Origin: Candidatus Gaiellasilicea maunaloa
GTDB lineage: Bacteria > Actinomycetota > Thermoleophilia > Gaiellales > Gaiellaceae
Length of the DNA: 63,711 nucleotides
Direction: 5' to 3'
Assembly: GCA_024330215.1 (NCBI GenBank)
Contig: JANDLU010000009.1
Coordinates: forward strand, 1 to 63,711
Both the position numbers and the translations under genes were made by a program. Shown piece by piece: positions 1 through 63,711 of the stretch (positions are counted from its first letter, which is position 1; each line of letters begins with the position of its first letter). The notes below the pieces were generated by a model. The model saw only the letters and a list, made by a program, of their open reading frames with translations. It did not search any database and was not told where the DNA came from.

Positions 1-70
1 CGAGCCGGACGATCACGAGGGCGAGGAAGCAGATCAGGACGTGGGCGCGGATCCCGATCATCACCGGCTG
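1..70 (-). pseudogene. Transposase fragment, IS1634-like (remnant, cut by window edge)
   Basis: The minus strand reads a short peptide containing IRAHVLICFLALVIVRL. This matches in style the conserved 'RIRAHVLxCFLALLLxR' segment of IS1634/IS4-type DDE transposases. The frame has no start here and ends abruptly where a different transposase fragment begins on the other strand, so it is read as a broken remnant. It runs off the left edge, so more of the element may lie outside. The family call rests on one motif only. Confidence 0.45.
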
Positions 71-71
71 C

Positions 72-218
72 TGGCACATGCTCACAACCGGCGAGCTCTA
101 CCGCGACCCCGGCGGCGACTACTTCAGCCGCCGCGACCCCGAACACGCCACCCGCCGCCTCATCACCCAACTCGAACGACTCGGACACCACGTCACCCTG
201 GAGGCCGCCGCCGCTTGA
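72..218 (+). pseudogene. C-terminal fragment of an IS110-family transposase
   Basis: The frame starting at 72 reads WHMLTTGELYRDPGGDYF followed by a short Arg-rich tail that ends in VTLEAAAA and a TGA at 216-218. Such a C-terminus is typical of IS110/IS116/IS902 transposases. The upstream catalytic RuvC-like and serine domains are absent: the frame to the left is unrelated and instead encodes another transposase remnant on the opposite strand. This is therefore a 3' end left after deletion or insertion, not an active element. Confidence 0.6.
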
Positions 219-253
219 ACCCCAAGGTATTTCCCATCAGCTAGCGCCAGCCG

Positions 254-1234
254 CTACCGCACGAACCCCATCCGGTCGTACATGGCCGTCAGGGTTGGCG
301 CTGACGCCTGCCGTGCCTTCTCGGCCCCGAGACCGAGTAGCCGCCGCAGCTCGCCCTCGTCCGCCCGCAGCTCCCGGTAGCGCTCTTGAATCGGGGCGAA
401 GAGCTCGATCACCGCCTCGCCGACATCGGTCTTGAACTCCCCGTACCCGGCGCCGTCGTAGCGCGCCTCGAGCACCGGCACCGACTTGCCGCTCGCGACG
501 GACATGATCTCGAGCAGGTTCGAGATGCCGGGCTTCGGCTCCGGATCGTGCCGAACCTCGCGTCCAGAGTCCGTGACGGCCGTCTTGAACTTCTTCCGGA
601 TGACGTCGGGCTCGTCGATCATCCGGACGACGCCCTGAGGATTTCCGGCCGATGTCGACATCAGCCGCTCCGGCTCCTGGAGGTTCTTGATCCGCGCCCC
701 CTCCTCGGGGTAGACACCTCGCGGGACAACGAAGGTCTCCCCGTAGCGTGAGTTGAACCTCTCGGCGATGTCGCGCGTCAGCTCGACGTGCTGGCGCTGG
801 TCGTCTCCCACCGGGACGATGTCGGTTCCGTAGAGCAGGATGTCGCCCGCCATCAGGACTGGATACGCGAAGAGGCCGGCGGAGACGAACTCCTGCTGCT
901 CGGATCTGTCCTTGAAGTGCGTCATCCGGCGGAGCTCGCCGAAGCTCGTGACCGAGCCGAGCAGCCAGGCCGCTTCCGCGTGTGCCCTGACGTGGCTCTG
1001 CGCGAAGACGGTCGAGCGCTCGGGATCGAGGTTCGTTGCGAAGAGCATCGCGGCGAGGGAGAGGGTGGACTCCCGGAGCGCCTCCGGCTCGTGGGTCGTC
1101 GTGATCGAGTGCAGATCGACGATGCAGAAGAACGCCTCACCCTGCTCCTGCGTCGTCGCGTACTGGCGGAACCCGCCGCTGTAGTTGCCGAGCGTCTTGT
1201 CGCCGGAGGCTCGGATCCCGCTGAAGATGCGCAT
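254..1234 (-). CDS. trpS: Tryptophan--tRNA ligase
   Basis: This cytoplasmic class I aminoacyl-tRNA synthetase charges tRNA-Trp with tryptophan using ATP. The 326-residue protein has the usual bacterial length. The HIGH-type signature appears as KTLGNYSGG (about residues 13-21). The KMSKS loop is altered to LMSTS (residues 191-195) and followed by AGNPQG; a KMSTS/T-type loop is known in some actinobacterial enzymes, but the first Lys is also replaced here. AGDILLYGTDIVPVGDDQRQH is intact. ATG 1234 follows a purine-rich GGGAGAGAA at good spacing. The gene is divergent from the shikimate cluster, and its ~260-nt leader is rich in hairpins (see separate entry). Confidence 0.95.
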   Translation of the reverse strand: MRIFSGIRASGDKTLGNYSGGFRQYATTQEQGEAFFCIVDLHSITTTHEPEALRESTLSLAAMLFATNLDPERSTVFAQSHVRAHAEAAWLLGSVTSFGELRRMTHFKDRSEQQEFVSAGLFAYPVLMAGDILLYGTDIVPVGDDQRQHVELTRDIAERFNSRYGETFVVPRGVYPEEGARIKNLQEPERLMSTSAGNPQGVVRMIDEPDVIRKKFKTAVTDSGREVRHDPEPKPGISNLLEIMSVASGKSVPVLEARYDGAGYGEFKTDVGEAVIELFAPIQERYRELRADEGELRRLLGLGAEKARQASAPTLTAMYDRMGFVR

Positions 1235-1269
1235 CTCGCTGTTCTCTCCCTCTGGTCGTGGAACGAGAA

Positions 1270-1339
1270 CGACCTCCGGGTGCGGAGGTCGACGGTCGAG
1301 CGGAACGGGGTGCGCGCTAGCCCGCGCGCACGCTTCCGC
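1270..1339 (-). promoter_or_regulatory. Hairpin-rich trpS leader with terminator-like stem
   Basis: Two strong hairpins lie upstream of trpS in its transcribed orientation. 1300-1339 pairs a 6-bp outer and a 7-bp inner stem (GCGGAA and TGCGCGC arms). 1270-1291 pairs CGACCTCCG with CGGAGGTCG around a 4-nt loop, and on the trpS strand is followed by TTCTCGTT. The second looks like a weak intrinsic terminator about 35 nt before the ATG, so attenuation of trpS is possible. No convincing T-box motif was found. Confidence 0.4.
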
Positions 1340-1441
1340 ACCGCCCGCTGGGCCAGGACCAGAGCTCGCTGCGGTGTCCGGGGTTCATCGCCACCCAGGA
1401 TAGGGCCGACGCCGGAAAGCCGCAACTAGCGTCGCTTGCTG

Positions 1442-1501
1442 GCGCAGATGGGCATCCGCAGAAGCGGACGCCGATCTGCGCGAAGACCCCTAAAGAGGGG
1501 T
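1442..1501. promoter_or_regulatory. Two tandem hairpins between trpS and aroG
   Basis: 1442-1481 is a 40-nt imperfect palindrome: arms GCGCAGAT/ATCTGCGC, GGC/GCC and TCCGC/GCGGA, with two single mismatches and an AGAA loop. 1486-1501 is a second stem, ACCCCT/AGGGGT, with loop AAAG. Both sit just upstream of the aroG -10 box (1515-1520) and at the far end of the trpS leader. They could be DNA operators or RNA structure in the trpS transcript. No T-run follows, so a terminator is less likely. Confidence 0.4.
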
Positions 1502-1514
1502 TGCCGACGGCCTC

Positions 1515-1520
1515 TAGACT
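1515..1520 (+). promoter_or_regulatory. -10 box TAGACT, leaderless promoter of aroG
   Basis: TAGACT lies 7 nt before GTG 1528, which would place the transcription start at or next to the start codon. There is no Shine-Dalgarno sequence in front of GTG 1528. The same arrangement recurs at many genes of the window. Confidence 0.5.
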
Positions 1521-1527
1521 GATCGTC

Positions 1528-2880
1528 GTGGCCGTCACCCCCGCAACCTGGACGCCTTCCTCGTGGCGCAGCCACCCGGCGCGGCACCAGCCCGAGTGGC
1601 CCGACGAGGCGCGCGCCGAGGCCGCGCTCGCGCAGCTGAAGGCGATGCCCCCGCTCGTCTTCGCCGGCGAGGCGCGCGATCTCCAGTCATCGCTCGGGGA
1701 GGTTGCCGCGGGCAGGGCGTTCCTGCTCCAGGCCGGCGACTGCGCCGAGTCCTTCCACGATTTCAGCGCCGTCTCGATCCGGGAGAAGCTGAAGATCCTG
1801 CTCCAGATGTCGGTCGTCCTGATCTACGGCTCGGCGCTCCCGCTCGTCAAGGTCGGCCGGATCGCAGGCCAGTTCGCGAAGCCGCGCTCGACCCCGACGG
1901 AGCGCGTGGGTGACACCGAGCTGCCGTCCTTCCTCGGCCATATGGTCAACGACGATGCGCCCACGGCCGAGGCGCGGGTCGCCGACCCGGAGCGGATGGT
2001 GCGCGCCTACCACCAATCGGCCGCCACGCTGAATCTCCTCCGCGCGTTCACGAAGGGCGGCTTCGCCGACCTGACCCAGGTACAGATGTGGAATCAGGAG
2101 TTCGCCGCGGGCGCGCCAGAGGGGCAGCGCTACGAGGCGATCGCCGTCGAGATCGAGCGGGCTCTCGGCTTCATGCGCGCGTGTGGGATCGACCTCGTCG
2201 ACTCGCCGCAGCTCCATCAGGTCGACGTCTGGACGAGCCACGAGGGGTTGCTTCTCGACTACGAGGAAGGTCTGACCCGGACCGACTCGCTGACCGGCGA
2301 CTGGTACGACTGCTCGGCGCACATGCTCTGGATCGGCGAGCGGACGAGGCAGGCCGATGGCGCCCACGTCGAGTTCTTCGCCGGCGTGCACAATCCCCTC
2401 GGCGTCAAGCTCGGGCCGAGCGCGACCTCCGAGGAGGCGCTCGAGCTCTGCGAGCGGCTCAACCCGGCCCGGATTCCCGGACGGCTGACGTTCATCGTCC
2501 GGATGGGGGTCGAGCGGCTCGCCGCGACCCTGCCGGGGCTGCTGCGCGCCGTCGGCGAGGCCGAGCACCCCGTCGTCTGGGCCTGCGATCCGATGCACGC
2601 AAACGTCTTCCGCACCTCGTCCGGGATCAAGACGCGCAGCTTCGACGCGATCATGGCTGAGATCGAGGCGTTCTTCGAGGTCTGCCGCGCCGGAGGCATC
2701 TGGCCCGGCGGCGTCCATCTCGAGTTCACCGGCGAGGATGTGACCGAGTGTCTCGGCGGGTCGGCGGCCGTGCTCGAGGAGGAGCTGACGGCCCGCTACG
2801 AGAGCCTCTGCGATCCCCGTCTGAACGCCCGCCAGTCGCTCGACCTCGCCTTCCGCGTGGCCGAGCTGATGCGGACCTGA
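1528..2880 (+). CDS. aroG: 3-deoxy-7-phosphoheptulonate synthase, class II (plant type)
   Basis: It condenses phosphoenolpyruvate and erythrose 4-phosphate to DAHP, the first step of the shikimate pathway. The 450-residue protein carries the class II landmarks: QAGDCAESF with the metal-binding Cys, VGRIAGQFAKPRS, SHEGLLLDYEE, HVEFFAGVHNPLGVKLG, CDPMHAN and GGVHLEFTGEDVTECLGG. GTG 1528 is preferred over an upstream in-frame TTG at 1501 because TAGACT sits 7 nt before it and the N-terminus WTPSSWRSHPARHQPEWP matches the family. tyrA begins 5 nt after the stop, so the genes are cotranscribed. Class II enzymes of actinobacteria are often feedback-inhibited by aromatic amino acids; that is family knowledge. 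Confidence 0.94.
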   Translation: MAVTPATWTPSSWRSHPARHQPEWPDEARAEAALAQLKAMPPLVFAGEARDLQSSLGEVAAGRAFLLQAGDCAESFHDFSAVSIREKLKILLQMSVVLIYGSALPLVKVGRIAGQFAKPRSTPTERVGDTELPSFLGHMVNDDAPTAEARVADPERMVRAYHQSAATLNLLRAFTKGGFADLTQVQMWNQEFAAGAPEGQRYEAIAVEIERALGFMRACGIDLVDSPQLHQVDVWTSHEGLLLDYEEGLTRTDSLTGDWYDCSAHMLWIGERTRQADGAHVEFFAGVHNPLGVKLGPSATSEEALELCERLNPARIPGRLTFIVRMGVERLAATLPGLLRAVGEAEHPVVWACDPMHANVFRTSSGIKTRSFDAIMAEIEAFFEVCRAGGIWPGGVHLEFTGEDVTECLGGSAAVLEEELTARYESLCDPRLNARQSLDLAFRVAELMRT

Positions 2881-2885
2881 GGCTC

Positions 2886-4001
2886 ATGGCGCCGGTACGC
2901 TCGCTCGCCGTCGTCGGCACGGGCTTGATCGGCGCGTCCGTCGCGCTTGCCGCACGCCGGGCCGGGGTGGAGCGGGTGCTCGGCTGGGATCCGGACGCCG
3001 CCCATCTCGCGGCTGCCGCGGAGCGAGGTGCGGTCGAGGCGGCCGCGGATCTGCCCGCCGCGCTCGCAGCTGCCGAGCTCGCGGTGGTTGCCGCGCCGGT
3101 GACGGCTCTTCCGGCGCAGGTGCGCGCCGTCCTCGACGCGAGCGGCCCCGGCTGCACGGTCACGGACGTCGGTTCCACCAAGGGTGGCGTTTGCGCCGCT
3201 GCGGCAGGCGAGGGGCGCTTCATCGGCGGCCATCCGATCTGCGGCTCGGAGGCACGCGGGCCCGAGCGCGCGACCGGCGAGCTCTTCGACGGCGCAACCT
3301 GGTTTCTCACCCCGGTCGCGGCGACCGAGCCGGAGCGCTACAAGCTCCTGCACGGCTTCGTCTCGGCGCTCGGCGCGATCCCCGTCGCAGTCGATCCGGA
3401 GGCGCACGACCGGCTCGTCGCGGTCACGAGCCATCTCCCGCATGCGCTCGCGAACGTGCTCCTGAACCAGGCTGGCGGCGCGCGAGTCGATGGGCACGAG
3501 CCGCTTGCCGGAGCCGGCGGCTCGCTCCGCGACATGACGCGGATCGCCGGAGCGAACCCGCGCATCTGGGTCGACATCTTCCTCGAGAACCGGCAGGCGC
3601 TCGCGGCCGCGCTCGCCGAGCATCGGCGCCGGATCGAGCAGGTCGAGTCTGCGCTCGCCGCCGGTGACGCCGGCTTTCTCGCGCGCTGGATCGGCGAGGC
3701 CTCAGGGCACCGCCGGCGGCTGCTCGAGACCGCCTATGACGATCCCGGCGCACTTCAGCGACTGCGCGTCCACGTGCCCGATCGGCCGGGCGTGATCGCC
3801 GGGATCGCCCAGGCGCTCGGCGCCGAGCGGATCAACATCGCCGACTTCGACCTCCAGCATCTCTCGACCGACCGCGGCGGTACGCTGACCATCCTCGTCA
3901 CCGGCGAGCAGGAGGCCGAGCGCGCCGCCGTGCTCCTCGAGACGCAGGGCTACGGCGTCGTCGTCGCTCCGGTCCTCGACGACGACGCGCTCGACGAATG
4001 A
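2886..4001 (+). CDS. tyrA: Prephenate dehydrogenase with C-terminal ACT domain
   Basis: It oxidatively decarboxylates prephenate to 4-hydroxyphenylpyruvate for tyrosine synthesis. The 371-residue protein opens with a Rossmann nucleotide motif VVGTGLIGASVAL and has the catalytic GGHPICGSEARGPE segment (about residues 112-125). A C-terminal ACT domain (about residues 295-365: LRVHVPDRPGVIAGIAQALG) probably senses an aromatic amino acid. ATG 2886 was chosen over longer in-frame starts that lie inside aroG, because the Rossmann fold then starts about 8 residues in. The stop overlaps the aroA start (ATGA at 3998-4001), so the two are translationally coupled. Confidence 0.93.
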   Translation: MAPVRSLAVVGTGLIGASVALAARRAGVERVLGWDPDAAHLAAAAERGAVEAAADLPAALAAAELAVVAAPVTALPAQVRAVLDASGPGCTVTDVGSTKGGVCAAAAGEGRFIGGHPICGSEARGPERATGELFDGATWFLTPVAATEPERYKLLHGFVSALGAIPVAVDPEAHDRLVAVTSHLPHALANVLLNQAGGARVDGHEPLAGAGGSLRDMTRIAGANPRIWVDIFLENRQALAAALAEHRRRIEQVESALAAGDAGFLARWIGEASGHRRRLLETAYDDPGALQRLRVHVPDRPGVIAGIAQALGAERINIADFDLQHLSTDRGGTLTILVTGEQEAERAAVLLETQGYGVVVAPVLDDDALDE

Positions 4002-5281
4002 AGATCAACCCCGCCACCGCGCTTCGTGGGGACATCGCTGTTCCGGGCGTCAAGGGCATCTCCCAACGTGCGGTCCTGCTCGCTGGCATCGCCGACGGAG
4101 AGAGTGAGATCCGTGGGTTCGGCCATGCGGCCGACACCGATGTCGCGATCGAAGCCGTGCGCAGCCTGGGCGTCCAGGTGGTCGAGCCTGAGGAGGGACG
4201 CCTTATCGTCGAGGGTTGCGGCCTGCGCGGGCTCGTGCCGCCCGGTGCGCCGATCGACTGTCGGAACGCGGGAACGCTGATGCGCCTGCTTTCCGGCATT
4301 CTCGCGGGTCAGGCGGGTGTGTTCCACCTTATGGGCGACGAGTCGCTCTCCAGCCGCGACCACGAGCGAATCGCGATCCCGCTGCGGTTGATGGGCGCAC
4401 GTGTCGAGACGACGAACGGGTCGGCGCCGCTCACGATCGAAGGAGCGCGCTTGCAGCCGATCCTCTACACGCCCCCGATGGCAAGCGCGCAGGTGAAGTC
4501 CTCCGTGCTGCTCGCAGGTCTCCTCGCGGAGGACGGGCCTACGACGGTCGTCGAGCCTCTGGCAACGCGGGATCACACCGAGCGGATGCTCACGTCGCTT
4601 GGCGTCCGGGTCCGCCGGCAGGGGAGCAAGATCAGTGTGTGGCCCGTCGAGGGAATCCCACCGCTCTCGGTTGAGATCACCGGCGATTTCTCGTCGGCTG
4701 CGCCGTTTCTCGCGGCGGCTGCTCTGCTTGCCGACTCGGAGCTTCGGGTTCACCATGTGAATCTGAATCCGACGCGAACGGCGTTCATCGACGTGCTGGA
4801 GCGGATGGGCGCGCGGGTCGCCGTCTTCGAACGACGCTCTGTGGGCGGGGAGCCGGTCGGGACGATCGAGGTGCGGCCCGCCCCGCTCGTCGCGACCGAC
4901 ATCAAGCCACACGAGGTTTCGAACCTGATCGACGAGCTACCGCTTTTCGCACTGCTCGCGAGCTACGCCCACGGCGACAGCGTCCTGCGCGGCGCGGCCG
5001 AGCTGCGCGCGAAGGAGACAGACCGGATCGAGGCCGTGGTCGACGGACTGCGCCGCCTCGGCGCCCACATCCGCGCGACCGAGGACGGCTTCGTCGTCCG
5101 CGGCGTGCCCACTCGGCTGCGCGGCGGCTCGATGGACTCGCGCGGCGACCACCGGATCGCCATGCTGGCGGCGATCGCCGGGCTCGTCTCCCGCGAGGGG
5201 GTCGAGGTCGAAGACGCCGAATCCGTTGCGGTCAGCTTCCCGGGCTTCTACGACCTGCTGGCCCAAGTCGTGAATCCCTAG
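3998..5281 (+). CDS. aroA: 3-phosphoshikimate 1-carboxyvinyltransferase (EPSP synthase)
   Basis: It transfers enolpyruvate from PEP to shikimate 3-phosphate, the sixth shikimate step and the target of glyphosate. Length (427 residues), the CRNAGTLMRLLSG loop, DESLSSRDHERIAIPL, KETDRIEA and DSRGDHRIAM are typical. The N-terminal substrate loop is unusual: PGVKGISQR (residues 16-24) replaces the near-universal PGxKSxSxR. The Lys and Arg are kept, but the Ser equivalent to E. coli Ser23 is Gly. The start overlaps the tyrA stop by 4 nt. Confidence 0.93.
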   Translation: MKINPATALRGDIAVPGVKGISQRAVLLAGIADGESEIRGFGHAADTDVAIEAVRSLGVQVVEPEEGRLIVEGCGLRGLVPPGAPIDCRNAGTLMRLLSGILAGQAGVFHLMGDESLSSRDHERIAIPLRLMGARVETTNGSAPLTIEGARLQPILYTPPMASAQVKSSVLLAGLLAEDGPTTVVEPLATRDHTERMLTSLGVRVRRQGSKISVWPVEGIPPLSVEITGDFSSAAPFLAAAALLADSELRVHHVNLNPTRTAFIDVLERMGARVAVFERRSVGGEPVGTIEVRPAPLVATDIKPHEVSNLIDELPLFALLASYAHGDSVLRGAAELRAKETDRIEAVVDGLRRLGAHIRATEDGFVVRGVPTRLRGGSMDSRGDHRIAMLAAIAGLVSREGVEVEDAESVAVSFPGFYDLLAQVVNP

Positions 5282-5284
5282 ACT
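5279..5284 (+). promoter_or_regulatory. -10 box TAGACT in front of the cmk leader ORF
   Basis: TAGACT spans the aroA stop codon and lies 7 nt upstream of ATG 5292, exactly as at aroG. It would give a leaderless transcript beginning with the small ORF that overlaps cmk. Confidence 0.45.
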
Positions 5285-5291
5285 CGCGCCG

Positions 5292-5339
5292 ATGCCGATC
5301 CGCTCTTCTAACCATTTCTCCGCCGGAGAAATGGCGTGA
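5292..5339 (+). CDS. 15-codon leader ORF overlapping the cmk start
   Basis: ATG 5292 opens MPIRSSNHFSAGEMA and its TGA (5337-5339) overlaps the cmk start codon as GTGA. The ORF runs through the hairpin that covers the cmk ribosome-binding site. A ribosome translating it would melt the stem and arrive at the cmk start, which suggests translational coupling. It has no Shine-Dalgarno sequence but a -10 box 7 nt upstream. No function is expected of the peptide itself. The reading is inferred from geometry. Confidence 0.4.
   Translation: MPIRSSNHFSAGEMA
5312..5334 (+). promoter_or_regulatory. Perfect hairpin covering the cmk ribosome-binding site
   Basis: CCATTTCTCC (5312-5321) and GGAGAAATGG (5325-5334) form a perfect 10-bp stem with a GCC loop. 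The right arm contains GGAG, 7 nt from the cmk GTG (5336). Folded RNA would hide the ribosome-binding site. Confidence 0.55.
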
Positions 5340-5971
5340 TCGTTGCCATCGACGGCCCCGCAGGGGCCGGCAAGAGCACGGTTGCGCGGCTTCTCGCCGA
5401 GCGCCTCGCGTTCCGCTATCTGGATACGGGCGCGATGTACCGGGCGTTGACGTGGCTCGCGCAGCGGCGCGAGCTGGCGCTCGATCAGGCAGACGAGATT
5501 GCGAGGCTGGCCCGCGACTTTCCGGTCGAGTTCGACGAGGACGGACGGGTCTACATCGACGGCACCGACGTGACGTCGTCGATCCGCCGACCCGGGATCG
5601 ATCGGCTCGTCCCGGTCGTCGCGCGCCACATCGCGGTACGCGAGGTGATGCGCGAGCGGCAGCGGATGCTGGGCGAGACGGGCGACGTCGTGATCGAGGG
5701 CCGGGACATCGGCACGGTCGTCGCCCCGCGGGCGCAGGTGAAGGTCTACCTCGTCGCCGACCCCGCGATCCGTGCCCGGCGCCGCGCCGCCGACCAGCCC
5801 GAGATCGCAGCCGACGCGCTCGCCACCGACCTGCGCCTGCGGGACGAGAAGGATGCGATCAACATGCGCCCGGCGGCGGACGCGATCGAGATCGACACGA
5901 CGGAGCTCGCCGTCGAGGACGTGGTCGCGCGCATCGAGCGGCTCGTTCGCGCCCACGCCGCCACGGCATGA
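5336..5971 (+). CDS. cmk: (d)CMP kinase
   Basis: It phosphorylates CMP and dCMP with ATP in pyrimidine nucleotide salvage. The 211-residue protein has the P-loop IDGPAGAGKSTVARLLAERL at the N-terminus, followed by YLDTGAMYRALTWLA, VVIEGRDIGTVVAP and the lid RRRAADQ. Its length is normal, although the NMP-binding insert is short as in other actinobacteria. The GTG 5336 start is preceded by GGAG inside a perfect hairpin and overlaps the stop of a 15-codon ORF. The stop lies 10 nt before plsC. The aroA-cmk-(plsC)-der order is widespread. Confidence 0.95.
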   Translation: MIVAIDGPAGAGKSTVARLLAERLAFRYLDTGAMYRALTWLAQRRELALDQADEIARLARDFPVEFDEDGRVYIDGTDVTSSIRRPGIDRLVPVVARHIAVREVMRERQRMLGETGDVVIEGRDIGTVVAPRAQVKVYLVADPAIRARRRAADQPEIAADALATDLRLRDEKDAINMRPAADAIEIDTTELAVEDVVARIERLVRAHAATA

Positions 5972-5981
5972 AGAGGCAGGC

Positions 5982-6632
5982 ATGAACCGCGTCGACGCAG
6001 TCTGGGCGATCGGCCGCGTCACCCTGCAGCCGCTCACCCGGCTCGTCGTTCCGTTCCGCAACTACGGGGTCGAGCGGATTCCGCGCACGGGCGGCGTCGT
6101 GCTCGCGGTCAACCACTTCCACTGGATCGATCCGCCGGTGTTCGGCGCGGCCTCCCCGCGCACCGTCCACTTCCTCGCGAAGGTCGAGGCGCATCGCGTG
6201 CCGGGACTCGGCCAGCTGATCCGCAGCTTCGGGACGATCTCGGTCCGGCGGGGCGAGTCCGATCGAGAGGCCGTGCGCCTGATGCGCGAGGCCGTGCGCG
6301 ACGGCCACGCGCTCGGGCTCTTCGCCGAGGGGACGCGCCAGATCACGGGCGTTCCCGGCCCGGTGCAGCCTGGTGCGGCGATGGTCGCGCTCCTGGAGGA
6401 CGTACCCGTCGTCCCCGCCGCGATCCACGGCTCGCACGAGTGGCAGCTCGGCAACTGGCATCCCGTCTCGGTCGCGTGGGGAGAGCCCCTGCGCTTCGAG
6501 GGGCTGCCGAAGGGCAGCAAGGGCTACCGGGAGGCGTCGGGCGAGATCGAGCGGCGGATCCATCGGCTCCACGACTGGCTCGTCGGGATCCACGCGCTCG
6601 GCCGCCCGCTGGGAGCGGTGCCGCCCGCATGA
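5982..6632 (+). CDS. plsC: 1-acyl-sn-glycerol-3-phosphate acyltransferase family protein
   Basis: It probably transfers an acyl chain to lysophosphatidate at the membrane face, making phosphatidic acid. The 216-residue protein contains the HX4D motif as NHFHWIDP (residues 41-48) and the FAEGTR motif of block III. A weakly hydrophobic N-terminus could associate with membrane. ATG 5982 was chosen over longer upstream starts, which lie in cmk; it has AGAGGCAGG in front. The gene lies between cmk and der. Substrate specificity is not certain from sequence. Confidence 0.87.
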   Translation: MNRVDAVWAIGRVTLQPLTRLVVPFRNYGVERIPRTGGVVLAVNHFHWIDPPVFGAASPRTVHFLAKVEAHRVPGLGQLIRSFGTISVRRGESDREAVRLMREAVRDGHALGLFAEGTRQITGVPGPVQPGAAMVALLEDVPVVPAAIHGSHEWQLGNWHPVSVAWGEPLRFEGLPKGSKGYREASGEIERRIHRLHDWLVGIHALGRPLGAVPPA

Positions 6633-6688
6633 GTAGCGAGCGAACGATGGCGCAGGTGCCGGTCTTGCCGGCGCCGGAGCTGCGATGA
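6629..6688 (+). CDS. 19-codon linker ORF between plsC and der
   Basis: ATG 6629 overlaps the plsC stop (ATGA, 6629-6632) and the ORF's own TGA (6686-6688) overlaps the der start (ATGA, 6685-6688). The peptide reads MSSERTMAQVPVLPAPELR and resembles nothing known. Double ATGA overlap is the arrangement expected of a relay that keeps ribosomes moving from plsC to der. The alternative is a chance open frame in GC-rich DNA. Confidence 0.35.
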   Translation: MSSERTMAQVPVLPAPELR

Positions 6689-8031
6689 GCGGCGTAGGCT
6701 CGACGGAGCCGCCAATAGAGCAGCGCACCACGGACATCGCCGGCACAGTCGCGATCGTCGGCTTCCCGAACGTGGGCAAGTCGACGCTGATCAACCGCCT
6801 CACCGAGAGTCGGCAGGCCGTCGTCCACGAGACTCCGGGCGTCACGCGCGACCGCAAGGAGCTCGTCTGCGACTGGAACGGCGTCCACTTTCTCTTGATC
6901 GACACGGGCGGCGTCGACGACCTCGCGAGGGACGTCTTCAGCCCCGAGATCGCCAAGCAAGCACGGGTGGCCATCCTGGAAGCCGACCTGATCCTCTTCG
7001 TCGTCGACGCGCGCCACGGGATCACCCCCGGCGACGAGGAGCTCGCCGTGACGCTGCGGGCCTCGAAGAAACCGGTGTTCGTGCTCGCGAACAAGATCGA
7101 CGATCCGCGCAAGGACTTCCAGGCGGCCGAGTTCCACCGGCTCGGGCTCGGCGATCCCTGGCCGCTCTCCGCGCTGCATGGCCTCGGGACCGGCGATCTG
7201 CTCGACGAGGTCGTCGCGAAGCTGCCCGGCGAGGGGCGCGCACCGATCGGGGAGGAGACGATTCGCGTCGCGATCCTCGGCCGGCCGAACGTCGGCAAGT
7301 CGTCGCTCCTGAACGCGCTCGTCGGTCGCGAGCGCGTGATCGTCTCCGACGTGCCCGGAACGACGCGCGACGCGATCGACACGATCCTGATCCGGGACGA
7401 GCGCCAGTTCCTGCTCGTCGACACCGCCGGTCTGCGGCGCAAGCGTAAGCAGCGGCAGGGGATCGACTACTACTCGGAGCTGCGCGCGCTCGAGGCGGCC
7501 GAGCGGGCCGACGTGGCGCTGATCCTGATCGACGCGAGCGAGGGGATCGTCGAGCAGGATCTCTCGGTCGCGGACGTCGCCCGGAAGGCCGGATGCTCGT
7601 CGCTCGTCGTCCTCTCGAAGTGGGACGTGAACGAGGTCACGCTCGAGGACGTGAAGCCCCGGATCGAGTCGCGCCTGCGCCAGCGCCCGCCGGTGATCGC
7701 GGTCTCGGCGAAGACCGGCCGCGGGCTCGACCGCCTCCTCGAGCACGTGGTCGCGCTCTTCGAGAAGCACACCGGCCGGATCCCGACGCCCGCGCTGAAC
7801 AACGCGTTGGCCGAGCTCCGCGAGGCGCGGCAGCCGCCCTCGCAGCGCGGCCGCCGCCTGAACCTGCTCTACGGCGCCCAGGTCTCCTCGCGCCCGCCGC
7901 GGATCCGGATCCACGTCAACGATCCCGGCCTTGTCACCCGCGACTACGCCTACTGGGTCGAGAACGAGCTGCGGAAACGGTTTAGCCTCGGCGGCGTGCC
8001 GGTGTCGATCGATTTCGTCAAGCGCTCGTGA
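6685..8031 (+). CDS. der: Ribosome-assembly GTPase Der (EngA)
   Basis: This tandem-GTPase protein acts in 50S subunit maturation. The 448-residue sequence has two G domains: first P-loop GFPNVGKST with DTGG and NKID, second GRPNVGKSS with DTAG and SKWD. A KH-like C-terminal domain follows (LNLLYGAQVSSRPPRIRIHVNDP). All nucleotide-binding motifs look intact. ATG 6685 overlaps the stop of a 19-codon ORF; the N-terminal ~20 residues before the first G domain are not conserved. It is followed by two palindromic repeats and gpsA. Confidence 0.95.
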   Translation: MSGVGSTEPPIEQRTTDIAGTVAIVGFPNVGKSTLINRLTESRQAVVHETPGVTRDRKELVCDWNGVHFLLIDTGGVDDLARDVFSPEIAKQARVAILEADLILFVVDARHGITPGDEELAVTLRASKKPVFVLANKIDDPRKDFQAAEFHRLGLGDPWPLSALHGLGTGDLLDEVVAKLPGEGRAPIGEETIRVAILGRPNVGKSSLLNALVGRERVIVSDVPGTTRDAIDTILIRDERQFLLVDTAGLRRKRKQRQGIDYYSELRALEAAERADVALILIDASEGIVEQDLSVADVARKAGCSSLVVLSKWDVNEVTLEDVKPRIESRLRQRPPVIAVSAKTGRGLDRLLEHVVALFEKHTGRIPTPALNNALAELREARQPPSQRGRRLNLLYGAQVSSRPPRIRIHVNDPGLVTRDYAYWVENELRKRFSLGGVPVSIDFVKRS

Positions 8032-8045
8032 GCGAGGGTCGAACG

Positions 8046-8074
8046 AGCGCTTGTGTTGAAACAACACAAGCGCT
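8046..8074. repeat. Palindromic repeat family A, copy 1
   Basis: AGCGCTTGTGTTG (8046-8058) and CAACACAAGCGCT (8062-8074) are perfect inverted repeats around AAA. The core CTTGTGTTG/CAACACAAG recurs at 8132-8156 and 50357-50383, with related forms at 31589-31607 and 50301-50319. No T-run follows. Confidence 0.7.
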
Positions 8075-8123
8075 TCTGGCGTCGGACGAGCGCATCGTTG
8101 AGCCGCTCTCCGCGTGCTGGAGT

Positions 8124-8161
8124 CCGAGAGAAGCTTGTGTTGGAACAACACAAGCTCTCGG
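8124..8161. repeat. Palindromic repeat family A, copy 2
   Basis: AGCTTGTGTTG (8132-8142) pairs with CAACACAAGCT (8146-8156) around GAA. Flanking CCGAG/CTCGG extends the stem across a 3-nt bulge. The right base touches GGAG, the probable ribosome-binding site of gpsA, so the stem could influence gpsA translation. It is 76 bp from copy 1. Confidence 0.7.
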
Positions 8162-8170
8162 AGCGCAGCA

Positions 8171-9127
8171 ATGAGGATCGTCGTCGTCGGCGGGGGATCG
8201 TGGGGGACGGCGTTCTCGCGCATGCTCGCGAATCGCGACCACGAGGTCACGCTCGCGTGTCGCGATCCGGAGCAGGCGCGGACGATCGAGGCGACGGGCC
8301 GCAACCCGCGCTACCTCACGCACACCGATCTCTCCGGGGTGAGCGCGACCACGATCGACGAGGCCCCGTTCGCAGCAGCGGAGCTCGTGGTCCTTGCCGT
8401 CCCGAGCGCCGCCTACGCGGGCGTCGCCGCGCAACTCCCCGGCACGGCACCCGTGCTCTCGCTGACGAAGGGGCTCGACCCGGCGACGGGCGAACGGCTC
8501 TCGAGCCTCGTCCGCGGGCGTCCGGTCGCGATCCTCTCGGGGCCGAACATCGCCGAGGAGGTCTCGCGCGATCTTCCGGCCGCAGCGGTGATCGCGAGCG
8601 ACGATCGGCAGCTCTCGCTCGACCTGCAGGAGGCGATCAACTCCGTGACCTTCCGCGTCTACGTGAACGAGGACATCGTCGGGGTCGAGCTCTGCGCCGC
8701 GGCGAAGAACGTGATCGCTCTCGCTGCCGGGGGCGCGGACGGGCTGAGGCTCGGCGACAACGCGAAGGCTGCGCTCGTTGCGCGGGGGCTCGCGGAGATG
8801 GGACGCCTCGCCGAGGAGGCGGGCGGACGCCCGGAGACGTTCGCGGGGCTCGCGGGCATGGGCGACCTCGTCGTCACGTGCTGGTCGAAATCGGGCCGCA
8901 ACCGCCGGGCGGGCGAGCTGATCGCGCAAGGCGCAGACCCGGAAGACGCGATCTGCGAGATCGGGATGGTCGTCGAGGGCCTGACGACGGCGCCGGTGCT
9001 GCGGGATCTCTCGCATCGACTCAAGATCGAGCTCCCGATAACCGAAGGTGTCTGTAGCGTGCTCGAGGGCGCGTCGCTCGACGAGCTCGTCGCCGGGCTG
9101 ATGAGTCGAGTCCCGACCCAGGAGTGA
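8171..9127 (+). CDS. gpsA: Glycerol-3-phosphate dehydrogenase [NAD(P)+]
   Basis: It reduces dihydroxyacetone phosphate to sn-glycerol 3-phosphate, supplying the phospholipid backbone; plsC just upstream uses products of the same pathway. The 318-residue protein has the Rossmann motif VVVGGGSWGTAF, LTKGLD, SGPNIAEEV, the catalytic Lys in CAAAKNVIALAAG and the substrate motif GDNAKAAL. ATG 8171 is preceded by CGGAG with 7-nt spacing and begins exactly at the Rossmann strand, so longer in-frame starts through the palindromic repeat were rejected. Confidence 0.95.
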   Translation: MRIVVVGGGSWGTAFSRMLANRDHEVTLACRDPEQARTIEATGRNPRYLTHTDLSGVSATTIDEAPFAAAELVVLAVPSAAYAGVAAQLPGTAPVLSLTKGLDPATGERLSSLVRGRPVAILSGPNIAEEVSRDLPAAAVIASDDRQLSLDLQEAINSVTFRVYVNEDIVGVELCAAAKNVIALAAGGADGLRLGDNAKAALVARGLAEMGRLAEEAGGRPETFAGLAGMGDLVVTCWSKSGRNRRAGELIAQGADPEDAICEIGMVVEGLTTAPVLRDLSHRLKIELPITEGVCSVLEGASLDELVAGLMSRVPTQE

Positions 9128-9128
9128 C

Positions 9129-9134
9129 TAGAGT
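9129..9134 (+). promoter_or_regulatory. -10 box TAGAGT, leaderless promoter of the DUF3352 gene
   Basis: TAGAGT ends 7 nt before ATG 9142 and overlaps the end of gpsA. It matches the spacing seen at aroG and ribE. Confidence 0.4.
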
Positions 9135-9141
9135 GAGGACC

Positions 9142-10578
9142 ATGCGCAGCACCCTGATCGCCGTTTTTGCCTTGTTCTCCCTGGCCGTCGCAGCTTGCGG
9201 TGGCGGGAGCACGAATACCGCCGGCTCGGTGGCCGGCGACATCGCCGGGATCGTCCCGGCGAGCGCCCCAGTCCTGATCGCGCTCGAGACCGACCCCGAT
9301 TCGGATCAGTGGCAGCAGGCAGACGAGCTGCTCGGCAAATTCCCGGGCAAGGAGCGCCTGCTCGCCGAGGTACGCAAGGGCCTCGCCGAGGAAGGAATCG
9401 ATGTGGACGAGGAGCTCCTACCCGCATTCGGCGACGAGACCTACGTGGTGGTGCTCGACTTCGAGAACGGCGGCGACAACGTCGTCGCGCTCACGAAGCC
9501 GCGCGACGAGGAGAAGCTGACGCAGCTCCTGCAGGAATCGGACGACGACACCGTGACGCGCAAGATCGACGGCTGGACGGCGATCGCCGAGAGCGAAACG
9601 ACCCTGGATCGGTTCGCGCAGGCGGGCGACAAGCTCGCCGACGCGGACTGGTTCGGTGAGGCCCAGGAGCGGGTCGAGGAGGACGCGCTCGTGACGTTCT
9701 TCGCGAACGGCGCTCCGATCAACGACGCGCTGCGCAAGTCGCTTTCCGAGGACTGCGACGTCTCCGCCCAGCAGGGCGAGCTTCGCTACGCGGCGGGCAC
9801 GATGACGGCGGGCGCCGACGGCCTGCGGATGCGCTTCGCCGCGAAGAGCGAGGGCGTGCCCGAGGGCGTCAACGGCGAATCGCTGCTCTCCGAGGTCCCG
9901 TCAGGCGCCTACGCCTACATCGGCTCGCCGGGTTTTGACACCGCCGGCCTGGGGCTCTCCGAGCAGCTCCGCTGCGCATTCGAGTCGGGCGGGATCCCGG
10001 ACGTCGAGGACGAGCTCGGTGTTCGCTACGAGGAGATCCTCGACCTGTTCGCAGGCGGTCTCGGCCTCTATCTCCGGCCGGCCGCGCTCATCCCCGAGAT
10101 CACGCTCCTGCTCGACCCCGAGGACGACGCGAAGAGCCTCGACGTCCTCGACACGCTGGCCGAGAAGGCGACGGACTTCGGCGGCAAGGTGCAGCGCACG
10201 ACGGTCGCCGGAACCGAGGCCAGGGAGGTGCGGCTCGGGCCGGTCTCGATCCTCTACGGCGCGAACGACGGTCACGTTGCGGTGACGACGGCGCGCGCCG
10301 GGATCGAGGCGCTGGCCGAGGGCGGCCCGTCACTCGCCGACGACGACGCGTTCAAGGACGCGACCGAGGCGGCGGACATGGGCGAGGACGACGAGGTCTT
10401 CGCCTACCTCGATCTGCGCCGGATCGTCGACCTCGCCGACGACATCGCCGGTTTCGCGGAGCAGGATCTGCCGCGCGAGGTGCGCGAGAACCTCGAGCCG
10501 TTGAGGAGCTTCCTCGTCTGGGGCGACGCATCCGATCCGAACGACGTCGAGGTCGGCGCGTTCCTCGAGATCGGCTAG
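9142..10578 (+). CDS. DUF3352-like lipoprotein, function unknown
   Basis: A 478-residue secreted protein. The N-terminus [19 protein letters not shown] is a lipoprotein signal with lipobox VAAC, so it is probably anchored on the outer face of the membrane. The body is acidic and resembles actinobacterial DUF3352 proteins: an early [11 protein letters not shown] segment, then repeated alpha/beta units. Nothing catalytic was recognised. GTG codons at 9124 and 9133 are alternative starts, but ATG 9142 gives a clean signal peptide and has a -10 box 7 nt upstream. The last base of its stop is the first base of the metK start. Confidence 0.75.
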
Positions 10579-11828
10579 TGGCCGCGCGCTCGTTCCAGTT
10601 CACCTCGGAGTCGGTCACCGAGGGTCATCCCGACAAGATCGCCGATCAAATCTCGGATGCGATTCTCGACGCGTGCCTGGCGAACGATCCCAATAGTCGG
10701 GTTGCCTGTGAGACGCTAATCACCACTGGCCTCGTGGTCGTCGCCGGCGAGATGACGACCCCCACCTACGTCGACATCCGCAAGCACGTGCGCGACACGG
10801 TCTCAGAGATCGGCTACACGCGCGCCAAGTACGGCTTCGACGCCGAGACGTGCGGGGTGATCGTCGCGATCGACGAGCAGTCGGCCGATATCGCGCTCGG
10901 CGTCGACGATTCGTACGAGGCGCAGCACGGCGATGCGGATCCGCTCGATCGCGTCGGGGCCGGCGATCAGGGGATGATGTTCGGCTACGCCTCGAACGAG
11001 ACCGCCGAGCTGATGCCCCTCCCGATCCTGCTCGCGCACCGAATCTGCAAGCGTCTGTCCGAGGTGCGCAAGGCGGACGTGCTCCCGTACCTGCGTCCCG
11101 ACGGCAAGGCACAGGTCACCGTTCGCTACGAGGTCGACGAGCACGGACACCAGCGTCCGGTGGAGCTCGAGCGCGTCCTGATCTCGACGCAGCACCGCGA
11201 CGGGCTGGACACCGAGGCGCTGATCAAGCCGGATCTGATCGAGCACGTGCTCAAGCCGATCCTCCCGCACGACCTCTACGACGAGAAGCGGCTGGAGGAG
11301 AAGGACTTCGTCTACGTCAATCCGACCGGCAAGTTCGTGATCGGCGGGCCGATGGGCGATACCGGGCTGACCGGCCGCAAGATCATCGTCGACACCTACG
11401 GCGGTGCCGCCCCGCACGGCGGCGGCGCCTTCTCGGGCAAGGACCCGACCAAGGTCGACCGCTCGGCGGCGTACGCGGCGCGTCACGTGGCGAAGAACGT
11501 CGTCGCGGCCGGGCTGGCCGAGCGCTGCCAGATCCAGGTCGCCTACGCGATCGGGGTCGCCCACCCGCTCTCCGTGCTTGTCGACTGCTTCGGTACCGAG
11601 GCCGAGGGCTTGAGCCAGGAGCGGATCGAGGAGCTCGTCCACGAGCACTTCGACCTCCGGCCCGCGGCGATCCTGCGCGACCTCGACCTGCGCCGGCCGA
11701 TCTACCGCAAGACCGCCGCCTACGGCCACTTCGGCCGCGACGACAAGGACTTCACCTGGGAGCGCACGGATCGTGCCGACGCGCTCCGAGCCGCGGCGGG
11801 GCTCGCGGCCGCAGTCGCAACCCAATAA
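10578..11828 (+). CDS. metK: S-adenosylmethionine synthase
   Basis: It makes SAM from methionine and ATP, with Mg and K ions, as a cytoplasmic tetramer. The 416-residue protein has GHPDK at the N-terminus, [12 protein letters not shown] (methionine/ATP loop), [21 protein letters not shown] and [19 protein letters not shown]. Length and motifs are normal. GTG 10578 shares one base with the stop of the upstream lipoprotein gene (TAGTG), so translation is probably coupled. No SAM riboswitch fits in this junction. metK near priA/def/fmt is common in actinobacteria; here a 7-kb accessory block separates them. Confidence 0.96.
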
Positions 11829-11868
11829 ACGGGTAGATCCACCCGGGAGGACGATCTCCGGTGAGGGC

Positions 11869-12033
11869 ATGATCCGTCGCGCCGAGCTTGACGACGTAGC
11901 TCCCGACGAGGAGAGGGCGGGCGCTGCGCCGGAGGAAGCGTCACGCCATCTCGGGTCGGCAGCGGCCATTGCCGAACGCGATCCGATCGCCGCGCACTTG
12001 GTCGAAATCTGCGGCGGCGGCAAGGACGCGTGA
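11869..12033 (+). CDS. Small hypothetical protein upstream of the GMC oxidase
   Basis: A 54-codon ORF reading MIRRAELDDVAPDEERAGA and ending in EICGGGKDA. Its TGA overlaps the GTG start of the GMC oxidoreductase (GTGA, 12030-12033), the main reason to believe it. Composition is acidic with no signal peptide or recognisable domain. The ribosome-binding site is poor. It could be a coupling ORF or a small partner of the oxidase, or a chance frame. Confidence 0.35.
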   Translation: MIRRAELDDVAPDEERAGAAPEEASRHLGSAAAIAERDPIAAHLVEICGGGKDA

Positions 12034-13892
12034 ACCGGCGCGCGCTCGAGGCGATCTGCCAGACCTTCGCTCCCGGCTCCGAAGGCGTCGCGGATGCCGT
12101 CCTCGCGGCGGCCAACAAGCACCTCGGCCCGGCCGAGCGGCGTCAGCTCTCGCTCCTGCTCGGAACCTTCGGCCGCGGCTTCCCGCTTCTCTCGCCGGCG
12201 CGCCGCGAGGCCGCGCTCCGCGCGTGGTGCGACAGCCGGATCCCGCAGCGCCGCGCCGTTTTCGTGGCGCTGAAGCAGGCCGCGCTCTCGTTCGCGTACA
12301 TGCGATCCGAGTCGAGCTGGGCTCGCGAGCGCTGGGAGGCGATCGGCTATCCCGGGCCGACCGGTACGCCTGCCGATCCACCTCCCCGCCGGATCGAGCC
12401 GCTCCGGGTCGAGCGCGACCTCGAGCTCGACTGCGACGTCTGTGTCGTCGGCTCGGGTGCCGGCGGCGGGGTCGCCGCGGCCGTGCTCGCCGGCGCAGGC
12501 CTCGACGTCGTCGTCCTGGAGGCGGGCGGCTACTGGAGCGAGCGGGACTTCGACGGTGCCGAGGATCCCGGCTACGACCGCCTCTACCTCGCCGGTGCGG
12601 CCGCCGCGACGGACGACCGCGGGATCGGGCTGATCGCGGGCGCCTGCCTCGGCGGCGGTACCGTCGTCAACTACACCACCTCGTTCCGGGCGCCCGATGA
12701 CATACTCGAGGAATGGGCCGGCCACGGCTTCCCGAGCGACGAGCTGGGCGGGAGCCTCGACGCCGTCTGCGAGCGGATCGGGGTCAACACCGAGCACAAC
12801 GAGCCGTCCCGGCGCGACGAGCTGCTGGCGAGCGGGCTCCGGAGCCTGCGTTGGCACGTGGAAGAGACGCCGCGCAACGTGCTCGGCTGCGAGCAGGGGC
12901 GGCTCTGCGGATCGTGCGGCCTCGGCTGTCCGCTCGGCGCCAAGCAGTCCACGCTCGTCACCTGGCTCGTCGACGCGCAGGCCGCGGGCGCCCGAATCGT
13001 CGTCGACGCGCGCGCGCAGCGGATCCTCGTCGACGCGGGCGAGGCGCGCGGGGCGGTGGCGCGCTCGAATGGCCACGACCTGCACGTCCGCTCCCGCGCC
13101 GTCGTCGTCGCCGCAGGTGCGCTCGGGACGCCGCCGCTGCTCCTGCGCTCGGGTATCCGCAACGAGAACGTCGGCCGCTGGCTGCGCCTTCACCCCGGAA
13201 CGCCGGTGCTCGGCGTCTTCGACGAGGAGGTGCGCCCGTGGGAGGGAACGCTACAGGCGCTCTACTCCGACCAGCATCGCGATCTGGAGGACGGTTACGG
13301 CGTCAAGTACGAGACGGTGCCGGTCCTGCCGGGCTTCGCCGCGGCGGCCCTGCCGTGGCGGAGCGCCGCCCAGCACGCGGCGCTGATGGACGAGCTTGCG
13401 CAGACGACGAACGTCGGAGTGCTCCTGCGCGATCGCGGCAGCGGTCGTGTCACGCTCGGGCGCGACGGCTCGACTCGCATCCGCTACCGGCTCTCCGACG
13501 ACGATCTCGGTCGCGTCCGCACCGGCGTCGACGGCGCGGCGCAGATCCTCGAGGCGGCGGGTGCCCGGAAGATCCTTTCCGGCCACAGCCGCGTCGTCTC
13601 CTACGAGCCCGGCCGGAGGGGCGACCGGGCCGGCTTCCTCCGCGACTCCGACGCCGCCGGCTGGGGCCCAGGCCGCTGCGGCTTTTTCTCGTTCCACCCG
13701 CTGGGCTCGTGCCGGATGGGCGCCTCGCCGACGAACTCGGCGGCGAACCCGGACGGCGAGAGCTGGGAGGCGCGCAACCTCGTCGTCGCGGACGGCTCGA
13801 CCTTTCCGACCGCCTCAGGCGTCAACCCGATGGTGACGATCGAGGCGATCGCGCACCTGAACGCGGGCAAGCTGGCAGCACGGTTGAACTAG
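12030..13892 (+). CDS. GMC-family alcohol oxidoreductase (long-chain alcohol oxidase type)
   Basis: A predicted FAD-dependent oxidase or dehydrogenase of alcohols. The 620-residue protein has an N-terminal helical region (1-125), the FAD motif VCVVGSGAGGGVAAAVLA (about 137-154), ACLGGGTVVNYTTSFR, and a Cys-rich stretch CEQGRLCGSCGLGC (about 290-303) typical of the long-chain fatty alcohol oxidase branch. The C-terminal FHPLGSCRMG and ASGVNPMVTIEAIAH supply catalytic His/Asn. No signal peptide is seen. GTG 12030 overlaps a small upstream ORF. The natural substrate cannot be told from sequence. Confidence 0.82.
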   Translation: MNRRALEAICQTFAPGSEGVADAVLAAANKHLGPAERRQLSLLLGTFGRGFPLLSPARREAALRAWCDSRIPQRRAVFVALKQAALSFAYMRSESSWARERWEAIGYPGPTGTPADPPPRRIEPLRVERDLELDCDVCVVGSGAGGGVAAAVLAGAGLDVVVLEAGGYWSERDFDGAEDPGYDRLYLAGAAAATDDRGIGLIAGACLGGGTVVNYTTSFRAPDDILEEWAGHGFPSDELGGSLDAVCERIGVNTEHNEPSRRDELLASGLRSLRWHVEETPRNVLGCEQGRLCGSCGLGCPLGAKQSTLVTWLVDAQAAGARIVVDARAQRILVDAGEARGAVARSNGHDLHVRSRAVVVAAGALGTPPLLLRSGIRNENVGRWLRLHPGTPVLGVFDEEVRPWEGTLQALYSDQHRDLEDGYGVKYETVPVLPGFAAAALPWRSAAQHAALMDELAQTTNVGVLLRDRGSGRVTLGRDGSTRIRYRLSDDDLGRVRTGVDGAAQILEAAGARKILSGHSRVVSYEPGRRGDRAGFLRDSDAAGWGPGRCGFFSFHPLGSCRMGASPTNSAANPDGESWEARNLVVADGSTFPTASGVNPMVTIEAIAHLNAGKLAARLN

Positions 13893-13895
13893 GAT
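13890..13895 (+). promoter_or_regulatory. -10 box TAGGAT, leaderless promoter of lysE
   Basis: TAGGAT starts in the stop codon of the GMC gene and ends 6 nt before GTG 13902. No Shine-Dalgarno sequence precedes that start. Confidence 0.45.
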
Positions 13896-13901
13896 CGTGC
13901 C

Positions 13902-14510
13902 GTGAGCACCGAGTTCCTGCTGACGACGCTCGTCATCGTCGCCACACCCGGCACTGGCGTCCTCTACACGCTGGCGGCCGGCCTCTCGCGGGGCGCCCGC
14001 GCCAGTGTCGTGGCCGCTGTCGGCTGCACACTCGGGATCGTTCCGCACATGCTCGCCGCGATCACGGGCCTCGCTGCGCTGCTGCACACGAGCGCGCTCG
14101 CGTTCCAGGTTCTGAAGTACCTCGGGGTGGCCTATCTGCTCTACATGGCGTGGAGCACGCTCAGGGACAAGGAGGCCCTGACCGTGGAGGACGCGGCTCC
14201 GCGCTCGGCGCTGAAGGTGATCGGTTCCGGCGTCCTGATCAACATCCTCAACCCCAAGCTGACGATCTTCTTCTTCGCCTTCCTGCCGCAGTTCGTGAGC
14301 ACCGGAGAGGCCCACGCGTCCCTGCGCATGCTGGAGCTGAGCGGCATCTTCATGCTCGTTACGTTCGCCGTCTTCGTCGTCTACGGGATCTTCGCCGCTG
14401 CCGTTCGAACGCACCTGATCTCCCGGCCGCTCGTGCTGACCTGGATGCGCCGCGTCTTCGGCGGGGCGTTCGTAGCGCTCGCCGGCAGGCTCGCGTTCAC
14501 CGATCGATAG
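13902..14510 (+). CDS. LysE/RhtB-family amino acid exporter
   Basis: A 202-residue integral membrane protein with about six hydrophobic helices. Family hallmarks are PGTGVLYTLAAGLSRG near the N-terminus and ILNPKLTIFFFAFLPQF in the middle. Such proteins export amino acids or related small solutes by proton exchange; the substrate here is unknown. GTG 13902 has a TAGGAT box 6 nt upstream. It converges on the DtxR regulator, with stop codons 11 nt apart. Confidence 0.83.
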   Translation: MSTEFLLTTLVIVATPGTGVLYTLAAGLSRGARASVVAAVGCTLGIVPHMLAAITGLAALLHTSALAFQVLKYLGVAYLLYMAWSTLRDKEALTVEDAAPRSALKVIGSGVLINILNPKLTIFFFAFLPQFVSTGEAHASLRMLELSGIFMLVTFAVFVVYGIFAAAVRTHLISRPLVLTWMRRVFGGAFVALAGRLAFTDR

Positions 14511-14521
14511 GCGCCGTCGAC

Positions 14522-15202
14522 TCAGACGAGCTTGACGTACAGGCCGGCGGCAGCCTTCTCGCCGATCGCGCGCTCGGTGCCGGCGAGCGAGATCTTGAAC
14601 TGGCCCGCGGCCGGCTGCGCCGCGCGAAGCTCGACCTTCGCGCCCGGCACGAATCCCTCCTCGTAGAACCAGTGGAGGAGATCGCCGTCGTGCTCGGCGA
14701 GCCGGACGATCTCCGCCGGGTTTCCGAGACCGACGTCGGCGAGCGGGGCGAGCTCCTTGTTCTCGCGCTGCTCGAACGCCGGATCGACCGGCCAGCCGTG
14801 CGGGCAGCGATCCGGGTAGCCGAGCTTCTCCTCGATCCGCTGCACCATGTCGTCGCTGAACGTGTCGCCGAGCTCGTCCGCGTGGATGTGCGCCTCGGCC
14901 GCTGTGTAGCCCATGAAGTCGGTGAGCATTCGCTCGATCAGGCGGTGCTTGCGGACGACCCGCTCCGCTCGCTCGATCCCGGTCTCGGTCAGGATCGCCT
15001 CCTTCTGCTCTCCGCGCTCGACGAGCCCGTCGGCCTCGAGCCGCTTCAGCATCTCGCCGGCCGAGGCGCGCGAGACGCCGAGCATGTCCGCAACGCGCGA
15101 GGCGATCGCGCTCGAGCTGCCGGGGTCGGGCTTGTACTCGCCGATCGGAAAGGCGAGGAAGTAGATCGTCTCGAGGTACTCGTCGACGGAGTGGCCGGCC
15201 AC
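14522..15202 (-). CDS. DtxR/MntR-family metal-dependent transcriptional regulator
   Basis: A 226-residue repressor that likely binds operator DNA when loaded with Fe(II) or Mn(II). It starts with the winged helix (VDEYLETIY, then VADMLGVSRASAGEMLKRLE), followed by the metal/dimerisation domain (HRLIERML, HADELGDTFSDDMVQRIEEKLG, CPHGWPV) and a C-terminal FeoA/SH3-like domain. It lies 18 nt after the iron permease gene on the same strand, so it is probably the last gene of the operon it controls. The two TGTAAGG/CCTTACA palindromes at 17874 and 18917 are the obvious candidate operators. Confidence 0.88.
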   Translation of the reverse strand: MAGHSVDEYLETIYFLAFPIGEYKPDPGSSSAIASRVADMLGVSRASAGEMLKRLEADGLVERGEQKEAILTETGIERAERVVRKHRLIERMLTDFMGYTAAEAHIHADELGDTFSDDMVQRIEEKLGYPDRCPHGWPVDPAFEQRENKELAPLADVGLGNPAEIVRLAEHDGDLLHWFYEEGFVPGAKVELRAAQPAAGQFKISLAGTERAIGEKAAAGLYVKLV

Positions 15203-15220
15203 TCGGCCACTCTAGCGGGC

Positions 15221-16813
15221 TCAGTCCGGGATCCCGAGCTCCCACGCGCGGCGCGCCGAGAGCGCATACACGAATGGAGCCGAGACGAGGATGAGAAGGA
15301 GTGCGGACGGGGCCGCGTCGGCATAGGCGCCGATCGAGGTATCCGTCCAGATCTCCGTCGCGAGTGTGTCGAATCCGATCGGGCGGAGGAGCAGCGTCGC
15401 CGGAAGCTCCTTCATCGTCGAGAGAAAGACGAGCGCTGCACCCGCCAGGACGCCGGGCCGAGCGAGCGGCAGGACGACCCGTAGCAGCGTCCGTCTCGAG
15501 CTGCGGCCGAGCGAGCGCGAGGCGTCTTCGAGGCGCGGATCGACGAGATCGAGCGCGCTGCGTGTGGTCGCCAGAGCTTGTGGGAGGAAGCGTACGACAT
15601 AAGCGAACACGAGAAGGGACAGGCTCTGGTAGAGGAAGCCTCCGTAGCGGGCACCGAAGAAGACGAGCGAGAGGGCAACCGCGATCCCCGGCACGGCGTT
15701 CGGCACGTAGGCGATCCGCTCCAGGAGCCGGGACGGCCGCGACGGATGGCGCCACGCAAGCAGCGCGATCGGTACGACCGCCACCACGGCGCAGCCGGCG
15801 GCCGCGGCCGACGCGACCGTCGAATCGATCGCGGCACTCCAGGCGAGCCTGAAGGGCGGGCCCGTCGCTGTCCCCTCCGCCGCCCACCAGCCGAGGACGC
15901 CGAGCGGCAGGGCGAGAAAGAGGAGCGCGACCGTCGCACAACCCGTGAAGGCGGCCCACCGCCACCGTCCGAGAGGGATCCTGCTGGCGCGGCGCCCGGC
16001 GCCCGGCGACGATCGATAGCGGACGCCGCGATTCCGGATTCGACCCTCGAGCCAGACGACGACCGCGGCGAGCGCGACGAGGATGAGAGCGAGGATCGCC
16101 GCGGCGTTCCGGTCGAGCAGCGACTCGTACTGGAGGTACACCGCGCGCGTGAGTGTCGGGTACTGCATGAGCGAGACGGCCCCGAAGTCGGCGAGGACGT
16201 ACAGGGCGACGAGCAGCCCTGCGGCGCCGAGCGCAGGTCGAACCGCCGGCAGGGTGACGGTGAGGAAGACGCGGAGCGGACCGCGACCGAGCGATCGCGC
16301 CGCCTCCTCGGTCGAGACGTCGACGCTCCGAAGCGCCGACGCGGCGATCAGGAAGACATAGGGGTAGGTCGAGAGGGTCAGGGCCAGGAGGGCGCCCTCA
16401 TAGCCGTAGAGATCGGGCAGGCGGTCGACACCGAGCGGCTCGAGCGCCTGCTGGAGCAGGCCTTTCGGCCCGAGCGCGCCGAGGAGCACGAGCGCGCCTA
16501 CATAGCTCGGGATCACGAGCGGCAGCGTGAGAGCCACCCCCAGCAGGCGCCGCATAGGAAGATCCGAGCGAACGACGAGCCACGCGAGCACGGTTCCGAG
16601 CACGAGCGTGAGCGCGACGACGCCCGTGACGAGGAAGACGGTGTCGAGCACGAGCTCCGCGGTCGGGCGCACGCCGACCGCCGCCCGCGCTTCGTCGTCG
16701 GCGCCGAGCCCCCGCAAGACGAGGTAGCCGAGCGGGAGCAGCGCCGCCCCGACGGCGGCCGAGGCAAGAGCCCACAGCAGAAGCGGTGGGCGGCGACCGC
16801 GCTTCCTCCTCAC
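15221..16813 (-). CDS. fbpB: Iron(III) ABC transporter permease, fused two-domain type
   Basis: A membrane permease of the FbpB/AfuB/SfuB type with two copies of the binding-protein-dependent transport domain, about 12 transmembrane segments over 530 residues. Each half has the EAA loop: EEAARSLGRGPLRVFLTVTLPA and LEDASRSLGRSSRRTLLRVVLPLA. GTG 16813 is chosen because longer starts would run into fbpA, and the Arg-rich N-terminus then leads straight into the first helix. It follows fbpA by 16 nt and precedes the dtxR gene by 18 nt. Confidence 0.9.
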   Translation of the reverse strand: MRRKRGRRPPLLLWALASAAVGAALLPLGYLVLRGLGADDEARAAVGVRPTAELVLDTVFLVTGVVALTLVLGTVLAWLVVRSDLPMRRLLGVALTLPLVIPSYVGALVLLGALGPKGLLQQALEPLGVDRLPDLYGYEGALLALTLSTYPYVFLIAASALRSVDVSTEEAARSLGRGPLRVFLTVTLPAVRPALGAAGLLVALYVLADFGAVSLMQYPTLTRAVYLQYESLLDRNAAAILALILVALAAVVVWLEGRIRNRGVRYRSSPGAGRRASRIPLGRWRWAAFTGCATVALLFLALPLGVLGWWAAEGTATGPPFRLAWSAAIDSTVASAAAAGCAVVAVVPIALLAWRHPSRPSRLLERIAYVPNAVPGIAVALSLVFFGARYGGFLYQSLSLLVFAYVVRFLPQALATTRSALDLVDPRLEDASRSLGRSSRRTLLRVVLPLARPGVLAGAALVFLSTMKELPATLLLRPIGFDTLATEIWTDTSIGAYADAAPSALLLILVSAPFVYALSARRAWELGIPD

Positions 16814-16829
16814 GGTCGCCGCCCTAGGC

Positions 16830-17855
16830 TCATCTCGTGTAGCCGACCTCGTTGAGCAGGCGGATCGCCGGGGGTAGGTCGCGACCGAGGCGCCCGAGGT
16901 TGATCTCGGGACCCTTGATCTCTCCAAGAGGCGGGAGGCCAGGCCGCGGCCGCACTCCACGGACGAGCGGATATTCGGCAGCACCGGGGCCTCGGGCGAT
17001 GAACCGCTGCGCGAACGGGGAGAGGAGGAAATCGACGAACCGCTGCGCTGCGGCAGAGTTCTTCGTCGAGCTCACGATCCCCACTCCTGCGCAATTCACG
17101 AGGGCGCCCGGGTCTCCCTTCCCGAGGAAGGCGTTCTCCACAGGAATCGTCGGGGTCTGGACGCGGATGTTGTGCAGGTAGTAGTGGTTGACGAGCCCGA
17201 GCTGGACCTCGCCGCGTCCTACCGCCTGGACGACCTGCGTGTTGTTGCCGTAGAAGCGGACATCGTTCGCCTTGAGCCCGAGGAGCCAGTCGCGCGTGCG
17301 ATCCTCACCGGACGTGATCCGCATTACCGCGACGAACGCCTGGAATGACGCATTCGTGGGCGGCAGCCCGATCTTGCCCTTCCACTGCGGCTTCGTCAGC
17401 TCCCAAATCGTCTTCGGCACTTGGGCGCGCGTGAGCTCACTCGTGTTGTAGGCGATCACGCGGGCGCGGCCGCTCGTGCCGACCCAGCGCTTCCCGGGAG
17501 CCCTGAAGCGCGCCGGGACGCGAGCGAGTGTCGAGGCCGGAAGCACCTTCAGGAGACCCTCGCGGGCAACGAAGCCCAGCAGCCCGGCCTCCTGCGAGAA
17601 GAACACGTCCGCGCGGCTGTTCCGGCCCTCCTCCAGGATCGTGGCCGCCATCTCCGAGCTGCTCCCGTACCGGACCTGGAGCTCGATCCCGGTCTGCTTC
17701 GTGAACTGCTCGAACAACGGCTTGACGAGTCGCTCCTCCCGCCCCGAGTAGATCGTCAGCGTCGTCGCTTCGCTCCGTGACGTCGCGGTCTGCGCTGCTG
17801 CGGCCGCGCCGAGAGCCGCAAGCGCGACCAGTAGGAGCATGATCAGCTTCTTCAT
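16830..17855 (-). CDS. fbpA: Iron(III) ABC transporter substrate-binding protein
   Basis: An extracytoplasmic ferric-binding protein that delivers iron to the FbpBC transporter. The 341-residue precursor has a Sec signal peptide (MKKLIMLLLVALAALGAAAAAQ). No lipobox Cys is seen, so its anchoring is unclear. The mature part begins TLTIYSGREERLVKPLFEQF, as in FbpA/FutA, and the NHYYLHN segment carries the paired Tyr that usually bind Fe(III). A strong GGGAGGGAGAGGG precedes the ATG. A DtxR-like palindrome lies 18-36 nt upstream of the start. Confidence 0.9.
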   Translation of the reverse strand: MKKLIMLLLVALAALGAAAAAQTATSRSEATTLTIYSGREERLVKPLFEQFTKQTGIELQVRYGSSSEMAATILEEGRNSRADVFFSQEAGLLGFVAREGLLKVLPASTLARVPARFRAPGKRWVGTSGRARVIAYNTSELTRAQVPKTIWELTKPQWKGKIGLPPTNASFQAFVAVMRITSGEDRTRDWLLGLKANDVRFYGNNTQVVQAVGRGEVQLGLVNHYYLHNIRVQTPTIPVENAFLGKGDPGALVNCAGVGIVSSTKNSAAAQRFVDFLLSPFAQRFIARGPGAAEYPLVRGVRPRPGLPPLGEIKGPEINLGRLGRDLPPAIRLLNEVGYTR

Positions 17856-17873
17856 CCCTCTCCCTCCCGCTTG

Positions 17874-17891
17874 TGTAAGGCGTACCTTACA
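17874..17891 (-). promoter_or_regulatory. Predicted DtxR operator in front of fbpA
   Basis: TGTAAGGCGTACCTTACA is a perfect 7-bp inverted repeat around a 4-bp centre, extended by CTTG/CAAG. It resembles the core of actinobacterial IdeR/DtxR sites and lies between the promoter region and the fbpA ribosome-binding site. A near-identical copy is at 18917-18934. Confidence 0.65.
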
Positions 17892-17909
17892 AGGTATATC
17901 AGGGATGGC

Positions 17910-18917
17910 TTACAGAGGCGCCGATTGGCGCTCGTGAACCCTGATCGAGACCTTTGCGCCCAGAGGGACATTCTCGGTGGAGGGGCGCTGAGAGACGAGC
18001 TCGACCCCGTGAAGCAGAACCCGATAGAACACGTCGTGCCCTCGGAACTCACGTGCGACGACGCGCGCAGGGCCGGAAGGATCCGGGGTCAGCTCGAGCT
18101 GCTCTGGGCGAACGAGAACGTCGCTGCCGTTGGCGATCGCGCCTGGGAACGATCCGATGGAGGTGCGGACGACGCCAGCCGCCAGGCGACCGCTGATGAA
18201 GTTCGCAGCTCCGACGAACTCCGCGGCCCAGCGGTTCGCGGGCGTTAGATAGAGCGCCTCGGGCGAGCCCTCCTGCACGATCGTTCCCTCTCGCATCAGC
18301 GCGATCCGGTCGGCGAGCGAGAACGCCTCCTCGCGGTCGTGGGTCACGAGCACCACGGTGACTCCGAGGCCCCGAAGGATGCGGGCGATCTCGTCCCGCA
18401 TCGAGCCACGCAGGTGCGGGTCGATATTCGACCAGGGCTCGTCGAGGAGCACGAGCTCCGGGCCGGGCGCGAGCGCGCGGGCGAGAGCGACCCGCTGCTG
18501 CTGACCGCCGGAGAGCTCGTGAGGGTAGCGGCCGCCGAGCCCGCAGAGGTCGACCAGGGCGAGCACGATCGGGACACGGGTCGCGCGTTCCCTGCGACGC
18601 AGGCCGAAGCCGACGTTCTCGGCGACGGTGAGGTGGGGGAAGAGCGCGTAGTCCTGGAAGACCATTCCGACCCGGCGGCGTTCCGGCGGCGTCCAGTTCC
18701 CGCTCGCGGCGACCGTCGCCTCGTGGAGACGGACCTCGCCGGCGTTCGGCTCCTCGAAGCCCGCGATCAGGCGTAGCAGCGTCGTCTTGCCGCAGCCGGA
18801 CGGGCCGAGGAGCGCCACGAACTCGCCGCGCTCGACGCAGAGCTGGGCCTCGTGGACGGCCCGAACGTTGCCGTAGCTCTTCGAGACGCCGTGGAGGCAG
18901 ATCATCCCACAGGCCAT
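17910..18917 (-). CDS. fbpC: Iron(III) ABC transporter ATP-binding protein
   Basis: The ATPase subunit of the ferric iron importer. The 335-residue protein has Walker A GPSGCGKTT, the Q-loop VFQDYALFPHLTV, the signature LSGGQQQRVALARAL, Walker B LVLLDEPWSNID and the H-loop VTHDREEA. A C-terminal TOBE-like regulatory domain follows (DVLVRPEQLELTPD). ATG 18917 gives MACGMICLHGVSKSYG; an internal ATG at 18905 is equally possible. The gene lies upstream of fbpA on the same strand and has its own DtxR-like operator, which touches its start codon. Confidence 0.92.
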   Translation of the reverse strand: MACGMICLHGVSKSYGNVRAVHEAQLCVERGEFVALLGPSGCGKTTLLRLIAGFEEPNAGEVRLHEATVAASGNWTPPERRRVGMVFQDYALFPHLTVAENVGFGLRRRERATRVPIVLALVDLCGLGGRYPHELSGGQQQRVALARALAPGPELVLLDEPWSNIDPHLRGSMRDEIARILRGLGVTVVLVTHDREEAFSLADRIALMREGTIVQEGSPEALYLTPANRWAAEFVGAANFISGRLAAGVVRTSIGSFPGAIANGSDVLVRPEQLELTPDPSGPARVVAREFRGHDVFYRVLLHGVELVSQRPSTENVPLGAKVSIRVHERQSAPL

Positions 18918-18934
18918 GTAAGGCGAACCTTACA
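18917..18934 (-). promoter_or_regulatory. Predicted DtxR operator overlapping the fbpC start
   Basis: TGTAAGGCGAACCTTACA is the second copy of the operator, differing from the one at 17874 by one base. On the fbpC strand it contains a possible -10 (TAAGGT) and its last base is the first base of ATG 18917. Repressor binding here would block RNA polymerase. Confidence 0.65.
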
Positions 18935-19016
18935 CCGCTCGACAGTCGTCCGGAGTTGTCCAGGAACGACATGTCCGAGGGCCTGTCCCTCGACGAGCGT
19001 GCGCCGAGGGCGTAGC

Positions 19017-19022
19017 TAGCCT
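19017..19022 (+). promoter_or_regulatory. -10 box TAGCCT, leaderless promoter of priA
   Basis: TAGCCT ends 6 nt before GTG 19029, and no Shine-Dalgarno sequence is present. The same hexamer at the same spacing precedes fmt, smc and two MmcQ-family genes. Confidence 0.5.
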
Positions 19023-19028
19023 CAGCCG

Positions 19029-20945
19029 GTGCCGCTCGCCTCCGTCTACCCGCTCGTCACCTCGCGCTCGGTGGCGCGGCCGTTCACCTACGTGGTGCCG
19101 GACGGGGTCGGCAGGGGCGCCGTCGTCGCCGTCCGCTTCGGGCGGGCGGCGCAGCGCGGGGTGGTGATCGAGACAGGGGTCGAGGCGCCGCCGGGAATCG
19201 TGGCGGCGTCGATCGAGCGCGTGCTCTACGAGCTGCCGCCCGCACTCGTCGACCTCGCGCTCTGGCTTGCGGACTACTACGGCTCGACTCCGGCGCGAGC
19301 GCTCGAGCTCGTGGCGCCGATGCTGCGAGCTCGGCGCGGGGAGCGGCGCGAGCCGGGGGAGGGGATGACCGGTGAGGCCGAGCCGGCCGAGCTGACCGAG
19401 CCACAGCAGCGAGCGGTTGCTCGGCTCGTCGAGGCGCTCGACGGAGACGGCGGTCACCTCCTGCTCGCCGGCGCGACCGGCAGCGGCAAGACCGAGGTCT
19501 ACCTCCAGGCGTGCGCCGCCGCCCTTGAGCGCGGCCGAGGTGCAATCGTGCTGGTTCCCGAGATCGCCTTGACGCCGCAGGCGCTCGGCCGCTTCCGGGC
19601 TCGCTTCGGCGACCGGATCGCAGTCTTCCACTCGGCCCTGACCGACGCGGAGCGCCGCGACGAGCGCGAGCGAGTGGTCTCCGGCGAGGCGCCGATCGTC
19701 GTCGGGGCTCGCTCCGCCGTCTTCGCTCCGGTGCCGCGTCTCGGCCTGATCTGCATCGACGAGGAGCACGACTCCTCGTACAAGCAGGAGTCCGACCCCC
19801 GCTACGACGCTCGCACGGTGGCGGCGAAGCGAGCCGCGCTCGAAGGCGCCGTCGCGGTCTACGGCAGCGCCACGCCGCGACCCGAGAGCTGGGAGCGGCT
19901 CGAGCGGCTCGAGCTCGGCCCACGACTCGGAGCGCCGATGCCGACCGTCAAGGTCGTCGATCTCCGCCGTGAGGCCGGGTACCCGCTCTCGGCGCCGCTC
20001 CTCACCGCGCTCGGCGCGATCTCGGAGCGCGGCGGCAAGGCGATCCTCCTCCTGAACCGGCGGGGGCTCGTTCCTGCTCTCCACTGTCGCGCCTGCGGCG
20101 CTTCGCGCCGGTGCGGACGCTGCGACGTCTCGCTCACCGTTCACGGCGACGGTCGTCTCCACTGTCACCATTGCGGCTACTCCGAGCCGGAGCCCGAGAG
20201 CTGTCCCGCCTGCGGCTCGATCGAGCTCGCCCGGATCGGCGCCGGAACACAGCGGCTCGAACGTGAGCTCGCGAAGCACGTGCCCGAGCTCGAGCGGATC
20301 CGCCTGGACGCCGACACGGCCGCGAAGCGCGGCGCCTCGCAGGTGGCGCTCGAGCGCTTTGCTGCGGCTGATCGAGTCGTCCTGATCGGAACGCAGATGG
20401 TCGCGAAGGGCCATCACTTCCCCGGAGTCACGCTCGCCGCGGTCGTCGACGCGGACACGGGCCTCGGGCTCCCGGACTTCCGGGCCGAGGAGCGCACCTT
20501 CCAGCTCGTGACGCAGCTCGCCGGCAGGAGCGGCCGCGACGCCCCCGGCCGGGTGATCGTGCAGACCTTCCAGCCGGACGCGAGCCCGCTCGTCTTCGCG
20601 GCGCGGCACGACGTCGCGGGGTTCCTCGCCGAGGAGCTGCAGCGCCGCCGCGAGCTTCGGTATCCGCCGTTCGGGCACCTCGTCTCGATCGTCGCGATGG
20701 GAGCCGACGCGAGCGCGCCCGACCGGTTGCTGCGCGAACTACGCGCCGGCCTCGCGGGAACCGACCTGCTCGGGCCGGCACCGCTCCTGCGACTCCGTGG
20801 CAAGCATCGAGCGCAGCTCCTCGCCAAGACCGATCGGCCGCGCGCGCTCGCCGCCTGTGCGGCCGAGCTGCTCGCCGGGGCCGCTCCCGCGATGCGTCGC
20901 GCGGGCGTCAGCGCCGTCGTCGACGTCGATCCCCAGTCCCTCTGA
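19029..20945 (+). CDS. priA: Primosomal protein N' (replication restart helicase PriA)
   Basis: It reloads the replisome at stalled forks. The 638-residue protein has the N-terminal DNA-binding domain (SRSVARPFTYVVPDG), helicase motifs I (GATGSGKTEVYLQ), II (CIDEEHDSSYKQ), III (YGSATPRPES) and later TQMVAKGHHFPGVTL and QLAGRSGR, plus zinc-binding Cys pairs around 355-395 (CRACGASRRCGRC, CHHCG, CPACG). Many actinobacteria have lost these helicase motifs, but here they are intact. GTG 19029 follows TAGCCT by 6 nt. The gene heads the priA-def-fmt-rsmB-rpe-ribD run. Confidence 0.94.
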   Translation: MPLASVYPLVTSRSVARPFTYVVPDGVGRGAVVAVRFGRAAQRGVVIETGVEAPPGIVAASIERVLYELPPALVDLALWLADYYGSTPARALELVAPMLRARRGERREPGEGMTGEAEPAELTEPQQRAVARLVEALDGDGGHLLLAGATGSGKTEVYLQACAAALERGRGAIVLVPEIALTPQALGRFRARFGDRIAVFHSALTDAERRDERERVVSGEAPIVVGARSAVFAPVPRLGLICIDEEHDSSYKQESDPRYDARTVAAKRAALEGAVAVYGSATPRPESWERLERLELGPRLGAPMPTVKVVDLRREAGYPLSAPLLTALGAISERGGKAILLLNRRGLVPALHCRACGASRRCGRCDVSLTVHGDGRLHCHHCGYSEPEPESCPACGSIELARIGAGTQRLERELAKHVPELERIRLDADTAAKRGASQVALERFAAADRVVLIGTQMVAKGHHFPGVTLAAVVDADTGLGLPDFRAEERTFQLVTQLAGRSGRDAPGRVIVQTFQPDASPLVFAARHDVAGFLAEELQRRRELRYPPFGHLVSIVAMGADASAPDRLLRELRAGLAGTDLLGPAPLLRLRGKHRAQLLAKTDRPRALAACAAELLAGAAPAMRRAGVSAVVDVDPQSL

Positions 20946-21008
20946 GGACGGTTGGTTCTGGCACATGCCATCACTCGACAGGGTGACGGAACCGAGCGGC
21001 GACCGGGC

Positions 21009-21014
21009 TACACT
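21009..21014 (+). promoter_or_regulatory. -10 box TACACT, leaderless promoter of def
   Basis: TACACT ends 6 nt before GTG 21021, 64-69 nt after the priA stop. There is no ribosome-binding site in front of that GTG. Confidence 0.45.
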
Positions 21015-21020
21015 CGCTCG

Positions 21021-21608
21021 GTGGCCTCTGCGGACCTCGAGCACGAGCACGATCAGGAACACGATCACGGCGACGAGGAGCGCGACGCTCAGGTCGAGGC
21101 GCGACGCCGTGTCGCGCTGGCGCAGATCCGGCAGTACCCCGATGCCGTGCTGCGGCTGCGGGCGAACACAGTCGACCGGTTCGACGAGAATCTCGCCCGG
21201 CTCGCCGACCGGATGACCGAGCTGATGCGCGACGCGTGCGGTGTCGGTCTGGCGGCGACGCAAGTCGGCGTCCTCCAACGTCTCTTTGTCTTCCAACCGC
21301 ACGGCGCGACCGAGGCAACCGTCATCGTCAACCCGGAGCTCGTCTCGCGCTCCGGCGAGACCGACCTCGCCGACGAGGGCTGCCTCTCCCTGCAGGGGGT
21401 GCACGTCCCCGTCGAGCGAAGCACCGCCGTGACCCTTCAGGGTGTCGACGTCGAGGGCACGCCGCTCCGGCTCGAGCTCGATGAGTATCCGGCCCGAGTC
21501 GTTCAGCACGAGCTCGACCACCTCGACGGCGTCCTGATGCTCGAGCGAACCGATCCCGAGTCGCGCCGCGAGGCGCTCGCCACGCTGCGGCACCGCCCTG
21601 TTCTCTAG
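21021..21608 (+). CDS. def: Peptide deformylase with His/Asp/Glu-rich N-terminal extension
   Basis: It removes the N-formyl group from nascent proteins and is paired with fmt next door. The 195-residue protein contains the three metalloenzyme motifs: GVGLAATQVG, DEGCLS and QHELDHLDG (HEXXH). The first ~20 residues are unusually rich in His, Asp and Glu (EHEHDQEHDHGDEERD) and precede the catalytic domain, possibly as a metal-binding tail. GTG 21021 is favoured by the TACACT box 6 nt upstream. An upstream in-frame GTG at 20952 would add a basic tail with no homology. Confidence 0.9.
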   Translation: MASADLEHEHDQEHDHGDEERDAQVEARRRVALAQIRQYPDAVLRLRANTVDRFDENLARLADRMTELMRDACGVGLAATQVGVLQRLFVFQPHGATEATVIVNPELVSRSGETDLADEGCLSLQGVHVPVERSTAVTLQGVDVEGTPLRLELDEYPARVVQHELDHLDGVLMLERTDPESRREALATLRHRPVL

Positions 21609-21617
21609 CCTCGGCGC

Positions 21618-22403
21618 ATGAGGATCGCTGTCGCGGCGACCGCGCCGTTCGGCGCCGACGTGCTCGAGCGCCTGACCGGGCGCCACGAGGTCGTCGCGCT
21701 CCTGACCCGGCCGGACCGGCCCGCAGGCCGGGGGAGGGCGCTGAGACCGTCGGCCGCGAAGGCGGCTGCCGAACGGCTCGGGATCCCGGTGTTGCAGCCC
21801 GAGCGGCCGACCGCCGAGCTCGAGCTTCCCGCCGACACGGTTGTCGTCTGCGCCTATGGGCTCCTGATCCCGGAGAGCCTCCTCGAACAGGCGCTCTGGT
21901 TGAACGTCCACCCGTCGCTGCTTCCACGCTGGCGCGGCGCCGCCCCGGTCGAGCGGGCGCTGCTCGCAGGCGACGGCGAGACCGGCGTCACGATCCACGA
22001 GACGGTCGCCGCGCTCGATGCGGGGCCGATCGCGGCGCAGCGCAGCTTTTCGCTGACTGCCGAGGACGATGCCGGCAGCGTCTTCGCGCGCTCGGCCGAG
22101 CTCGCCGTCGGCCTCCTCGACGAGGTGCTGACCGCGCCCACCTTCCGGCCTCAGGAAGGCGAGCCGACGTACGCCGCCAAGATCGGACCCGAGGATCGCG
22201 CGCTCGACCTGTCGAAGCCGGAGGAAAGCCTCAACCGGATTCGGGCGCTCTCCCCTCACATCGGCGCGCGCGGCGAGCTGCACGGCCGCCGCGTCACGAT
22301 CTGGCGCGCTCGCCTCGAGGCCGGCGAGCTTCTCCCGCTCGAGGTGCAACCGGAAGGCAGGCGTCGAATGAGCCACGACGAGTTTCTCCGCGGACTCCGT
22401 TGA
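21618..22403 (+). CDS. fmt: Methionyl-tRNA formyltransferase, short form
   Basis: It formylates Met-tRNAi for initiation. At 261 residues it is about 50 shorter than typical enzymes, mainly in the C-terminal tRNA-binding domain. The catalytic core is intact: LNVHPSLLPRWRGAAPVERALLAGD contains the Asn/His/Asp machinery, and YAAKIGPED begins the C-terminal domain. ATG 21618 lies 6 nt after TAGCCT, whose TAG is the def stop codon. The stop overlaps the rsmB start (TTGA). The short C-domain looks complete rather than truncated by frameshift. Confidence 0.9.
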   Translation: MRIAVAATAPFGADVLERLTGRHEVVALLTRPDRPAGRGRALRPSAAKAAAERLGIPVLQPERPTAELELPADTVVVCAYGLLIPESLLEQALWLNVHPSLLPRWRGAAPVERALLAGDGETGVTIHETVAALDAGPIAAQRSFSLTAEDDAGSVFARSAELAVGLLDEVLTAPTFRPQEGEPTYAAKIGPEDRALDLSKPEESLNRIRALSPHIGARGELHGRRVTIWRARLEAGELLPLEVQPEGRRRMSHDEFLRGLR

Positions 22404-23608
22404 TCGCACCCGCCCGGAAAGCTGCATACGAGGTGTTGCGCCGCGTCTTCGAGGACGACGCCTATGCCGATCGGGCGTTGCGCTCGGCCTCCGAGGGGCT
22501 CGAGGAGCGGGACATCGCGCTCGCGCGGCGTCTCGCCTTCGGCGCCGTCCAACGCGTGCGGACTCTCGATCACGCGGTCGAGACTCTCGGCAAGCGGCCC
22601 GTACGAAAGCTCGACCCGCCCGTCCGGGCGGCGCTGCGGCTCGGCGCCTACCAGCTCGGCTATCTCGACGGTGTCCCGCGCTACGCTGCCGTGAACGAGT
22701 CGGTCGAGCTCGTTCGCCGCGCACGGCTCGAGCGTGCGGTTCCGTTCACGAACGCCGTCCTCCGCCGCGTCGCCGACGGGATCCGGCCGCTCCTCGACGA
22801 GCTGCCGGAGGGCCCGCTGAAGCACTCCTACCCGGATTGGATCTGGGAAGTGTGGCGCCGTGACCTCGGCGAGGAAGCTGCGCTCGCTCTCATGCGCGCG
22901 CAGAACGAGGCTCGACCCGTCGTTGTGAGACACGTCCGGGGTCAGAGCCCGGACGGGGCCGAAACGGACATCCCAGGCGCCTACCGCGTCGACAGGCTGG
23001 ACAGTGACGCATTCGCGCGCGGCGAGGTCTGGCCGCAGAGCCTCGGCTCGCAGCTCGCCGGTCTCTGCGTCGGCGCGCAGCCAGGTGAGCGCGTGCTCGA
23101 CCTCTGCGCTGCGCCGGGCGGCAAGGCGACGATGCTCGCCGGCGAGATCGTCGCGGTCGAGGTGAACGAGGCGCGCGCCGGCGAGCTCGAGGCGAACGCG
23201 CGTCGGCTCGGCGCGGACAACGTCCGCGTCCTCCACGCGGACGGTCGCGTGCTCCCGGCCGACCTGACCGGCTTCGACCGTGCCCTCGTCGACGCTCCCT
23301 GCTCGGGCCTCGGGGTCCTCGCCGCGCGGCCCGATCTGCGCTGGCGCTCGCAGCCGCTCCCCGAGCTCCAGCTCGAGCTCCTGCTCGCCGCTGCGGAACG
23401 CGTCCGCCCCGGCGGCGTGGTTCTCTACTCCGTCTGCACGATCAACGCCGACGAGTCGGAGGCGGTCGTGGACGCCTCGGGCCTTCGGGTCGAGCCGATC
23501 GAGGAATGGGCCCAGTATCGCCATCCCCGCCGCCCGGAATTCCTCCAGACCTATCCGCACGTCCACGACACGAGCGGCTTCTTCATCGCCCGACTTAGGA
23601 TCCACTGA
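22400..23608 (+). CDS. rsmB: 16S rRNA (cytosine-967-C5)-methyltransferase
   Basis: It methylates C967 of 16S rRNA using SAM. The 402-residue protein has an N-terminal NusB-like domain (residues 1-130, ARKAAYEVLRRVFEDDAYAD) and a C-terminal methyltransferase domain with LDLCAAPGGKATMLA, DAPCSGLGVLAARPDLRW (motif IV Cys) and YSVCTI (motif VI catalytic Cys). TTG 22400 overlaps the fmt stop, and the stop overlaps rpe by one base. A palindromic repeat shared with the 41.5-kb intergenic region lies in frame at codons near 180 and encodes RGQSPDG. Confidence 0.93.
   Translation: MIAPARKAAYEVLRRVFEDDAYADRALRSASEGLEERDIALARRLAFGAVQRVRTLDHAVETLGKRPVRKLDPPVRAALRLGAYQLGYLDGVPRYAAVNESVELVRRARLERAVPFTNAVLRRVADGIRPLLDELPEGPLKHSYPDWIWEVWRRDLGEEAALALMRAQNEARPVVVRHVRGQSPDGAETDIPGAYRVDRLDSDAFARGEVWPQSLGSQLAGLCVGAQPGERVLDLCAAPGGKATMLAGEIVAVEVNEARAGELEANARRLGADNVRVLHADGRVLPADLTGFDRALVDAPCSGLGVLAARPDLRWRSQPLPELQLELLLAAAERVRPGGVVLYSVCTINADESEAVVDASGLRVEPIEEWAQYRHPRRPEFLQTYPHVHDTSGFFIARLRIH
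22933..22955. repeat. Palindromic repeat family B inside rsmB
   Basis: CGTCCGGG and CCCGGACG form an 8-bp stem around GTCAGAG. The same sequence occurs at 41493, 41578 and 41616. It is in frame in rsmB, between the RNA-binding and SAM-binding parts. Confidence 0.6.
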
Positions 23609-24282
23609 TGGCGTGGCGCGGGTGGGTGCGGACGGTCGAAGTCGAGCCGTCGCTCTACGCGGCCGATTTCGCGGAACTCGGCAACCAGATCGAGCAGCTC
23701 CTCGACGCGGGCGCCCGCGTCTTCCACTTCGACATCGGTGACGGCCATTTCGTTCCGCCGGTGACGATCGGACCCGTCGTGCTGCGCTCGATCGCGCCGC
23801 TGATCCACCGCGGGGGCGGCGTGATCGACTGCCACTTGATGGTCGACGACCCGGCCCACCACTTCCCGGAGCTTGCGGAGTCCGGCGGCGACAGCGTCAC
23901 CTTTCACGTCGAGGCTGCGAGCAACCCGGGCGTTGTGATCGCGCAGGCCCGCGAGCACGGACTCGGTGTCGGGATCGCGTTCAATCCCGGCACCGGAGTG
24001 GAGGAGGCCGCGGCGGCGGCGAACCTGGGCGCCGACCTCTGCCTCTGCATGTCGATCGTCCCCGGCTACTCGGGTCAGGAGCTGATGGAGGACGCCTACG
24101 CACGGATCGAGCGGCTTCGCGCCCTCGTCGACTGCCATGTCCAGGTCGACGGCGGCGTCAACGACGACAACATCGAGGCCGTTCACGCCGCAGGCGCCGA
24201 CCTGCTCGTCGTCGGCAGCGGCATCTTTGCGCGGGAGAATCTGCCGCGCGCCTACCGCGCGCTCGTCGAAGCGCTCGGATGA
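23608..24282 (+). CDS. rpe: Ribulose-phosphate 3-epimerase
   Basis: It interconverts ribulose 5-phosphate and xylulose 5-phosphate in the pentose phosphate pathway and so feeds ribulose 5-phosphate, a riboflavin precursor used by ribBA downstream. The 224-residue TIM barrel has FHFDIGDGHFVPPVTIGP (metal-binding His and Asp), VIDCHLMVDDP, NPGTG, MSIVPGYSGQ and VDGGVNDDN with VGSGIF phosphate binding. The start shares one base with the rsmB stop (TGATG), and the stop overlaps ribD (ATGA). Confidence 0.94.
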   Translation: MAWRGWVRTVEVEPSLYAADFAELGNQIEQLLDAGARVFHFDIGDGHFVPPVTIGPVVLRSIAPLIHRGGGVIDCHLMVDDPAHHFPELAESGGDSVTFHVEAASNPGVVIAQAREHGLGVGIAFNPGTGVEEAAAAANLGADLCLCMSIVPGYSGQELMEDAYARIERLRALVDCHVQVDGGVNDDNIEAVHAAGADLLVVGSGIFARENLPRAYRALVEALG

Positions 24283-25214
24283 GCCTAGAGCGGGCCCTCG
24301 AGCTCGTGGCCGCGGCGCCCGGTCGGGCCTATCCGAAGCCGACGATCGGCGCCGTCCTCGCCAGCGAGGGGGAGATCGTCGGCGAGGGCGTCACCGAGGA
24401 GCTGGGCCGCCACGGCGAGGTCGTCGCGCTCGCCGCCGCGGGCGCGCGGTCGCGCGGGGCGACGCTCTACGTGACGATGGAGCCCTGTTCGCATCACGGC
24501 TCGACGCCGCCCTGTGTCGACGCGATCGTCGCGGCGGGCGTCGCGAAGGTCGTCGCGGGCTCGCTCGATCCGAATCCCGCGGCCGCCGGCGGGCTGGAGC
24601 GGCTGCGCGCGGCCGGAGTCGCCGTCGAGCTCGACGACTCGTGGGAGGCACGGCGTCAGAACGAGGCCTGGCGGCGCTGGATCGCGAGCGGCCGGCCGTT
24701 CGTCATCTACAAGGCGGCCCTCACGCTCGACGGCTGCGTCACGGTGCCCGGCTCGCGCTGGGTCTCGGGGGAGGAATCGCGCCGGCTCGTCCACGAGCTA
24801 CGCGCCGCCGTGGACGCTGTCGCGGTTGGAATGGGCACCGTCCGGCTCGAGAACCCGCGCCTCGACGCGCGTGACGTCCAGGCCGTCAGGCAACCGCGCC
24901 GGCTCGCCTTCGGCAGCGGGCCGCTCCCGGCGGGCTCCGAGCTCGAGCTGCACTCGGGGCCGCTCGAAGAGGAGCTGCGAACGCTTGCCGGCGAGGGCGT
25001 CCAGTCGCTGCTGCTCGAGGGCGGACCGACCCTGGCCGGCGCCTTTCTCCGAGCCGAGCTCGTCGACAAGCTGCTGCTCTTCGTCGCGCCGACCCTCGGG
25101 GGCGATGGTCCAGGCCTGCTCGATCGGCTTGACGCGCCGCGTGCGCTCTCGCGACTGTCGATGAGACAGGTCGGCGCCGACGTGCTGCTCGAGGCCTACC
25201 TCGACGAGCCGTAA
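24279..25214 (+). CDS. ribD: Bifunctional riboflavin deaminase/reductase
   Basis: It deaminates the GTP cyclohydrolase II product and then reduces its ribosyl side chain, the second and third riboflavin steps. The 311-residue protein has an N-terminal zinc deaminase domain (HGE at 45-47 in place of the usual HAE; MEPCSHHGSTPPC) and a C-terminal NADPH reductase domain (FVIYKAALTLDG, LLLEGGPTLAGAFL). It is somewhat short (typical about 360), with a compact reductase half. The ATGA overlap with rpe implies coupling. Confidence 0.92.
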   Translation: MSLERALELVAAAPGRAYPKPTIGAVLASEGEIVGEGVTEELGRHGEVVALAAAGARSRGATLYVTMEPCSHHGSTPPCVDAIVAAGVAKVVAGSLDPNPAAAGGLERLRAAGVAVELDDSWEARRQNEAWRRWIASGRPFVIYKAALTLDGCVTVPGSRWVSGEESRRLVHELRAAVDAVAVGMGTVRLENPRLDARDVQAVRQPRRLAFGSGPLPAGSELELHSGPLEEELRTLAGEGVQSLLLEGGPTLAGAFLRAELVDKLLLFVAPTLGGDGPGLLDRLDAPRALSRLSMRQVGADVLLEAYLDEP

Positions 25215-25304
25215 GCGAAGCGTGAAGCTTCGACCACCGACCGTTTGCGGCCTGGCCGACGGGACACCCTGCCTGCACAGCCTTTCTTCCAGGGGAGATC
25301 ACTC

Positions 25305-27473
25305 ATGCGCACACGACGTTCACTGTTCGGTCTCGGCGCGGCTGCGCTCGCGGCCCTGACACTCGCGGGCGGCGCCTTCGCCGTCCACTGGCCGTTCTTC
25401 GGCGGCGATCCGGGGCGTTCCGGCTACCAGCCGGTCGAGGAGGCCGGCGTCCCGGTCCAGTTCGTCTACTCGAGGCTCACGCCCACCGACGACTTCGTGA
25501 AGACGTCGATCCTCACGAGCGCCGGGATGCCGGACGGTCAACGCGTGATCTACGGCACCGTCGATCCTCCCGAGGTGATGGCGGGCTCGACGGCCAACGC
25601 CAACGGGCGCGTGCACCTGCGGATCCTCGCGACCGGCGCGGCCGTCGGCGGAAGCGAGCTCGGCGTGCTGATCGACAACGGCAACGCGGACGCAGACGTC
25701 TTCGGCCCCGGCGCAGCCGCACCGGCTCCCGCCAGCGTCAGCTTCGGCGAGACGTCCAGCGCGGCCGGTCTCGGCCAGGTCTTCGCCGTCCACAACGACG
25801 ACGACCAGAGCGCGAGCGGCGATATCGCGATCGCGCAGATCGCGGAGGACTCCGGGACGCTCGTGAAGGACGTCGCGGTTGCCGGCACGAACGGCTACTC
25901 GCTCGCGTCCTCGATCCTCCTCACAGGCCCCGGTGCGAACGGCGACCGGTCGTTGTTTTTCGTCGCGACGAGCGGGACGACCCAGACGTTGTTCAAGGTT
26001 GCGATCGGCAATGCAGGCGCGAGCGCGGCCACGATCGGCGGAGCCACGAGCAGCACCGAGCTCGCCGCCTCGACCACGACCGGCGACATCGACGCCGATC
26101 CTCAGGCGAGCCCGACGCTCGCGTTCCTCACAGGGAGCATGGGCGCGCCAAGCCCGTATGTGCTCGTCGGCACCGGCGCTCCCGACAACCGGCTCGAATC
26201 GTTTGCGGTCGCCGACCTGGCGGCGGGGCCTGCCTCGGCGAGTCTCGGCGGCAGCGTCCAGACGCCGAGCATTCCCGTGCAGCCGACGGGAACGACGCCG
26301 AGCCCGGGCACCGACGTGACGACGGCGCCCGTCATTTACGTCGCCGCCGCCACCGGTGCGGGGACGACCGTCTATGCCCTCAGGCAGGACGGCGGTAGCC
26401 AGACCACGCTGACCACGACGGCCACGAGCGACGTGCTTCCGGGCGCCCCTGCGCCTGCCCTTGCAACGACGCAGGAGGCGACAGCGGGCGGCCTCACGCC
26501 CGGCAAGGTGATCGTCACCAGCGAGCGGAATCTGTTCCTGCTCGACACGGCCGCGCTCGGCCGCTCCGGGACGTTCGATCGCGAGAGCGATCTACAGCCC
26601 GGGTCGACCGGCTTCGGCCAGACGACCGCGGTCGCGTCCGGTGACCTCGTCTACGTGACCACCGACGAGGGCCGCCAGCTCGTCCTGCGGCTCTCCGACG
26701 CGCAGGCCGTGCCGTCGGCGTCGTTCGCCGAGAACAGCGGCAACTCGGGCAACACCGGACCGGACGGCCCGAGCTTCGACCCGGCGACGGAACGGCTCGA
26801 CAACTCCGGGATGGGCCAGCCGTCGCTCTCTCGCGGCTTCGTGCAGTTCGGTAGCCAGAAGGGCCTCTTCGTCTATCGGGGATCCGCCCCAGGCACGACA
26901 CCGCCTCCGCCGCCGCCGCCTCCCACCCCGGCGCCGGGCGCCTGCGCCAACCGGCAGGTGGGCACGGCCCGCAACGACGTGCTCCGTGGCACATCCTTCG
27001 GCGACCGGATCTTCGGGCTCGAGGGCAACGACGCCATCACGGGCCTCGGCGGCTCGGACTGTCTCGAAGGCGGCTCCGGCTCGGACCGGCTGGCGGGCGG
27101 CGACGGGGTCGACCGGCTCACCGGAGGGCCAAGTCCCGACCGGCTCGACGGCGGCTCCGGGAACGACCGGCTCTTCGGCAGCGAGGGCTCCGACACCCTG
27201 ATCGGCAGCCTCGGCAACGACCTGCTGGACGGCGGCGTCGGCAACGACTCGCTCTCGGGCGGCAGCGGCAACGACCTGCTGATCGGCGGTCAGGGCAACG
27301 ATCGGATCACCGGCGGCTCCGGCGCCGACCGGATCTCCGGGGGCGTCGGCAACGACTCGCTCGACGCCCGCGACGGCGTCCGCGAGAACGTCAGCTGCGG
27401 CTCCGGCCGCGACACTGCGGTCGTTGATCGCCGGGATCGCACCACGGGCTGCGAGCGCGTGCTTCGCCGCTGA
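25305..27473 (+). CDS. Secreted beta-propeller-like protein with C-terminal RTX calcium-binding repeats
   Basis: A 722-residue exported protein of unknown function. A Sec signal peptide ([20 protein letters not shown]...) is followed by ~500 residues of Ala/Gly/Thr-rich repeats that look like PQQ/WD-type propeller blades, a proline linker ([12 protein letters not shown], about 548-559), then about 12 nonapeptide repeats of GGxGxDxLx type (about 565-690) and a Cys-containing C-terminal cap. RTX repeats bind Ca2+ and fold outside the cell. ATG 25305 has AGGGGAGATC upstream. It interrupts the riboflavin gene run between ribD and ribE. Confidence 0.75.
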
Positions 27474-27484
27474 GGGCCACGCTC

Positions 27485-27517
27485 GGTGGCCGCGCTCCTG
27501 CCGGGATCGCGGCCACC
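27485..27517 (+). terminator. Strong hairpin after the RTX gene
   Basis: GGTGGCCGCG and CGCGGCCACC form a perfect 10-bp stem around a 13-nt loop, 11 nt after the stop. There is no T-run, so it could be a Rho-assisted end. It sits just upstream of the ribE -10 box. Confidence 0.45.
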
Positions 27518-27519
27518 GG

Positions 27520-27525
27520 TAGCCT
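27520..27525 (+). promoter_or_regulatory. -10 box TAGCCT, leaderless promoter of ribE
   Basis: TAGCCT ends 7 nt before ATG 27533. It suggests ribE has its own promoter now that the RTX gene separates it from ribD. Confidence 0.45.
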
Positions 27526-27532
27526 TGGGTCC

Positions 27533-28129
27533 ATGTTCACGGGCATCGTGCGAGAGCTCGGCGCCGTTCACTCTGTCACCGACGTCGGAGGTGGAGTACG
27601 CCTCGAGCTCGACGCGCCGCAGACCGCGAATGCGGTCGTCGTGGGCGACTCCGTCTCGGTGAACGGCGTCTGTTTGACCGCGGTCGTCGTGGCCGGCGCC
27701 AGGCTTGCGTTCGATGCCGTCCCCGAGACGCTCGGCCGCAGCTCGCTCGGCCGTGTCCGCGCCGGCTCGGCCGTCAACGTCGAGCCGGCTCTCCGGGTCG
27801 GGGAGCCGCTCGGCGGCCACTACGTCCAGGGACACGTCGACGCGGTCGGCACGGTCGTCTCGGTCGCCGCGGAGGGCGACGGCTCCCGGATCGCGATCGA
27901 CGCTCCAGGAGAGCTGCTCCGCTACTGCGTCGAGAAGGGGTCGATCACGGTCGAAGGCGTCTCGCTGACGATCGCAAGGCTGACGGAGACCGGCTTCGAG
28001 ATCGCGCTGATCCCGCACACGCTCGAGGCGACGACACTCGGCGCGCTCGGCCCCGGCGACCCGGTCAACCTCGAGGTCGACGTTCTCGCCAAGTACGTCG
28101 AGCGGCTGCTCTCCCGCCCGACTGCCTGA
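27533..28129 (+). CDS. ribE: Riboflavin synthase (alpha chain)
   Basis: It dismutates 6,7-dimethyl-8-ribityllumazine to riboflavin. The 198-residue protein shows the internal duplication of the family: MFTGIVRELGAV and VNGVCLTA in the N-half, GGHYVQGHVDAVG and EGVSLTI in the C-half. Length and motifs are standard. The ATG is preceded by TAGCCT at 7 nt and lacks a ribosome-binding site. No FMN riboswitch is visible in the 59 nt after the RTX gene. Confidence 0.93.
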   Translation: MFTGIVRELGAVHSVTDVGGGVRLELDAPQTANAVVVGDSVSVNGVCLTAVVVAGARLAFDAVPETLGRSSLGRVRAGSAVNVEPALRVGEPLGGHYVQGHVDAVGTVVSVAAEGDGSRIAIDAPGELLRYCVEKGSITVEGVSLTIARLTETGFEIALIPHTLEATTLGALGPGDPVNLEVDVLAKYVERLLSRPTA

Positions 28130-28241
28130 CCGCGCGGCTCGGATGAGCATTCCCACACACGTCGATCACGGGCGGCTCAGATTCGTCCTCCAAGCTCCGC
28201 TCTCCAACAGCCGGTGCTCGTCGACCAAGAGTACGTGAAAC

Positions 28242-29376
28242 ATGAAGCGGAAGAACAGGATGAAGCTCCTCGCGCTGCTCGGCGCACTCGGGGCCTTTGC
28301 GGCCCTGACCTTCGCTGGCGGCGCGCTCGCCGCCGGTAACGGGCCTGGAGGGGTCTACGCACAGACGAACGACGCCGCGGGCAACCAGGTCGTCGCCTAT
28401 TCGCGCGCGGCCGACGGCGCCTTGACACTCCTCGGCCGCTACGACACGGGTGGTCTCGGGACGAGCCGCACGCGGCTTTCCTCACAGGGGTCGGTCGAGC
28501 TGAGCAAGAACCATCGCTGGCTCTACGTCACCAACGTCGGTAGCAACGAGATCTCCGTCTTCTCGGTTCGGCGCCACGGGCTCACGCTCGTCGACAAGGT
28601 CGCCTCCGGCGGCGTGATGCCGAACAGCGTCACGGTCGACGGCAGCCTGCTCTACGTGCTCAACAACGGCGGCACGGGCGCCGGTAACATCACCGGCTTC
28701 CGGATCGGCCACGGCAGCGAGCTGACCCAGCTGCCGGGCTCGACGCGGCCGCTCAGCGGTCTCGCCACCGACCCCGCGCAGGTCTCGTTCACGCCGGACG
28801 GCCACTCGCTGATCGTGACCGAGAAGGCCACGAATCTGATCGATACCTACTCGGTCGATTCGGCCCGGCTATGCGACCGGCCCCATGATCCACGCCTCGT
28901 CCGGCGAGACGCCGTTCGGGTTCGACTTCACGCGCAACGGCTCCTTCGTCGTCAGCGAGGCGTTTGACGGCGTCATCGGCGCGGCCGCCGCGTCCTCCTA
29001 CTCCCTCACCGGCCCGTCCGGGTTCACGACGCTCAGCGCGTCGATCGGAGACGGTCGGAGCGAGGTCTGCTGGACGGAGGTGACGAAGGACGGCAAGTAC
29101 GCCTACGTCACGAACTTCGGCGACGGCACGATCTCGAGCTACTCGATCGCCGCCGACGGCAGGATCGCGCTGCTCGAGTCGATCGCCGCGACGACGACGC
29201 TTGGCGAGCTCTCGATCCGCGACCAGGATCTGAGCCAGGACGGCCGGTACCTCTATGCGATCGACATCTTCTCGCAGAAGGTGCATGGCTGGAGGGTCGG
29301 GCACGACGGCAGCTTGACCTCGATCGGCGCGTTCCCCGGCCTGCCGCCCACGGTCGCCGGGATCGCGGTTCGGTAG
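28242..29376 (+). pseudogene. Secreted YVTN-type beta-propeller protein, split by a +1 frameshift
   Basis: Two frames together encode one secreted lactonase-like propeller. Frame one (28242 to ~28866) has a signal peptide (MKLLALLGALGAFAALTFAG) and blades such as LYVTNVGSNEISVF. Frame two (from ~28867 to 29376) continues with GPMIHASSGETPFGFDF and YAYVTNFGDGTISSYSI. Removing one C from the CCC at 28864-28866 restores VDSAGYATGPMIHASSG, which reads smoothly. This is either a recent inactivating insertion or a sequencing error. It follows ribE and precedes ribBA. Confidence 0.75.
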
Positions 29377-29383
29377 GGGTCGA

Positions 29384-29423
29384 CCGGCGAGGGGCGGCCG
29401 CTGCGGCGGCTGCCCCTCGCCGG
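29384..29423 (+). terminator. Terminator-like hairpin before ribBA
   Basis: CCGGCGAGGGGC (29384-29395) pairs perfectly with GCCCCTCGCCGG (29412-29423), with further pairing inside. It lies 7 nt after the propeller gene's stop. There is no T-run. Confidence 0.5.
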
Positions 29424-29449
29424 GGGACGTCGGTAGCCCGTGGCCGCGG

Positions 29450-29455
29450 TAGCAT
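29450..29455 (+). promoter_or_regulatory. -10 box TAGCAT, leaderless promoter of ribBA
   Basis: TAGCAT ends 7 nt before ATG 29463, separated from it by a C-tract. No ribosome-binding site is present. Confidence 0.45.
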
Positions 29456-29462
29456 TCCCCCC

Positions 29463-30731
29463 ATGCTGGACAGCCTGACAACGCGTACTCCGTTCGCCAC
29501 GATCGAGGCGGCGATCGAGGACGTCCGCCAGGGCAAGTTCGTCGTCGTCGTGGACGACGAGAATCGCGAGAACGAGGGCGACCTGACGATTGCGGCCCAG
29601 TTCACGACGCCCGAGGCGGTCAACTTCATGGTCACCCATGCGCGCGGGCTCGTCTGCCTCTGCCTCACCGAGGAGCGCTGCGACGAGCTCGGGCTGCGCC
29701 AGATGACCGAGCAGAACGAGACGCCGTTCGGCACGGCCTTCACGGTCTCCGTCGAGGCGCGCGAGGGTGTCTCGACCGGGATCTCGGCGCACGATCGCTC
29801 GCACACGATCCAGGTCGCGATCGACCCGACCTCGAAGCCGGCCGACCTCGTCCAGCCCGGCCACGTCTTCCCGCTCCGGGCGCGAGAGGGCGGCGTCCTC
29901 AAGCGTTCCGGCCAGACCGAGGCGGCGGTCGATCTCGCGCGCCTCGCGGGCCTGAACCCGGCAGGCGTCGTCTGCGAGATCATGCGCGACGACGGCTCGA
30001 TGGCCCGCGTCCCGGATCTGATCCCGTACTGCGAGCGGCACGGGCTGAAGATGATCACCGTCGCCGACCTGATCGAGTACCGGCGCCGTCACGAGCAGCT
30101 CGTCGAGCGGACGACGACGGTCAAGCTGCCGACCGCCCACGGCGTCTTCAGCGCGGTTGCCTTCCAGGAGACCCTGACCGGCAAGAATCACATCGCGCTC
30201 GTGAAGGGCGACGTCGACGGCGTCGAGAACGTGCTCGTCCGCGTCCACTCCGAGTGTCTCACGGGCGACGTCTTCCATTCGCTCCGCTGCGACTGCGGCG
30301 AGCAGCTCGAGCTCGCGCTTGCCCGGATCGAGGCCGAGGGCTGCGGCGTGCTGCTCTACCTCTCGCAGGAAGGTCGTGGGATCGGGCTTCTGGCGAAGCT
30401 GAAGGCCTATGAGCTTCAGGAGCAGGGGCTCGACACGGTCGAGGCGAACCTCCGTCTCGGCTTCGCGGCCGACCAGCGCGAGTACGGGATCGGCTCTCAG
30501 ATCCTGAGCGACCTCGGCCTGACCACGATCCGCGTGCTCACCAACAATCCGAAGAAGATCTCGGGCATCTCCGGGTTCGGGCTCGAGGTCGTCGAGCAGG
30601 TGCCGATCGAGGTTGTGCCGAACGCCGAGAATCGCAGCTACCTCGACTCGAAGCGCGACAAGCTGGGCCACAAGCTCCATCACCAGGATCTCCGCTTCGA
30701 CCGGGAGCCCTTCGAAGGGGCCGAGGCGTGA
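29463..30731 (+). CDS. ribBA: Bifunctional 3,4-dihydroxy-2-butanone 4-phosphate synthase / GTP cyclohydrolase II
   Basis: It supplies both riboflavin precursors, one from ribulose 5-phosphate and one from GTP. The 422-residue protein has an N-terminal RibB domain ([46 protein letters not shown]) and a C-terminal RibA domain with zinc ligands [19 protein letters not shown] and catalytic [20 protein letters not shown]. It ends in [17 protein letters not shown], which is typical. The stop overlaps the ribH start (GTGA). Confidence 0.95.
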
Positions 30732-31309
30732 GCGAGGCCTGGTCGAAGGCGGCTGCCCCGCCTGTCGAGGAGGAGCAGGCGCAGCCGGTCGAGGCGATAG
30801 ACGTGAGCGAGCACGCTGCCGGCGAGTTCGCGGTGCCGGCGGGTTACGGCGTCCTCGAGGGCGCCCCGAACGGCGCCCGGCGCTCCGTCGGGATCGTCGT
30901 CAGCCGTTTCAACGGCGCCGTCACCGGCAAGCTCCTCGAGGGTGCGCTCGCGGCGCTCGACGAGGCCGGGGTCGCGCGCGAGTCGATCACGGTCATGCCC
31001 GTCCCGGGAGCCTTCGAGCTTCCCCTCGCCGCAATGGCTCTCGCGAAGACGCGCCGCTACGCCTGCGTAGTCGCGCTCGGCTGCGTGATCCGCGGCGACA
31101 CGCCTCACTTCGACTTCGTCGCCGGCGAGGCGGCGAGCGGTCTCCAGCTCGCCGCGCTCGAGACCGGGGTGCCCGTCTCCTTCGGCGTCCTCACGCTGGA
31201 GCAGGCGGGTCAGGCGGACGATCGGCTCGACAAGGGCGCCGAGGCGGTCCGCACGGGGCTCGAGATGGCGGACGTCTTCTCGCAACTGCGCGCTGCCGCA
31301 GCCCGCTGA
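30728..31309 (+). CDS. ribH: 6,7-dimethyl-8-ribityllumazine synthase
   Basis: It condenses the RibBA and RibD-pathway products into lumazine, which ribE turns into riboflavin. The 193-residue protein has a ~45-residue charged N-terminal extension ([16 protein letters not shown]) before the core [32 protein letters not shown] and [12 protein letters not shown] (catalytic His) are intact, as is [19 protein letters not shown] 30728 overlaps the ribBA stop. The extension is unusual for the family and may sit on the capsid surface; that is a guess. Confidence 0.92.
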
Positions 31310-31311
31310 AG

Positions 31312-31334
31312 CCAAGTAACAGTCTGTTACTTGG
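31312..31334. promoter_or_regulatory. Perfect 11-bp palindrome between ribH and rpmB
   Basis: CCAAGTAACAG (31312-31322) and CTGTTACTTGG (31324-31334) are perfect inverted repeats around a single T. It is AT-richer than its surroundings, begins 2 nt after the ribH stop and overlaps the -35 position of the rpmB promoter (-10 TATCAT at 31339). It could be an operator or the ribH terminator. No T-run follows, which favours an operator. Confidence 0.5.
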
Positions 31335-31338
31335 GTGC

Positions 31339-31344
31339 TATCAT
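31339..31344 (+). promoter_or_regulatory. -10 box TATCAT of rpmB
   Basis: TATCAT lies 9 nt before ATG 31354. The -35 region with 17-bp spacing (GTAACA, 31316-31321) falls inside the palindrome. Confidence 0.4.
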
Positions 31345-31353
31345 CCTCGGCCG

Positions 31354-31545
31354 ATGTCCAAGGTCTGCTCAGTCTGCGGCAAGAAGCCCTCGTTCGGGAA
31401 CAACCGGAGCCACTCGATGGTCGCGACGCGCCGTCGCTTCGACCCGAACCTGCAGAAGATCCGGATCTTCGTCAAAGGCGTCAAGACCCGCGCGTACGTC
31501 TGCACCCGCTGCCTCAAGGCAGGCAAGGTCCAGAAGGCGGTCTAG
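31354..31545 (+). CDS. rpmB: 50S ribosomal protein L28
   Basis: A 63-residue large-subunit protein of the zinc-binding (C+) type: CSVC near the N-terminus and CTRC near the C-terminus bracket [21 protein letters not shown]. No Shine-Dalgarno sequence is evident. The gene is monocistronic: a perfect hairpin with T-rich tail follows it, and a palindrome precedes its promoter. rpmB followed by asp23 and a fakA-type gene is a widely conserved order. Confidence 0.95.
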
Positions 31546-31569
31546 GTCCCGCCGATCGCGCTCGACCCG

Positions 31570-31595
31570 GTCCCGCCGAGGCGGGACTTTGTGTT
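31570..31595 (+). terminator. Intrinsic terminator of rpmB
   Basis: GTCCCGCC (31570-31577) and GGCGGGAC (31580-31587) form a perfect 8-bp stem with a GA loop, followed by TTTGTGTT. This is the clearest intrinsic terminator in the window. Confidence 0.75.
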
Positions 31596-31609
31596 CATTC
31601 AACACAAGC
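31585..31609. repeat. Family A related repeat, copy 3
   Basis: GACTTTGTGTTCATTCAACA begins a 25-nt stretch that recurs with one change at 50297-50321. TTGTGTT (31589-31595) and AACACAA (31601-31607) are inverted arms. Here the left arm doubles as the T-rich tail of the rpmB terminator. Confidence 0.55.
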
Positions 31610-31633
31610 AACCTTCCGTGCATCGTTCCCGTC

Positions 31634-31639
31634 TAAAGT
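31634..31639 (+). promoter_or_regulatory. -10 box TAAAGT, leaderless promoter of asp23
   Basis: TAAAGT ends 6 nt before GTG 31646, and there is no ribosome-binding site. Confidence 0.45.
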
Positions 31640-31645
31640 CGCGGC

Positions 31646-31999
31646 GTGGAACGCGGGCACCTCACCGGCCAGTCCCGTCTCGGTCGGGTCACGATTGCGA
31701 GTGACGCGGTCGCGCAGATCGTCGGGCACACGGCCGCCGAGTGCTACGGCGTCGTCGGGATGGCCGGCAAGGGTCTGAAGCGCCTGCTCACCCGCGATCG
31801 GCTGACCCAGGGGATCGAGGTCTCGACGCGCGACGGCGGGCTCGCGCTCGATCTCTACGTCGTCGTCGAGTACGGGCTGAACCTCGCCGAGGTTGCCGCC
31901 ACGGTCCGCTCCCGGGTCGCCTACGAGGTCGAGCGGTTGACGGGCCTCACGGTCGCCGCGGTCGAGGTTCACATCCAGGACGTACGGAGATCCGCGTGA
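31646..31999 (+). CDS. Asp23/Gls24-family envelope stress response protein
   Basis: A 117-residue cytoplasmic protein of the Asp23/Gls24 family: GRVTIASDAVAQIVGHTAAECYGVVGMAG, then IEVSTRDGGLALDLYVVVEYG and VAYEVERLTGLTVAAVEVHIQDV. The molecular role is unclear; in Gram-positives it is linked to envelope stress and often sits beside fatty-acid kinase genes, as here. GTG 31646 has a TAAAGT box 6 nt upstream. A hairpin-rich interval separates it from fakA. Confidence 0.88.
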   Translation: MERGHLTGQSRLGRVTIASDAVAQIVGHTAAECYGVVGMAGKGLKRLLTRDRLTQGIEVSTRDGGLALDLYVVVEYGLNLAEVAATVRSRVAYEVERLTGLTVAAVEVHIQDVRRSA

Positions 32000-32004
32000 G
32001 GAGT

Positions 32005-32077
32005 TCAGGTTCTGTCGGCCCGCATGGGCGGAACCTGACGTGGCCGGAGCCGGGCTTTGCCCGGCGGGAGGCCCGCC
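32005..32077 (+). promoter_or_regulatory. Structured fakA leader: three consecutive hairpins
   Basis: 32005-32038 pairs TCAGGTTC with GAACCTGA around an inner GCCC/GGGC. 32050-32064 pairs CCGGGC with GCCCGG around TTT. 32063-32077 pairs GGCGGG with CCCGCC around AGG. The last two share GG at 32063-32064 and so exclude each other in full. With the start-site hairpin at 32112-32138 this suggests an RNA-level switch. Confidence 0.45.
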
Positions 32078-32111
32078 GAGAACTCGATGATCGCGACGGA
32101 AGGAGGGGGCT

Positions 32112-32138
32112 CATGGGGGAACCATGGGTTCCCCCATG
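32112..32138 (+). promoter_or_regulatory. Perfect hairpin enclosing the fakA start codons
   Basis: CATGGGGGAACC (32112-32123) and GGTTCCCCCATG (32127-32138) form a perfect 12-bp stem with loop ATG. Both candidate fakA starts (32124 in the loop, 32136 in the right arm) are inside it. AAGGAGG at 32100-32106 stays free. Confidence 0.65.
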
Positions 32139-32145
32139 CCGGTGA
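32113..32145 (+). CDS. 10-codon leader ORF overlapping the fakA start
   Basis: ATG 32113 has an ideal AAGGAGG 6 nt upstream and reads MGEPWVPPCR, ending at TGA 32143-32145 just beyond the fakA start. The strong ribosome-binding site therefore serves this mini-ORF rather than fakA. Its translation would open the stem that encloses the fakA start codons. A Trp, three Pro and a Cys in ten codons could make it sensitive to elongation speed. Confidence 0.45.
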   Translation: MGEPWVPPCR

Positions 32146-33743
32146 CGGAGCTCGCGCGCGCGCGGGAGCTGGCGCGGGGATCGCTCGCGACGCTCGAGGC
32201 GAACCGGCGCCGGATCGACGACCTGAACGTCTATCCCGTGCCGGACGGCGACACCGGCACGAACCTGACCTTGACCGCCCGCGCGATCGTGGAGTCGCTC
32301 GAGGCCTCGACGGCCGCCGATCGCGCCGCCGTCGCGAAGGAGCTGACGCGCGCGGCGCTGATGGGCGCGCGCGGGAACTCGGGCGTGATCTTCTCCCAGA
32401 TCCTGCGCGGTGCCGGCGAGGTGCTGGGCGAGCCGGGAGCGATCGACGCGACGCGGATCCGCCGAGCCTTCCGCGGCGCCAGCGACGCGGCGTATCGGGC
32501 CGTGCGCAGGCCTGTCGAGGGGACGATGCTCTCGGTGATCCGGGAGCTCGCCGAGGAGGCCGAGAACCCGCGTCACGCGGCGCTCTCTCCGCTCGAGCTC
32601 TTCCGAGCGCTCGTCGGGCGCGGTGAGATCGCGCTCGCGCGGACGCCGGAGCAGCTCGCCGTCCTCCGTGAGGCGGGGGTCGTCGATGCGGGCGGCGCAG
32701 GCCTGCTCGAGATCGTGCGCGGGATCTCGGCTGCTCTCGCGGGCGAGCGCCCACCGGACGCTCCCGCCGAAGCCGCCCACGAGGCGGGAATCGACGCGAT
32801 CCACCAGGAGCTCTCGCCGTTCCGCTATTGCACCGTGTTCGTGGTCGAGGGTGACGAGCTCGACGCCGAAGCGCTCGAGGAGCAGCTCGAACGGCTGGGC
32901 GACTCGCTGCTCGTCGTCGGCGACTCCTCCGCGCTGAAGATCCACGTCCACACCGACGAGCCGGGAGCCGCGCTCGCGCTCGCGACGGCCCTCGGCACGA
33001 TCGAGGGCGTGGAGATCGCAAACATGCACACGCAGACGGAGCAGCGCTCGGAACGGCTGCTCGAAGCACGCGCCCCCGACCTCGGCCTGATCCTCGAGAC
33101 CGGCGTCGTCGCGATCGTCCCCGGAGCCGGCAACCGGCGTCTCTTCGAGAGCTACGGCGCGACGCGCGTGATCGAGGGCGGCCAGACGATGAATCCCTCG
33201 ACGGAGGACATCCTCGGGGCGATCGAGGCCACTCCGGCAACCGAGGTGCTCGTGCTGCCGAACAACTCGAACGTGATCCTCTCGGCGGAACAGGCGGCGA
33301 AGCTCGCGACGAAACCCGTGCGCGTGATCCCGTCGCGCTCCGTCCAGGCCGGACTCGCCGCGATCGTTCGCTACCTCCCCTCGTTGAGCGCCGCCGAGAA
33401 CGAGGCTGCGATGGCCGAGGCGCTCGCGCAGGTTGCGACCGGCGAGGTCACGATCGCCTCGCGGGACGTCGAGCTCGACGGTGTCGCTGTGCGCAAGGGC
33501 TCGTATCTCGGGCTTGCGGACGGGGAGGCGGTCGCGTCGTCGCCCGACTTCGACGAGGTCGCCTTCGCCGTCGTCGAGCGCCTGCTCGGGAACGGCCGCG
33601 AGGTGCTGACGATCCTGACGGGCGCCGACGAGCCGGAGCTCGCCCGGATCCTCGACCGGCTGGAGCAGAGCCACCCGCAGGTGGAGCTCGACGTCCAGCC
33701 CGGCGGCCAGCCGCACTACCCGCTCCTCCTCGCGGCTGAATAG
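32136..33743 (+). CDS. fakA: Fatty acid kinase catalytic subunit FakA-like (DAK2 domain protein)
   Basis: It probably phosphorylates fatty acids held by a DegV-type binding protein, allowing exogenous fatty acids to enter phospholipid synthesis. The 535-residue protein has the N-terminal DAK2 kinase domain with LNVYPVPDGDTGTN (metal/ATP) and MGARGNSGVIFSQILRG, a middle domain, and a C-terminal DegV-related domain (VVAIVPGAGNRRLFESYGA, VLVLPNNSNVILSAEQAA). ATG 32136 gives the usual short N-terminus; ATG 32124 is also in frame. A lone receiver domain and a degV gene follow at once. Confidence 0.88.
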   Translation: MPVTELARARELARGSLATLEANRRRIDDLNVYPVPDGDTGTNLTLTARAIVESLEASTAADRAAVAKELTRAALMGARGNSGVIFSQILRGAGEVLGEPGAIDATRIRRAFRGASDAAYRAVRRPVEGTMLSVIRELAEEAENPRHAALSPLELFRALVGRGEIALARTPEQLAVLREAGVVDAGGAGLLEIVRGISAALAGERPPDAPAEAAHEAGIDAIHQELSPFRYCTVFVVEGDELDAEALEEQLERLGDSLLVVGDSSALKIHVHTDEPGAALALATALGTIEGVEIANMHTQTEQRSERLLEARAPDLGLILETGVVAIVPGAGNRRLFESYGATRVIEGGQTMNPSTEDILGAIEATPATEVLVLPNNSNVILSAEQAAKLATKPVRVIPSRSVQAGLAAIVRYLPSLSAAENEAAMAEALAQVATGEVTIASRDVELDGVAVRKGSYLGLADGEAVASSPDFDEVAFAVVERLLGNGREVLTILTGADEPELARILDRLEQSHPQVELDVQPGGQPHYPLLLAAE

Positions 33744-34130
33744 GTGAGCCTGATCACTTCGCTCCGGATCCTGCTCGTCGAGGACAACGACGTCTTCCGC
33801 CAGGCACTCGAGCTTCTGCTCGGGCTCGAGGAAGGGCTCGAGGTCGTCGGCGCCGTCACCGACGGAAACGCCGTCCTCGCAGCCTGCGCCGCGCTCGACC
33901 CGGAGGTCGTCGTGATGGACTTCCGCCTGCCGGGAATGGATGGCGTCGAGGCCACCACGGCGCTCCGCTCGGTTCGTCCGGAGATCGCGGTTGTCTGCCT
34001 GACGGCCTCGGCGAGCCCGCGGGAGCTCGATGCGCTCGTGGCGGCCGGAGCCGTGAGCTGCCTGCGCAAGGATCAGCCTCTCGACGAGATCGTGGGCGCG
34101 ATCCGTAGGGCAGGAGCCCCGGTCGCATGA
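33744..34130 (+). CDS. Single-domain response regulator (CheY-like receiver)
   Basis: A 128-residue stand-alone receiver domain. The acidic pocket (LLVEDND, about residues 10-16), phospho-acceptor Asp in VVVMDFRLPGMDG (about residue 54), Thr in VCLTAS and Lys in CLRKDQ are all present. No output domain is attached. GTG 33744 directly abuts the fakA stop, and its own stop overlaps the degV start (ATGA), so it is cotranslated with the fatty-acid kinase module. No histidine kinase is in the window. Its partner and role are unknown. Confidence 0.85.
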   Translation: MSLITSLRILLVEDNDVFRQALELLLGLEEGLEVVGAVTDGNAVLAACAALDPEVVVMDFRLPGMDGVEATTALRSVRPEIAVVCLTASASPRELDALVAAGAVSCLRKDQPLDEIVGAIRRAGAPVA

Positions 34131-34990
34131 GGCTGACGAACGAGAACACGGCGGTCGTGATGGACTCGACGGCGGACTTCCCGGACGCGCAGGAGCGCTT
34201 CCCGAACCTGCGCGTCGTCCCGCTCTACGTGAGCTTCGGCGCCGAGACGTTCCGCGACTACGTCGAGCTCGATCCGCACACCTTCTACGCGCGGCTGCGG
34301 TCGGCGTCCGCGACGCCGACGACCTCGCAACCGACACCCCAGGACTTCCTCGCGACCTACGAGGAGCTCGCCGGTTACGAGCGCATCTATTCGCTGCACA
34401 TCTCCTCCCGGCTCTCGGGCACGTGCGGCAGCGCCTCGCTCGCTGCCCAGGAGCTCGGTGGAGACGCCGTCAGGCTGCTCGATACCGAGTCCGTCTCGGT
34501 CGGGATCTCGATGCTGGCGCTCGGGATCCGGCGACTGCTCGAGCGCGGGACGAGCGACGCGGAGATCGAGGCGCTCGCGGCAAGCCATCGACAGCGCTCC
34601 GGCCTCCTCTTCACCGTCGACACACTCGAGTTCCTGGCGAGGGGCGGCCGGATCGGAAGGGCTCGCGCGCTCGCCGGCAGCCTCCTCCACGTGAAGCCGA
34701 TCCTGACGATCGCGGACGGCGAGGTCGTGCCGCTCACCCGCGTTCGCGGCCGCGGGCGCGAGAAGGCGCTCCAGGAGTTTCGGCGTCGATTCGAGGCGGC
34801 GACGACGGCTGCGGACGGACTGCACGTCGGGATCGCCCACGCCGAGGCGGACGACGCGGTCGCGCAGCTTCGGGCCCTCGTGCTCGACGCCCGCCCGCAG
34901 ACCGAGATCGAGCTCGTGACCTCGCTCGGCGCCGTCGTCGGCACCCACGCCGGCCCCGGGACCATCGGCTTCTTCTGGTTCCAGGATTAG
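34127..34990 (+). CDS. DegV-family fatty-acid-binding protein (FakB-like)
   Basis: It likely binds the fatty acid that FakA phosphorylates. The 287-residue protein has the family hallmarks VVMDSTADFP, VVPLYVSFG, TSQPTPQDFLATYEEL (Thr/Ser loop contacting the carboxylate), IYSLHISSRLSGT and THAGPGTIGFFWF. ATG 34127 overlaps the receiver-domain gene by 4 nt. Gene order fakA - receiver - degV is consistent with one functional unit. Chain-length preference cannot be read from the sequence. Confidence 0.88.
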   Translation: MRLTNENTAVVMDSTADFPDAQERFPNLRVVPLYVSFGAETFRDYVELDPHTFYARLRSASATPTTSQPTPQDFLATYEELAGYERIYSLHISSRLSGTCGSASLAAQELGGDAVRLLDTESVSVGISMLALGIRRLLERGTSDAEIEALAASHRQRSGLLFTVDTLEFLARGGRIGRARALAGSLLHVKPILTIADGEVVPLTRVRGRGREKALQEFRRRFEAATTAADGLHVGIAHAEADDAVAQLRALVLDARPQTEIELVTSLGAVVGTHAGPGTIGFFWFQD

Positions 34991-35015
34991 GGGCCTGTCC
35001 AGCCGGACCGGGTGC

Positions 35016-35021
35016 GATACT
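35016..35021 (+). promoter_or_regulatory. -10-like box GATACT, leaderless promoter of recG
   Basis: GATACT ends 6 nt before ATG 35028. The first base deviates from TANNNT, but the spacing fits the pattern. Confidence 0.35.
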
Positions 35022-35027
35022 CGGCGG

Positions 35028-37106
35028 ATGCGCCGGCTTCCGCCCGGTTTCGCCGTCTTGGACCCGCCCGAAGGTGGCTGGCCGCCGACGCGGGGCCGCT
35101 TCCGGGCCGAGCGGCTCGAGGCGCCGGTCGAGACCTTGCCGGGAGTCGGCCCAGCGTTGCAGAAGCGGCTCGCGAAGCTCGGCCTCGAGCGCGTCGGCGA
35201 TCTGCTCTCGCATCGACCGCGCCGGTACGAGGAGCCCGCTCCGCAGCGTCGGATCGCAGAGCTCTCTCTTGCTCGACCTGGGGGCGAGGAGGAAGCGCTG
35301 ATCGAGGGCGAGGTCCTGAAGACTTTCTCGCGCCACGGCCGCGGCCGATTGCGGATCCTGACCGCCCAGATCGCGGACGCCTCCGGTCAGATCTCCGCCA
35401 CCTGGTTCAACCAGCCGTGGCTGCAGGAGAAGCTCGTGCCGGGCACCCGCGTCCGCCTGCGCGGCACGACGAACCGGTACGGCTTCCAGGTGCGCTCCTA
35501 CGACCTGAACGGCGGCGGCGCGACGTCGGATTACGCGCCGGTCTATCCCGCGAGCGAGGAGATTTCCGCGACCAAGCTCCGCGAGCTCGTGGCGGCCGCG
35601 CTCGCTCACGTGCGCGACGGCCCGGATCCGTTGCCGGTCTTCGTCAAGATCGCCCGAGGGCTGCCGCTGAAGGCAGACGCATTGGTCGCACTGCACGCGC
35701 CGCGCTCGCTCGCCGAGGCGGAGGAGGGGAGACGCCGACTCGCCTTCGACGAGCTGCTCGTCCTCCAGCTCGCGCTCGCCCGGCAGAACGCGGAGCGCGA
35801 GCAGGCCGTCGCCGCCGCCCTCCCCGAGCCGGGCGAGCTGATCGGGCGCTACCGAGCCGCGCTCCCGTTCACGCTGACCGAGCACCAGGAGTTCGCGATC
35901 GTGGAGCTCGACGCCGACCTCGCCCGCACGACTCCGATGCAGCGGTTGCTCCAGGGCGACGTCGGGTCGGGCAAGACGATCGTCGCGCTCTACGCGCTCC
36001 TTCGCGCCGTCGAGGCCGGCCGCCAAGGCGCGCTGATGGCACCGACGGAGACGCTCGCCGAGCAGCACTTCCTCACGATTGAGGAAATCTGCGCGCAGCT
36101 CGGCGTCTCGTGCGCGCTCGTCACCGGCTCGACGAAATCGCCGGACGCCGCGCGTGCCGACGTCGTCGTCGGCACGCACGCCCTGATCCAGCAGGGTTTC
36201 GAGCTCCGCGACCTCGCCGTCGCGGTCGTCGACGAGCAGCATCGCTTCGGCGTCGAGCAGCGCTCGGCCCTTGCCGAGGGCCGCAGCCCGCACGTGCTCC
36301 ACATGACCGCCACGCCGATCCCACGCACGCTCGCGCTGACGGTCTACGGCGACCTGGCGGTGAGCGAGATCGCGAAGCCTCCCGCCTCCCGCAAGCCGAT
36401 CGTGACCGCGTGGGTGACAGACGAGCGCAGCTCCGAGGCATACACGCGGCTTCGCGCTCACCTCGCGGAGGGCCGGCAGGCGTACGTCGTCTGCCCGCTG
36501 ATCGAGGAGTCGGCGACGAGCGACGCGCGCGCGGCCGAGCAGGAGGCCGAGCTCCTGCGCGCCGGCGAGCTGAAGGGCTTCCGGGTCGGCTGCATGCACG
36601 GGCGGCTGAAGCCTGCTGCGCGACGCGAGCTGATGGCGAGCTTCAAGGCGCGCGAGCTCGACGCGCTCGTCGCGACGACGGTGATCGAGGTCGGCGTCGA
36701 CGTTCCGAACGCGACGATCATGATCGTCCAGGAGGCCGATCGCTTCGGGCTCGCGCAGCTCCACCAGCTCAGGGGCCGGGTCGGCCGCGGCGCCGAGCAG
36801 TCCTACTGTCTGCTGATCTCGCGCGCGAAAGAGGAGCTGACCGAGTCGGCGACCGAGCGGCTGGCGGCGCTCGTCGCCTCGACCGACGGCTTCGAGCTCG
36901 CCGAGCGCGATCTCGAGATCCGCGGCGGCGGCCAGCTCCTCGGCGCTCGCCAGTCCGGGCTCTCCGATCTCCGCTTCGCCCGGATCGCGAAGGACATCGG
37001 GCTGCTCGAGGCAGCCCGGGATGCGGCCCGCGCGCTGCCCGTGGAGGCGATGGCCGTCGAGGTCGACGCGCTCCTCGGCGGCGCCGAGCATCTGGGTGCG
37101 TCGTAA
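35028..37106 (+). CDS. recG: ATP-dependent DNA helicase RecG
   Basis: It remodels stalled forks and branched DNA. The 692-residue protein has an N-terminal wedge/OB domain (VETLPGVGPALQKRLAKLGLERVGDLLSHRPRRYE; OB fold about 85-170), then helicase motifs LLQGDVGSGKT (I), VVDEQHRFGVEQR (II), MTATPIPRTLALTVYGD (III), VATTVIEVGVDVPNAT (V) and LRGRVGRG (VI), and the RecG-specific C-terminal GQLLGARQSGLSDLRFA. All motifs look intact. It is followed by an accessory group instead of rsmD. Confidence 0.95.
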   Translation: MRRLPPGFAVLDPPEGGWPPTRGRFRAERLEAPVETLPGVGPALQKRLAKLGLERVGDLLSHRPRRYEEPAPQRRIAELSLARPGGEEEALIEGEVLKTFSRHGRGRLRILTAQIADASGQISATWFNQPWLQEKLVPGTRVRLRGTTNRYGFQVRSYDLNGGGATSDYAPVYPASEEISATKLRELVAAALAHVRDGPDPLPVFVKIARGLPLKADALVALHAPRSLAEAEEGRRRLAFDELLVLQLALARQNAEREQAVAAALPEPGELIGRYRAALPFTLTEHQEFAIVELDADLARTTPMQRLLQGDVGSGKTIVALYALLRAVEAGRQGALMAPTETLAEQHFLTIEEICAQLGVSCALVTGSTKSPDAARADVVVGTHALIQQGFELRDLAVAVVDEQHRFGVEQRSALAEGRSPHVLHMTATPIPRTLALTVYGDLAVSEIAKPPASRKPIVTAWVTDERSSEAYTRLRAHLAEGRQAYVVCPLIEESATSDARAAEQEAELLRAGELKGFRVGCMHGRLKPAARRELMASFKARELDALVATTVIEVGVDVPNATIMIVQEADRFGLAQLHQLRGRVGRGAEQSYCLLISRAKEELTESATERLAALVASTDGFELAERDLEIRGGGQLLGARQSGLSDLRFARIAKDIGLLEAARDAARALPVEAMAVEVDALLGGAEHLGAS

Positions 37107-37141
37107 GGGAACCAGAACGCGGCGGGCGGAGTAGAAGGGGC

Positions 37142-38209
37142 ATGAGACTCGCTGCGCTTCTCGTCGCCATCACCACGCTCGCCGCCGGCGGCGTTTCACC
37201 GACCCCGGGAGCGCCGAAGACTCCGCGAGCGGCGCACACGGCGACGCTGCTCGCTTCCGGCGAGGTGCTCGTCGCGGGCGGCTGCACGGTGGACAGCTGC
37301 GAGCTCGACGCGCGCGGGGCGACGACGGAGATCTACGACGCGCGGTCGCGACGCTTCCGAACAGGACCGTCGCTGCTCCGGCCGCGCGTCGGCCATACGG
37401 CCATCCGGCTCGAGGACGACTCGGTGCTCGTCTTCGGCGGTTGGGATACGAGCAGCCAGACCGCGAGCGCCGAGCGGTGGCGTCCCGGCACGGATCGCTT
37501 CGAGCCGGCGGCACCGATGGGCATGCCGCGCGGCGGATTTACCGTCACGAAGCTGCACGACGGCCGGTTCCTCGTCGTCGGCGGCAGCGACGGCGGCCGT
37601 GCGCTTCGCAGCGCCGAGCTGTATGACCCGGCGGTTGGGCGGTTCGTCGCGACGGGCTCGATGGCTGTCGCCCGGTACTCGCACACGGCGACACTTCTCC
37701 CCGATGGGCGCGTGCTCGTCGCGGGTGGAGGCGTCGAAGGCGAAGGAGTGTTGTCATCCGTCGAGATCTGGAGTCCCCGGACGGGTCGTTTCTCGCCCGC
37801 CGCGCCGCTATTCGATCCCCGGCACAAGCACGCTGCGGTCGCAGTCCGCGGCGGCGTCCTCGTTGTCGGCGGCTCCGACGAGCGCGACTTCGCGGGACGC
37901 CGCTCCTCGGCCGAGCTCTATCGGCCGGCAGCGCGCCGGTGGGTGCGCGTCGGGCCGCTCTCGGCGCCGCGCTTCAAGCTCGGGGACGCGATCGTCGCGC
38001 TTCCGAGTGGCGGCGCGCTCGTGGTCGGCGGAGGCCCGCGGGCGGAGCGGTACAACTCGGGCACCCGTCGCTTCCGGCCGGTGGCCGGCACTGGGCGAAC
38101 GCTCTCCTTCTCGACCGCCACGCGGCTGCGTGACGGCGGCATCCTGGTCGTCGGCGGTTACGACGACCGGATCGCACTCGCTCGCGGCGCCTGGCTGCTC
38201 CGCTCCTAG
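37142..38209 (+). CDS. Secreted kelch-repeat protein
   Basis: A 355-residue exported beta-propeller of unknown function. After a short signal peptide (MRLAALLVAITTLAAGGVS) come about six kelch motifs with the pattern HTATLLxDGRVLVAGG...AELYDPxxGRF (for example around residues 33-75, 85-125, 180-215). Such proteins bind carbohydrates or proteins, or act as oxidase-like propellers; no catalytic residues were identified. ATG 37142 follows GAAGGGG. Its TAG stop lies in CTAG, shared on the other strand with the vapC stop. Confidence 0.8.
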   Translation: MRLAALLVAITTLAAGGVSPTPGAPKTPRAAHTATLLASGEVLVAGGCTVDSCELDARGATTEIYDARSRRFRTGPSLLRPRVGHTAIRLEDDSVLVFGGWDTSSQTASAERWRPGTDRFEPAAPMGMPRGGFTVTKLHDGRFLVVGGSDGGRALRSAELYDPAVGRFVATGSMAVARYSHTATLLPDGRVLVAGGGVEGEGVLSSVEIWSPRTGRFSPAAPLFDPRHKHAAVAVRGGVLVVGGSDERDFAGRRSSAELYRPAARRWVRVGPLSAPRFKLGDAIVALPSGGALVVGGGPRAERYNSGTRRFRPVAGTGRTLSFSTATRLRDGGILVVGGYDDRIALARGAWLLRS

Positions 38210-38631
38210 GGCACGAGCTCGAACGCCTCGACATGTCTCGGCCGGACGACCGAGAAGTGGCGCCGGTCGAGCGTTGCGATTGTCGAGACGCCGAGCCGTT
38301 CCGCCGCCGCGACGATGGAGGCATCGACGGTTCCGAGCCGGAGGTCGCGGTACTGCTCGACAAGTTGCGCGATCCGGAGCCAGTCCGACGGATGCACTGG
38401 CTCGACGCTGAGATTCCCGAGAGTCAGCTCCGCCAGGAAGCGAAGCTCCACCTCCGGATGCAGCCGCGTGGCCATGAGGTGCGTCACCTCGGCGATCGTG
38501 AGCACGGGCACTCGCTTTGGGCCGGCGAACTCATGAAGCAGCGTGGTGCACCGCTCGTGCTCTCGGTCGTCGCAATCCGCCACCGCGAAGAGCGGGCCGG
38601 CATCGACTACGAGCGCCGTGGATCGCTCCAT
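38206..38631 (-). CDS. vapC: VapC-type PIN-domain ribonuclease toxin
   Basis: The toxin of a type II toxin-antitoxin pair. The 141-residue PIN domain has the acidic metal-binding residues: Asp in VVDAGPL (residue ~10), Glu in TIAEV, Asp in LGTVDASIVAAAERL and Asp in IATLDRRHF. VapC enzymes cleave tRNA or rRNA. It overlaps the antitoxin gene by 25 nt, as is usual. It converges with the kelch gene, the two sharing the CTAG stop. Confidence 0.87.
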   Translation of the reverse strand: MERSTALVVDAGPLFAVADCDDREHERCTTLLHEFAGPKRVPVLTIAEVTHLMATRLHPEVELRFLAELTLGNLSVEPVHPSDWLRIAQLVEQYRDLRLGTVDASIVAAAERLGVSTIATLDRRHFSVVRPRHVEAFELVP

Positions 38632-38849
38632 TCCTCGGCGAGGATCTCCTCGATGCGAGAGGCGATATTCCCGTCTCTGCTCGCTCCAGCCGCTTCGAAC
38701 AGAAACGGTCGCCGAGTGCCTGGCTTCCCGTTTGCATAGAGCTCGAGCGCTTCGCGGATCACATCCGAGAATGTGCCGTCGCGCTGCGCCGCGATATGTC
38801 GCAGCTTCGTGTCAAGTTCCTCGCTGATCTTGATCGTCGTCCGCTTCAT
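38607..38849 (-). CDS. vapB: VapB-type antitoxin (ribbon-helix-helix)
   Basis: An 80-residue antitoxin. Residues 1-45 (MKRTTIKISEELDTKLRHIA, then SDVIREALELYANG) form a ribbon-helix-helix DNA-binding domain. The C-terminal half (IASRIEEILAEEWSDPRRS) would bind and block the VapC active site. It is the first gene of the pair on the minus strand and probably autoregulates the operon with VapC. Confidence 0.83.
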   Translation of the reverse strand: MKRTTIKISEELDTKLRHIAAQRDGTFSDVIREALELYANGKPGTRRPFLFEAAGASRDGNIASRIEEILAEEWSDPRRS

Positions 38850-38892
38850 GGGTATGCCAGCATACCTCTTGGCTCGACGGAAGCTCAGGTCA

Positions 38893-38898
38893 TACTCT
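38893..38898 (+). promoter_or_regulatory. -10 box TACTCT, leaderless promoter of the VOC gene
   Basis: TACTCT ends 6 nt before ATG 38905. It lies in the short divergent gap shared with vapB. Confidence 0.4.
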
Positions 38899-38904
38899 GC
38901 GATA

Positions 38905-39315
38905 ATGCCGAGCCCGCCTCCTGGATACCCGCGGGTTTCGCCCTATCTCCTGTACGAGGACGCGGCGGCCGCTGTCGACTATCTCCAGCGAGTCTTCGGC
39001 TTTGAGCTTCGCCTGTCGCAGATCGGAGGCGCGGGCCGCGCACACAACGAGCTTCTGCTCGGGGATGACGGATTGGTCATGCTCGGCCAGGCCGGTGAGG
39101 GCTTCTCGAGCCCACGGACACTCGGCTCGTTCCCGCCCTCGATGATCCATGTCTACGTCGATGACGTCGAGGCGCTTCATGTGCGGGCAAAGGACGCCGG
39201 AGCGGAGTTGACCGAGCTCGAGCTTTCCCCGGCAGGGGATCGTCGGTTTACGGCAACCGACCTCGAAGGGCAGGTTTGGGTCTTCGCGCAGCGCGTTCCC
39301 ACGACTGACGAGTAG
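38905..39315 (+). CDS. VOC (glyoxalase/bleomycin-resistance-like) family protein
   Basis: A 136-residue protein with the paired beta-alpha-beta-beta-beta modules of the vicinal oxygen chelate fold: VSPYLLYEDAAAAVDYLQRVFGFE, ELLLGDDGLVMLGQ, MIHVYVDDVEALHVRAKDAG and FTATDLEGQVWVFAQ. It resembles PhnB/glyoxalase-like proteins with unknown substrates. ATG 38905 fits the leaderless pattern; a longer in-frame start at 38773 would overlap the antitoxin gene antisense. Confidence 0.8.
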   Translation: MPSPPPGYPRVSPYLLYEDAAAAVDYLQRVFGFELRLSQIGGAGRAHNELLLGDDGLVMLGQAGEGFSSPRTLGSFPPSMIHVYVDDVEALHVRAKDAGAELTELELSPAGDRRFTATDLEGQVWVFAQRVPTTDE

Positions 39316-39357
39316 GGCAGTGGGGGGCGAAACGACGGCGTTCAGGGCCCTGCGCGC

Positions 39358-39885
39358 ATGAGGATCATCGCCGGCGATCGGCGCGGCGCCAGGATCGCCG
39401 CACCGCCGGGGCTCGCGACGCGGCCCACCGGCGACCGCGTCCGCGAGGCCGCCTTCAGTCTGATCGGGCCGGTCGACGGCGCGATCGTGCTCGACCTCTA
39501 CGCCGGCTCGGGGGCTCTCGGGCTCGAGGCGCTCTCGCGGGGTGCGGCGAGTGTGACCTTTGTCGAGTCCGATCGGGCCGCCTGCCGCGTCATCTCGGAG
39601 AACCTCGCCAGGCTGCGCTTCAGCGGCGCCCGGGTCGCCTGCGCCGACGCGATCTGGACGCTGCGGCAGGAGTCGCGCAGCTACGACCTCGTCCTCGTCG
39701 ACCCACCCTACGAGCAGTGGGCCGAGCTCGAATCGAAGCTTGCAGTGCGGCTCGTGCGCGTGCTCGCCCCCGACGGGCTGCTCGTCGTCGAGACGAGCTC
39801 CCGCATCGAGCCCGTGCTGCCGCTCGCGCTCCGCACCTCCCGGCGGTACGGTTCCGCCCGTCTCACCCTGTTCGAGCACCCATGA
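39358..39885 (+). CDS. rsmD: 16S rRNA (guanine-966-N2)-methyltransferase
   Basis: It methylates G966 of 16S rRNA with SAM. The 175-residue protein has MRIIAGDRRGARIAAP at the N-terminus, TRPTGDRVREAAFSLIG, the SAM motif LDLYAGSGALGLEALSRGA and the catalytic LVLVDPPYEQW (DPPY). Length and motifs are typical. The stop overlaps the coaD start (ATGA), matching the common rsmD-coaD pairing. Confidence 0.93.
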   Translation: MRIIAGDRRGARIAAPPGLATRPTGDRVREAAFSLIGPVDGAIVLDLYAGSGALGLEALSRGAASVTFVESDRAACRVISENLARLRFSGARVACADAIWTLRQESRSYDLVLVDPPYEQWAELESKLAVRLVRVLAPDGLLVVETSSRIEPVLPLALRTSRRYGSARLTLFEHP

Positions 39886-40397
39886 TCACGGCCATCTACC
39901 CAGGGACGTACGACCCGGTCACGCTCGGTCACGTCGACGTGATCGAGCGCGCGGCCGCGATCTTCGATCGGATCGTCGTCGGAGTCGTCGGGAATCCGCA
40001 GCACAAGACGCCGATGTTCACGCTCGACGAGCGCGTCGAGTTCCTGCGCGAGGCGCTCGCCGACCTGTCGAATGTCGAGGTCGATGTCTTCTCCGAGCTG
40101 GTGGTCGACTTCGCGCGCCGCTGGCAGGCGAAGGTGATCGTCAAGGGCCTCCGCGTGATCTCCGACTTCGAGTGGGAATTCCAGATGAACCAGCTCAACC
40201 GGCACCTCGCGCCCGAGATCGAGACCGTCTACGTGATGGCGAGCCCGCAGGTCAGCTTCGTCTCGTCGAGCGGCGTGAAGGAGATCGCCGCCTTCGGCGG
40301 AAAGGTGGACGAGCTGGTGCCAGAGCCCGTGGCGCGCCGACTCGCGGAGAGGTTTCCGAACGGCAGACCCGGCGCTCCGGAGAATCCCCGTGAATAA
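39882..40397 (+). CDS. coaD: Phosphopantetheine adenylyltransferase
   Basis: It adenylates 4'-phosphopantetheine in coenzyme A synthesis. The 171-residue protein has the nucleotidyltransferase motif YPGTYDPVTLGHVDVI with the TxGH signature, KGLRVISDFEWEFQMNQLN and FVSSSGVKEIAAFGG. The start at ATG 39882 overlaps rsmD by 4 nt; the longer frame upstream is antisense-like noise within rsmD. It supplies CoA/ACP cofactor for plsX and acpP nearby. Confidence 0.94.
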   Translation: MITAIYPGTYDPVTLGHVDVIERAAAIFDRIVVGVVGNPQHKTPMFTLDERVEFLREALADLSNVEVDVFSELVVDFARRWQAKVIVKGLRVISDFEWEFQMNQLNRHLAPEIETVYVMASPQVSFVSSSGVKEIAAFGGKVDELVPEPVARRLAERFPNGRPGAPENPRE

Positions 40398-40426
40398 ACG
40401 CGGCGAGTAGACTTCTGGAGACCAAT

Positions 40427-40933
40427 ATGGACGTTCTCGTTCTCATCGACAAGCTCGACGACCTCGTGCACAACGCCAAGGCCGTGCCGCTCACCGACCA
40501 GGTGCGGATCGACCGCGAGGAGATCTACGACATCCTCGATCAGATGCGCGCGACCATCCCGGAGGAGATCAAGCAGGCGCGCTGGATCGTCAAGGAGCGG
40601 CAGGAGATGCTGGCCGAGGCCAAGCGCGAGACCGACCGGCTGCTCGGTGAGGCGCGCGAGCAGGCAGTACGCGAGGCGTCGCAGACCGAGATCGTCAAGC
40701 TCGCGGAACGCCAGGCACAGGAGATCGTGGACGACGCCCGCCGCCAGGCGCGCGAGACGCGACTCGAGATGGAGGACTGGGCGGACGGGATCCTCTCGAC
40801 GCTCGAGGTCAACCTCGACAAGTTCCTCACTGCCGTCAAGCGGGGCCGCGAGCGGCTGCACGAGCGCTCGCAGGAGACCGTCGTCGCGGGCGTCGGCCCG
40901 CGCGAGGTCGACGACGACGGCTCCTACCTCTAG
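40427..40933 (+). CDS. Coiled-coil protein, SepIVA/DivIVA-like
   Basis: A 168-residue, almost wholly helical coiled-coil protein (about residues 25-140 rich in E, R, Q, A with no glycine). It starts MDVLVLIDKLDDLVHNAKAVPLTDQVRIDREEIYDILDQ, and its position between coaD and DUF177/rpmF matches the DivIVA-like septation factor SepIVA of mycobacteria. The N-terminal motif and location support a cell-division or envelope scaffold role. A TGGAG site precedes ATG 40427, with TAGACT 13 nt upstream, so this gene may have a short leader. Confidence 0.72.
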   Translation: MDVLVLIDKLDDLVHNAKAVPLTDQVRIDREEIYDILDQMRATIPEEIKQARWIVKERQEMLAEAKRETDRLLGEAREQAVREASQTEIVKLAERQAQEIVDDARRQARETRLEMEDWADGILSTLEVNLDKFLTAVKRGRERLHERSQETVVAGVGPREVDDDGSYL

Positions 40934-40941
40934 CTCGAGCC

Positions 40942-41451
40942 GTGACGAGGTTTCCGCTCCGGCGGCTCCGGCTCCGCTCAGGCGAGGTTCAGCGCGATGC
41001 GGTCGAGATCGACCTGGAGCCATTCGACCTCGCCGGCCAGCGCTACCAGCCCGTGCCGCAGGTGGTCGACGCCGAGCTCGCGATCACCCAGGCGACGACG
41101 GGGCTCCTCCTCGAGCTGCGCTTCGGGGTTCGGCTGCACGGGCCGTGCATGCGCTGCCTCGCCGACGCGGCGCTCGACATCGATGGGGATGCGCGCGAGT
41201 ACCACGCGGCGACTGCGGCCGGCGACGAGGAGCTGCAGAGCGAGTACGTGGTCGAGGATCAGCTCGAGCTGACAGCCTGGGCGCGCGATGCGATCGCCCT
41301 GGCGCTGCCCGACCAGATCCTGCACGACCCGAACTGCGCCGGCCTCTGCCCGGTCTGCGGCAAGGATCTGAACGTCGAGCCGCATACACACGACGATGTC
41401 TCGAACGATCCCCGTTGGTCGGCGCTCGAGGGCCTGCGCGACCGACTGTGA
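40942..41451 (+). CDS. yceD: DUF177 (YceD-like) protein
   Basis: A 169-residue protein of the YceD/DUF177 family, which associates with 23S rRNA maturation and normally precedes rpmF. The Cys pairs CMRC (about 70-73) and CAGLCPVCG (near 133-141) could bind zinc. GTG 40942 starts 8 nt after the coiled-coil gene. Unusually, rpmF is not next: a repeat-rich gap and an ABC-F gene intervene. Confidence 0.87.
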   Translation: MTRFPLRRLRLRSGEVQRDAVEIDLEPFDLAGQRYQPVPQVVDAELAITQATTGLLLELRFGVRLHGPCMRCLADAALDIDGDAREYHAATAAGDEELQSEYVVEDQLELTAWARDAIALALPDQILHDPNCAGLCPVCGKDLNVEPHTHDDVSNDPRWSALEGLRDRL

Positions 41452-41492
41452 GCTGAAGTCTTTCGAGTACGAACATCGTCTCCGAGGGACGT

Positions 41493-41513
41493 GTCCGGGG
41501 TCAAAGCCCGGAC
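41493..41513. repeat. Palindromic repeat family B, copy 2
   Basis: GTCCGGG and CCCGGAC pair around GTCAAAG. It is the same orientation as the rsmB copy, with one base changed in the loop. Confidence 0.6.
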
Positions 41514-41577
41514 CTGTCTCTTCGTGACGGCGCTCGCTCGCTTCGTCCTGCATCGAGGCATCTTCGTGCGCTTGCTC

Positions 41578-41638
41578 GGACATGTCCGGGCTCTGACCCC
41601 TGACATGTCCGCAGCGGACACGTCCGGGCTCTGACCCC
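41578..41638. repeat. Palindromic repeat family B, copies 3 and 4 (inverted)
   Basis: GGACATGTCCGGGCTCTGAC begins copy 3 (41578-41600) and GGACACGTCCGGGCTCTGAC begins copy 4 (41616-41638). Both are in the opposite orientation to copies 1 and 2. Between them ACATGTCCGC/GCGGACACGT forms another inverted repeat. With copy 2 they fill most of the 313-nt gap between DUF177 and the ABC-F gene; no gene was recognised in that gap. Confidence 0.6.
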
Positions 41639-41764
41639 CGCGCCGTTATGCTGCGCGTGGCGCTCCGGCGCCCTCCCATGACGGACTAACGAGCCCATAG
41701 ACGTCCTCCGCGCCTCCAGCAGGCGCTCGTTCTCGATCCCGTCTTCGTCGGAGGTTCCGCTCCC

Positions 41765-43309
41765 GTGCGAGTCTCGCTCGCCGGCGTCGTCAAGGCGTAC
41801 GGCGCCAACACCGTTCTCGATCGCGTCGATCTGGCGCTCGGCCCGCGCTCGCGGATCGGGCTCGTCGGCCGGAACGGCGTCGGCAAGTCGACCCTGCTCC
41901 GGCTGCTCGCGGGAGTGGAGCTTCCCGACGAGGGTCGCGTCGAGCGGAGGCCCGCGGCTCTGACCGTCGGCTACCTGCCGCAGGAGCACGATCGCCGGCC
42001 GGAAGAGACGCTGCTCGGCTACCTCGCTCGCCGAACCGGCGTCGATGAGGCGCAGGCGGCCGTAGAGCGGCACACGACGACCTGGGACGCCGAGGCGTAC
42101 GCCGCTGCGCTCGAGCGCTTCCTCGCGCTCGGCGGCGGCGACCTCGAGCACCGCGCTCGCACGGTCTGCGCCGAGCTCGGGCTCGACGTCTCGCTCGAAC
42201 AGGAGACAACGACGCTCTCCGGCGGCGAGGCTGCGCGAGCCGGCCTCGCCGCGATCCTGCTCTCGCGCTTCGACTTGCTCCTGCTCGACGAGCCGACGAA
42301 CGACCTCGACTTCGACGGGCTGGAGCGGTTGGAGCGCTTCCTCGCCGGCTTCGACGGCGGCCTCGCCGTCGTCTCGCACGACCGCGCTTTCCTCGATCGC
42401 ACGATCGAGCGGATCGTCGAGATCGATCCCTGGACGCATCGCGTCAGCGAATGGGCGGGCGCCTGGAGCGACTACGAGGCGGCGCGTGACCTGGCTCGCG
42501 CACGGCAGTACGAGGCGTTCGCCGACACGGAGGAGCGTCGGCGCGGCGTGGAGGCGTTGCTCGCCGCCCGGCGCAACCAGGCGCGAGCCGGCGGCGGCAT
42601 GGCCGACCGCCGCGGCACGAGGGCGCTCGCGGGCAAGGTGCGGCAGGCGCGGCGATCGCTCGAGCGGATCGAGCACGTCGAGAAGCCGTTCGAGCCCTGG
42701 CAGCTGCAACTCTCCCTGGCCGCTCGGCAGCGTCCCGGCGATCGCGTCGCCGCGCTCGAGGGCGCCGTCGGCGTGCGCGGCGACTTCCGGCTCGGCCCGA
42801 TCGACCTCGTGCTCGTTCCGGGCGAGCGCGTCGCGATCACCGGAAGAAACGGCAGCGGCAAATCGACGTTGCTGGCGATCCTGCTCGGCGAGCTCCCGCT
42901 GGCCGCCGGCCGGCGCGTCGTCGGCCGCTCGACCGTGATCGGGTCGCTCGACCAGCGTCGTCAGGCCTACGACGGCTCGACACCGGCCCTGGTCCGGTTC
43001 ATGGAAAGGACCGCGCTGACGCCGCTCGAAGCCCGGACGCTGCTCGCGAAGTTCAACCTCGGCGCCGACCATGTCGACCGCGCCTGCGAGACGCTCTCGC
43101 CGGGCGAGCGCACTCGCACCCAGCTCGCCGAGCTGATGGCGCGCGGCGTCAACTGCCTCGTGCTCGACGAGCCGACGAACCACCTCGACCTCGAGGCGAT
43201 CGAGGAGCTCGAGACCGCGCTCGCCACCTACGAGGGAACGGCGGTCGTGGTCTCCCACGACCGCCGCTTCCTCGAGCGAGTCGCGCCGACGCGCGAGCTG
43301 GCGCTGTAG
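41765..43309 (+). CDS. ABC-F family ATPase
   Basis: A 514-residue cytosolic protein with two ABC domains and no transmembrane part, as in translation factors (EttA) and ribosome-protection resistance proteins (Vga/OptrA type). Domain 1: GRNGVGKST, LSGGEAARAGLAA, LLLLDEPTNDLDFDG. Linker about residues 230-305 (Arg-rich). Domain 2: GRNGSGKST, LSPGERTRTQLAE, DEPTNHLDLEAIEELE. Its subfamily cannot be fixed by eye. It is inserted between DUF177 and rpmF, next to a nest of palindromic repeats, so acquisition by insertion is plausible. GTG 41765 starts the first domain. Confidence 0.88.
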   Translation: MRVSLAGVVKAYGANTVLDRVDLALGPRSRIGLVGRNGVGKSTLLRLLAGVELPDEGRVERRPAALTVGYLPQEHDRRPEETLLGYLARRTGVDEAQAAVERHTTTWDAEAYAAALERFLALGGGDLEHRARTVCAELGLDVSLEQETTTLSGGEAARAGLAAILLSRFDLLLLDEPTNDLDFDGLERLERFLAGFDGGLAVVSHDRAFLDRTIERIVEIDPWTHRVSEWAGAWSDYEAARDLARARQYEAFADTEERRRGVEALLAARRNQARAGGGMADRRGTRALAGKVRQARRSLERIEHVEKPFEPWQLQLSLAARQRPGDRVAALEGAVGVRGDFRLGPIDLVLVPGERVAITGRNGSGKSTLLAILLGELPLAAGRRVVGRSTVIGSLDQRRQAYDGSTPALVRFMERTALTPLEARTLLAKFNLGADHVDRACETLSPGERTRTQLAELMARGVNCLVLDEPTNHLDLEAIEELETALATYEGTAVVVSHDRRFLERVAPTRELAL

Positions 43310-43373
43310 CGCGTCTTCGCAACCCACGCCTTGCCCGATCCCGCGCAGCGTTCGCTACACTCCGCAACCGCCG

Positions 43374-43562
43374 ATGGCAGTCCCCAAGAAGAAAACCTCG
43401 AAGGCACGTCGAGACAAGCGTCGCGCCCAGCACGGGATCGAGTCGCCGCGCGTCAACGTCTGCCCGACCTGCCATCAGCCCAAGCGCCCGCATCGCGTGT
43501 GCCCGACCTGCAAAACGTACAAGGGTCGCGAGATCGAGCCGCTCCGCACTCCCGCTCCGTAG
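43374..43562 (+). CDS. rpmF: 50S ribosomal protein L32
   Basis: A 62-residue protein with the typical start MAVPKKKTSKARRDKRRA and zinc-binding CPTC ... CPTC (residues about 30-33 and 43-46), so the C+ form. TACACT lies 12 nt before the ATG and is a likely -10 with a very short leader. rpmF followed by plsX and acpP is a conserved order linking ribosome supply and lipid synthesis. Confidence 0.96.
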   Translation: MAVPKKKTSKARRDKRRAQHGIESPRVNVCPTCHQPKRPHRVCPTCKTYKGREIEPLRTPAP

Positions 43563-43621
43563 CCCGATGACTCGCGCGTTCCTTGCGCGTTCCTGACGGT
43601 GCCCGGCCGGAGCGGACAGTT

Positions 43622-44695
43622 ATGAGTAATACGGACTCGGAGAGCCGGGTGCCGTCAGGGGCGCGAGGCGACGGCGGAGCCGGCCTCAGGCCGGTGGGAG
43701 CCGTCGCCGGCCAGTGGCGCGCGCGAATCGCGGTCGATGCGATGGGCGGAGACGGCGCCCCTGACGAGATCGTCGCAGGCGCGCTGGTTGCCGCAGGCGA
43801 CGGGCTGACGCCGATCCTCTTCGGGCCGGCGGGGCTCGAGACGGCCGGGCTCGAGCTCGTCGAGGCGCCCGACGCGATCGGGATGCGCGAGAAGCCGTCC
43901 GAGGCCGTCCGCGCGAAGCCGGACTCGTCGCTCGTCGCCGCGTGCCGAGCCGTCGCCGACGGCCGGGCCGATGCCGTGGTCTCGGCCGGAAACACGGGCG
44001 CGATGCTCGCTGCCGGCTTGATCCACCTCCGCAGGCTGCCCGGAGTCCTGCGCCCGGCGATCGCCGTCGTGATCCCGACGGCGAAAGGCCCGACACTGCT
44101 GCTCGACGCGGGCGCGAACGCCGATGCGCGCCCGGAGCATCTGCTCCAGTTCGCCGGGATGGGCTCGATCTTCGCGCGGGAGCTTCTCGAGCGTGCCAAC
44201 CCGAAGGTCCGCCTGCTCTCGATCGGCGAGGAGGCCGAGAAGGGAAACCAGCTCACCCTCGAGGCCCATGCACTGCTCGCCGGTGGCGAGGTCGGCTTCG
44301 CCGGCAACGTGGAGAGTCGCGATCTGCTCGCGGGAGCAGCGGATGTCGTCGTCTGCGACGGCTTCACCGGCAACATCGCCCTGAAGCTGCTCGAGGGCAC
44401 GATCGCCACCCTGCTCGACGCCCTCCGCTCCGAGATCGAGGCAACCCCGCGCGGGCGGCTCGGCGGCCTCCTCATCCGCCCGGCTGCGCAGCGGCTGCGT
44501 GAGCGGCTCGATCCCGACACCTACGGTGGCGCCTACCTGCTCGGGCTCCGCGGCCTTTCGGTGATCGCGCACGGCAACTCCTCTCGCCAGGCGATCGCGA
44601 ATGCGATCCGGCTTGCTGCTCGCGGCGTCGAGCGAGACGTGGTCGCTCGCCTGGCCGCGCGCATGCCGGGGCGCCGTTCGGCGACGACTGTATGA
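43622..44695 (+). CDS. plsX: Phosphate acyltransferase PlsX
   Basis: It makes acyl-phosphate from acyl-ACP for glycerophospholipid synthesis. The 357-residue protein has IAVDAMGGDGAPDEIVAGA, VSAGNTGAMLAAGL, LLLDAGANADARPEHLLQFA and CDGFTGNIALKLLEG, all typical. A ~35-residue Gly/Arg-rich N-terminal extension precedes the core. ATG 43622 is one possible start; GTG 43583 upstream would add 13 residues. The stop overlaps TATGAT, a possible -10 for acpP. Confidence 0.92.
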   Translation: MSNTDSESRVPSGARGDGGAGLRPVGAVAGQWRARIAVDAMGGDGAPDEIVAGALVAAGDGLTPILFGPAGLETAGLELVEAPDAIGMREKPSEAVRAKPDSSLVAACRAVADGRADAVVSAGNTGAMLAAGLIHLRRLPGVLRPAIAVVIPTAKGPTLLLDAGANADARPEHLLQFAGMGSIFARELLERANPKVRLLSIGEEAEKGNQLTLEAHALLAGGEVGFAGNVESRDLLAGAADVVVCDGFTGNIALKLLEGTIATLLDALRSEIEATPRGRLGGLLIRPAAQRLRERLDPDTYGGAYLLGLRGLSVIAHGNSSRQAIANAIRLAARGVERDVVARLAARMPGRRSATTV

Positions 44696-44737
44696 TCGGC
44701 GCGCTCCAGCCCACCCATTCATTCAAGTGAGGTCGAT

Positions 44738-44983
44738 GTGGCAGCGTCGCGTGAAGAAGTCTTCGAACGGGTCAAGGAAGTCCTGACCGAGCAGCTCGGC
44801 GTCGAGGATGCCGACATCAACGAGGAAGCCTCGTTCCAGGAGGACCTGGACGCCGACTCGCTCGATCTCGTCGAGCTGATCATGGAGCTCGAGGACCAGT
44901 TCGGGATCAAGATCTCGGACGAGGACGCCCAGAAGATCACCACGGTCGGTCAGGCCGTCGACTACGTCTCGACCCACCAGTAG
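44738..44983 (+). CDS. acpP: Acyl carrier protein
   Basis: An 81-residue acidic four-helix carrier. The phosphopantetheine site is Ser in [19 protein letters not shown], flanked by conserved acidic helices. GTG 44738 has AAGTGAGG upstream at workable spacing. It lies between plsX, which uses acyl-ACP, and rnc, as in many bacteria. A TATGAT box over the plsX stop may give it a separate promoter, which would suit a very abundant protein. Confidence 0.95.
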
Positions 44984-45020
44984 CGCCGCGCCGACAGGCG
45001 ACCCGGAACCACTCGGGCGC

Positions 45021-45704
45021 CTGCTCGACTCGCTTCCCGCGGAGCGGCTCGAGCACGTTTTCACGCACACCTCGTGGGCCTCGGATCGTGCGTCCTCGTA
45101 CGAGCGACTGGAGTTCCTGGGCGACAGCGTGCTCGAGCTCGCGATCGCGCGGGAGCTCTACAACCGCTACCCGGAGGCGGCCGAGGGCCGTCTCGCGAAG
45201 ATCCGCTCGCACGTCGTCTCGCGGGCGAGTTGCGCGCTCGTCGCCCGCGACCTCGATCTCGGCGCTCGCCTCGGCAAAGCCGCCGCAGCGGGCGGGATCG
45301 CCCCCGACGAGCTGGCACGGATCGTCAAGAGCAGGAACGTCACCGCGGCGCTCCTCGAGGCGGCGATCGCGGCGCTCTTCCTCGTCCACGGCTACGAGCC
45401 GATCGAGGCGGCGATCGTGGCGGCGTTCTCCGACCGGATCGACTATGCCGCGTCGACTCATGTCGACCACAAGACCGAGCTCCAGGAGGCGCTTGCGCGG
45501 TCGGGTCGCTCCGTTTCCTATTCGGTGCTCGGCGTCGAAGGGCCTCCGCACGATCGTCGTTTCTCCTGTGCCGCGCTCGTCGACGGCGAGGAGCTCGGTC
45601 GCGGGGTGGGCCGCTCGAAGAAGGACGCCGAGCAGGTCGCGGCCAGCGAGGCGCTGACGGCGCTCGCGGGCGCGGTCCAGCCTCGCCGGAACTCTGTGTG
45701 CTAA
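45021..45704 (+). CDS. rnc: Ribonuclease III, probable CTG start
   Basis: A double-stranded RNA endonuclease for rRNA and mRNA processing. The 227-residue reading has the signature YERLEFLGDSVLELA (residues 27-41) and a C-terminal dsRBD (THVDHKTELQEALARSG ... GRSKKDAEQVAASEAL). There is no in-frame ATG, GTG or TTG between the acpP stop and the signature; CTG 45021 gives MLDSLPAERLEHVFTHTSWA, which fits the family N-terminus. In the second metal motif, Ala110 stands where E. coli has Asp114 (TAALLEAAIAALF), while Glu113 is kept. Activity could be reduced or altered. Confidence 0.8.
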   Translation: MLDSLPAERLEHVFTHTSWASDRASSYERLEFLGDSVLELAIARELYNRYPEAAEGRLAKIRSHVVSRASCALVARDLDLGARLGKAAAAGGIAPDELARIVKSRNVTAALLEAAIAALFLVHGYEPIEAAIVAAFSDRIDYAASTHVDHKTELQEALARSGRSVSYSVLGVEGPPHDRRFSCAALVDGEELGRGVGRSKKDAEQVAASEALTALAGAVQPRRNSVC

Positions 45705-45707
45705 CGT
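45702..45707 (+). promoter_or_regulatory. -10 box TAACGT, leaderless promoter of the second antitoxin
   Basis: TAACGT begins with the rnc stop codon (TAA) and ends 6 nt before ATT 45714, the inferred start of the antitoxin. Confidence 0.4.
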
Positions 45708-45713
45708 CGCCAC

Positions 45714-45950
45714 ATTCGTTTACACATCACTCTGGCCGACGAGCTCGTCGCGCAGGTCGACCGCCGGGTGGGCCCGCGCCGGCGAAGCGCGTTCATCGCC
45801 CGCACGGTCGAGCAGGCGCTCGACGACGTACGACGCTGGGACGAGATCGTCGCCTCGCTCGGCGCCCTCAGCGACGCCCACGACTGGGACGCCGATTCCG
45901 GCGAGTGGGTGCGCGAGCAGAGGCGGGACGATCCGCGCCGCACCGGCTGA
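45714..45950 (+). CDS. Ribbon-helix-helix antitoxin, probable ATT start
   Basis: A 78-residue antitoxin-like protein reading MRLHITLADELVAQVDRRVG, then RSAFIARTVEQALDDVRRWD, a ribbon-helix-helix domain, followed by an acidic/Trp tail (DAHDWDADSGEWVREQ) that would bind the toxin. The first in-frame standard start (GTG 45768) would delete the beta strand and most of helix 1. ATT 45714 restores the domain and lies 6 nt after TAACGT. It is in the same frame as rnc and follows its stop directly. The PIN toxin starts 7 nt downstream. Confidence 0.68.
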   Translation: MRLHITLADELVAQVDRRVGPRRRSAFIARTVEQALDDVRRWDEIVASLGALSDAHDWDADSGEWVREQRRDDPRRTG

Positions 45951-45956
45951 GAGTCG

Positions 45957-46346
45957 GTGTCGCTGCTCCTCGATACGACGGTCTTGATCGACGTGCTCCG
46001 CGGGAGACCCGCAGCGGAGCGCCTGAGCAAGCTCAGGGAGCTCGAGCCCGTTCCTTATGTCTGCGCGATCAACGTCGAGGAGCTCTGGCGCGGGCATCGG
46101 CCCGGCGAGGAGAGGGTGCTGGAGAGGTTCGTCGGCGCGCTTCGCCTCGCTCCGCTCGGCACGGTGGAGGGCGAGCTCGCGGGTGGCTGGCGTCGGACGT
46201 TCGCGGCAGAAGGCTTGACCTTGAGTCAGGCCGATTGCCTGATCGCGGCCGCTGCGGTGGGCGTGGGCGCGGTGCTTGCAACAGGCAATCCGACGGACTT
46301 TCCGATGCCCGGCGTCAGCATCGAGCACTGGCCGGTGGGCGGCTGA
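45957..46346 (+). CDS. PIN-domain toxin (VapC-like)
   Basis: A 129-residue PIN-domain protein, the second in the window. Acidic residues: Asp in LLLDTTVLID (residue ~6), Glu in INVEELWRG, Asp in LSQADCLIAAAAV, and the final region TGNPTDFPM. GTG 45957 follows the antitoxin stop by 6 nt. The pair sits between rnc and smc, a junction that is normally short, and probably acts as a toxin-antitoxin module. Confidence 0.82.
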   Translation: MSLLLDTTVLIDVLRGRPAAERLSKLRELEPVPYVCAINVEELWRGHRPGEERVLERFVGALRLAPLGTVEGELAGGWRRTFAAEGLTLSQADCLIAAAAVGVGAVLATGNPTDFPMPGVSIEHWPVGG

Positions 46347-46383
46347 TCGACGTCGTCGCCCAAGACTCGTCCGGAAGGCGCGC

Positions 46384-46389
46384 TAGCCT
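46384..46389 (+). promoter_or_regulatory. -10 box TAGCCT, leaderless promoter of smc
   Basis: TAGCCT ends 6 nt before GTG 46396, and there is no ribosome-binding site. It gives smc its own promoter after the toxin-antitoxin insertion. Confidence 0.5.
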
Positions 46390-46395
46390 CGTTCC

Positions 46396-49300
46396 GTGCA
46401 CCTGCGCTCTCTCCGTCTGCGCGGCTTCAAGTCGTTCCCGGACGCGCTCGAGCTGACGCTGGAGCCAGGGGTTTCGGTCGTCGTCGGGCCGAACGGCTCC
46501 GGCAAGTCGAACGTCGCCGATGCGATCGTCTGGGCGGCCGGCTCGCTGACGCCCTCGGAGCTGCGCGCGGACCGGCCCGACGACGTGCTCTTCAACGGCG
46601 CCGAGGGCCGCAAGCCGGCCGAGAGCTGCGAGGTGGAGCTCGTCTTCGACAACGCGGACGGCGGGTTCGGGCAGGAGCTCGATTTCTCCGAGGTCTCGAT
46701 CGCCCGGCGGCTGCACCGCGGCGGCGAGGGGCAGTACCTCGTCAACCGCGCGCACGTCCGCCGCACCGATCTCGTCGAGTTGCTCGCCGACGTCGGCCTC
46801 AGCGGCACGATGCACTCGATCGTCAGCCAGGGCAAGGTGGAGGCGGTGCTCGCCACGAAGCCCGAGGAGCGGCGCGAGCTCGTCGAGGAGGCGGCCGGGC
46901 TCGGCAAGTTCAAGCGCCGCAAGCATCGCGCGGAGCTGAAGCTCAATCGCGTCGGGATCCAGGTCGAGCGCGCGCTCGATGTCGAGGCCGAGGTGCGAAA
47001 GCGGCTGCGCCCGCTGGCGCTCCAGGCAAGCGCGGCAGAGCGGGCCGAGAAGCTTCTCGCGGAGATCGGAGGCCTGCGGGCGCGGGTCGCGGATCTCGAT
47101 CTCGCCGCCGCCGAGGCGCGCCGAGCGGAGGCGGAGGAGCGGAAGACCGCGTCCGGGATCGCGCGCAGGACGGCCCAGGCCCGGCTCCAGGCTCTGCTCG
47201 CGGAGCGGCAGGAAGCCGAAGACGAGCTCGCAGACGCCGCCGGCCGCCGCGAGGCCGCGCTGAAGGCGATGTACCGCTTGCAGTCGGTCACCGAGCGGCT
47301 GACGCTGCGGCGCGAGGGTGCGACGGGCTTGCTCGAGCGGCTGCGCGCGGACGTCGCGGGAGCCCAAGCGGCCGCGACGGAGCTCACCGACGAGACGCTG
47401 CGAGCGCACGAGCTGGCAGCGGCGGAGGCGACGGCGAGGGCACGCGCCGCGGCTGTCGCGAGCGGGGCTGGAGCCGAGCGCGCCAGGGTGGCTCAGGAGC
47501 GGCTCGCCGCGCTCGAGCGGGTCGCGGCGGGCCGAGCGGAAGAGCGGCTGAGCGCGCTGGCGACCGAGCGGCGCGGACTCGAGGCCGAGCTCGGAGACGT
47601 TGGCGGAAGCCGTGAAGCCGTCACTGCGGCTCGGTACCGCCTCGGGAGCGCCCGCGAGCGGATTGCGCTCCGCCGGGAGTCCTCCGCGACGCTGCGCGAG
47701 CGCCTGCGCGTCGAGCTCGCCGAGGCCGAGATGCGCGCCCGTCGGCCGGGACCGACACCCGAGGAGCTGGAGCTTGCCGCGAACGTCGCGACGGCGGCGG
47801 CGCGCGCGGATTCGCACGCCCGCGACGATCTCGCATCGCGCGCGGCGAGCGCGACCGAGCGGCTAGCGGTGCTCGAGTCCTCGCTCGCCGAGCGCGAGGG
47901 AATCCCCCCGGCGGCCAGGACGCTTGCCGACGCGGAAACGCCGCTCGCGCTCTCCCTACTCGACGTCGCCGCCGGCTCCGAGCGTTCCGTTGCGGCCGCG
48001 CTCGGCTGGCGGGCCTCGGCGCTCGTCGCCGGCGACCCCGCAGCCGGCCTCGAGCTGCTGCGGCAGGCGCGGGACGCCGGTCTCGGCAGCCTCGCCGTCC
48101 TGGTCGGTCGCTCCCCCGCGGATCGCGTTGCGGACCTGCCGGTCGTGGCGCTCACCGAGATGCTCGCCAGCCGCGTGCCCGCGGTGACTGCCGAGGGCTT
48201 CGGGTTCGACCCCGACCGTGGCGAGCTCTGGTTCGCCGGCGAGACCGCCGAGGCCGTCCTGCTCGCGCTCGAGGCACGCCGCCGCGAGCTGGAGGCGGAG
48301 ATCGCCGAGCTCGTGCGCGCCGCCGCCGAGGCCGGCTCGGGTGCCGAGACGTCCAGGCGAAAGGCCGAGGATGCCGAGGCCGCGTACGCGAAGGTGGCGC
48401 ACCTCCGTTCGGCACGGAGCCTCGATCCGATCCTGCTGCGACGACTCAGCACCGACGCCGAACGGCTCGACGAGGCCCTGCTCGGCGCCGTTGCGGTCGC
48501 CGCACGGCTCGAGGAACCGCTTTGCTCCCGGGCCGACACGGCTGCCGAGCGCGCCGGCAGGCTCGGCACCGAGCTTGCCCGAGTCGGCGCGCTCGAGGAA
48601 CAAGCGCGGCGCGAGGCCGCGCAGGCGAACGAGCGCGGTGCGGCGGCGGAGCTCGTCCGCGCCCGGCTCGGCGGCGCGGGTCAGATCCGGCTACTCGAGG
48701 TTTCGGAGGACGACCGGGCTGAGGTCGAGCGCGAGGCCCGCGAGCTGACGCAGGAGGCCGAGCGGCTCGCAGCGGAGGCTGCCGACGCGTCGGAGCTCGC
48801 GCGCAGCGCCTCGGCGTCGGCGGCGGACACCGGGGCTCGTCGCACCCCGAGCCTCGATCCCGACCTGCTCGGCCGCGTGCTCGCAGGTGCAGAGCGCTTG
48901 GACGAGACGCTAGCCGTCGCCGCGACGACCGCCGCGCGCTTCCACGCTCCGCTTCGCGCTCGCGTCGACGCGGGAGCAACGCGGGCGGGCGATCTCGGCG
49001 GTCGCCTGCGCGAGCTCGGCGCTGCAGAGGTGGAGCTCCGCCAGGCGGTCGAGGACGCCGCTCAGCGGGCGACCGAGATCGAGATCGAGCTGACGCGGAT
49101 CGAGGCGGACGCCGTCGATGCTCGCCGGCGGCGCGACGAGAGCGATGCCGATCCAGCTGAGGGCGAGAACCGAGCCGAGCTCGTGGCGCGCGTCGAGCGG
49201 CTCGACGCGCGGCGGATCCAGCTCGGCCAGGTGAACCCGCTCGCGAAGGAGGAGTACGCGCTCGAGCAGGAGCGGCTCGCCGAGCTCGAAGCCCAGCGCG

Positions 49301-49845
49301 CAGACCTGGAGGCGAGCCTGAAGGAGCTCGAGGATCTGCGTGCCGATCTCGCCGCGACGGTCGAGCGCCGCTTCACGGAGACCTTCGCGGGGGTCGCGGC
49401 GCACTTCGAGGAGGTCTCCGAGACGCTCTTCCCCGGCGGCGGGGGCCGTTTGCGGCTCGTCGAGCCCGAGGAAGAGGGCGGCGAGCTCGGCGTCGAGGTC
49501 GAGCTCCGTCCGGCCGGGAAGAAGATCACGCGGCTCGGGATGCTCTCGGGCGGCGAGAAGGCGCTCGGCGCGATCTCGTTCCTCTTTGCGCTCTTCCTCG
49601 CGAAGCCGTGTCCGTTCTACCTCCTCGACGAGGTCGAGGCGGCGCTCGACGACGCCAACATCGGCCGCTTCGTCGAGCTCCTGCGCCGCTACGCCGACCG
49701 CGCCCAGTTCGTCGTGATCACGCACCAGAAGCGGACGATGGAGGCCGCCGACGTCCTCTATGGAGTCACGATGGGCGGCGACGGGATCAGCCAGGTCGTC
49801 TCGCGGAGGCTGCCTCGCGAGGACGCGTCCGCACTCAGCGCCTGA
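46396..49845 (+). CDS. smc: Chromosome partition protein SMC
   Basis: The condensin ATPase that compacts and segregates chromosomes. The 1149-residue protein has Walker A GPNGSGKSN (31-39), a long Ala/Glu/Arg coiled coil, a hinge (about 500-620), the return coil, signature LSGGEKAL (1050-1057) and Walker B FYLLDEVEAALD (1074-1085). Both coiled-coil arms contain internal duplications: residues ~274-325 resemble ~395-446 (REAxxxxxYRLxSxxERxxLRRE) and ~675-742 resemble ~819-888 (SLDPxLLxRxxxxAERLDExL). Total length is normal. The stop overlaps the following kinase start by one base (TGATG). Confidence 0.95.
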   Translation: MHLRSLRLRGFKSFPDALELTLEPGVSVVVGPNGSGKSNVADAIVWAAGSLTPSELRADRPDDVLFNGAEGRKPAESCEVELVFDNADGGFGQELDFSEVSIARRLHRGGEGQYLVNRAHVRRTDLVELLADVGLSGTMHSIVSQGKVEAVLATKPEERRELVEEAAGLGKFKRRKHRAELKLNRVGIQVERALDVEAEVRKRLRPLALQASAAERAEKLLAEIGGLRARVADLDLAAAEARRAEAEERKTASGIARRTAQARLQALLAERQEAEDELADAAGRREAALKAMYRLQSVTERLTLRREGATGLLERLRADVAGAQAAATELTDETLRAHELAAAEATARARAAAVASGAGAERARVAQERLAALERVAAGRAEERLSALATERRGLEAELGDVGGSREAVTAARYRLGSARERIALRRESSATLRERLRVELAEAEMRARRPGPTPEELELAANVATAAARADSHARDDLASRAASATERLAVLESSLAEREGIPPAARTLADAETPLALSLLDVAAGSERSVAAALGWRASALVAGDPAAGLELLRQARDAGLGSLAVLVGRSPADRVADLPVVALTEMLASRVPAVTAEGFGFDPDRGELWFAGETAEAVLLALEARRRELEAEIAELVRAAAEAGSGAETSRRKAEDAEAAYAKVAHLRSARSLDPILLRRLSTDAERLDEALLGAVAVAARLEEPLCSRADTAAERAGRLGTELARVGALEEQARREAAQANERGAAAELVRARLGGAGQIRLLEVSEDDRAEVEREARELTQEAERLAAEAADASELARSASASAADTGARRTPSLDPDLLGRVLAGAERLDETLAVAATTAARFHAPLRARVDAGATRAGDLGGRLRELGAAEVELRQAVEDAAQRATEIEIELTRIEADAVDARRRRDESDADPAEGENRAELVARVERLDARRIQLGQVNPLAKEEYALEQERLAELEAQRADLEASLKELEDLRADLAATVERRFTETFAGVAAHFEEVSETLFPGGGGRLRLVEPEEEGGELGVEVELRPAGKKITRLGMLSGGEKALGAISFLFALFLAKPCPFYLLDEVEAALDDANIGRFVELLRRYADRAQFVVITHQKRTMEAADVLYGVTMGGDGISQVVSRRLPREDASALSA

Positions 49846-50339
49846 TGCGGCGCGTGGTCGTGCTTGGCTGCTCGGGCGCCGGTAAGACGGTGCTGGCACA
49901 CCGGCTCGGAAGGGCGCTCGACCTGCCGATCATCCACGGCGACTTCCATCGGGACGATTGGGAGGAGCTCCAGCCGGCGCTCATCGCGCTGGCGGAATGG
50001 GTGATTGACGCAATGCGTGTCAACTCGCTGGACGAGCGGCTCGCGCGCGCTGACACGGCGGTCTTCCTCGATCTGAGCTCGTGGGAGTGTTTTCTCGGTG
50101 TTCTCAGGCGCCGTCGGCGCTATCGCGGCGGTCTCCACGCCGACGGCGTCGCCGATTTCGTCAACCTCGAGCTGCTGTTCTGGCTGTTCCGCTTCCGCAG
50201 TCGTTACCGACCGCGCGTACTCGAGCTTCTGAAACGCCACGCGGGAACGACCGAGATCGTCGTGCTCCGCTCGCGGGCGGAGGCGAATGCCTTCGCGACT
50301 TTGTGTTCATTCAATACAAGCCTCTTCCGAGCCGCGTAG
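49845..50339 (+). CDS. Small P-loop kinase-like protein (adenylate-kinase/FlaR-like)
   Basis: A 164-residue nucleotide-binding protein. It starts MRRVVVLGCSGAGKTVLAHRL (Walker A), then LDLPIIHGDFHRDDWEEL, and has a middle segment WVIDAMRVNSLDERLARADTAVFLDLS and a basic lid (LRRRRRYRGG), as in small topology-modulation/FlaR-type kinases. The substrate is unknown. The last residues (LCSFNTSLFRAA) are encoded by a dispersed palindromic repeat, so the C-terminus may be repeat-derived. It overlaps the smc stop by one base. Confidence 0.7.
   Translation: MRRVVVLGCSGAGKTVLAHRLGRALDLPIIHGDFHRDDWEELQPALIALAEWVIDAMRVNSLDERLARADTAVFLDLSSWECFLGVLRRRRRYRGGLHADGVADFVNLELLFWLFRFRSRYRPRVLELLKRHAGTTEIVVLRSRAEANAFATLCSFNTSLFRAA
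50297..50321. repeat. Family A related repeat, copy 4 (inside the kinase 3' end)
   Basis: Matches 31585-31609 with one change (AATACAA for AACACAA). TTGTGTT (50301-50307) pairs imperfectly with AATACAA (50313-50319). It encodes part of the kinase C-terminus. Confidence 0.55.
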
Positions 50340-50356
50340 CGATCGCGTCCACCGAT

Positions 50357-50383
50357 GAGCTTGTGTTGTTCCAACACAAGCTC
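50357..50383. repeat. Palindromic repeat family A, copy 5
   Basis: GAGCTTGTGTTG (50357-50368) and CAACACAAGCTC (50372-50383) are perfect 12-bp arms around TTC. It lies between the convergent kinase and MmcQ-family genes and could act as a two-way transcription end. It is about 55 bp from copy 4. Confidence 0.7.
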
Positions 50384-50384
50384 G

Positions 50385-50729
50385 TTAGTCGAACTCGTAC
50401 CGAGCCGCGAGCCGCTTCGGGGCCTGGATCAGCCACGCGTCGATCAGGCGCTCACGCACCTCCGTCTCGTCGATGTGCTCGAGCCAGATCAGCAGGAACG
50501 CGGGAGAGCTCTCGAAGTGCGGCGTCAGGCGGTATGCGTCGGGGTTCGACGCGACGAGAAGCGGCCGCTCGTCGCGGTCGCAGCGCGTCCACATCGCGCC
50601 TTCGTGGCGCGTGGTCATCCCGGCGAACGTCTTGCCGCGCACCTTGAAGGCCGGCTTGCCCCACGAGGTCGTCTCCTCGATCTCGGGAAGCTCGCGCGCG
50701 AGCTCCGCTACCCGCTCCCATGTGACCAC
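50385..50729 (-). CDS. MmcQ/YjbR family protein, paralogue 1
   Basis: A 114-residue protein of the MmcQ/YjbR (CyaY-like) fold: WERVAELARELPEIEETTSWGKPAFKVRGKTFAGM, CDRDERPLLVASNPDAYRLTPHF, AFLLIWLEHIDETEVRERLIDAWLIQAPKRLAARYE. Family members are small proteins sometimes labelled DNA-binding, and their role is unknown. GTG 50729 has TAGCCT 6 nt upstream on the minus strand. It is one of three copies within 2.4 kb; the second is a pseudogene and the third is at 52373-52708. Confidence 0.83.
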   Translation of the reverse strand: MVTWERVAELARELPEIEETTSWGKPAFKVRGKTFAGMTTRHEGAMWTRCDRDERPLLVASNPDAYRLTPHFESSPAFLLIWLEHIDETEVRERLIDAWLIQAPKRLAARYEFD

Positions 50730-50900
50730 GAGATGAGGCTAACGCTCTCGGTGTCTCAGCCGCCTGGGGGCGCGCGCGGTCCGGTTGCAACTGGCGGTTG
50801 CCCTCGGTCGCTCGGCGTGAAAGGTTACGCGTCAGCCGACCGTATCGCGGCCGTTAAGACCCGACCGTGCGCTGCTGCGGCTCGACAGAAAGGATCCTCC

Positions 50901-51179
50901 ATGTTCGCGACCATACGCACCTACTCGAGCAACGACCTGGCCGACGCGCTCATCGACAACGAGAGCGAGGTCAAGCGGATCATCAGCGAGATCGACGGCT
51001 TTAAGGCCTACTACCTCGTCCGCACGGCGGACGGCACGGCTTCGATCAGCGTCTACGAGGACGAGGCGGGCACGGAGGAATCGAATCGAGTGGCGGCGGC
51101 GTGGATCGCCGAGAACCTGCCGGACCTCACCGTTGCAAGCCCGCAGATCTCGGCAGGAGAGGTCGTCCTCAGCGCGTAG
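50901..51179 (+). CDS. Small ABM-like hypothetical protein
   Basis: A 92-residue protein reading MFATIRTYSSNDLADALIDN, then IISEIDGFKAYYLVRTADGTASISVYEDEAG. The pattern resembles a ferredoxin-like alpha+beta barrel (antibiotic biosynthesis monooxygenase superfamily) that forms dimers, but no active-site residue was identified. AAAGGATCCTCC precedes ATG 50901. It lies between two MmcQ copies and is oriented against them. Confidence 0.62.
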   Translation: MFATIRTYSSNDLADALIDNESEVKRIISEIDGFKAYYLVRTADGTASISVYEDEAGTEESNRVAAAWIAENLPDLTVASPQISAGEVVLSA

Positions 51180-51202
51180 CAGCCGCATTGCGGTGCGGCG
51201 GT

Positions 51203-51538
51203 CGACGTCGTGCTGAGCCGCGAGCCTCTTCGGCGCCTGGATCGACCAGGCGTCGATCAGCCGCTCGCGCATCCGCCTCGTTGATGTGCTCGAGCCAGAT
51301 CAGGAGGTAGGCGGGCGAGCTCTCGAGTGCGGCGTCAGCCGGTACGCGTCGGGAGTCGACGCGACGAGGAGCGGACGCTCGTCCCGGTCGCAGCGCGTCC
51401 ACATCGCGCCCTCGTGTCGCGTGGTCAGGCCCGCGAACGTCTTGCCGGCCACCTTGAAGACGGTTTTCCCCACGAGGTCGTCTCCTCGACCTCCGGCAAC
51501 TCGCGCGCGAGCTCGGCGACTAGCTCAAACGTGACCAC
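51203..51538 (-). pseudogene. MmcQ/YjbR family paralogue 2, decayed
   Basis: The minus strand encodes, across three frames, a copy very like the gene at 50385-50729: VVTFELVAELARELPEVEETTSWGK, FKVAGKTFAGLTTRHEGAMWTRCDRDERPLLVAS, AYLLIWLEHINEAD, RLIDAWSIQAPKRLAAQHD. Single-base losses near 51460 and 51326, a 2-nt loss near 51270 and a lost stop codon disrupt it. The GTG start and TAACCT box 6 nt upstream survive. Close similarity to copy 1 indicates recent duplication followed by decay, unless the assembly is faulty here. Confidence 0.72.
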
Positions 51539-52376
51539 CACTGGAGGTTACTCCCGCGGAGTCGCTCAGGACTCGCCCGTCACGGGCGGCCAGCTCGGTG
51601 AACGCCTCAACCGCGAGCTCGACGCGGTCGCTGCAGCCGAGCCGGCCGCATTCGCACGCGAACGGATACGACGTCAGCTCTCGCGGCCCTTCGCCCGAGG
51701 CGAGCCAGAGGCGAAGCTGGGTCGCCGTCGCGTCGTTCTCCCAACGCCTGACCGCGGCTCGCTCCGCTTCGCCGAGAAGAGGATGCTCCGGGATCTGCGC
51801 CGCCACGATCTCGGCGACGGCGTCCGCGTCTCCTGCCGGCTCGATATCGATGACTCTATCCCCGCGCAGTGCGGCTGCCGCGCGGATCCGCTCGGCCAGA
51901 AGCGTGTCGCGCGCGAGCCGGTTCTCCCTGGCGCGCTCGGGATCAGAAACCGGAAGCGTGAACGGACGCGTGCCGATCGCGCGCCGCCTGAACTCGGCCG
52001 TCGAGAAGAGGAAGACGGCAGCGGCGCTCGCGGGCAGCAGCTCGGGCAGGACTTGCGGGCCCTCGACGAGCACGGGCGGTTGAGCCGGAAGCTTTGCCAG
52101 GTCTTCCTCCACCAGCGCGAGGCGCTCGCGCGAGATCTCGACGAACCAGTCGACCATCTGCGCAGGCTCCGCGTCCACCCAGCGCTCGTCGAGCGAGCGT
52201 GCGAGAAACCGCTCTTGCGCCGGAGTGCGCCGAGCGGCATGCACCCACGTGAAGCTGTCGATGTGGTATGCGCGAACGCCAAGGCGGCCGGCCAAGATTC
52301 GGGTAACGGTCGACTTGCCCGCGCCGGTTCCGCCGCCGATCCAGAGCGCCCGCGGCCCACCGCCGGCCCGCATCAT
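51525..52376 (-). CDS. P-loop NTPase with C-terminal Cys-rich module
   Basis: A 283-residue protein: Walker A LWIGGGTGAGKSTVTRILAGRLG at residues ~9-31, then YHIDSFTW, VDWFVEISRERLALVEEDL and VLVEGPQVLPELLP, in the style of a small-molecule kinase. The C-terminal 45 residues (FACECGRLGCSDRVELAVEAF) form a short Cys cluster common at protein ends in actinobacteria, perhaps zinc-binding. ATG 52376 overlaps the stop of the upstream MmcQ copy (ATGA), so the two are coupled. The substrate is unknown. Confidence 0.7.
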   Translation of the reverse strand: MMRAGGGPRALWIGGGTGAGKSTVTRILAGRLGVRAYHIDSFTWVHAARRTPAQERFLARSLDERWVDAEPAQMVDWFVEISRERLALVEEDLAKLPAQPPVLVEGPQVLPELLPASAAAVFLFSTAEFRRRAIGTRPFTLPVSDPERARENRLARDTLLAERIRAAAALRGDRVIDIEPAGDADAVAEIVAAQIPEHPLLGEAERAAVRRWENDATATQLRLWLASGEGPRELTSYPFACECGRLGCSDRVELAVEAFTELAARDGRVLSDSAGVTSSGGHV

Positions 52377-52708
52377 CCGAGCGTCGAGGCAAGCTTCGGC
52401 GGCGCAGCGAGCAGCCACGCGTCCTCGATCCGCTCGCGCAGCTCGGCCCGCCGGACCTGCTCGAGGTGAATCAGCAGCATCGGATAGCCCTGATAGTGGG
52501 ACGTGACGAAGTACGCTGCCGGGTTCGACTCGACGAGCAGCGGTCGCTCGTCCGGATCAACGTTCACCACCAGCTTGCCGTGCTCGTGCGGACTCTCCCA
52601 CGCGAACGTCTTCCTGCGCACCTTGAAGGCGAGCTTGCCGTAGGACGTGCTCTCCTCCGTCTCCGGCAGTGCGAGTGCCAGCGCGCGGACGTCCTCCCAG
52701 GTGGCCAC
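52373..52708 (-). CDS. MmcQ/YjbR family protein, paralogue 3
   Basis: A 111-residue MmcQ/YjbR-fold protein: TWEDVRALALALPETEESTSYGKLAFKV, NVDPDERPLLVESNPAAYFVTSHY, LLIHLEQVRRAELRERIEDAWLLAAPPKLAS. It is more diverged than copies 1 and 2. GTG 52708 lies 6 nt from TAGCCT. The gene is divergent from ftsY with only 22 bp between start codons, and the two -10 boxes overlap. The P-loop NTPase gene follows with an ATGA overlap. Confidence 0.82.
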   Translation of the reverse strand: MATWEDVRALALALPETEESTSYGKLAFKVRRKTFAWESPHEHGKLVVNVDPDERPLLVESNPAAYFVTSHYQGYPMLLIHLEQVRRAELRERIEDAWLLAAPPKLASTLG

Positions 52709-52714
52709 AAGCGA

Positions 52715-52724
52715 AGGCTAACCT
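52715..52724. promoter_or_regulatory. Overlapping divergent -10 boxes of ftsY and MmcQ paralogue 3
   Basis: AGGCTAACCT holds TAACCT on the plus strand (52719-52724, 6 nt before ftsY GTG 52731) and TAGCCT on the minus strand (52720-52715, 6 nt before GTG 52708). The two boxes share T52719 and A52720, so both promoters cannot be occupied at once. Confidence 0.55.
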
Positions 52725-52730
52725 CCCGCG

Positions 52731-53681
52731 GTGTCCAGATCGTGGTCAGAGCTGCTCGGCGACGGCACGGGTCCCGTCGAGACCGAGGCGGAGCGGGCGG
52801 GATTCTTCGGCCGGCTGCGGGACTCGCTCGGCAAGAGCCGCCGTGCGCTCACCGGCGAGCTCGCGGCCGCGGCGTTCGATCCAGGCAACGAGGAGGACTG
52901 GGAGCGGCTCGAGGAGGCGCTGATCCGCGGCGATGTAGGGGTGCCCGCGACTGCCGAGCTCGTCCGTCGACTCGAGGCTCGCGGTGACCTCGGCGATCTC
53001 GGCGAGGCGCTTGCCGAGGAGATCGCGGACATGCTCGGCGAGCCGGCGACGCTGAACCTCGAGGCGAAGCCGAGCGTGATCCTCGTCGTCGGCGTCAACG
53101 GCACCGGCAAGACGACGACGATCGGCAAGCTGGCGCAGAAGCTGCGCGAGCACGACCGCTCGGTGCTGCTCGGCGCCGCGGACACCTTCCGCGCCGCCGC
53201 CGAGGAGCAGCTCGAGATCTGGGCGCAGCGCGCGAAGGCGGACTTCGTCGGAGCCGCGCATGGGGCGGACCCGGCGGCGGTCGCCTACGACGCCGTCGAG
53301 GCCGCCCGCGCCCGCGGCCACGATGTCGCGATCGTGGACACTGCTGGCCGCCTGCACACGCAGTCGAACCTGATGGAGGAGCTCGCGAAGGTCCGCCGCG
53401 TGATCGAGACCCGCCTCGACGGCGCCCCGCACGAGACGCTACTCGTCGTCGACGCGACCACCGGCCAGAACGGGCTCCAGCAGGCACGGCTCTTCGGCGA
53501 GGCCGCGCAGGTCACGGGAGTCGCCCTGACGAAGCTCGACGGCTCGGCGAAGGGCGGAATCGCGGTCGCGATCGCCTACGAGCTCGGCCTCCCGGTGAAG
53601 CTGATCGGCGTCGGCGAGGGCCTCGACGATCTGCGCCCGTTCGACGCGCACGACTTCGCCCGCGCTCTCGTCTCGGGCTGA
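52731..53681 (+). CDS. ftsY: Signal recognition particle receptor FtsY
   Basis: The GTPase that docks SRP-bound ribosomes at the membrane. The 316-residue protein lacks the long acidic A domain of E. coli FtsY. It has an N domain ([21 protein letters not shown]), G1 VVGVNGTGKTTTIGKLA, DTFRAAAEEQLEIWAQ, DTAGRLHTQSNLMEEL, TKLDGSAKGG and GVGEGLDDLRPFD. All GTPase motifs are intact. smc-ftsY is a standard actinobacterial pairing, split here by a ~2.9-kb island of MmcQ and P-loop genes. Confidence 0.95.
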   Translation: MSRSWSELLGDGTGPVETEAERAGFFGRLRDSLGKSRRALTGELAAAAFDPGNEEDWERLEEALIRGDVGVPATAELVRRLEARGDLGDLGEALAEEIADMLGEPATLNLEAKPSVILVVGVNGTGKTTTIGKLAQKLREHDRSVLLGAADTFRAAAEEQLEIWAQRAKADFVGAAHGADPAAVAYDAVEAARARGHDVAIVDTAGRLHTQSNLMEELAKVRRVIETRLDGAPHETLLVVDATTGQNGLQQARLFGEAAQVTGVALTKLDGSAKGGIAVAIAYELGLPVKLIGVGEGLDDLRPFDAHDFARALVSG

Positions 53682-53683
53682 TT

Positions 53684-53770
53684 CAGCCGCCAGCCGGCCT
53701 GATCGGGTCGTCGGCCTCCGCGAAGCCATGGCGCGCGTAGAACGCGCGACCGTGGCGAGTGCGAATCGTC
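53684..53770 (-). pseudogene. C-terminal remnant of a GNAT acetyltransferase
   Basis: The minus strand encodes IRTRHGRAFYARHGFAEADD, the typical end of a GNAT N-acetyltransferase (RAFYxxHGF), stopping at TGA 53684-53686. Nothing recognisable as the rest of the domain lies upstream, where the ATP-grasp gene ends at 53791. It is read as a leftover fragment. Confidence 0.5.
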
Positions 53771-53790
53771 GATCGAGACAGGAGGAACCG

Positions 53791-55026
53791 CTAGCTTCTC
53801 GTCTGATCTCGCACCCAGGCGCCGAGTAGCCCGCGGTAGTGCTCCGCGAAGTGCTCGTGCTCGTGCGGCGGGAAGGTCGACCGGACGGTCTCGACGAGCA
53901 GTCGGTCGAAGTCCGTGCCGCCGACGTACTCGTGGAGCGCCTCGTCCAGGCCGGCGAGGTGCTCGGCGCAGAACGCCTCGTACTCCTCGGTCTGGAAGTA
54001 GTCGTCGGCGAGCTTGCCGTAGCCGGTGAGCTTCTCCTGGTAGGTGAGATCGTCGCGGTCGCCGAGGTCGAAGTAATCGCGCGTGCTCTGGTTGATCCGC
54101 ATCGGCCGCCCGGTGACGGCGCAGAAGACGCTCCAGCGGACGAGCGCACGGATCGCCCAGGGGAAGTAGTAGTGGAGACTCGTCAGCGCCACGTCGGGGG
54201 AGGCGTTCGCGTAGTCGATCGGGTAGGCCCGGCCGTCCTTGACGATCGTCTCGCACGAGTTGAACTCCCAGCGGAAGAACGCGTTCACGAGCCGGCTGAT
54301 CGTCACGACCTCGGCGCCGAGCTCCGAGGAGAGGAAGTCGTGGTCGACCCGATAGCGATCGTGGAGCGGCCGGTCGGGATCGAAGTGCATGACCATCGTC
54401 TCGGCGCCGATCGAGAGGCTCCGCGCGAAGACGTCGAAGTCCTCGACCGCCGCCTGCAGGTGCATCAGCCGCTCGCCGGACGCGTCGTAGACTGCGTGCA
54501 GCTCGGCGTCGTCTCGGATCCGCGTGACGCCGACCCACTGACCGCCGTCGAACGGCTTCATGTAGAGCGGATAGCCGACCTTCGCCGCGATCTCGTCCAG
54601 CTCGAACGGCAGGTTGTAGCGCTCCGCGGTGGTCTCGAAGCGCTCGTTCGCGGGCGGGTTCTTGTGCGGGATCAGCCAGGTGTCCGGCACGTGCAGGCCG
54701 AGCCGCATCATTGCGCAGTACGCCGAGTGCTTCTCCATCGCCTGGAAGGTGAACGGGTTGTTCAGGAGGTAGACGTCGTCCATCAGCGAGACCTTCTTCA
54801 GCCACTCGCGCGGGACCGTGTACCACCACCCGAGCCGGTCGATCACGAGCCGGTAGCGCGGCCGCGAGCGGAGGTCGAACGGCTCGTTCGTGATCCGCTC
54901 GGCGACGAGCTCGTGCGTCGCTCCGCCGTAGGAGATCGGGCCGACGGTCCCGAGCAGGTGCTCGAAGGCCGCGGGCCAGTCCTCCTCGGTGCCGAGCAGG
55001 AGCCCGATCGTGTGCGTGCGGGTCAC
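53791..55026 (-). CDS. ATP-grasp ligase, uncharacterised
   Basis: A 411-residue ATP-grasp enzyme, probably forming an amide or related bond through an acyl-phosphate. The N-terminal domain (1-100) starts RTHTIGLLLGTEEDWPAAFEHLL. The nucleotide-binding core has AAKVGYPLYMKPFDGGQWVGV (Lys about 155), RVDHDFLSSELGAEVV, and the metal motif WEFNSCETIVKDGRAYPIDYANASPDVA (about 260-285). It is not a standard D-Ala ligase, RimK or carbamoyl-phosphate type by eye. GTG 55026 overlaps the upstream esterase stop (GTGA). It is sandwiched in an operon with two alpha/beta-hydrolase esterases. Confidence 0.8.
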   Translation of the reverse strand: MTRTHTIGLLLGTEEDWPAAFEHLLGTVGPISYGGATHELVAERITNEPFDLRSRPRYRLVIDRLGWWYTVPREWLKKVSLMDDVYLLNNPFTFQAMEKHSAYCAMMRLGLHVPDTWLIPHKNPPANERFETTAERYNLPFELDEIAAKVGYPLYMKPFDGGQWVGVTRIRDDAELHAVYDASGERLMHLQAAVEDFDVFARSLSIGAETMVMHFDPDRPLHDRYRVDHDFLSSELGAEVVTISRLVNAFFRWEFNSCETIVKDGRAYPIDYANASPDVALTSLHYYFPWAIRALVRWSVFCAVTGRPMRINQSTRDYFDLGDRDDLTYQEKLTGYGKLADDYFQTEEYEAFCAEHLAGLDEALHEYVGGTDFDRLLVETVRSTFPPHEHEHFAEHYRGLLGAWVRDQTRS

Positions 55027-55763
55027 AGGAATCGGGGTAGATGATGCGCGATCTGGGCCCGCCAGGAAGGCCAGTCGTGCGCCACGTCGTGACCCCAGAC
55101 GTCGAGCTCGTGGGGGATCCCTTTCTCGGCGAGTAGACCGGCGAAGCGCCGTGTGCTCTCGAGCGCGCCGGTCGAGTCCTCCCACGCGCCCTGACCGCAG
55201 AGGAGCAGGAGCTTGACGCGGGCGCGCAGCCAGTCGAGCTGCTCGCCGTCGAGCGAGCCGACGTAGTCGGCCGGATTGTTGAAGTAGACGGCGTCGCCGC
55301 GGTCGCCGCCGCCGCCGACGACCGAGACGTCGTAGACGCCGCTCTGGCAGAGCGCGAGCGGGAAGACGTGTGCGTGCTTGAGCGCGAAGTTGGCCGCGTG
55401 GTAGGCGCCGAAGCTGACACCCGTGACGGCGATCTCGGCGCTGTGGGAGTCGGCCTGGATCCACGGGACGACCTGATTCAGGATCCAGTCCTCGTAGAGC
55501 GCGTGCAAGCGGGCGCGCTCCTCGAGCGCCAGGTCCTCGCGGTACCAGCTCCCAGAGTCGAAGCTGTCGACGGCATAGACCTTGAGAAGACCGGCCCCGA
55601 TCTGCCCGGTCAGCGCCTCGACCATCCCGTTCTCCTCGTACTGCCTCGAGTTCCCCTGCTGGGACGGAAACGCGAGCAGCGGCCGGCCGTAGTGGCCGTA
55701 GGCGATCACGCCGCCGTCGGCGCCGATCGCGGGAGACCAGAGTTGGACTTGGCGGCGGTTCAG
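55023..55763 (-). CDS. Alpha/beta-hydrolase esterase (COG4947-like), probable CTG start
   Basis: A 246-residue serine hydrolase. From CTG 55763 it reads MNRRQVQLWSPAIG, then VIAYGHYGRPLLAFPSQQG, the conserved opening of this esterase family. The nucleophile is Ser in VTGVSFGAYHAA (GxSxG) and the catalytic His lies in VWGHDVAHDWPSW. The first standard start, GTG 55709, would remove the conserved LWSPAIG strand, and no ATG/GTG/TTG lies between it and the upstream stop. Its stop overlaps the ATP-grasp start. The upstream esterase ends 1 nt before the CTG. Confidence 0.78.
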   Translation of the reverse strand: MNRRQVQLWSPAIGADGGVIAYGHYGRPLLAFPSQQGNSRQYEENGMVEALTGQIGAGLLKVYAVDSFDSGSWYREDLALEERARLHALYEDWILNQVVPWIQADSHSAEIAVTGVSFGAYHAANFALKHAHVFPLALCQSGVYDVSVVGGGGDRGDAVYFNNPADYVGSLDGEQLDWLRARVKLLLLCGQGAWEDSTGALESTRRFAGLLAEKGIPHELDVWGHDVAHDWPSWRAQIAHHLPRFL

Positions 55764-55764
55764 C

Positions 55765-56802
55765 TCAGGCTCGTTCCAGCAGCCGGAGCAGATGGGGGTG
55801 GAAGGAGTCGCGCCACGCCACCCAGTTGTGCCCGTCGCGGAAGCCGTGGAAGCGCGCGTCGTAGCCCTGCCGCAGCAGCGCCTCGTGCATCGCCTCGTTC
55901 GCGGAAAGGTTGTCCTCGATCGTGCCGCAGGCGATCGTCACGGGAATCGGCCGCTCGGCTCGCCCTGCGAGGACGCTTCCGACGAATCGACCGATCCGGT
56001 CGAACCGCGGAAAGCGGGCCTCGTGCCGGTCGCGGCGGCGAAAGAAGCTCCCCGACTGGAGAAAGAGTGCGTCGAAGGCGTGGGGGTAGCGCCGGTGAGC
56101 GTGGAGGAGCGCAAGCGCGCCGAGGCTCGCACCCATGCCGATCCGGAGCGGGCCGATCCGGAGCGGCCCGCTCTCGAGAGGATCGGCGCCGAAGGAGGGT
56201 AGGAGCTCCTCGGCGAGCGCGCGCGCATATCGGGCCGAGGCAGAGTAGGTCTCGTCGCGGTCGACCGGCGCGATCAGGACGGCGCGGACCGGAGGTAGCT
56301 GTCCGAGCAGCGTCAGGAGCGACGAGTACTCGGCGTACTCCGGCCCGTCGTGGGCGACGAGGAGCGGACTGTGCTTGCCCGCATCGGGATGAGCCCAGAG
56401 GAGGGCCGGGAGCTCGGTGCGGAGGATCCGGCTCTGGAGGACGACGCTCTCGGCGGCACCGAGCGGCTTGGCGTCGAGCCACGCGGGGGCTTCGTAACCC
56501 GGCAGCTCGCGCACCGACTTGTCGCCCCACGGCCCCGAGGCGCGGAGCGGGTTCTCCGGGTCGACGATCCGCTCGGAACGGCCCGTCCGATCGATCAGCT
56601 CGAACTGGTACTCGAGCCGGTCGACCTCCGGCTGTGGGGCGACGAGCTCCCAGGTGTCGCCGCGCCGCGTGAGCCTGTGGGGCAGACCGGGGACGTCGTG
56701 CGCAAGCTGGACGCGCGCAAGGCGTGGCCCGCGCTCACGGTAGGCGAACCGGACCTCGGGCCCTGGGAGTGCCCCGGGGAGCGGATCGAGAGCGGCCCTC
56801 AT
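55765..56802 (-). CDS. Enterochelin-esterase-like hydrolase with N-terminal beta-sandwich domain
   Basis: A 345-residue esterase of the PF00756 type. The N-terminal ~110 residues (VRFAYRERGPRLARVQL, LEYQFELIDRTGRSERIVDPENPLRA) look like the isoamylase-N-like beta sandwich of Fes/IroD enzymes. The catalytic domain has LLVAHDGPEYAEY, nucleophile GMGASLGALALLHAH (GxSxG) and His in FRDGHNWVAWRDSF. No signal peptide is seen. It heads the three-gene minus-strand operon. Ferric-siderophore hydrolysis is possible by family, but no siderophore genes are near. Confidence 0.82.
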   Translation of the reverse strand: MRAALDPLPGALPGPEVRFAYRERGPRLARVQLAHDVPGLPHRLTRRGDTWELVAPQPEVDRLEYQFELIDRTGRSERIVDPENPLRASGPWGDKSVRELPGYEAPAWLDAKPLGAAESVVLQSRILRTELPALLWAHPDAGKHSPLLVAHDGPEYAEYSSLLTLLGQLPPVRAVLIAPVDRDETYSASARYARALAEELLPSFGADPLESGPLRIGPLRIGMGASLGALALLHAHRRYPHAFDALFLQSGSFFRRRDRHEARFPRFDRIGRFVGSVLAGRAERPIPVTIACGTIEDNLSANEAMHEALLRQGYDARFHGFRDGHNWVAWRDSFHPHLLRLLERA

Positions 56803-56880
56803 CGCGCCGGAGCATAGGGGAGCCGCAGGTGCTTGCGGAACCGTTTCAATTGTGTGCCGAAAGTGCTGAAACCGCGACTG

Positions 56881-56908
56881 TTTCGGACGGTGATCGTCCC
56901 TTTCGGAC
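56881..56908. promoter_or_regulatory. Direct repeats TTTCGGAC in the divergent promoter region
   Basis: TTTCGGAC occurs at 56881-56888 and 56901-56908, 20 bp apart (two helical turns), between the divergent esterase operon and the collagen-like gene. Related GAAA/TTTC elements lie nearby (CCGAAA at 56837-56842). It looks like a binding site for a dimeric activator or repressor. The factor is unknown. Confidence 0.4.
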
Positions 56909-56970
56909 ACTGGTGAGCGTGCCCGAGCCCGGCTATGCAGGCTGCTCTGGCAATCACCAAAGGAGGATCG

Positions 56971-58011
56971 ATGATCAGACCAACCAGCCGAAGGCTCGTC
57001 CGCGCGCTCGTCGCAGCGGGGCTCGCACTCGGGCTCGTGACCACCGTCGCGGCTGCCCCACGCAACGGCAGCTCCACCGAGGCAACGATAGCGGCCTGCC
57101 GCAACGAGGTATCCGGTCTCCTGCGCGTCCCGACTGGCCACGCGTCCTGCCGTCAGGGCGAGCAGCCGCTCGCCTGGAACGTCGGCGGCCCACGCGGGCC
57201 CCGTGGCGAGGCGGGTCCCCAGGGCGTTGCAGGCCCCCAGGGCTCGGCCGGTTCGGCCGGCGAGCGAGGTCCCGCCGGCGAGCAGGGGGCGGCAGGTCCG
57301 GCAGGCGACGTCGGACCGGCCGGACCGCAGGGCGTTGCCGGTCCCGCAGGCCCGCCCGGAGCCGGACTCGCATCGATCGACCAGTTGAACGGGATCGCCT
57401 GCACGACGGCAGCGGGGAACGCCGGCAGCGTCAGCGTGACCGTCGCCGCGGCCGGCGCGATCTCGTTCGCCTGCGACGCAGGCACGCCGCCGCCTCCGCC
57501 GCCTCCGCCTCCCCCGGCAGGGCGCTCGATCGTGGTCAACGAGATCGACTACGACCAGGTCGGCGCCGACAGCGGTGGCTTCGTCGAGCTGCGCAACAAC
57601 GGCACGGCCGCCGCGGATCTGACGGGCCTCGCGCTCGTCCTCGTCGACGGCTCGGACGGGCTCGAGTACGACCGCGAGGCGCTGACGGGCGAGCTCGCCG
57701 CAGGCGGCTACCTCGCCGTCGCGGTCGAGGCGCAGAACGGCGCTCCGGACGGCGTCGCGCTCGTCGACACCGCCACGGGCGCGGTGCTCGACGCGCTCTC
57801 CTACGAAGGGGCGATCACGGCCGCGCAAATCGGAACGGCGACCGTGAGCCTCGTCGAGGGAACGGTCCTGGCGGCGACGGTCGCGGACTCGAATGCAGTC
57901 GCGGGGTCGCTGATCCGGAACCCGGACGGCAAGGACACGAACGACGCCGCCTCGGACTGGGCGTTCACGACGACGGTGACGCGGGGAGCCGCGAACGTCG
58001 CGAGCGGCTAG
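56971..58011 (+). CDS. Secreted collagen-like protein with C-terminal lamin-tail domain
   Basis: A 346-residue exported protein. Signal peptide (residues 1-30, [22 protein letters not shown]), a small Cys-containing segment ([15 protein letters not shown]), then about 20 uninterrupted Gly-X-Y triplets ([16 protein letters not shown]...), a linker, a 10-Pro run and a C-terminal lamin-tail domain ([25 protein letters not shown]). AAAGGAGGATCG precedes ATG 56971. A triple-helical stalk carrying an adhesive head on the cell surface is a reasonable guess. A similar lamin-tail domain occurs in the nuclease at 59456. Confidence 0.8.
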
Positions 58012-58053
58012 ACGAGTGACTGCGGGGGCGCCGGCGAGGGCGCCCCCGCACTC

Positions 58054-59130
58054 TCAGCGATGCCCCTTCAGGCGCATGTTCGCGCGGGCCTCGGCGCCGA
58101 CCTTGGCCCAACGCTTGCGCTCGTCGGCCTGCGCTCGCTTGTCCAGCCGACGCTCGAGGTGGGCAAGCTCCCGCTGCAGCTTCTGATAGCTCGCCCAGCG
58201 ACCCTGCTCGAGCGTTCCGTCCGCGAGCGCCGCCTGGACTGCGCAACCGGGCTCGGTGCGGTGAGCGCAGTCGTTGAAGCGGCAGTGCGCCGCGAGCTCC
58301 TCGATGTCCGAGAAGGTCTCGCTGAGCCCATCGGCCGACTCCCAGAGCTGGAGCTCCCGCATCCCGGGCGTGTCGAGGACGAGCCCGCCCCCGGGCAGCG
58401 GTACGAGCTGGCGGTGGGTCGTCGTGTGCCGGCCCTCGCCGTCCGACTCCCGGATCTCCTTGACCGCCAGGAGCTCCTCCCCGAGGAGCGTGTTCACGAG
58501 CGTCGACTTGCCGACGCCGGAGGAGCCGAGCAGAGCGATCGTCTTCCCCGGCTCGATGTACGAGCGGACGACGTCCAGGCCGTCCCCCGTGAGGCTCGAG
58601 ATCGCGTGCACCGGGACGCCGAACGCGATCGCCTCGACCTCGACCACCCGCAGCTCCACGTCCGGGCAGAGATCGGTCTTCGTCAGGACGATCACGGGCT
58701 TGGCACCACTCTCCCAGGCGAGGGTGAGATACCGCTCGAGGCGACGCAGGTTGAGATCCTCGTTCAACGAGCTGAGGAGGAAGACGGTGTCGACGTTTGC
58801 GGCGACGACCTGCTCCTCGGTAGCCGACCAGGCGACCTTGCGCGAGAAGGCCGTGCGCCGGGGCAGGACGGCCTGGATCGTCCCGGCCTGCTCCGCCGGG
58901 CGGAGCGCGACTGCAACCCAGTCGCCGACGGCTGGCAGGTCGCCGAAGCCGCTCGCCTCGTACGAGAGCCGGCCGGCGGGCTCGGCCCGGATCTCGCCGT
59001 CCTCGGTGAGGACGACGTAGGCGCCGCGATGCTGCTCCGACACCCGTCCGAGCGCGAGGCCCGCGGCGGCGTGCGGTTCGAAGTCGGTCGTGTGACCGTC
59101 AGTCCAGCCGAGATCTTGCAATGTGGTCAA
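58054..59130 (-). CDS. rsgA: Ribosome small-subunit GTPase RsgA
   Basis: A circularly permuted GTPase that checks 30S maturation. The 358-residue protein has an OB fold (about 20-95), then G4 VLTKTDLC, G1 LLGSSGVGKSTLVNTLLG, G2 HTTTHRQLVPLPGG and G3 LVLDTPGMRELQLW, in permuted order, and a zinc domain CRFNDCAHRTEPGC. TTG 59130 is preferred because GAGGAGAG lies 5 nt upstream; an ATG at 59172 would add 14 residues with no homology. It is divergent from the secreted nuclease gene. Confidence 0.93.
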   Translation of the reverse strand: MTTLQDLGWTDGHTTDFEPHAAAGLALGRVSEQHRGAYVVLTEDGEIRAEPAGRLSYEASGFGDLPAVGDWVAVALRPAEQAGTIQAVLPRRTAFSRKVAWSATEEQVVAANVDTVFLLSSLNEDLNLRRLERYLTLAWESGAKPVIVLTKTDLCPDVELRVVEVEAIAFGVPVHAISSLTGDGLDVVRSYIEPGKTIALLGSSGVGKSTLVNTLLGEELLAVKEIRESDGEGRHTTTHRQLVPLPGGGLVLDTPGMRELQLWESADGLSETFSDIEELAAHCRFNDCAHRTEPGCAVQAALADGTLEQGRWASYQKLQRELAHLERRLDKRAQADERKRWAKVGAEARANMRLKGHR

Positions 59131-59357
59131 GCGAGCTCTCCTCGAGCGAAGGGATAGGTGCGACGGGGGCACGCTGCTGCGCGCTGCGCCGTGGCTCGAG
59201 GAGCCGCCGAGGGTGTGACCGACGGCGCCTAGAGCCGCGGGACTCTGGAGGCGGTGGAAGCAAGCTCGTTCATCTGTCGCACCTCCTAGGTCTCATGGCT
59301 CGGCTCGTCGGGACGTCTCGAAGTATGCCTGCGGGCGGTAAGGAAGTCGAGAGCGGG

Positions 59358-59386
59358 TTGGCAGCCGCCGGAAGAGGGGCTACAGT
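59358..59386 (+). promoter_or_regulatory. Sigma70-type promoter of the secreted nuclease gene
   Basis: TTGGCA (59358-59363) and TACAGT (59381-59386) are separated by exactly 17 bp. Transcription would start near 59393, leaving a ~60-nt leader with AGGGAGG before GTG 59456, in contrast to the leaderless genes. The rest of the 59131-59455 gap shows no gene. Confidence 0.55.
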
Positions 59387-59455
59387 CTCCGCGGACGTCG
59401 GCCGAACGAGCCGTGTCCGTTCAGGGGAGCCGGTCACAATCAGGGAGGATTTTTC

Positions 59456-61843
59456 GTGTCTCAACTTCGACTGCGGCTGCTCGTGGCCGTTGCAGCGCTT
59501 GTCGCCCTCGCGGGTGCCGGGAACGCTCTTGCAGCCGGCGGCGTCGTCATCAGCCAGGTCTACGGAGGCGGCGGCAACAGCGGCGCCACGCTGACGAACG
59601 ACTACATCGAGCTCTACAACGGGGGGACGACGAGCGTCGACCTCTCTACCTGGTCTGTGCAGTACGCCTCGAGCGCCGGTTTCTCGTGGCAGCGGACGAA
59701 CCTGTCGGGCTCGTTGCCGCCGGGCAAGCACTACCTCGTCCAGGAGGCCGCCGGTGCGGGCGGAACGACGCCGCTTCCCAGCCCGGACGCGACCGGCTCG
59801 ATCGCGATGAGCGGCACGAGCGGCAAGGTCGCCCTGGTCACCGACCAGACGTCGCTCGTGTGCGGTCAGACGCTGAACAACTGCTTCCCGAATGCCGCGA
59901 TTCGCGACTTCGTCGGCTATGGCTCCTCGGCGAACAACTTCGAAGGAGCAGGCCCGACCGGCACGCTGAGCAACACGACCGCCGCGCTCCGAAAGGACGA
60001 CGGCCTCCAGGACACCGACTCGAACGATCTCGACTTCGAGGTAGGCCAGCCGAACCCCCGCAACCTCGGCGGCACCACGCCTCCCGTCGCGGTTCCCGTG
60101 CGCATCGCACAGATCCAGGGCGCAGCGCATCGTTCGCCGCTCCTCGACCAGCAAGTCGCCACGCAGGGCGTCGTCACGGCTGAACGGCTGAACGGCTTCT
60201 GGATCCAGGACGCAGCTCCGGATGACGACGAGCGGACGTCCGAGGGCATCTTCGTCTTCGGGTCGCCCGCCGGGGTCGCTCCTGGGGACGCCGTCGGCAT
60301 CACGGCGACGGTCAGCGAGTTCCGGCCGGGCGGAGCCAACTCCACCGGCCTCTCGATCACGCAGCTCGGCTCGGCCACGGTGACTCCGGGTGGCCCCGGC
60401 GCAGCCATTCCGACGACGGTGATCGGAGCCGGCGGCCGCGTTCCGCCCACGGCGATCATCGACAACGACACGAATGGGGACGTCGAGACGGGCCCGACGA
60501 CGTTCGATCCGGCCGAGGACGGGATCGACTTCTACGAGAGCCTCGAGGGGATGATCGTCCAGGTGAACGATGCCGCGGTCGTCGGTCCGACCAAATCGTT
60601 CGGCGAGATCTCGGTGCTTCCGGATCACGGCGCCGCCTCGGCGCTGCGCACACCGCGCGGCGGAGTGCTCGTCCGCCCAGCGGACTTCAACCCGGATCGG
60701 ATCCAGGTCGACGACGAGATCCTGCGTGACGCGATCGTTCCCCGCCCGGCCAAGGCGATGCCGGACCTGAACGTGGGAGCCTCGATCACGAACGCGATCG
60801 TCGGCCCGATCGACTACAGCTTCTCGAACTTCAAGCTGCAGGCGACGACGACGCCGACGTTCGACCCAGGGCCGCTGACGCCGGAGGTGACAGCTCGGCC
60901 TCGTCATCAGGAGCTGTCGGTCGCGACCTTCAACGTCGAGAACCTCGACCCGAGCGACGTCGACCTGATCCCGCGGCTCGCCGCCCAGATCGTCGACAAC
61001 CTTCGCGCTCCCGATCTGATCGGAGTCGAGGAGGTCCAGGACAACACGGGCTCCACCAACGACGGCATCGTCGACGCGTCCCAGTCGTGGGCGGCCCTGA
61101 TCGCCGCGATCCAGGTCGCCGGCGGCCCGCTCTACGAGTACCGGCAGATCGATCCGCTCGACAACGTGGACGGCGGTCAGCCCGGCGGCAACATCCGTGT
61201 CGGCCTCCTCTTCCGGACCGACCGTGGCCTCAGCTTCGTCGATCGACCGGGCGGGGACTCGGTGACGGCGGTGGCGGTCGTCGACCAGCCGTCGGGAGCA
61301 CAGCTCTCGATCAGCCCCGGCCGGATCGATCCAGCCGACCCCGGTTTCCTCGACACGCGGAAGTCCCTCGCGGGCGAGTTTCGCTTCCGCGGTAGGAAGC
61401 TGTTCGTCGTCGTCAACCACTTCAGCTCCAAGGGCGACGACCAGCCGCTCTATGGCCGCTTCCAGCCGCCGACCCGCTTCAGCGAGATCGCGCGGCGTCA
61501 GCAGGCCCAGGTCGTGAACGACTTCGTCGACGACGTCCTCGCGGTCGACCACCGCGCGAACGTCGTCGTGCTCGGGGACATCAACGACTTCGAGTTCTCG
61601 GAGACGATCGACATCCTCGAAGGCGGCGTGATGACGACGCTGATGAAGACGCTCGCGCCGGCGGAGCGCTACTCGTATGTCTTCGAAGGAAACTCGCAGA
61701 CGCTCGACCAGATCCTGGTCGGCAACAGTCTGCTCGGCCGCGTCCGCGCCTACGACGTGGTGCACGTCAACGCCGAGTTCGCCGACCAGGCCTCCGACCA
61801 CGATCCATCCGTGGCCCGCCTCGATCTGACGGGTCGGCGGTAG
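59456..61843 (+). CDS. Secreted endonuclease/exonuclease/phosphatase-family nuclease with lamin-tail domain
   Basis: A 795-residue extracellular nuclease of the ExeM/YhcR type. Signal peptide (1-26), lamin-tail domain (about 27-190, VVISQVYGGGGNSG ... DYIELYNGG), an OB-fold segment (about 210-400, QVATQGVVTAERLNGFWIQD) and a C-terminal EEP domain with catalytic landmarks VATFNVENL, LIGVEEVQDN, VNHFSSKGD, LGDINDFEFS and SDHDPSVA. It would degrade DNA or RNA outside the cell and is followed by a secreted 5'-nucleotidase. GTG 59456 follows AGGGAGGATTTTTC. Confidence 0.88.
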   Translation: MSQLRLRLLVAVAALVALAGAGNALAAGGVVISQVYGGGGNSGATLTNDYIELYNGGTTSVDLSTWSVQYASSAGFSWQRTNLSGSLPPGKHYLVQEAAGAGGTTPLPSPDATGSIAMSGTSGKVALVTDQTSLVCGQTLNNCFPNAAIRDFVGYGSSANNFEGAGPTGTLSNTTAALRKDDGLQDTDSNDLDFEVGQPNPRNLGGTTPPVAVPVRIAQIQGAAHRSPLLDQQVATQGVVTAERLNGFWIQDAAPDDDERTSEGIFVFGSPAGVAPGDAVGITATVSEFRPGGANSTGLSITQLGSATVTPGGPGAAIPTTVIGAGGRVPPTAIIDNDTNGDVETGPTTFDPAEDGIDFYESLEGMIVQVNDAAVVGPTKSFGEISVLPDHGAASALRTPRGGVLVRPADFNPDRIQVDDEILRDAIVPRPAKAMPDLNVGASITNAIVGPIDYSFSNFKLQATTTPTFDPGPLTPEVTARPRHQELSVATFNVENLDPSDVDLIPRLAAQIVDNLRAPDLIGVEEVQDNTGSTNDGIVDASQSWAALIAAIQVAGGPLYEYRQIDPLDNVDGGQPGGNIRVGLLFRTDRGLSFVDRPGGDSVTAVAVVDQPSGAQLSISPGRIDPADPGFLDTRKSLAGEFRFRGRKLFVVVNHFSSKGDDQPLYGRFQPPTRFSEIARRQQAQVVNDFVDDVLAVDHRANVVVLGDINDFEFSETIDILEGGVMTTLMKTLAPAERYSYVFEGNSQTLDQILVGNSLLGRVRAYDVVHVNAEFADQASDHDPSVARLDLTGRR

Positions 61844-61923
61844 TTCCGACCTCTGGCCGGCGTCGCTTCTGCGGCGCCGGCCCGTGTCATTCACCTGTGA
61901 CATTCAATCTGGGAGACGAAAAG

Positions 61924-63606
61924 ATGACGAAACGAGCTACACGTCTTGCGGTCGCGATTCTCGCGCTCATGTTGCTCACAGTCCCTGCGGCGGCGGCTCG
62001 GACGGATGCCAAGACGACCTCACCGGTCACGATCCAGTTGCTCAGCATCTCGGACTGGCACGGGCAGATCGACCCGATCTCGGTGTCGGGAGTCGGGAAC
62101 GTCGGTGGTGCGGCAGTGCTCTCGTCGTACTTCAAGGCGGATCGCGCGGCCAACCCGAACACGCTCACGCTGACTGCGGGCGACGCGTTCGGTGCTTCAC
62201 CGCCGATCTCGAACTTCTTCGAGGAAGAGCCGGCGGTGAGGTCGATGAACCTGATGGGCTTCGATGCCGACACCCTCGGTAACCACAACTTCGACCGCGG
62301 CATCGCGCACCTCCAGCGGATGATCGACCTCGCCGACTTCTCGTACGTGTCGGCGAATCTCGCACACGTCGAGGACAACCTCCGCGGGGTCGCGCCATTC
62401 GCGATCTTCGAGCGGGCAGGCGTCAAGATCGCCGTCGTCGGGATCACGAACCCGGAGGCGCCGACACTCGTCTTCCCCGGTAGCTTCGGCACGATCCAGG
62501 TCACAGATCCGGTCGCTGCGGCCAACAAGGCACGGAAGGCGGCGAAGAAGGCAGGCGCGAACATCTTCGTCGCGATCGCGCATCTCGGCGCGACGGGAAC
62601 GGATCCGGCTACGGGGGAGCCGACCGGCCCGCTCCTCGACTTCGCCAAGCAGGTCAAGGGCTTCGACGTCATCCTCGGCGACCATACGGACGTCGCAGTG
62701 AACACCGTCGTCGATCACACGCTCGTGGTCGAGAACCGCAGCAAGGGCGTGACATATGCGCGGACGACACTCGTCTTCGACCCGCACCAGAAGCGTACGA
62801 TCGAACGGTCGGCCGAGTTCGTCACCCCGCTCTCCTCGGCGGTGACGCCGGATCCGGCGATCGAGGCGATGCTGCAGCCCTACCGCGACCAGCTCGCGCC
62901 GATCTTCGGCACGCAACTCGGCGTCTCGACTGTCGAGGTCCCGCGTAGCGACGCCTGCGGCAACAGCGCGGGCCGTACCTGCGAGTCGAAGGTCGGCAAC
63001 GTCGTCACCGACGCGCTTCGCGCGACGTACGGAACCGACTTCGCGATCACGAACTCGGGTGGTCTGCGGGCCAGTCTGACGTGTCCGACGACCGATATCG
63101 CGACGGACTTCTGTCCGTCGTTCGTCCCGCCGCCGTTCCCGATCACCCGCGGTCAGGTGAACACAGTGCTTCCCTTCGGGAACGTGGCCGTGACGCTGAC
63201 GGTGAACGGAGCGGAGCTGAAGACGATGCTCGAGAACGGCGTGTCCAAGATGCCGGCCGTCGACGGTCGCTTCGCTCAGGTCTCCGGCCTCTGCTTCACG
63301 TACGACATCTCGGCCGTAGCCGGGAGCCGGGTGACCGGCGCCGTCAGGCAGGCGGTGGATGGAAGCTGCACGGGCACGGCGGTCGATCTGACGGCCGCGT
63401 CGAGCTACACCCTCTCGGAGAACGACTTCATGGCCGCGGGCGGTGACGGCTATCCGGTCTTCTCGAGCCGGGTCACGACCCGCGACATCATGGATCAGGC
63501 GGTTGCGAACTACGTGCAGTCGGCGGGAACGTTGAGCCCGTCGATCCAGGGCCGTGTCAACTGCACGAGCTCGGGTGCGACGGCCTGCCCGACGGTCACC
63601 CCGTAG
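61924..63606 (+). CDS. Secreted 5'-nucleotidase / cyclic phosphodiesterase (UshA-like)
   Basis: It hydrolyses extracellular nucleotides to nucleosides and phosphate. The 560-residue precursor has a signal peptide (MTKRATRLAVAILALMLLTV...), the metallophosphatase domain with SISDWHGQID, LTAGDAFGASPP, TLGNHNFDRG, IAHLGA and GDHTD (two-metal site; GNHNFD is GNHEFD in most relatives), and the C-terminal substrate domain with AITNSGGLRASL, NTVLPFGN and ENDFMAAGGDGYPVF. ATG 61924 has GGGAG upstream. A strong terminator follows. Confidence 0.9.
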   Translation: MTKRATRLAVAILALMLLTVPAAAARTDAKTTSPVTIQLLSISDWHGQIDPISVSGVGNVGGAAVLSSYFKADRAANPNTLTLTAGDAFGASPPISNFFEEEPAVRSMNLMGFDADTLGNHNFDRGIAHLQRMIDLADFSYVSANLAHVEDNLRGVAPFAIFERAGVKIAVVGITNPEAPTLVFPGSFGTIQVTDPVAAANKARKAAKKAGANIFVAIAHLGATGTDPATGEPTGPLLDFAKQVKGFDVILGDHTDVAVNTVVDHTLVVENRSKGVTYARTTLVFDPHQKRTIERSAEFVTPLSSAVTPDPAIEAMLQPYRDQLAPIFGTQLGVSTVEVPRSDACGNSAGRTCESKVGNVVTDALRATYGTDFAITNSGGLRASLTCPTTDIATDFCPSFVPPPFPITRGQVNTVLPFGNVAVTLTVNGAELKTMLENGVSKMPAVDGRFAQVSGLCFTYDISAVAGSRVTGAVRQAVDGSCTGTAVDLTAASSYTLSENDFMAAGGDGYPVFSSRVTTRDIMDQAVANYVQSAGTLSPSIQGRVNCTSSGATACPTVTP

Positions 63607-63615
63607 CAGCGGTTG

Positions 63616-63643
63616 GACGGGGGCGGCTTCGGCCGCCCCCGTC
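63616..63643 (+). terminator. Terminator hairpin after the 5'-nucleotidase gene
   Basis: GACGGGGGCGGC (63616-63627) and GCCGCCCCCGTC (63632-63643) form a perfect 12-bp stem with a TTCG tetraloop, followed by GCTTCTAT. Confidence 0.75.
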
Positions 63644-63662
63644 GCTTCTATAGCGTCGGGTC

Positions 63663-63711
63663 ATGTCCGGTCGTCTCCGCGACGGCGTCCTCGCCGCGCT
63701 TCCGCTGGCTC
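63663..63711 (+). CDS. Start of an unidentified gene (cut by window edge)
   Basis: ATG 63663 opens MSGRLRDGVLAALPLA and runs off the edge. TAGCGT (63651-63656) ends exactly 6 nt upstream, matching the leaderless promoter pattern, which is the main support. Too little is visible to name it. Confidence 0.45.
   Translation, partial: MSGRLRDGVLAALPLA

Follow-up and report, generated by a model that had tools for sequence, protein, structure and literature searches.

Of 89 actinobacterial genomes, 86 are predicted to contain TAnnnT-led leaderless genes, which make up about 20% of actinobacterial genes (Zheng et al. 2011, PMC3160421). In Mycobacterium tuberculosis, leaderless genes make up 26% of those that have a primary start site (Cortes et al. 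2013, PMC3898074; Shell et al. 2015, PMC4633059). In Deinococcus radiodurans, close to a third of genes have TANNNT some 6-7 bp ahead of the ORF (Zhong et al. 2025, PMC12340547). The genes analyzed here resemble all three. As portrayed in PMC3160421, the TA-led genes of Actinobacteria and Deinococcus-Thermus also have TAnnnT some 10 bp upstream of the start, in high-GC hosts with Shine-Dalgarno (SD)-led genes alongside, and no mechanistic difference emerges from that account. The mycobacterial reports describe a TANNNT -10, a 5' ATG or GTG (CTG and TTG being ineffective there) and a preferred C at -1, as here, although their evidence consists of RNA-seq, ribosome profiling and reporters and ours of sequence alone (PMC3898074, PMC4633059). 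The Deinococcus motif has the same ORF-adjacent spacing and, as reported, points to start-codon corrections there too; it belongs to another phylum, and its commonest form is TACACT (PMC12340547), whereas TAGCCT and TAGACT are the commonest in our genome sample.

The window is the whole 63,711-nucleotide stretch of Candidatus Gaiellasilicea maunaloa DNA that was analyzed. A preliminary description had named 19 starts in it with a -10-like hexamer ending 6 nt (N6) or 7 nt (N7) before the codon. Exact TANNNT at N6 or N7 followed by ATG or GTG was found at 17 of them, the exceptions being recG (GATACT) and a putative "antitoxin" (ATT after N6). Among the 17 are a 15-codon leader ORF, a gene that the end of the window truncates (63663) and, on the minus strand, a 37-codon ORF (51538). 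The sixfold recurrence of TAGCCT in that list was confirmed. Two further starts, rpe and an iron-repressor-type gene, had been overlooked. The starts are given below, where G001 denotes a genome of the same genus.

1528-2880, plus strand: aroG (class II DAHP synthase; TIGR01358 over cut-off); TAGACT 1515-1520, N7, GTG 1528
5279-5339, plus strand: 15-codon leader ORF before cmk; TAGACT 5279-5284, N7, ATG 5292
9142, plus strand: DUF3352 gene; TAGAGT 9129-9134, N7, ATG 9142; hexamer and start identical in G001
13902, plus strand: lysE-type gene; TAGGAT 13890-13895, N6, GTG 13902; hexamer and start identical in G001
14522-15202, minus strand: iron-dependent-repressor-type gene (overlooked); TAGAGT 15214-15209, N6, GTG 15202
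19029, plus strand: priA (TIGR00595 over cut-off); TAGCCT 19017-19022, N6, GTG 19029
21021, plus strand: def; TACACT 21009-21014, N6, GTG 21021
21618, plus strand: fmt (PF00551); TAGCCT 21606-21611, N6, ATG 21618; hexamer, spacer and start form a conserved island in G001
23608, plus strand: rpe (PF00834; overlooked); TAGGAT 23596-23601, N6, ATG 23608
27533, plus strand: ribE; TAGCCT 27520-27525, N7, ATG 27533
29463, plus strand: ribBA; TAGCAT 29450-29455, N7, ATG 29463
31646, plus strand: asp23-family gene; TAAAGT 31634-31639, N6, GTG 31646; same in G001
35028, plus strand: recG; GATACT 35016-35021 (not TANNNT), N6, ATG 35028
38905, plus strand: glyoxalase/VOC gene; TACTCT 38893-38898, N6, ATG 38905
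45714, plus strand: 78-codon frame described as an "antitoxin" (no Pfam match); TAACGT 45702-45707, N6, ATT 45714
46396, plus strand: smc (TIGR02168 over cut-off); TAGCCT 46384-46389, N6, GTG 46396; same in G001
50385-50729, minus strand: YjbR (MmcQ) family gene; TAGCCT 50741-50736, N6, GTG 50729
51425-51550 region, minus strand: 37-codon frame (no Pfam match as translated); TAACCT 51550-51545, N6, GTG 51538
52731, plus strand: ftsY; TAACCT 52719-52724, N6, GTG 52731
52708, minus strand: YjbR family gene divergent from ftsY; TAGCCT 52720-52715, N6, GTG 52708
63663, plus strand: partial gene, 16 codons open to the window end; TAGCGT 63651-63656, N6, ATG 63663

The TGA of the leader ORF overlaps the GTG of cmk (5336; identified by PF02224) as GTGA. 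Of three supposed MmcQ-family copies, two are YjbR-family genes and the third is the unmatched 37-codon frame. The statement that none of the listed starts has an SD sequence was nearly right: the DUF3352 gene has GAGG ending 3 nt before its ATG, and the TAGGAT hexamers of lysE and rpe hold AGGA at an SD-like distance.

Start statistics were drawn from 668 kb of the genome containing 594-595 motif-blind starts (58 in the window and 536 elsewhere). The strongest upstream pattern in this sample was TANNNT ending 6 or 7 nt before the start, which occurred at N6 in 46 of 595 starts (~1.71 by chance; z 29.8) and at N7 in 20 of 595 (~1.7 by chance; z 12.3). When 64 XYNNNZ patterns were ranked by z over 20 spacings (594 starts), TANNNT was first at N6 and second at N7; GANNNT at N6 was also enriched (25 vs 7.4). 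Across the whole genome, TANNNT-ATG was counted 442 times at N6/7 vs 106 times at N12/13. Within the window, TANNNT-RTG counts on the plus/minus strands were 11/4 at N6 and 6/2 at N7, and 0-3 at each remaining spacing from 3 to 13, with no rise over neighboring spacings at N7 on the minus strand. The preliminary description had proposed counting TANNNT at N6-N7 against shuffled controls; the peak is present in the sample and, for ATG, genome-wide, and shuffling the upstream letters greatly reduces the -10 class of a mixture model.

Counting codons after TANNNT at N6+N7 in the sample, independently of gene calls, placed ATG (57 vs 15.4) and GTG (83 vs 30.3) first and second of the 64 codons, and there was no peak for TTG (17/15.7), CTG (30/33.6) or ATT (6/7.2). 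A C occupied position -1 in 15/20 N7 starts, matching the -1 cytosine reported for mycobacteria (PMC4633059). SD-like tetramers preceded 8/66 motif genes vs 213/528 others (p 2.7e-6), a depletion that is partly geometric because TANNNT occupies the place where an SD would sit. SD-like motifs were a second strong upstream signal among motif-blind starts, with GGAG at gap 5 found 33 times (3.9 expected) and AGGA likewise enriched. Motif genes were more often first in their unit, defined by a divergent neighbor or a gap >50 nt (46/65 vs 271/519 others, p 0.005). A -35 search found TTGM/GTTG in 4/66 motif genes vs 3/66 at a shifted place, and the best hit of a -35 k-mer scan, GAA 17 nt upstream (5/66 vs 0.55), was one among thousands of tests. 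Loss of the anti-SD was considered and rejected; a 16S locus from the same family (G031) shows GGATCACCTCC. That string was absent from both strands of the locus examined in a second same-family 16S locus (G002), and a 16S search of the own genome gave no match.

The genome-wide peak, RTG specificity, SD depletion and within-genus conservation together lend good support to the earlier proposal of leaderless expression from a start-adjacent -10. We consider it very probable that the motif genes of the window and genome yield leaderless mRNAs from a sigma-70-type -10, with transcription beginning at the first nucleotide of the start codon. The housekeeping (sigma-70-type) RNA polymerase would read the -10 as T-12 A-11 N N N T-7 with no recognizable -35, and RNA synthesis would begin on the purine of ATG or GTG, located 7 nt downstream for N6 and 8 nt downstream for N7, where a C usually precedes it. 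The 5' end of the mRNA would then be the start codon, and ribosomes would initiate on a 5'-terminal RTG without SD contact. We infer transcription start on the codon, sigma-70 use and ribosome loading, the position of the 5' end coming from the -10-to-start distance and from the C at -1 in the N7 cases.

The hexamer could also be a -10 from which transcription begins 1-4 nt upstream of the codon, leaving a very short leader. TANNNT at N8, N9 and N10 (6, 11 and 7 of 595 vs ~1.7 each) does exceed background, and spacings 8-10 make up about a quarter of the -10 class in a mixture model. We nevertheless judge a short leader unlikely, as N6 + N7 hold ~73% of that class, the C at -1 and purine at +1 of the N7 starts favor starting on the codon itself, and restriction to ATG and GTG is expected for a 5'-terminal codon. 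The T/A bases might, with still lower probability, constitute a translation signal, either a weak SD variant such as the AGGA in TAGGAT or an A/U-rich ribosome enhancer. The upstream enrichment of AGGA and GGAG would agree with such a role, but the constrained hexamer positions in the mixture-model matrix are T1, A2 and T6, rpe in three family genomes (TAAGAT, TAAGAT and TAGGGT) keeps T-A-T and loses AGGA, and motif genes are SD-poor and tend to head units. Chance or base composition near start codons, in a pattern noticed post hoc, has a negligible probability, the controls on spacing and codon having refuted it: the window is unusually rich, but the N6/N7 peaks are confined to ATG and GTG in the sample and recur genome-wide for ATG, shuffling letters inside the upstream regions cuts the -10 class from 0.30 to 0.025, 9/9 testable G001 starts keep the motif, and the phylum survey shows the peak.

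Leaderless expression from the start-adjacent -10 is not the norm that it had been taken for. The strict motif stands at 16/58 motif-blind starts in the window and at 50/536 elsewhere in the sample, so that the preliminary description was based on an inflated rate. Overall, 66/595 motif-blind starts (11%) have the strict motif at N6/N7, the raw excess in the sample is ~92/595 (~15%), and extrapolation gives a whole-genome excess of roughly 23%. The mixture model assigned 30% of starts to the -10-led class, 51% to the SD-led class and 19% to neither, its 30% being no clean count, since a control in which upstream regions were reassigned at random to candidate starts still placed 15% in the -10 class. 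The SD-led class is the larger one, and SD-led initiation would coexist with the leaderless mode and serve more genes. With estimates spanning 11% to 30%, sequence points to leaderless initiation for about 15-30% of the genes in this genome and lineage. The N6/N7 spacing can help fix start codons, and TANNNT, N6/N7 and RTG supply a practical rule for doing so in such genomes.

Among the 16 window motif genes, 5 had no G001 DNA in the sequence retrieved and 2 were cut by contig ends. TANNNT was retained at the same start in all 9 testable cases, one of which was matched via a paralogue, leaving 8 independent. In these 8 the hexamer was identical at 48/48 bases, the spacer at 42/49 and positions -45 to -20 at 144/200; identity of the hexamer T, A and T follows from case selection, that of the middle bases does not, and the upstream contrast is weak in 6/8 cases, since a called gene covers that DNA. 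In the two that are intergenic, identity was 30/50 for -45 to -20 vs 12/12 for the hexamer. TANNNT at N6/N7 was found before rpe in G001, G002, G003 and G004 and before ribE in G002, G003 and G004, and was absent from smc, ftsY and asp23 in the aligned deeper relatives. The motif is conserved within the genus only and turns over beyond it.

A survey of 119 genomes of the phylum, at least 90% complete and evenly drawn, gave z > 5 in all 53 low-background genomes (<60 control hits per Mb, a cut chosen after seeing the counts) and in 8/66 others, and z < 2 in 32/119. In excess per Mb the own genome stood 15th of 119; its rank by ratio was 20th. A tight rule special to this lineage, as well as the suggestion that the rule looked undescribed, was therefore rejected, the TAnnnT rule having already been published for Actinobacteria and Deinococcus-Thermus. 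The start-adjacent -10 is a real and conserved trait, yet ordinary for the phylum.

Bidirectional promoters built on symmetric -10 elements are known, in which the divergent start sites lie 18 or 23 bp from each other (PMC12825309, PMC10268837). In the window, ftsY and a gene of the YjbR family point away from one element (52706-52733), with the TA at 52719-52720 common to both hexamers and 22 nt between the start codons. The genome holds 23 such shared-core divergent sites in two geometries (12 with the 23-bp spacing and 11 with the 18-bp spacing), and 16/23 are flanked on each side by a coding-like ORF. Overlapping -10s and both geometries are as in the promoters described in those reports; unlike those, each predicted start site here is also a start codon, with 17-24 nt between the two codons. 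In the csoR-cueA divergon of Bradyrhizobium, which belongs to another phylum, the divergent -10s also overlap and csoR mRNA is leaderless by 5' RACE; as reported, only csoR is leaderless and cueA has a 42-nt leader (PMC5057107), whereas here both genes are predicted to be leaderless.

In 41 genomes the 23-bp pattern occurred at 260 sites (54 for the reversed-pattern control), or 520 directed half-sites vs 192 when CAY was shifted to N9/10 as a control, and the 18-bp pattern at 176 (reversed control 70). Coding-like ORFs lay on both sides of 23/32 of the 23-bp sites in the own genome and G040 pooled, vs 8/18 control sites (p 0.07), a control that is itself not neutral given those 8/18. In 1.83 Mb (the own sample, window-syntenic relatives and 80 other loci), 9 motif pairs fell on two symmetric offsets vs 12 on 150 other offsets; the 9 include fewer independent cases, as locus L033 entered at both offsets and the window's site is joined by its G001 orthologue. 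About 6.7 symmetric-offset pairs are expected from the sharing of two bases alone, so symmetry by itself may suffice for the observed number. Special selection for -10-sharing pairs is therefore unsupported, given also the non-neutral control and p 0.07. That divergent pairs of the clade recurrently share one symmetric -10 core, with both mRNAs starting on their own start codons, is a possibility we advance tentatively and with some doubt, its odds reduced by the double entries in the symmetric-offset count and by a published bidirectional promoter with one leaderless arm. If true, the entire core promoter would fit into the 17-24 nt between start codons, and competition of the two genes for one polymerase site would be expected. 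The divergent pairs with a common -10 offer a small, naturally occurring system for testing whether a single polymerase site can serve two leaderless genes. The N9/10 control had a forward/reverse imbalance of 0/8 in G000.

Genes were called in a 668-kb sample (17% of the genome, window included, 6.6 kb of it N) of the 3.85-Mb Candidatus Gaiellasilicea maunaloa assembly (200 contigs, the window being C179; completeness 97.32%, contamination 4.97%), using our own codon-usage caller with starts picked blind to any motif. TANNNT lay 6 nt (N6) before 46 and 7 nt (N7) before 20 of these 595 motif-blind starts; at other spacings up to 49 it occurred 0-5 times each, except at N8 (6), N9 (11) and N10 (7). 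Among 64 XYNNNZ patterns scanned over 20 spacings, TANNNT at N6 ranked first and at N7 second. When all 64 codons following every TANNNT in the sample were counted independently of gene calls, ATG and GTG were the top two at N6/N7, and TTG, CTG and ATT displayed no peak. Over the whole genome, TANNNT-ATG was found 442 times at N6/N7 vs 106 times at N12/N13, and the positional peak anticipated in the preliminary description is present. A small shoulder of 24 cases at N8-N10 in the sample suggests a class of genes with predicted leaders of 2-4 nt.

Within the window, 17 of 19 starts previously listed with a -10-like hexamer at 6 or 7 nt are exactly TANNNT-N6/N7-RTG (RTG being ATG or GTG); the two that deviate are recG, whose hexamer is GATACT, and the "antitoxin" frame, whose start codon is ATT. 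Two additional members are rpe and an iron-repressor-type regulator gene. TANNNT-RTG counts were 11 (N6) and 6 (N7) for the + strand and 4 and 2 for the - strand; every remaining spacing between 3 and 13 gave 0-3. Gene names were checked via profile search for those genes of the set that the window end does not truncate; it gave no match for the 37-codon third YjbR copy, nor did a Pfam search for the "antitoxin" frame. This 78-codon frame starts with ATT preceded by TAACGT at N6 (45702-45716), and a locus 91% identical to it in the same-genus genome G001 (L162, about 17868) has ATG at that position, preceded by TAACTT. The ATT may be a leaderless start of near-cognate type, may reflect drift of the gene or may come from an error in the assembly. 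At 5292-5339, a predicted 15-codon leaderless leader ORF overlaps the cmk GTG with its TGA (GTGA), and GGAG precedes cmk, a possible case of translational coupling.

A hexamer at -12 to -7 stands at the standard sigma-70 distance, and N6 spacing would place it there if transcription began on the R of RTG. At -1, 15 of 20 N7 starts carry C, and 29 of 46 N6 starts carry a pyrimidine (C or T). Shine-Dalgarno (SD)-like motifs precede 8/66 motif genes vs 213/528 others, and 46/65 vs 271/519 are first in their transcription unit. A -35 consensus was looked for upstream of motif genes and none was found. Hexamer position, -1 bases, SD poverty and first-in-unit bias all fit leaderless mRNAs, with the start site itself a predicted one. 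SD initiation is also in use, since GGAG at gap 5 upstream of starts numbered 33 vs 3.9 in a tetramer scan; the anti-SD is ordinary in a same-family genome.

The strict motif occurs at 66/595 motif-blind starts (11%); counting ATG and GTG together, the raw sample excess amounts to about 92 per 595 genes (15%). If the ATG excess of the whole genome (336) is scaled up in line with the sample GTG:ATG excess ratio (52.7:39.4), the extrapolated total is ~785 leaderless genes, or about 23% of the 3,460 genes estimated for the genome. A three-class mixture model of 597 genes assigned 30% to a -10-led class (73% of it at spacings 6 and 7), 51% to an SD-led class and 19% to neither. The -10 class fell to 2.5% when letters were shuffled inside upstream regions, and stayed at 15% when upstream regions were dealt randomly among candidate starts, because real promoters remain in that pool. 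As these estimates run from 11% to 30%, the predicted leaderless genes are a large minority rather than the norm they had been taken for, and the SD-led class is larger. The earlier rate was inflated because the window is rich in motif starts: 16/58 vs 50/536 in the rest of the sample (Fisher p 1.9e-4, for a window chosen after the fact), with mixture-model means for the -10 class of 38% vs 29%. The small contigs C10 (2/7), C170 (5/19) and C199 (4/12) are motif-rich too, and C1 (11/137) and C2 (8/125) are motif-poor. The 4.97% contamination is one candidate cause of this unevenness.

The rule had been thought undescribed. However, TAnnnT leaderless genes are reported as predicted in 86/89 actinobacterial genomes (PMC3160421), and in our survey of 119 genomes of the phylum (ATG counts, N6/N7 vs N12/N13) z exceeded 5 in 53/53 genomes whose control hits numbered <60 per Mb, as it did in 8/66 others; z was below 2 in 32/119. 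The host ranks 15th of 119 by excess per Mb. Of the M. tuberculosis genes for which a primary start site is known, 26% are reportedly leaderless (PMC3898074). An RTG located at the start site is described as necessary and sufficient, with CTG/TTG ineffective (PMC4633059), close to one third of the genes of D. radiodurans are reported to have TANNNT about 6-7 bp upstream (PMC12340547), and leaderless transcription is predicted in 21.6% of bacterial species (PMC9581028). A literature search joining "leaderless" with Thermoleophilia matched only work on anti-SD types. The putatively leaderless, start-adjacent -10 signal of the host is real, well supported and ordinary for its phylum. Because their peaks are much cleaner, G064 (94 vs 3 at N6/N7 vs N12/N13), G101 (83 vs 8) and the same-order genome G026 (284 vs 29 for the reversed pattern) may suit start-site work better.

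An alignable start was found in G001 for 9/16 called strict-motif window genes, and TANNNT is kept there in 9/9; the remaining 7 were without G001 sequence at the start in the DNA compared. One alignment is to a paralogue, leaving eight, in which identity was 48/48 in the hexamer, 42/49 in the spacer and 144/200 at positions -45 to -20, although upstream stretches of 6/8 fall inside called genes. For the two intergenic cases, asp23 and smc, identity was 30/50 upstream, 12/12 in the hexamer and 12/12 in the spacer. The TAGCCT-spacer-ATG block of fmt is conspicuous in G001 amid DNA with hardly any alignment. In other genera of the family, TANNNT at N6/N7 is retained in 3/3 genomes for rpe and ribE. 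The motif is absent from the deeper relatives aligned for asp23, ftsY and smc, and some genes without it in the host carry one in relatives (e.g. 33744, 40942). A few matches in this comparison may be chance, because it accepted start positions differing by as much as 20 codons. The predicted leaderless trait is stable; which genes bear the motif is unstable.

The portion deserving a bench test is the divergent pairs with a putatively shared promoter, of which the window holds one:

52706-52733, divergent: shared ftsY/YjbR -10 core with overlapping hexamers, GTG at 52731 for ftsY and at 52708 for the YjbR-family gene

Both genes run outward from AGGCTAACCT, in which the two -10 hexamers have TA in common; the arrangement is kept in G001 with the same geometry. 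The host genome holds 23 such sites, 12 with 23 bp and 11 with 18 bp (TANNNTA) between predicted transcription start sites, both known spacings of bidirectional promoters according to a published account (PMC12825309). Coding-like ORFs (60 codons or more) flank both sides of 7/12 and 9/11 host sites, respectively, 16/20 retrieved 23-bp sites in the comparison genome G040, and 8/12 retrieved 18-bp sites in G001, G026 and the same-family G031 together. Two points count against special selection: 8/18 control sites were likewise flanked on both sides, and the number of sites may be due to base sharing. Shared-promoter leaderless pairs are close to known, because a Bradyrhizobium divergon is described with overlapping -10s, but with one arm leaderless (PMC5057107), and Cortes et al. 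report prpD and its regulator as a divergent pair, both leaderless (PMC3898074). The passages considered from a paper on Pyrococcus contain no such pairs.

At about 32035-32145, upstream of a fatty-acid-kinase-like gene, inverted repeats occur in a segment of roughly 100 bp. This segment had no match in an Rfam search at the gathering threshold, and recurs at about 77-84% identity in at least 8 further places in the host genome and several in family members.

What the first reader, a model, noticed from the sequence alone, without database searches (positions are those of the whole stretch)
53791..56802. Esterase - ATP-grasp ligase - esterase operon of unknown product
Three coupled minus-strand genes: an enterochelin-esterase-like hydrolase, a second alpha/beta hydrolase (COG4947-like), and an ATP-grasp ligase that fits no common subfamily by eye. 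One ligase sandwiched with two serine hydrolases and overlapping start/stop codons suggests a pathway that makes and trims or transfers an ester- or amide-linked metabolite. No NRPS, siderophore or transporter gene is adjacent. A GNAT remnant lies at its downstream end. This is the best candidate here for an undescribed biosynthetic module.
Basis: partly seen in the sequence, partly recalled or inferred. Interest (0 to 1): 0.62.

Follow-up and report, generated by a model that had tools for sequence, protein, structure and literature searches.

The report
Conserved ATP-grasp ligase and two-hydrolase operon
Three overlapping genes, one that makes amide-type bonds and two that probably break or move acyl bonds, form an operon kept intact across many soil actinobacteria, so they probably make and process one small molecule that nobody has yet identified.

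Summary
On the minus strand lie a Fes-like hydrolase (55765-56802), a COG4947-like hydrolase (55023-55763) and an ATP-grasp ligase (53791-55026), coupled end to end. It is not a chance grouping. At least 48 distinct loci keep the same order, and across 296 genomes of the phylum the three genes are found together (24, 25 and 20 genomes; 20 hold all three), even when unlinked. No Pfam or NCBIfam model reaches its cut-off. The predicted structure (pLDDT 90.6) is a RimK/LysX-type ATP-grasp core plus an extra helical C-terminal domain. One correction: the ligase is the last gene, not sandwiched. Wider context adds GCS2 carboxylate-amine ligases (27 of 81 loci, about 100-fold over background), a second ATP-grasp family that pairs with COG4947-like hydrolases in Bacillota and Alphaproteobacteria, and S51 and M20 peptidases. 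Best reading: a cytoplasmic amidoligase-hydrolase module that builds and trims or recycles a small peptide-like metabolite. The chemistry is inferred and the product unknown. It is a new variant of a known kind (amidoligase gene clusters), of moderate interest.

The parts
55765..56802 (-). Gene A: enterochelin-esterase-like alpha/beta hydrolase (345 aa), Ser226-Glu296-His325 predicted triad, no signal peptide by eye
   Evidence: PF00756 1.5e-5; profile hits enterochelin esterase 2b20 at 3e-20 with Ser, Glu and His motifs aligned; invariant S226, E296, H325 in 29 orthologues
55023..55763 (-). Gene B: COG4947-like alpha/beta hydrolase (246 aa) starting at CTG 55763 by homology, Ser118-Glu196-His230 predicted triad (P0002 numbering)
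Evidence: PF00756 1.3e-9; AF2 pLDDT 94.9; nearest folds are CE1 esterases, S-formylglutathione hydrolase and antigen 85, Z 22-24; invariant residues; start comparison.
53791..55026 (-). Gene C: ATP-grasp ligase (411 aa, GTG start overlapping the stop of B), RimK-like core 1-305 plus helical C-terminal domain 306-410
   Evidence: AF2 pLDDT 90.6; RimK 5zk6 Z 22.0 over 263 residues; no family over cut-off; 404 relatives among the candidate stretches in genome contigs; invariant K98, K156, E258, D270, N273
53683..53763 (-). Possible GNAT C-terminal remnant, 26 codons ending in a stop, in frame after gene C; not part of the conserved module
   Evidence: translation; family not testable at this length

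Best explanation
The operon encodes a cytoplasmic amidoligase-hydrolase module. Gene C activates a carboxylate as an acyl phosphate with ATP and joins it to an amine, as RimK- and LysX-type ATP-grasp enzymes do; the carboxylate or amine partner is probably an amino acid or the product of a GCS2 carboxylate-amine ligase encoded nearby in relatives (three unlinked GCS2 matches in this genome). Genes A and B are serine hydrolases of the PF00756/CE1 fold with Ser-Glu-His triads that act on the same compound: they cleave a protecting or carrier acyl group, or trim or recycle the conjugate. Shown: the genes, overlaps, fold, conservation of catalytic positions, co-inheritance and the association with other amidoligases and peptidases. 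Inferred: bond type, order of steps, shared substrate and direction (synthesis versus salvage).
For: Same-order triad in 48 distinct loci, 22 of them with a 4-nt overlap between A and B that begins with ATG, GTG or TTG. Phyletic patterns nearly identical in 296 genomes, including genomes where the genes are unlinked (e.g. G042, G086). The ligase model is a confident ATP-grasp fold closest to RimK, ArgX and LysX, and the presumed ATP and Mg positions are invariant. Both hydrolases keep a Ser-Glu-His set. GCS2 ligases of two subfamilies sit near gene C in 27 of 81 loci, in co-directional, convergent and divergent arrangements, against 56 GCS2 matches in 60 whole genomes. A distant homologue of C (30% identity, hhalign 5e-27) lies in operons with a circularly permuted ATP-grasp and GCS2, with a C4947 gene upstream or beside it. 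A second ATP-grasp family adjoins C4947 homologues in Peptoclostridium and Pararhizobium, and in actinobacteria forms clusters with an S51 peptidase, Fes, C4947 and M20 peptidase.
Against: No substrate, product or phenotype is known. ATP-grasp folds also include kinases (PPIP5K2 and ITPK1 reach Z about 18) and ester- or thioester-forming ligases, so amide formation is not proved. Nonomuraea and the sampled Dormibacterota keep gene C without adjacent hydrolases, so it can act with other partners or with unlinked ones. The trees of gene C and the hydrolases agree only partly (distance correlation 0.43-0.51, half of the splits shared).
Confidence: 0.5

Rival explanations
1. Salvage or catabolic module: the two hydrolases open an imported ester- or amide-linked compound in the cytoplasm and the ATP-grasp enzyme re-ligates or conjugates a released acid so that it can be used or detoxified.
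For: Both hydrolases have esterase folds, gene A being closest to enterochelin esterase; the C4947/ATP-grasp pair in Peptoclostridium lies among amino-acid permease and histidine-degradation genes; two hydrolases to one ligase.
Against: No uptake system recurs beside the module; the recurring partners are ligases (GCS2, ATP-grasp) and peptidases.
Confidence: 0.2
2. Siderophore pathway: gene A is a true Fes/IroE enzyme releasing iron from a catecholate ester and gene C builds the siderophore amide.
For: Gene A matches enterochelin esterase 2b20 at 3e-20 with triad motifs aligned.
Against: Matches to the enterochelin esterase model are far below cut-off (61.5 against 222 bits); no siderophore synthase, receptor or iron-transport family among the 25 commonest families of 116 neighbours.
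Confidence: 0.05
3. Glutathione-like thiol pathway: GCS2 joins glutamate and cysteine, gene C adds a third residue, and the hydrolases, which resemble S-formylglutathione hydrolase, cleave S-acyl adducts of the thiol.
For: GCS2 association; gene B ties with S-formylglutathione hydrolases by fold, Z about 24; four DinB-superfamily neighbours, a fold used by bacillithiol and mycothiol transferases (the last point is my own knowledge).
Against: The same Z is reached by feruloyl esterases and nearly so by antigen 85; the GCS2 near most loci matches EgtA only marginally (2.8e-4); many carriers are mycothiol producers (my own knowledge).
Confidence: 0.08
4. Protein modification: gene C ligates an amino acid or peptide to a protein, as RimK does to ribosomal protein S6, and the hydrolases remove the tag.
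For: RimK, LysX and ArgX, which act on proteins, are the closest folds; protein peptide-tagging is predicted for other ATP-grasp clades (PMC4431377).
Against: No small carrier protein such as LysW was seen beside the genes; the hydrolases have esterase rather than typical protease folds; fold similarity does not fix the acceptor.
Confidence: 0.12

Closest known systems
RimK / LysX / ArgX ATP-grasp ligases
   Same: Closest fold to gene C (Z 19-22 over about 260 residues); ATP-grasp core with invariant Lys, Glu, Asp and Asn
   Different: 13-17% identity; Pfam RimK not matched; extra helical C-terminal domain of about 105 residues; no S6 or LysW partner seen
D-Ala-D-Ala ligase family
   Same: Main named family with weak sequence similarity, confined to the ATP-binding segment
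   Different: Far below all cut-offs; the similarity covers mainly about 40-95 residues; remaining domains show no sequence match
Enterochelin esterase Fes (PRK10439; PDB 2b20)
   Same: Gene A aligns over residues 65-336 of its profile with Ser, Glu and His motifs kept
   Different: About a quarter of the curated score; no siderophore context
Amidoligase gene clusters (ATP-grasp with GCS2 and peptidases; Iyer et al. 2009, cited in PMC4431377)
   Same: Linked unrelated ligases plus hydrolases; GCS2 and circularly permuted ATP-grasp found with relatives here
   Different: The Fes - C4947 - ATP-grasp triad was not found described in the open papers searched; the 2009 paper itself is not held, so this could not be checked there

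Membership tests
RimK family | Sequence match over family cut-off (TIGR00768, PF08443) | tested here: not met
   TIGR00768 12.8 bits against 143.4; PF08443 not reported for gene C
RimK family | RimK-like fold of the ATP-grasp core | tested here: met
   Z 22.0, rmsd 2.5 over 263 residues to 5zk6
RimK family | Glutamate ligation to a protein C-terminus | not testable with these tools
   needs an enzyme assay
D-Ala-D-Ala ligase | Score over family cut-off | tested here: not met
   PF07478 14.3 against 24 bits; NCBIfam 17.5 against 457 bits
Enterochelin esterase (PRK10439) | Score over equivalog cut-off | tested here: not met
   61.5 against 222 bits
Enterochelin esterase (PRK10439) | Siderophore gene context | tested here: not met
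   no siderophore or iron family among the commonest families of 116 neighbours
PF00756 esterase superfamily | Score over gathering cut-off with Ser nucleophile and His | tested here: met
   A 25.3 and B 38.6 against 22 bits; invariant Ser and His
ATP-grasp superfamily | Fold and ATP/Mg-binding residues | tested here: met
Amidoligase-peptidase gene clusters | Recurrent linkage of distinct ligases with hydrolases or peptidases | tested here: met
   (in relatives; in the window itself only one ligase)
PADLOC defence systems | Any model match | tested here: not met
   no match at E 0.01

The most novel reading that the evidence does not exclude
The module, together with GCS2 and the second ATP-grasp family, is the core of an unrecognised glutathione-like or gamma-glutamyl small-molecule system used by many soil actinobacteria, with dedicated hydrolases that recycle its acyl conjugates.
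Probability: 0.1. Interest if true: 0.8.

Novelty: new variant of a known kind. Interest (0 to 1): 0.47.

Why it matters
Gene C belongs to a well-conserved ligase family (62-73% identity to the window across most sampled actinobacterial, Dormibacterota and Chloroflexi loci) that no Pfam or NCBIfam model names, with two hydrolases inherited alongside it and with links to other amidoligases and peptidases. That makes it a defined, testable target: the partners, catalytic residues and cultured hosts (Solirubrobacter, Actinophytocola, Kibdelosporangium) are in hand, and a metabolite comparison of knockouts could reveal a new class of actinobacterial small molecule.

Tried and rejected
Direct match of gene C in plasmids gave nothing. 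Anti-phage defence: no PADLOC match. Assembly contamination: tetranucleotide profile and G+C of the window fit the rest of the genome, although only 7 of 149 genomes of the class sample (all in its own family) carry the gene. A single shared ATP-grasp family in all C4947 pairs: rejected, the Pararhizobium and Peptoclostridium ligase is a different family. Literature searches for COG4947, for ATP-grasp with esterase or amidoligase, and for GCS2 with S51 found no description of this module. Promoter and terminator scan uninformative.

Full report
What is there. The window is contig C179 of a 3.85 Mb genome, 97% complete. Three minus-strand genes lie at 56802-53791. Gene A is a 345-residue hydrolase of the Pfam esterase family, nearest to enterochelin esterase. 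Gene B is a 246-residue hydrolase of the same superfamily. Gene C is a 411-residue ATP-grasp protein. C starts with a GTG that overlaps the stop codon of B. B starts, by homology, with CTG one base after the stop of A; relatives have ATG, GTG or TTG there, most often in a 4-nt overlap (22 of 48 loci). The order is hydrolase, hydrolase, ligase, so the ligase is last, not in the middle.

The ligase. No Pfam or NCBIfam model reaches its cut-off; the best are D-Ala ligase fragments around residues 140-180. A structure model from 48 homologues has pLDDT 90.6. Its first 305 residues match RimK (Z 22.0), ArgX and LysX, but purine-pathway ATP-grasp enzymes and inositol phosphate kinases follow at Z 18-19, so the fold alone does not fix the chemistry. 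Residues 306-410 are helical and lie outside the RimK match. Residues expected for ATP and magnesium binding (K98, K156, E258, D270, N273) are invariant (the assignment of roles is inference).

The hydrolases. The profile of A aligns with enterochelin esterase 2b20 with the Ser, Glu and His motifs in register. B folds like feruloyl esterases, S-formylglutathione hydrolase and antigen 85 (model pLDDT 94.9), with invariant Ser118, Glu196 and His230. Neither shows a signal peptide by eye, so both are probably cytoplasmic.

Is it a unit? A scan of 84,980 species genomes gave 404 confirmed relatives of C, of which the best 80 were fetched. Over all loci fetched, 48 distinct ones carry A, B and C in the same order and strand. 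On a tree of C from 81 proteins, 51 have a hydrolase next to the ligase, and the state changes only 9 times (shuffled mean 24). In 296 genomes of the phylum, C is in 24 (E below 1e-20, with fragments), B in 25 and A in 20 (E below 1e-75); all 20 with A have B and C. In G042 and G086 the genes are split over different contigs yet all present. Tree distances of A, B and C correlate more strongly than in any of 500 permutations (0.43-0.86), though the topologies agree only in part.

Wider network. A GCS2-type carboxylate-amine ligase lies near C in 27 of 81 loci. Two distant GCS2 subfamilies are involved, in co-directional, convergent and divergent arrangements. Sixty whole genomes hold only 56 GCS2 matches, about 0.3 per Mb by my estimate from the listed genome sizes, so about 0.26 would be expected in the 789 kb of flanks. 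Shared ancestry means the 27 are not independent. Twelve loci also carry a second ATP-grasp family, often in threes. In actinobacterial clusters (L152, L154, L156) this family is followed by an S51 peptidase, a Fes-like gene, a C4947-like gene and in one case an M20 peptidase. The same second family is the immediate neighbour of C4947 homologues in Peptoclostridium and Pararhizobium. A shorter homologue of C (30% identity, hhalign 5e-27) sits in operons with a circularly permuted ATP-grasp and a GCS2 enzyme, with C4947 upstream in one case and convergent beside it in the other. Outside these families, 116 neighbours show no siderophore, NRPS or uptake enrichment.

How it probably works. Linked amidoligases commonly carry out successive ligations in peptide-derived metabolites (PMC4431377, citing Iyer et al. 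2009). The best reading is that C forms an amide bond on an amino acid or a GCS2 product, and A and B cleave, transfer or recycle the acyl part. Rivals kept open are a salvage module, protein tagging, a glutathione-like thiol and, least likely, a siderophore pathway.

Novelty. The kind, amidoligase clusters with hydrolases, is known. I found no description of this triad or of ligase family C in the open papers searched, but the main 2009 survey is not held. I therefore call it a new variant of a known kind.

Noticed in passing
window 55761-55763: Apparent CTG start codon of gene B where 27 of the 48 compared loci show ATG, GTG or TTG at the aligned position (16, 8 and 3); non-canonical start or point change.
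   Followed up: partly
window 56935-59172: RsgA GTPase gene (58054-59172, minus) precedes the operon as in several relatives (L004-L007), but here a collagen-repeat plus lamin-tail-domain gene (56935-58011, plus) sits between them.
   Followed up: partly
window 59456-63606: Two tandem genes: lamin-tail plus endonuclease/exonuclease/phosphatase protein, then a 5'-nucleotidase; looks like an extracellular nucleic-acid or phosphate scavenging pair.
   Followed up: no
window 50385-52708: Two YjbR-family genes (50385-50729 and 52373-52708) flank a P-loop protein of 297 aa without any Pfam match.
   Followed up: no
L151 7845-11247; L158 6501-10594: Operon of a short ATP-grasp homologue, a circularly permuted ATP-grasp and a GCS2 ligase, with C4947 beside it.
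   Followed up: partly
L152, L154, L156, L157: Clusters with up to three second-family ATP-grasp genes plus an S51 (cyanophycinase-like) peptidase, Fes-like and C4947-like hydrolases, and M20 peptidase.
   Followed up: partly
L068 8247-9041 and other Nonomuraea loci: Gene C next to a DUF2252 protein and near a protein resembling D-cycloserine synthetase DcsG (4e-64, below cut-off).
   Followed up: no
L030 7304-8845: GCS2-like family of about 490 aa that matches Pfam GCS2 only weakly (7e-8) yet recurs beside gene C in 19 loci; possibly an unnamed amidoligase family.
   Followed up: partly
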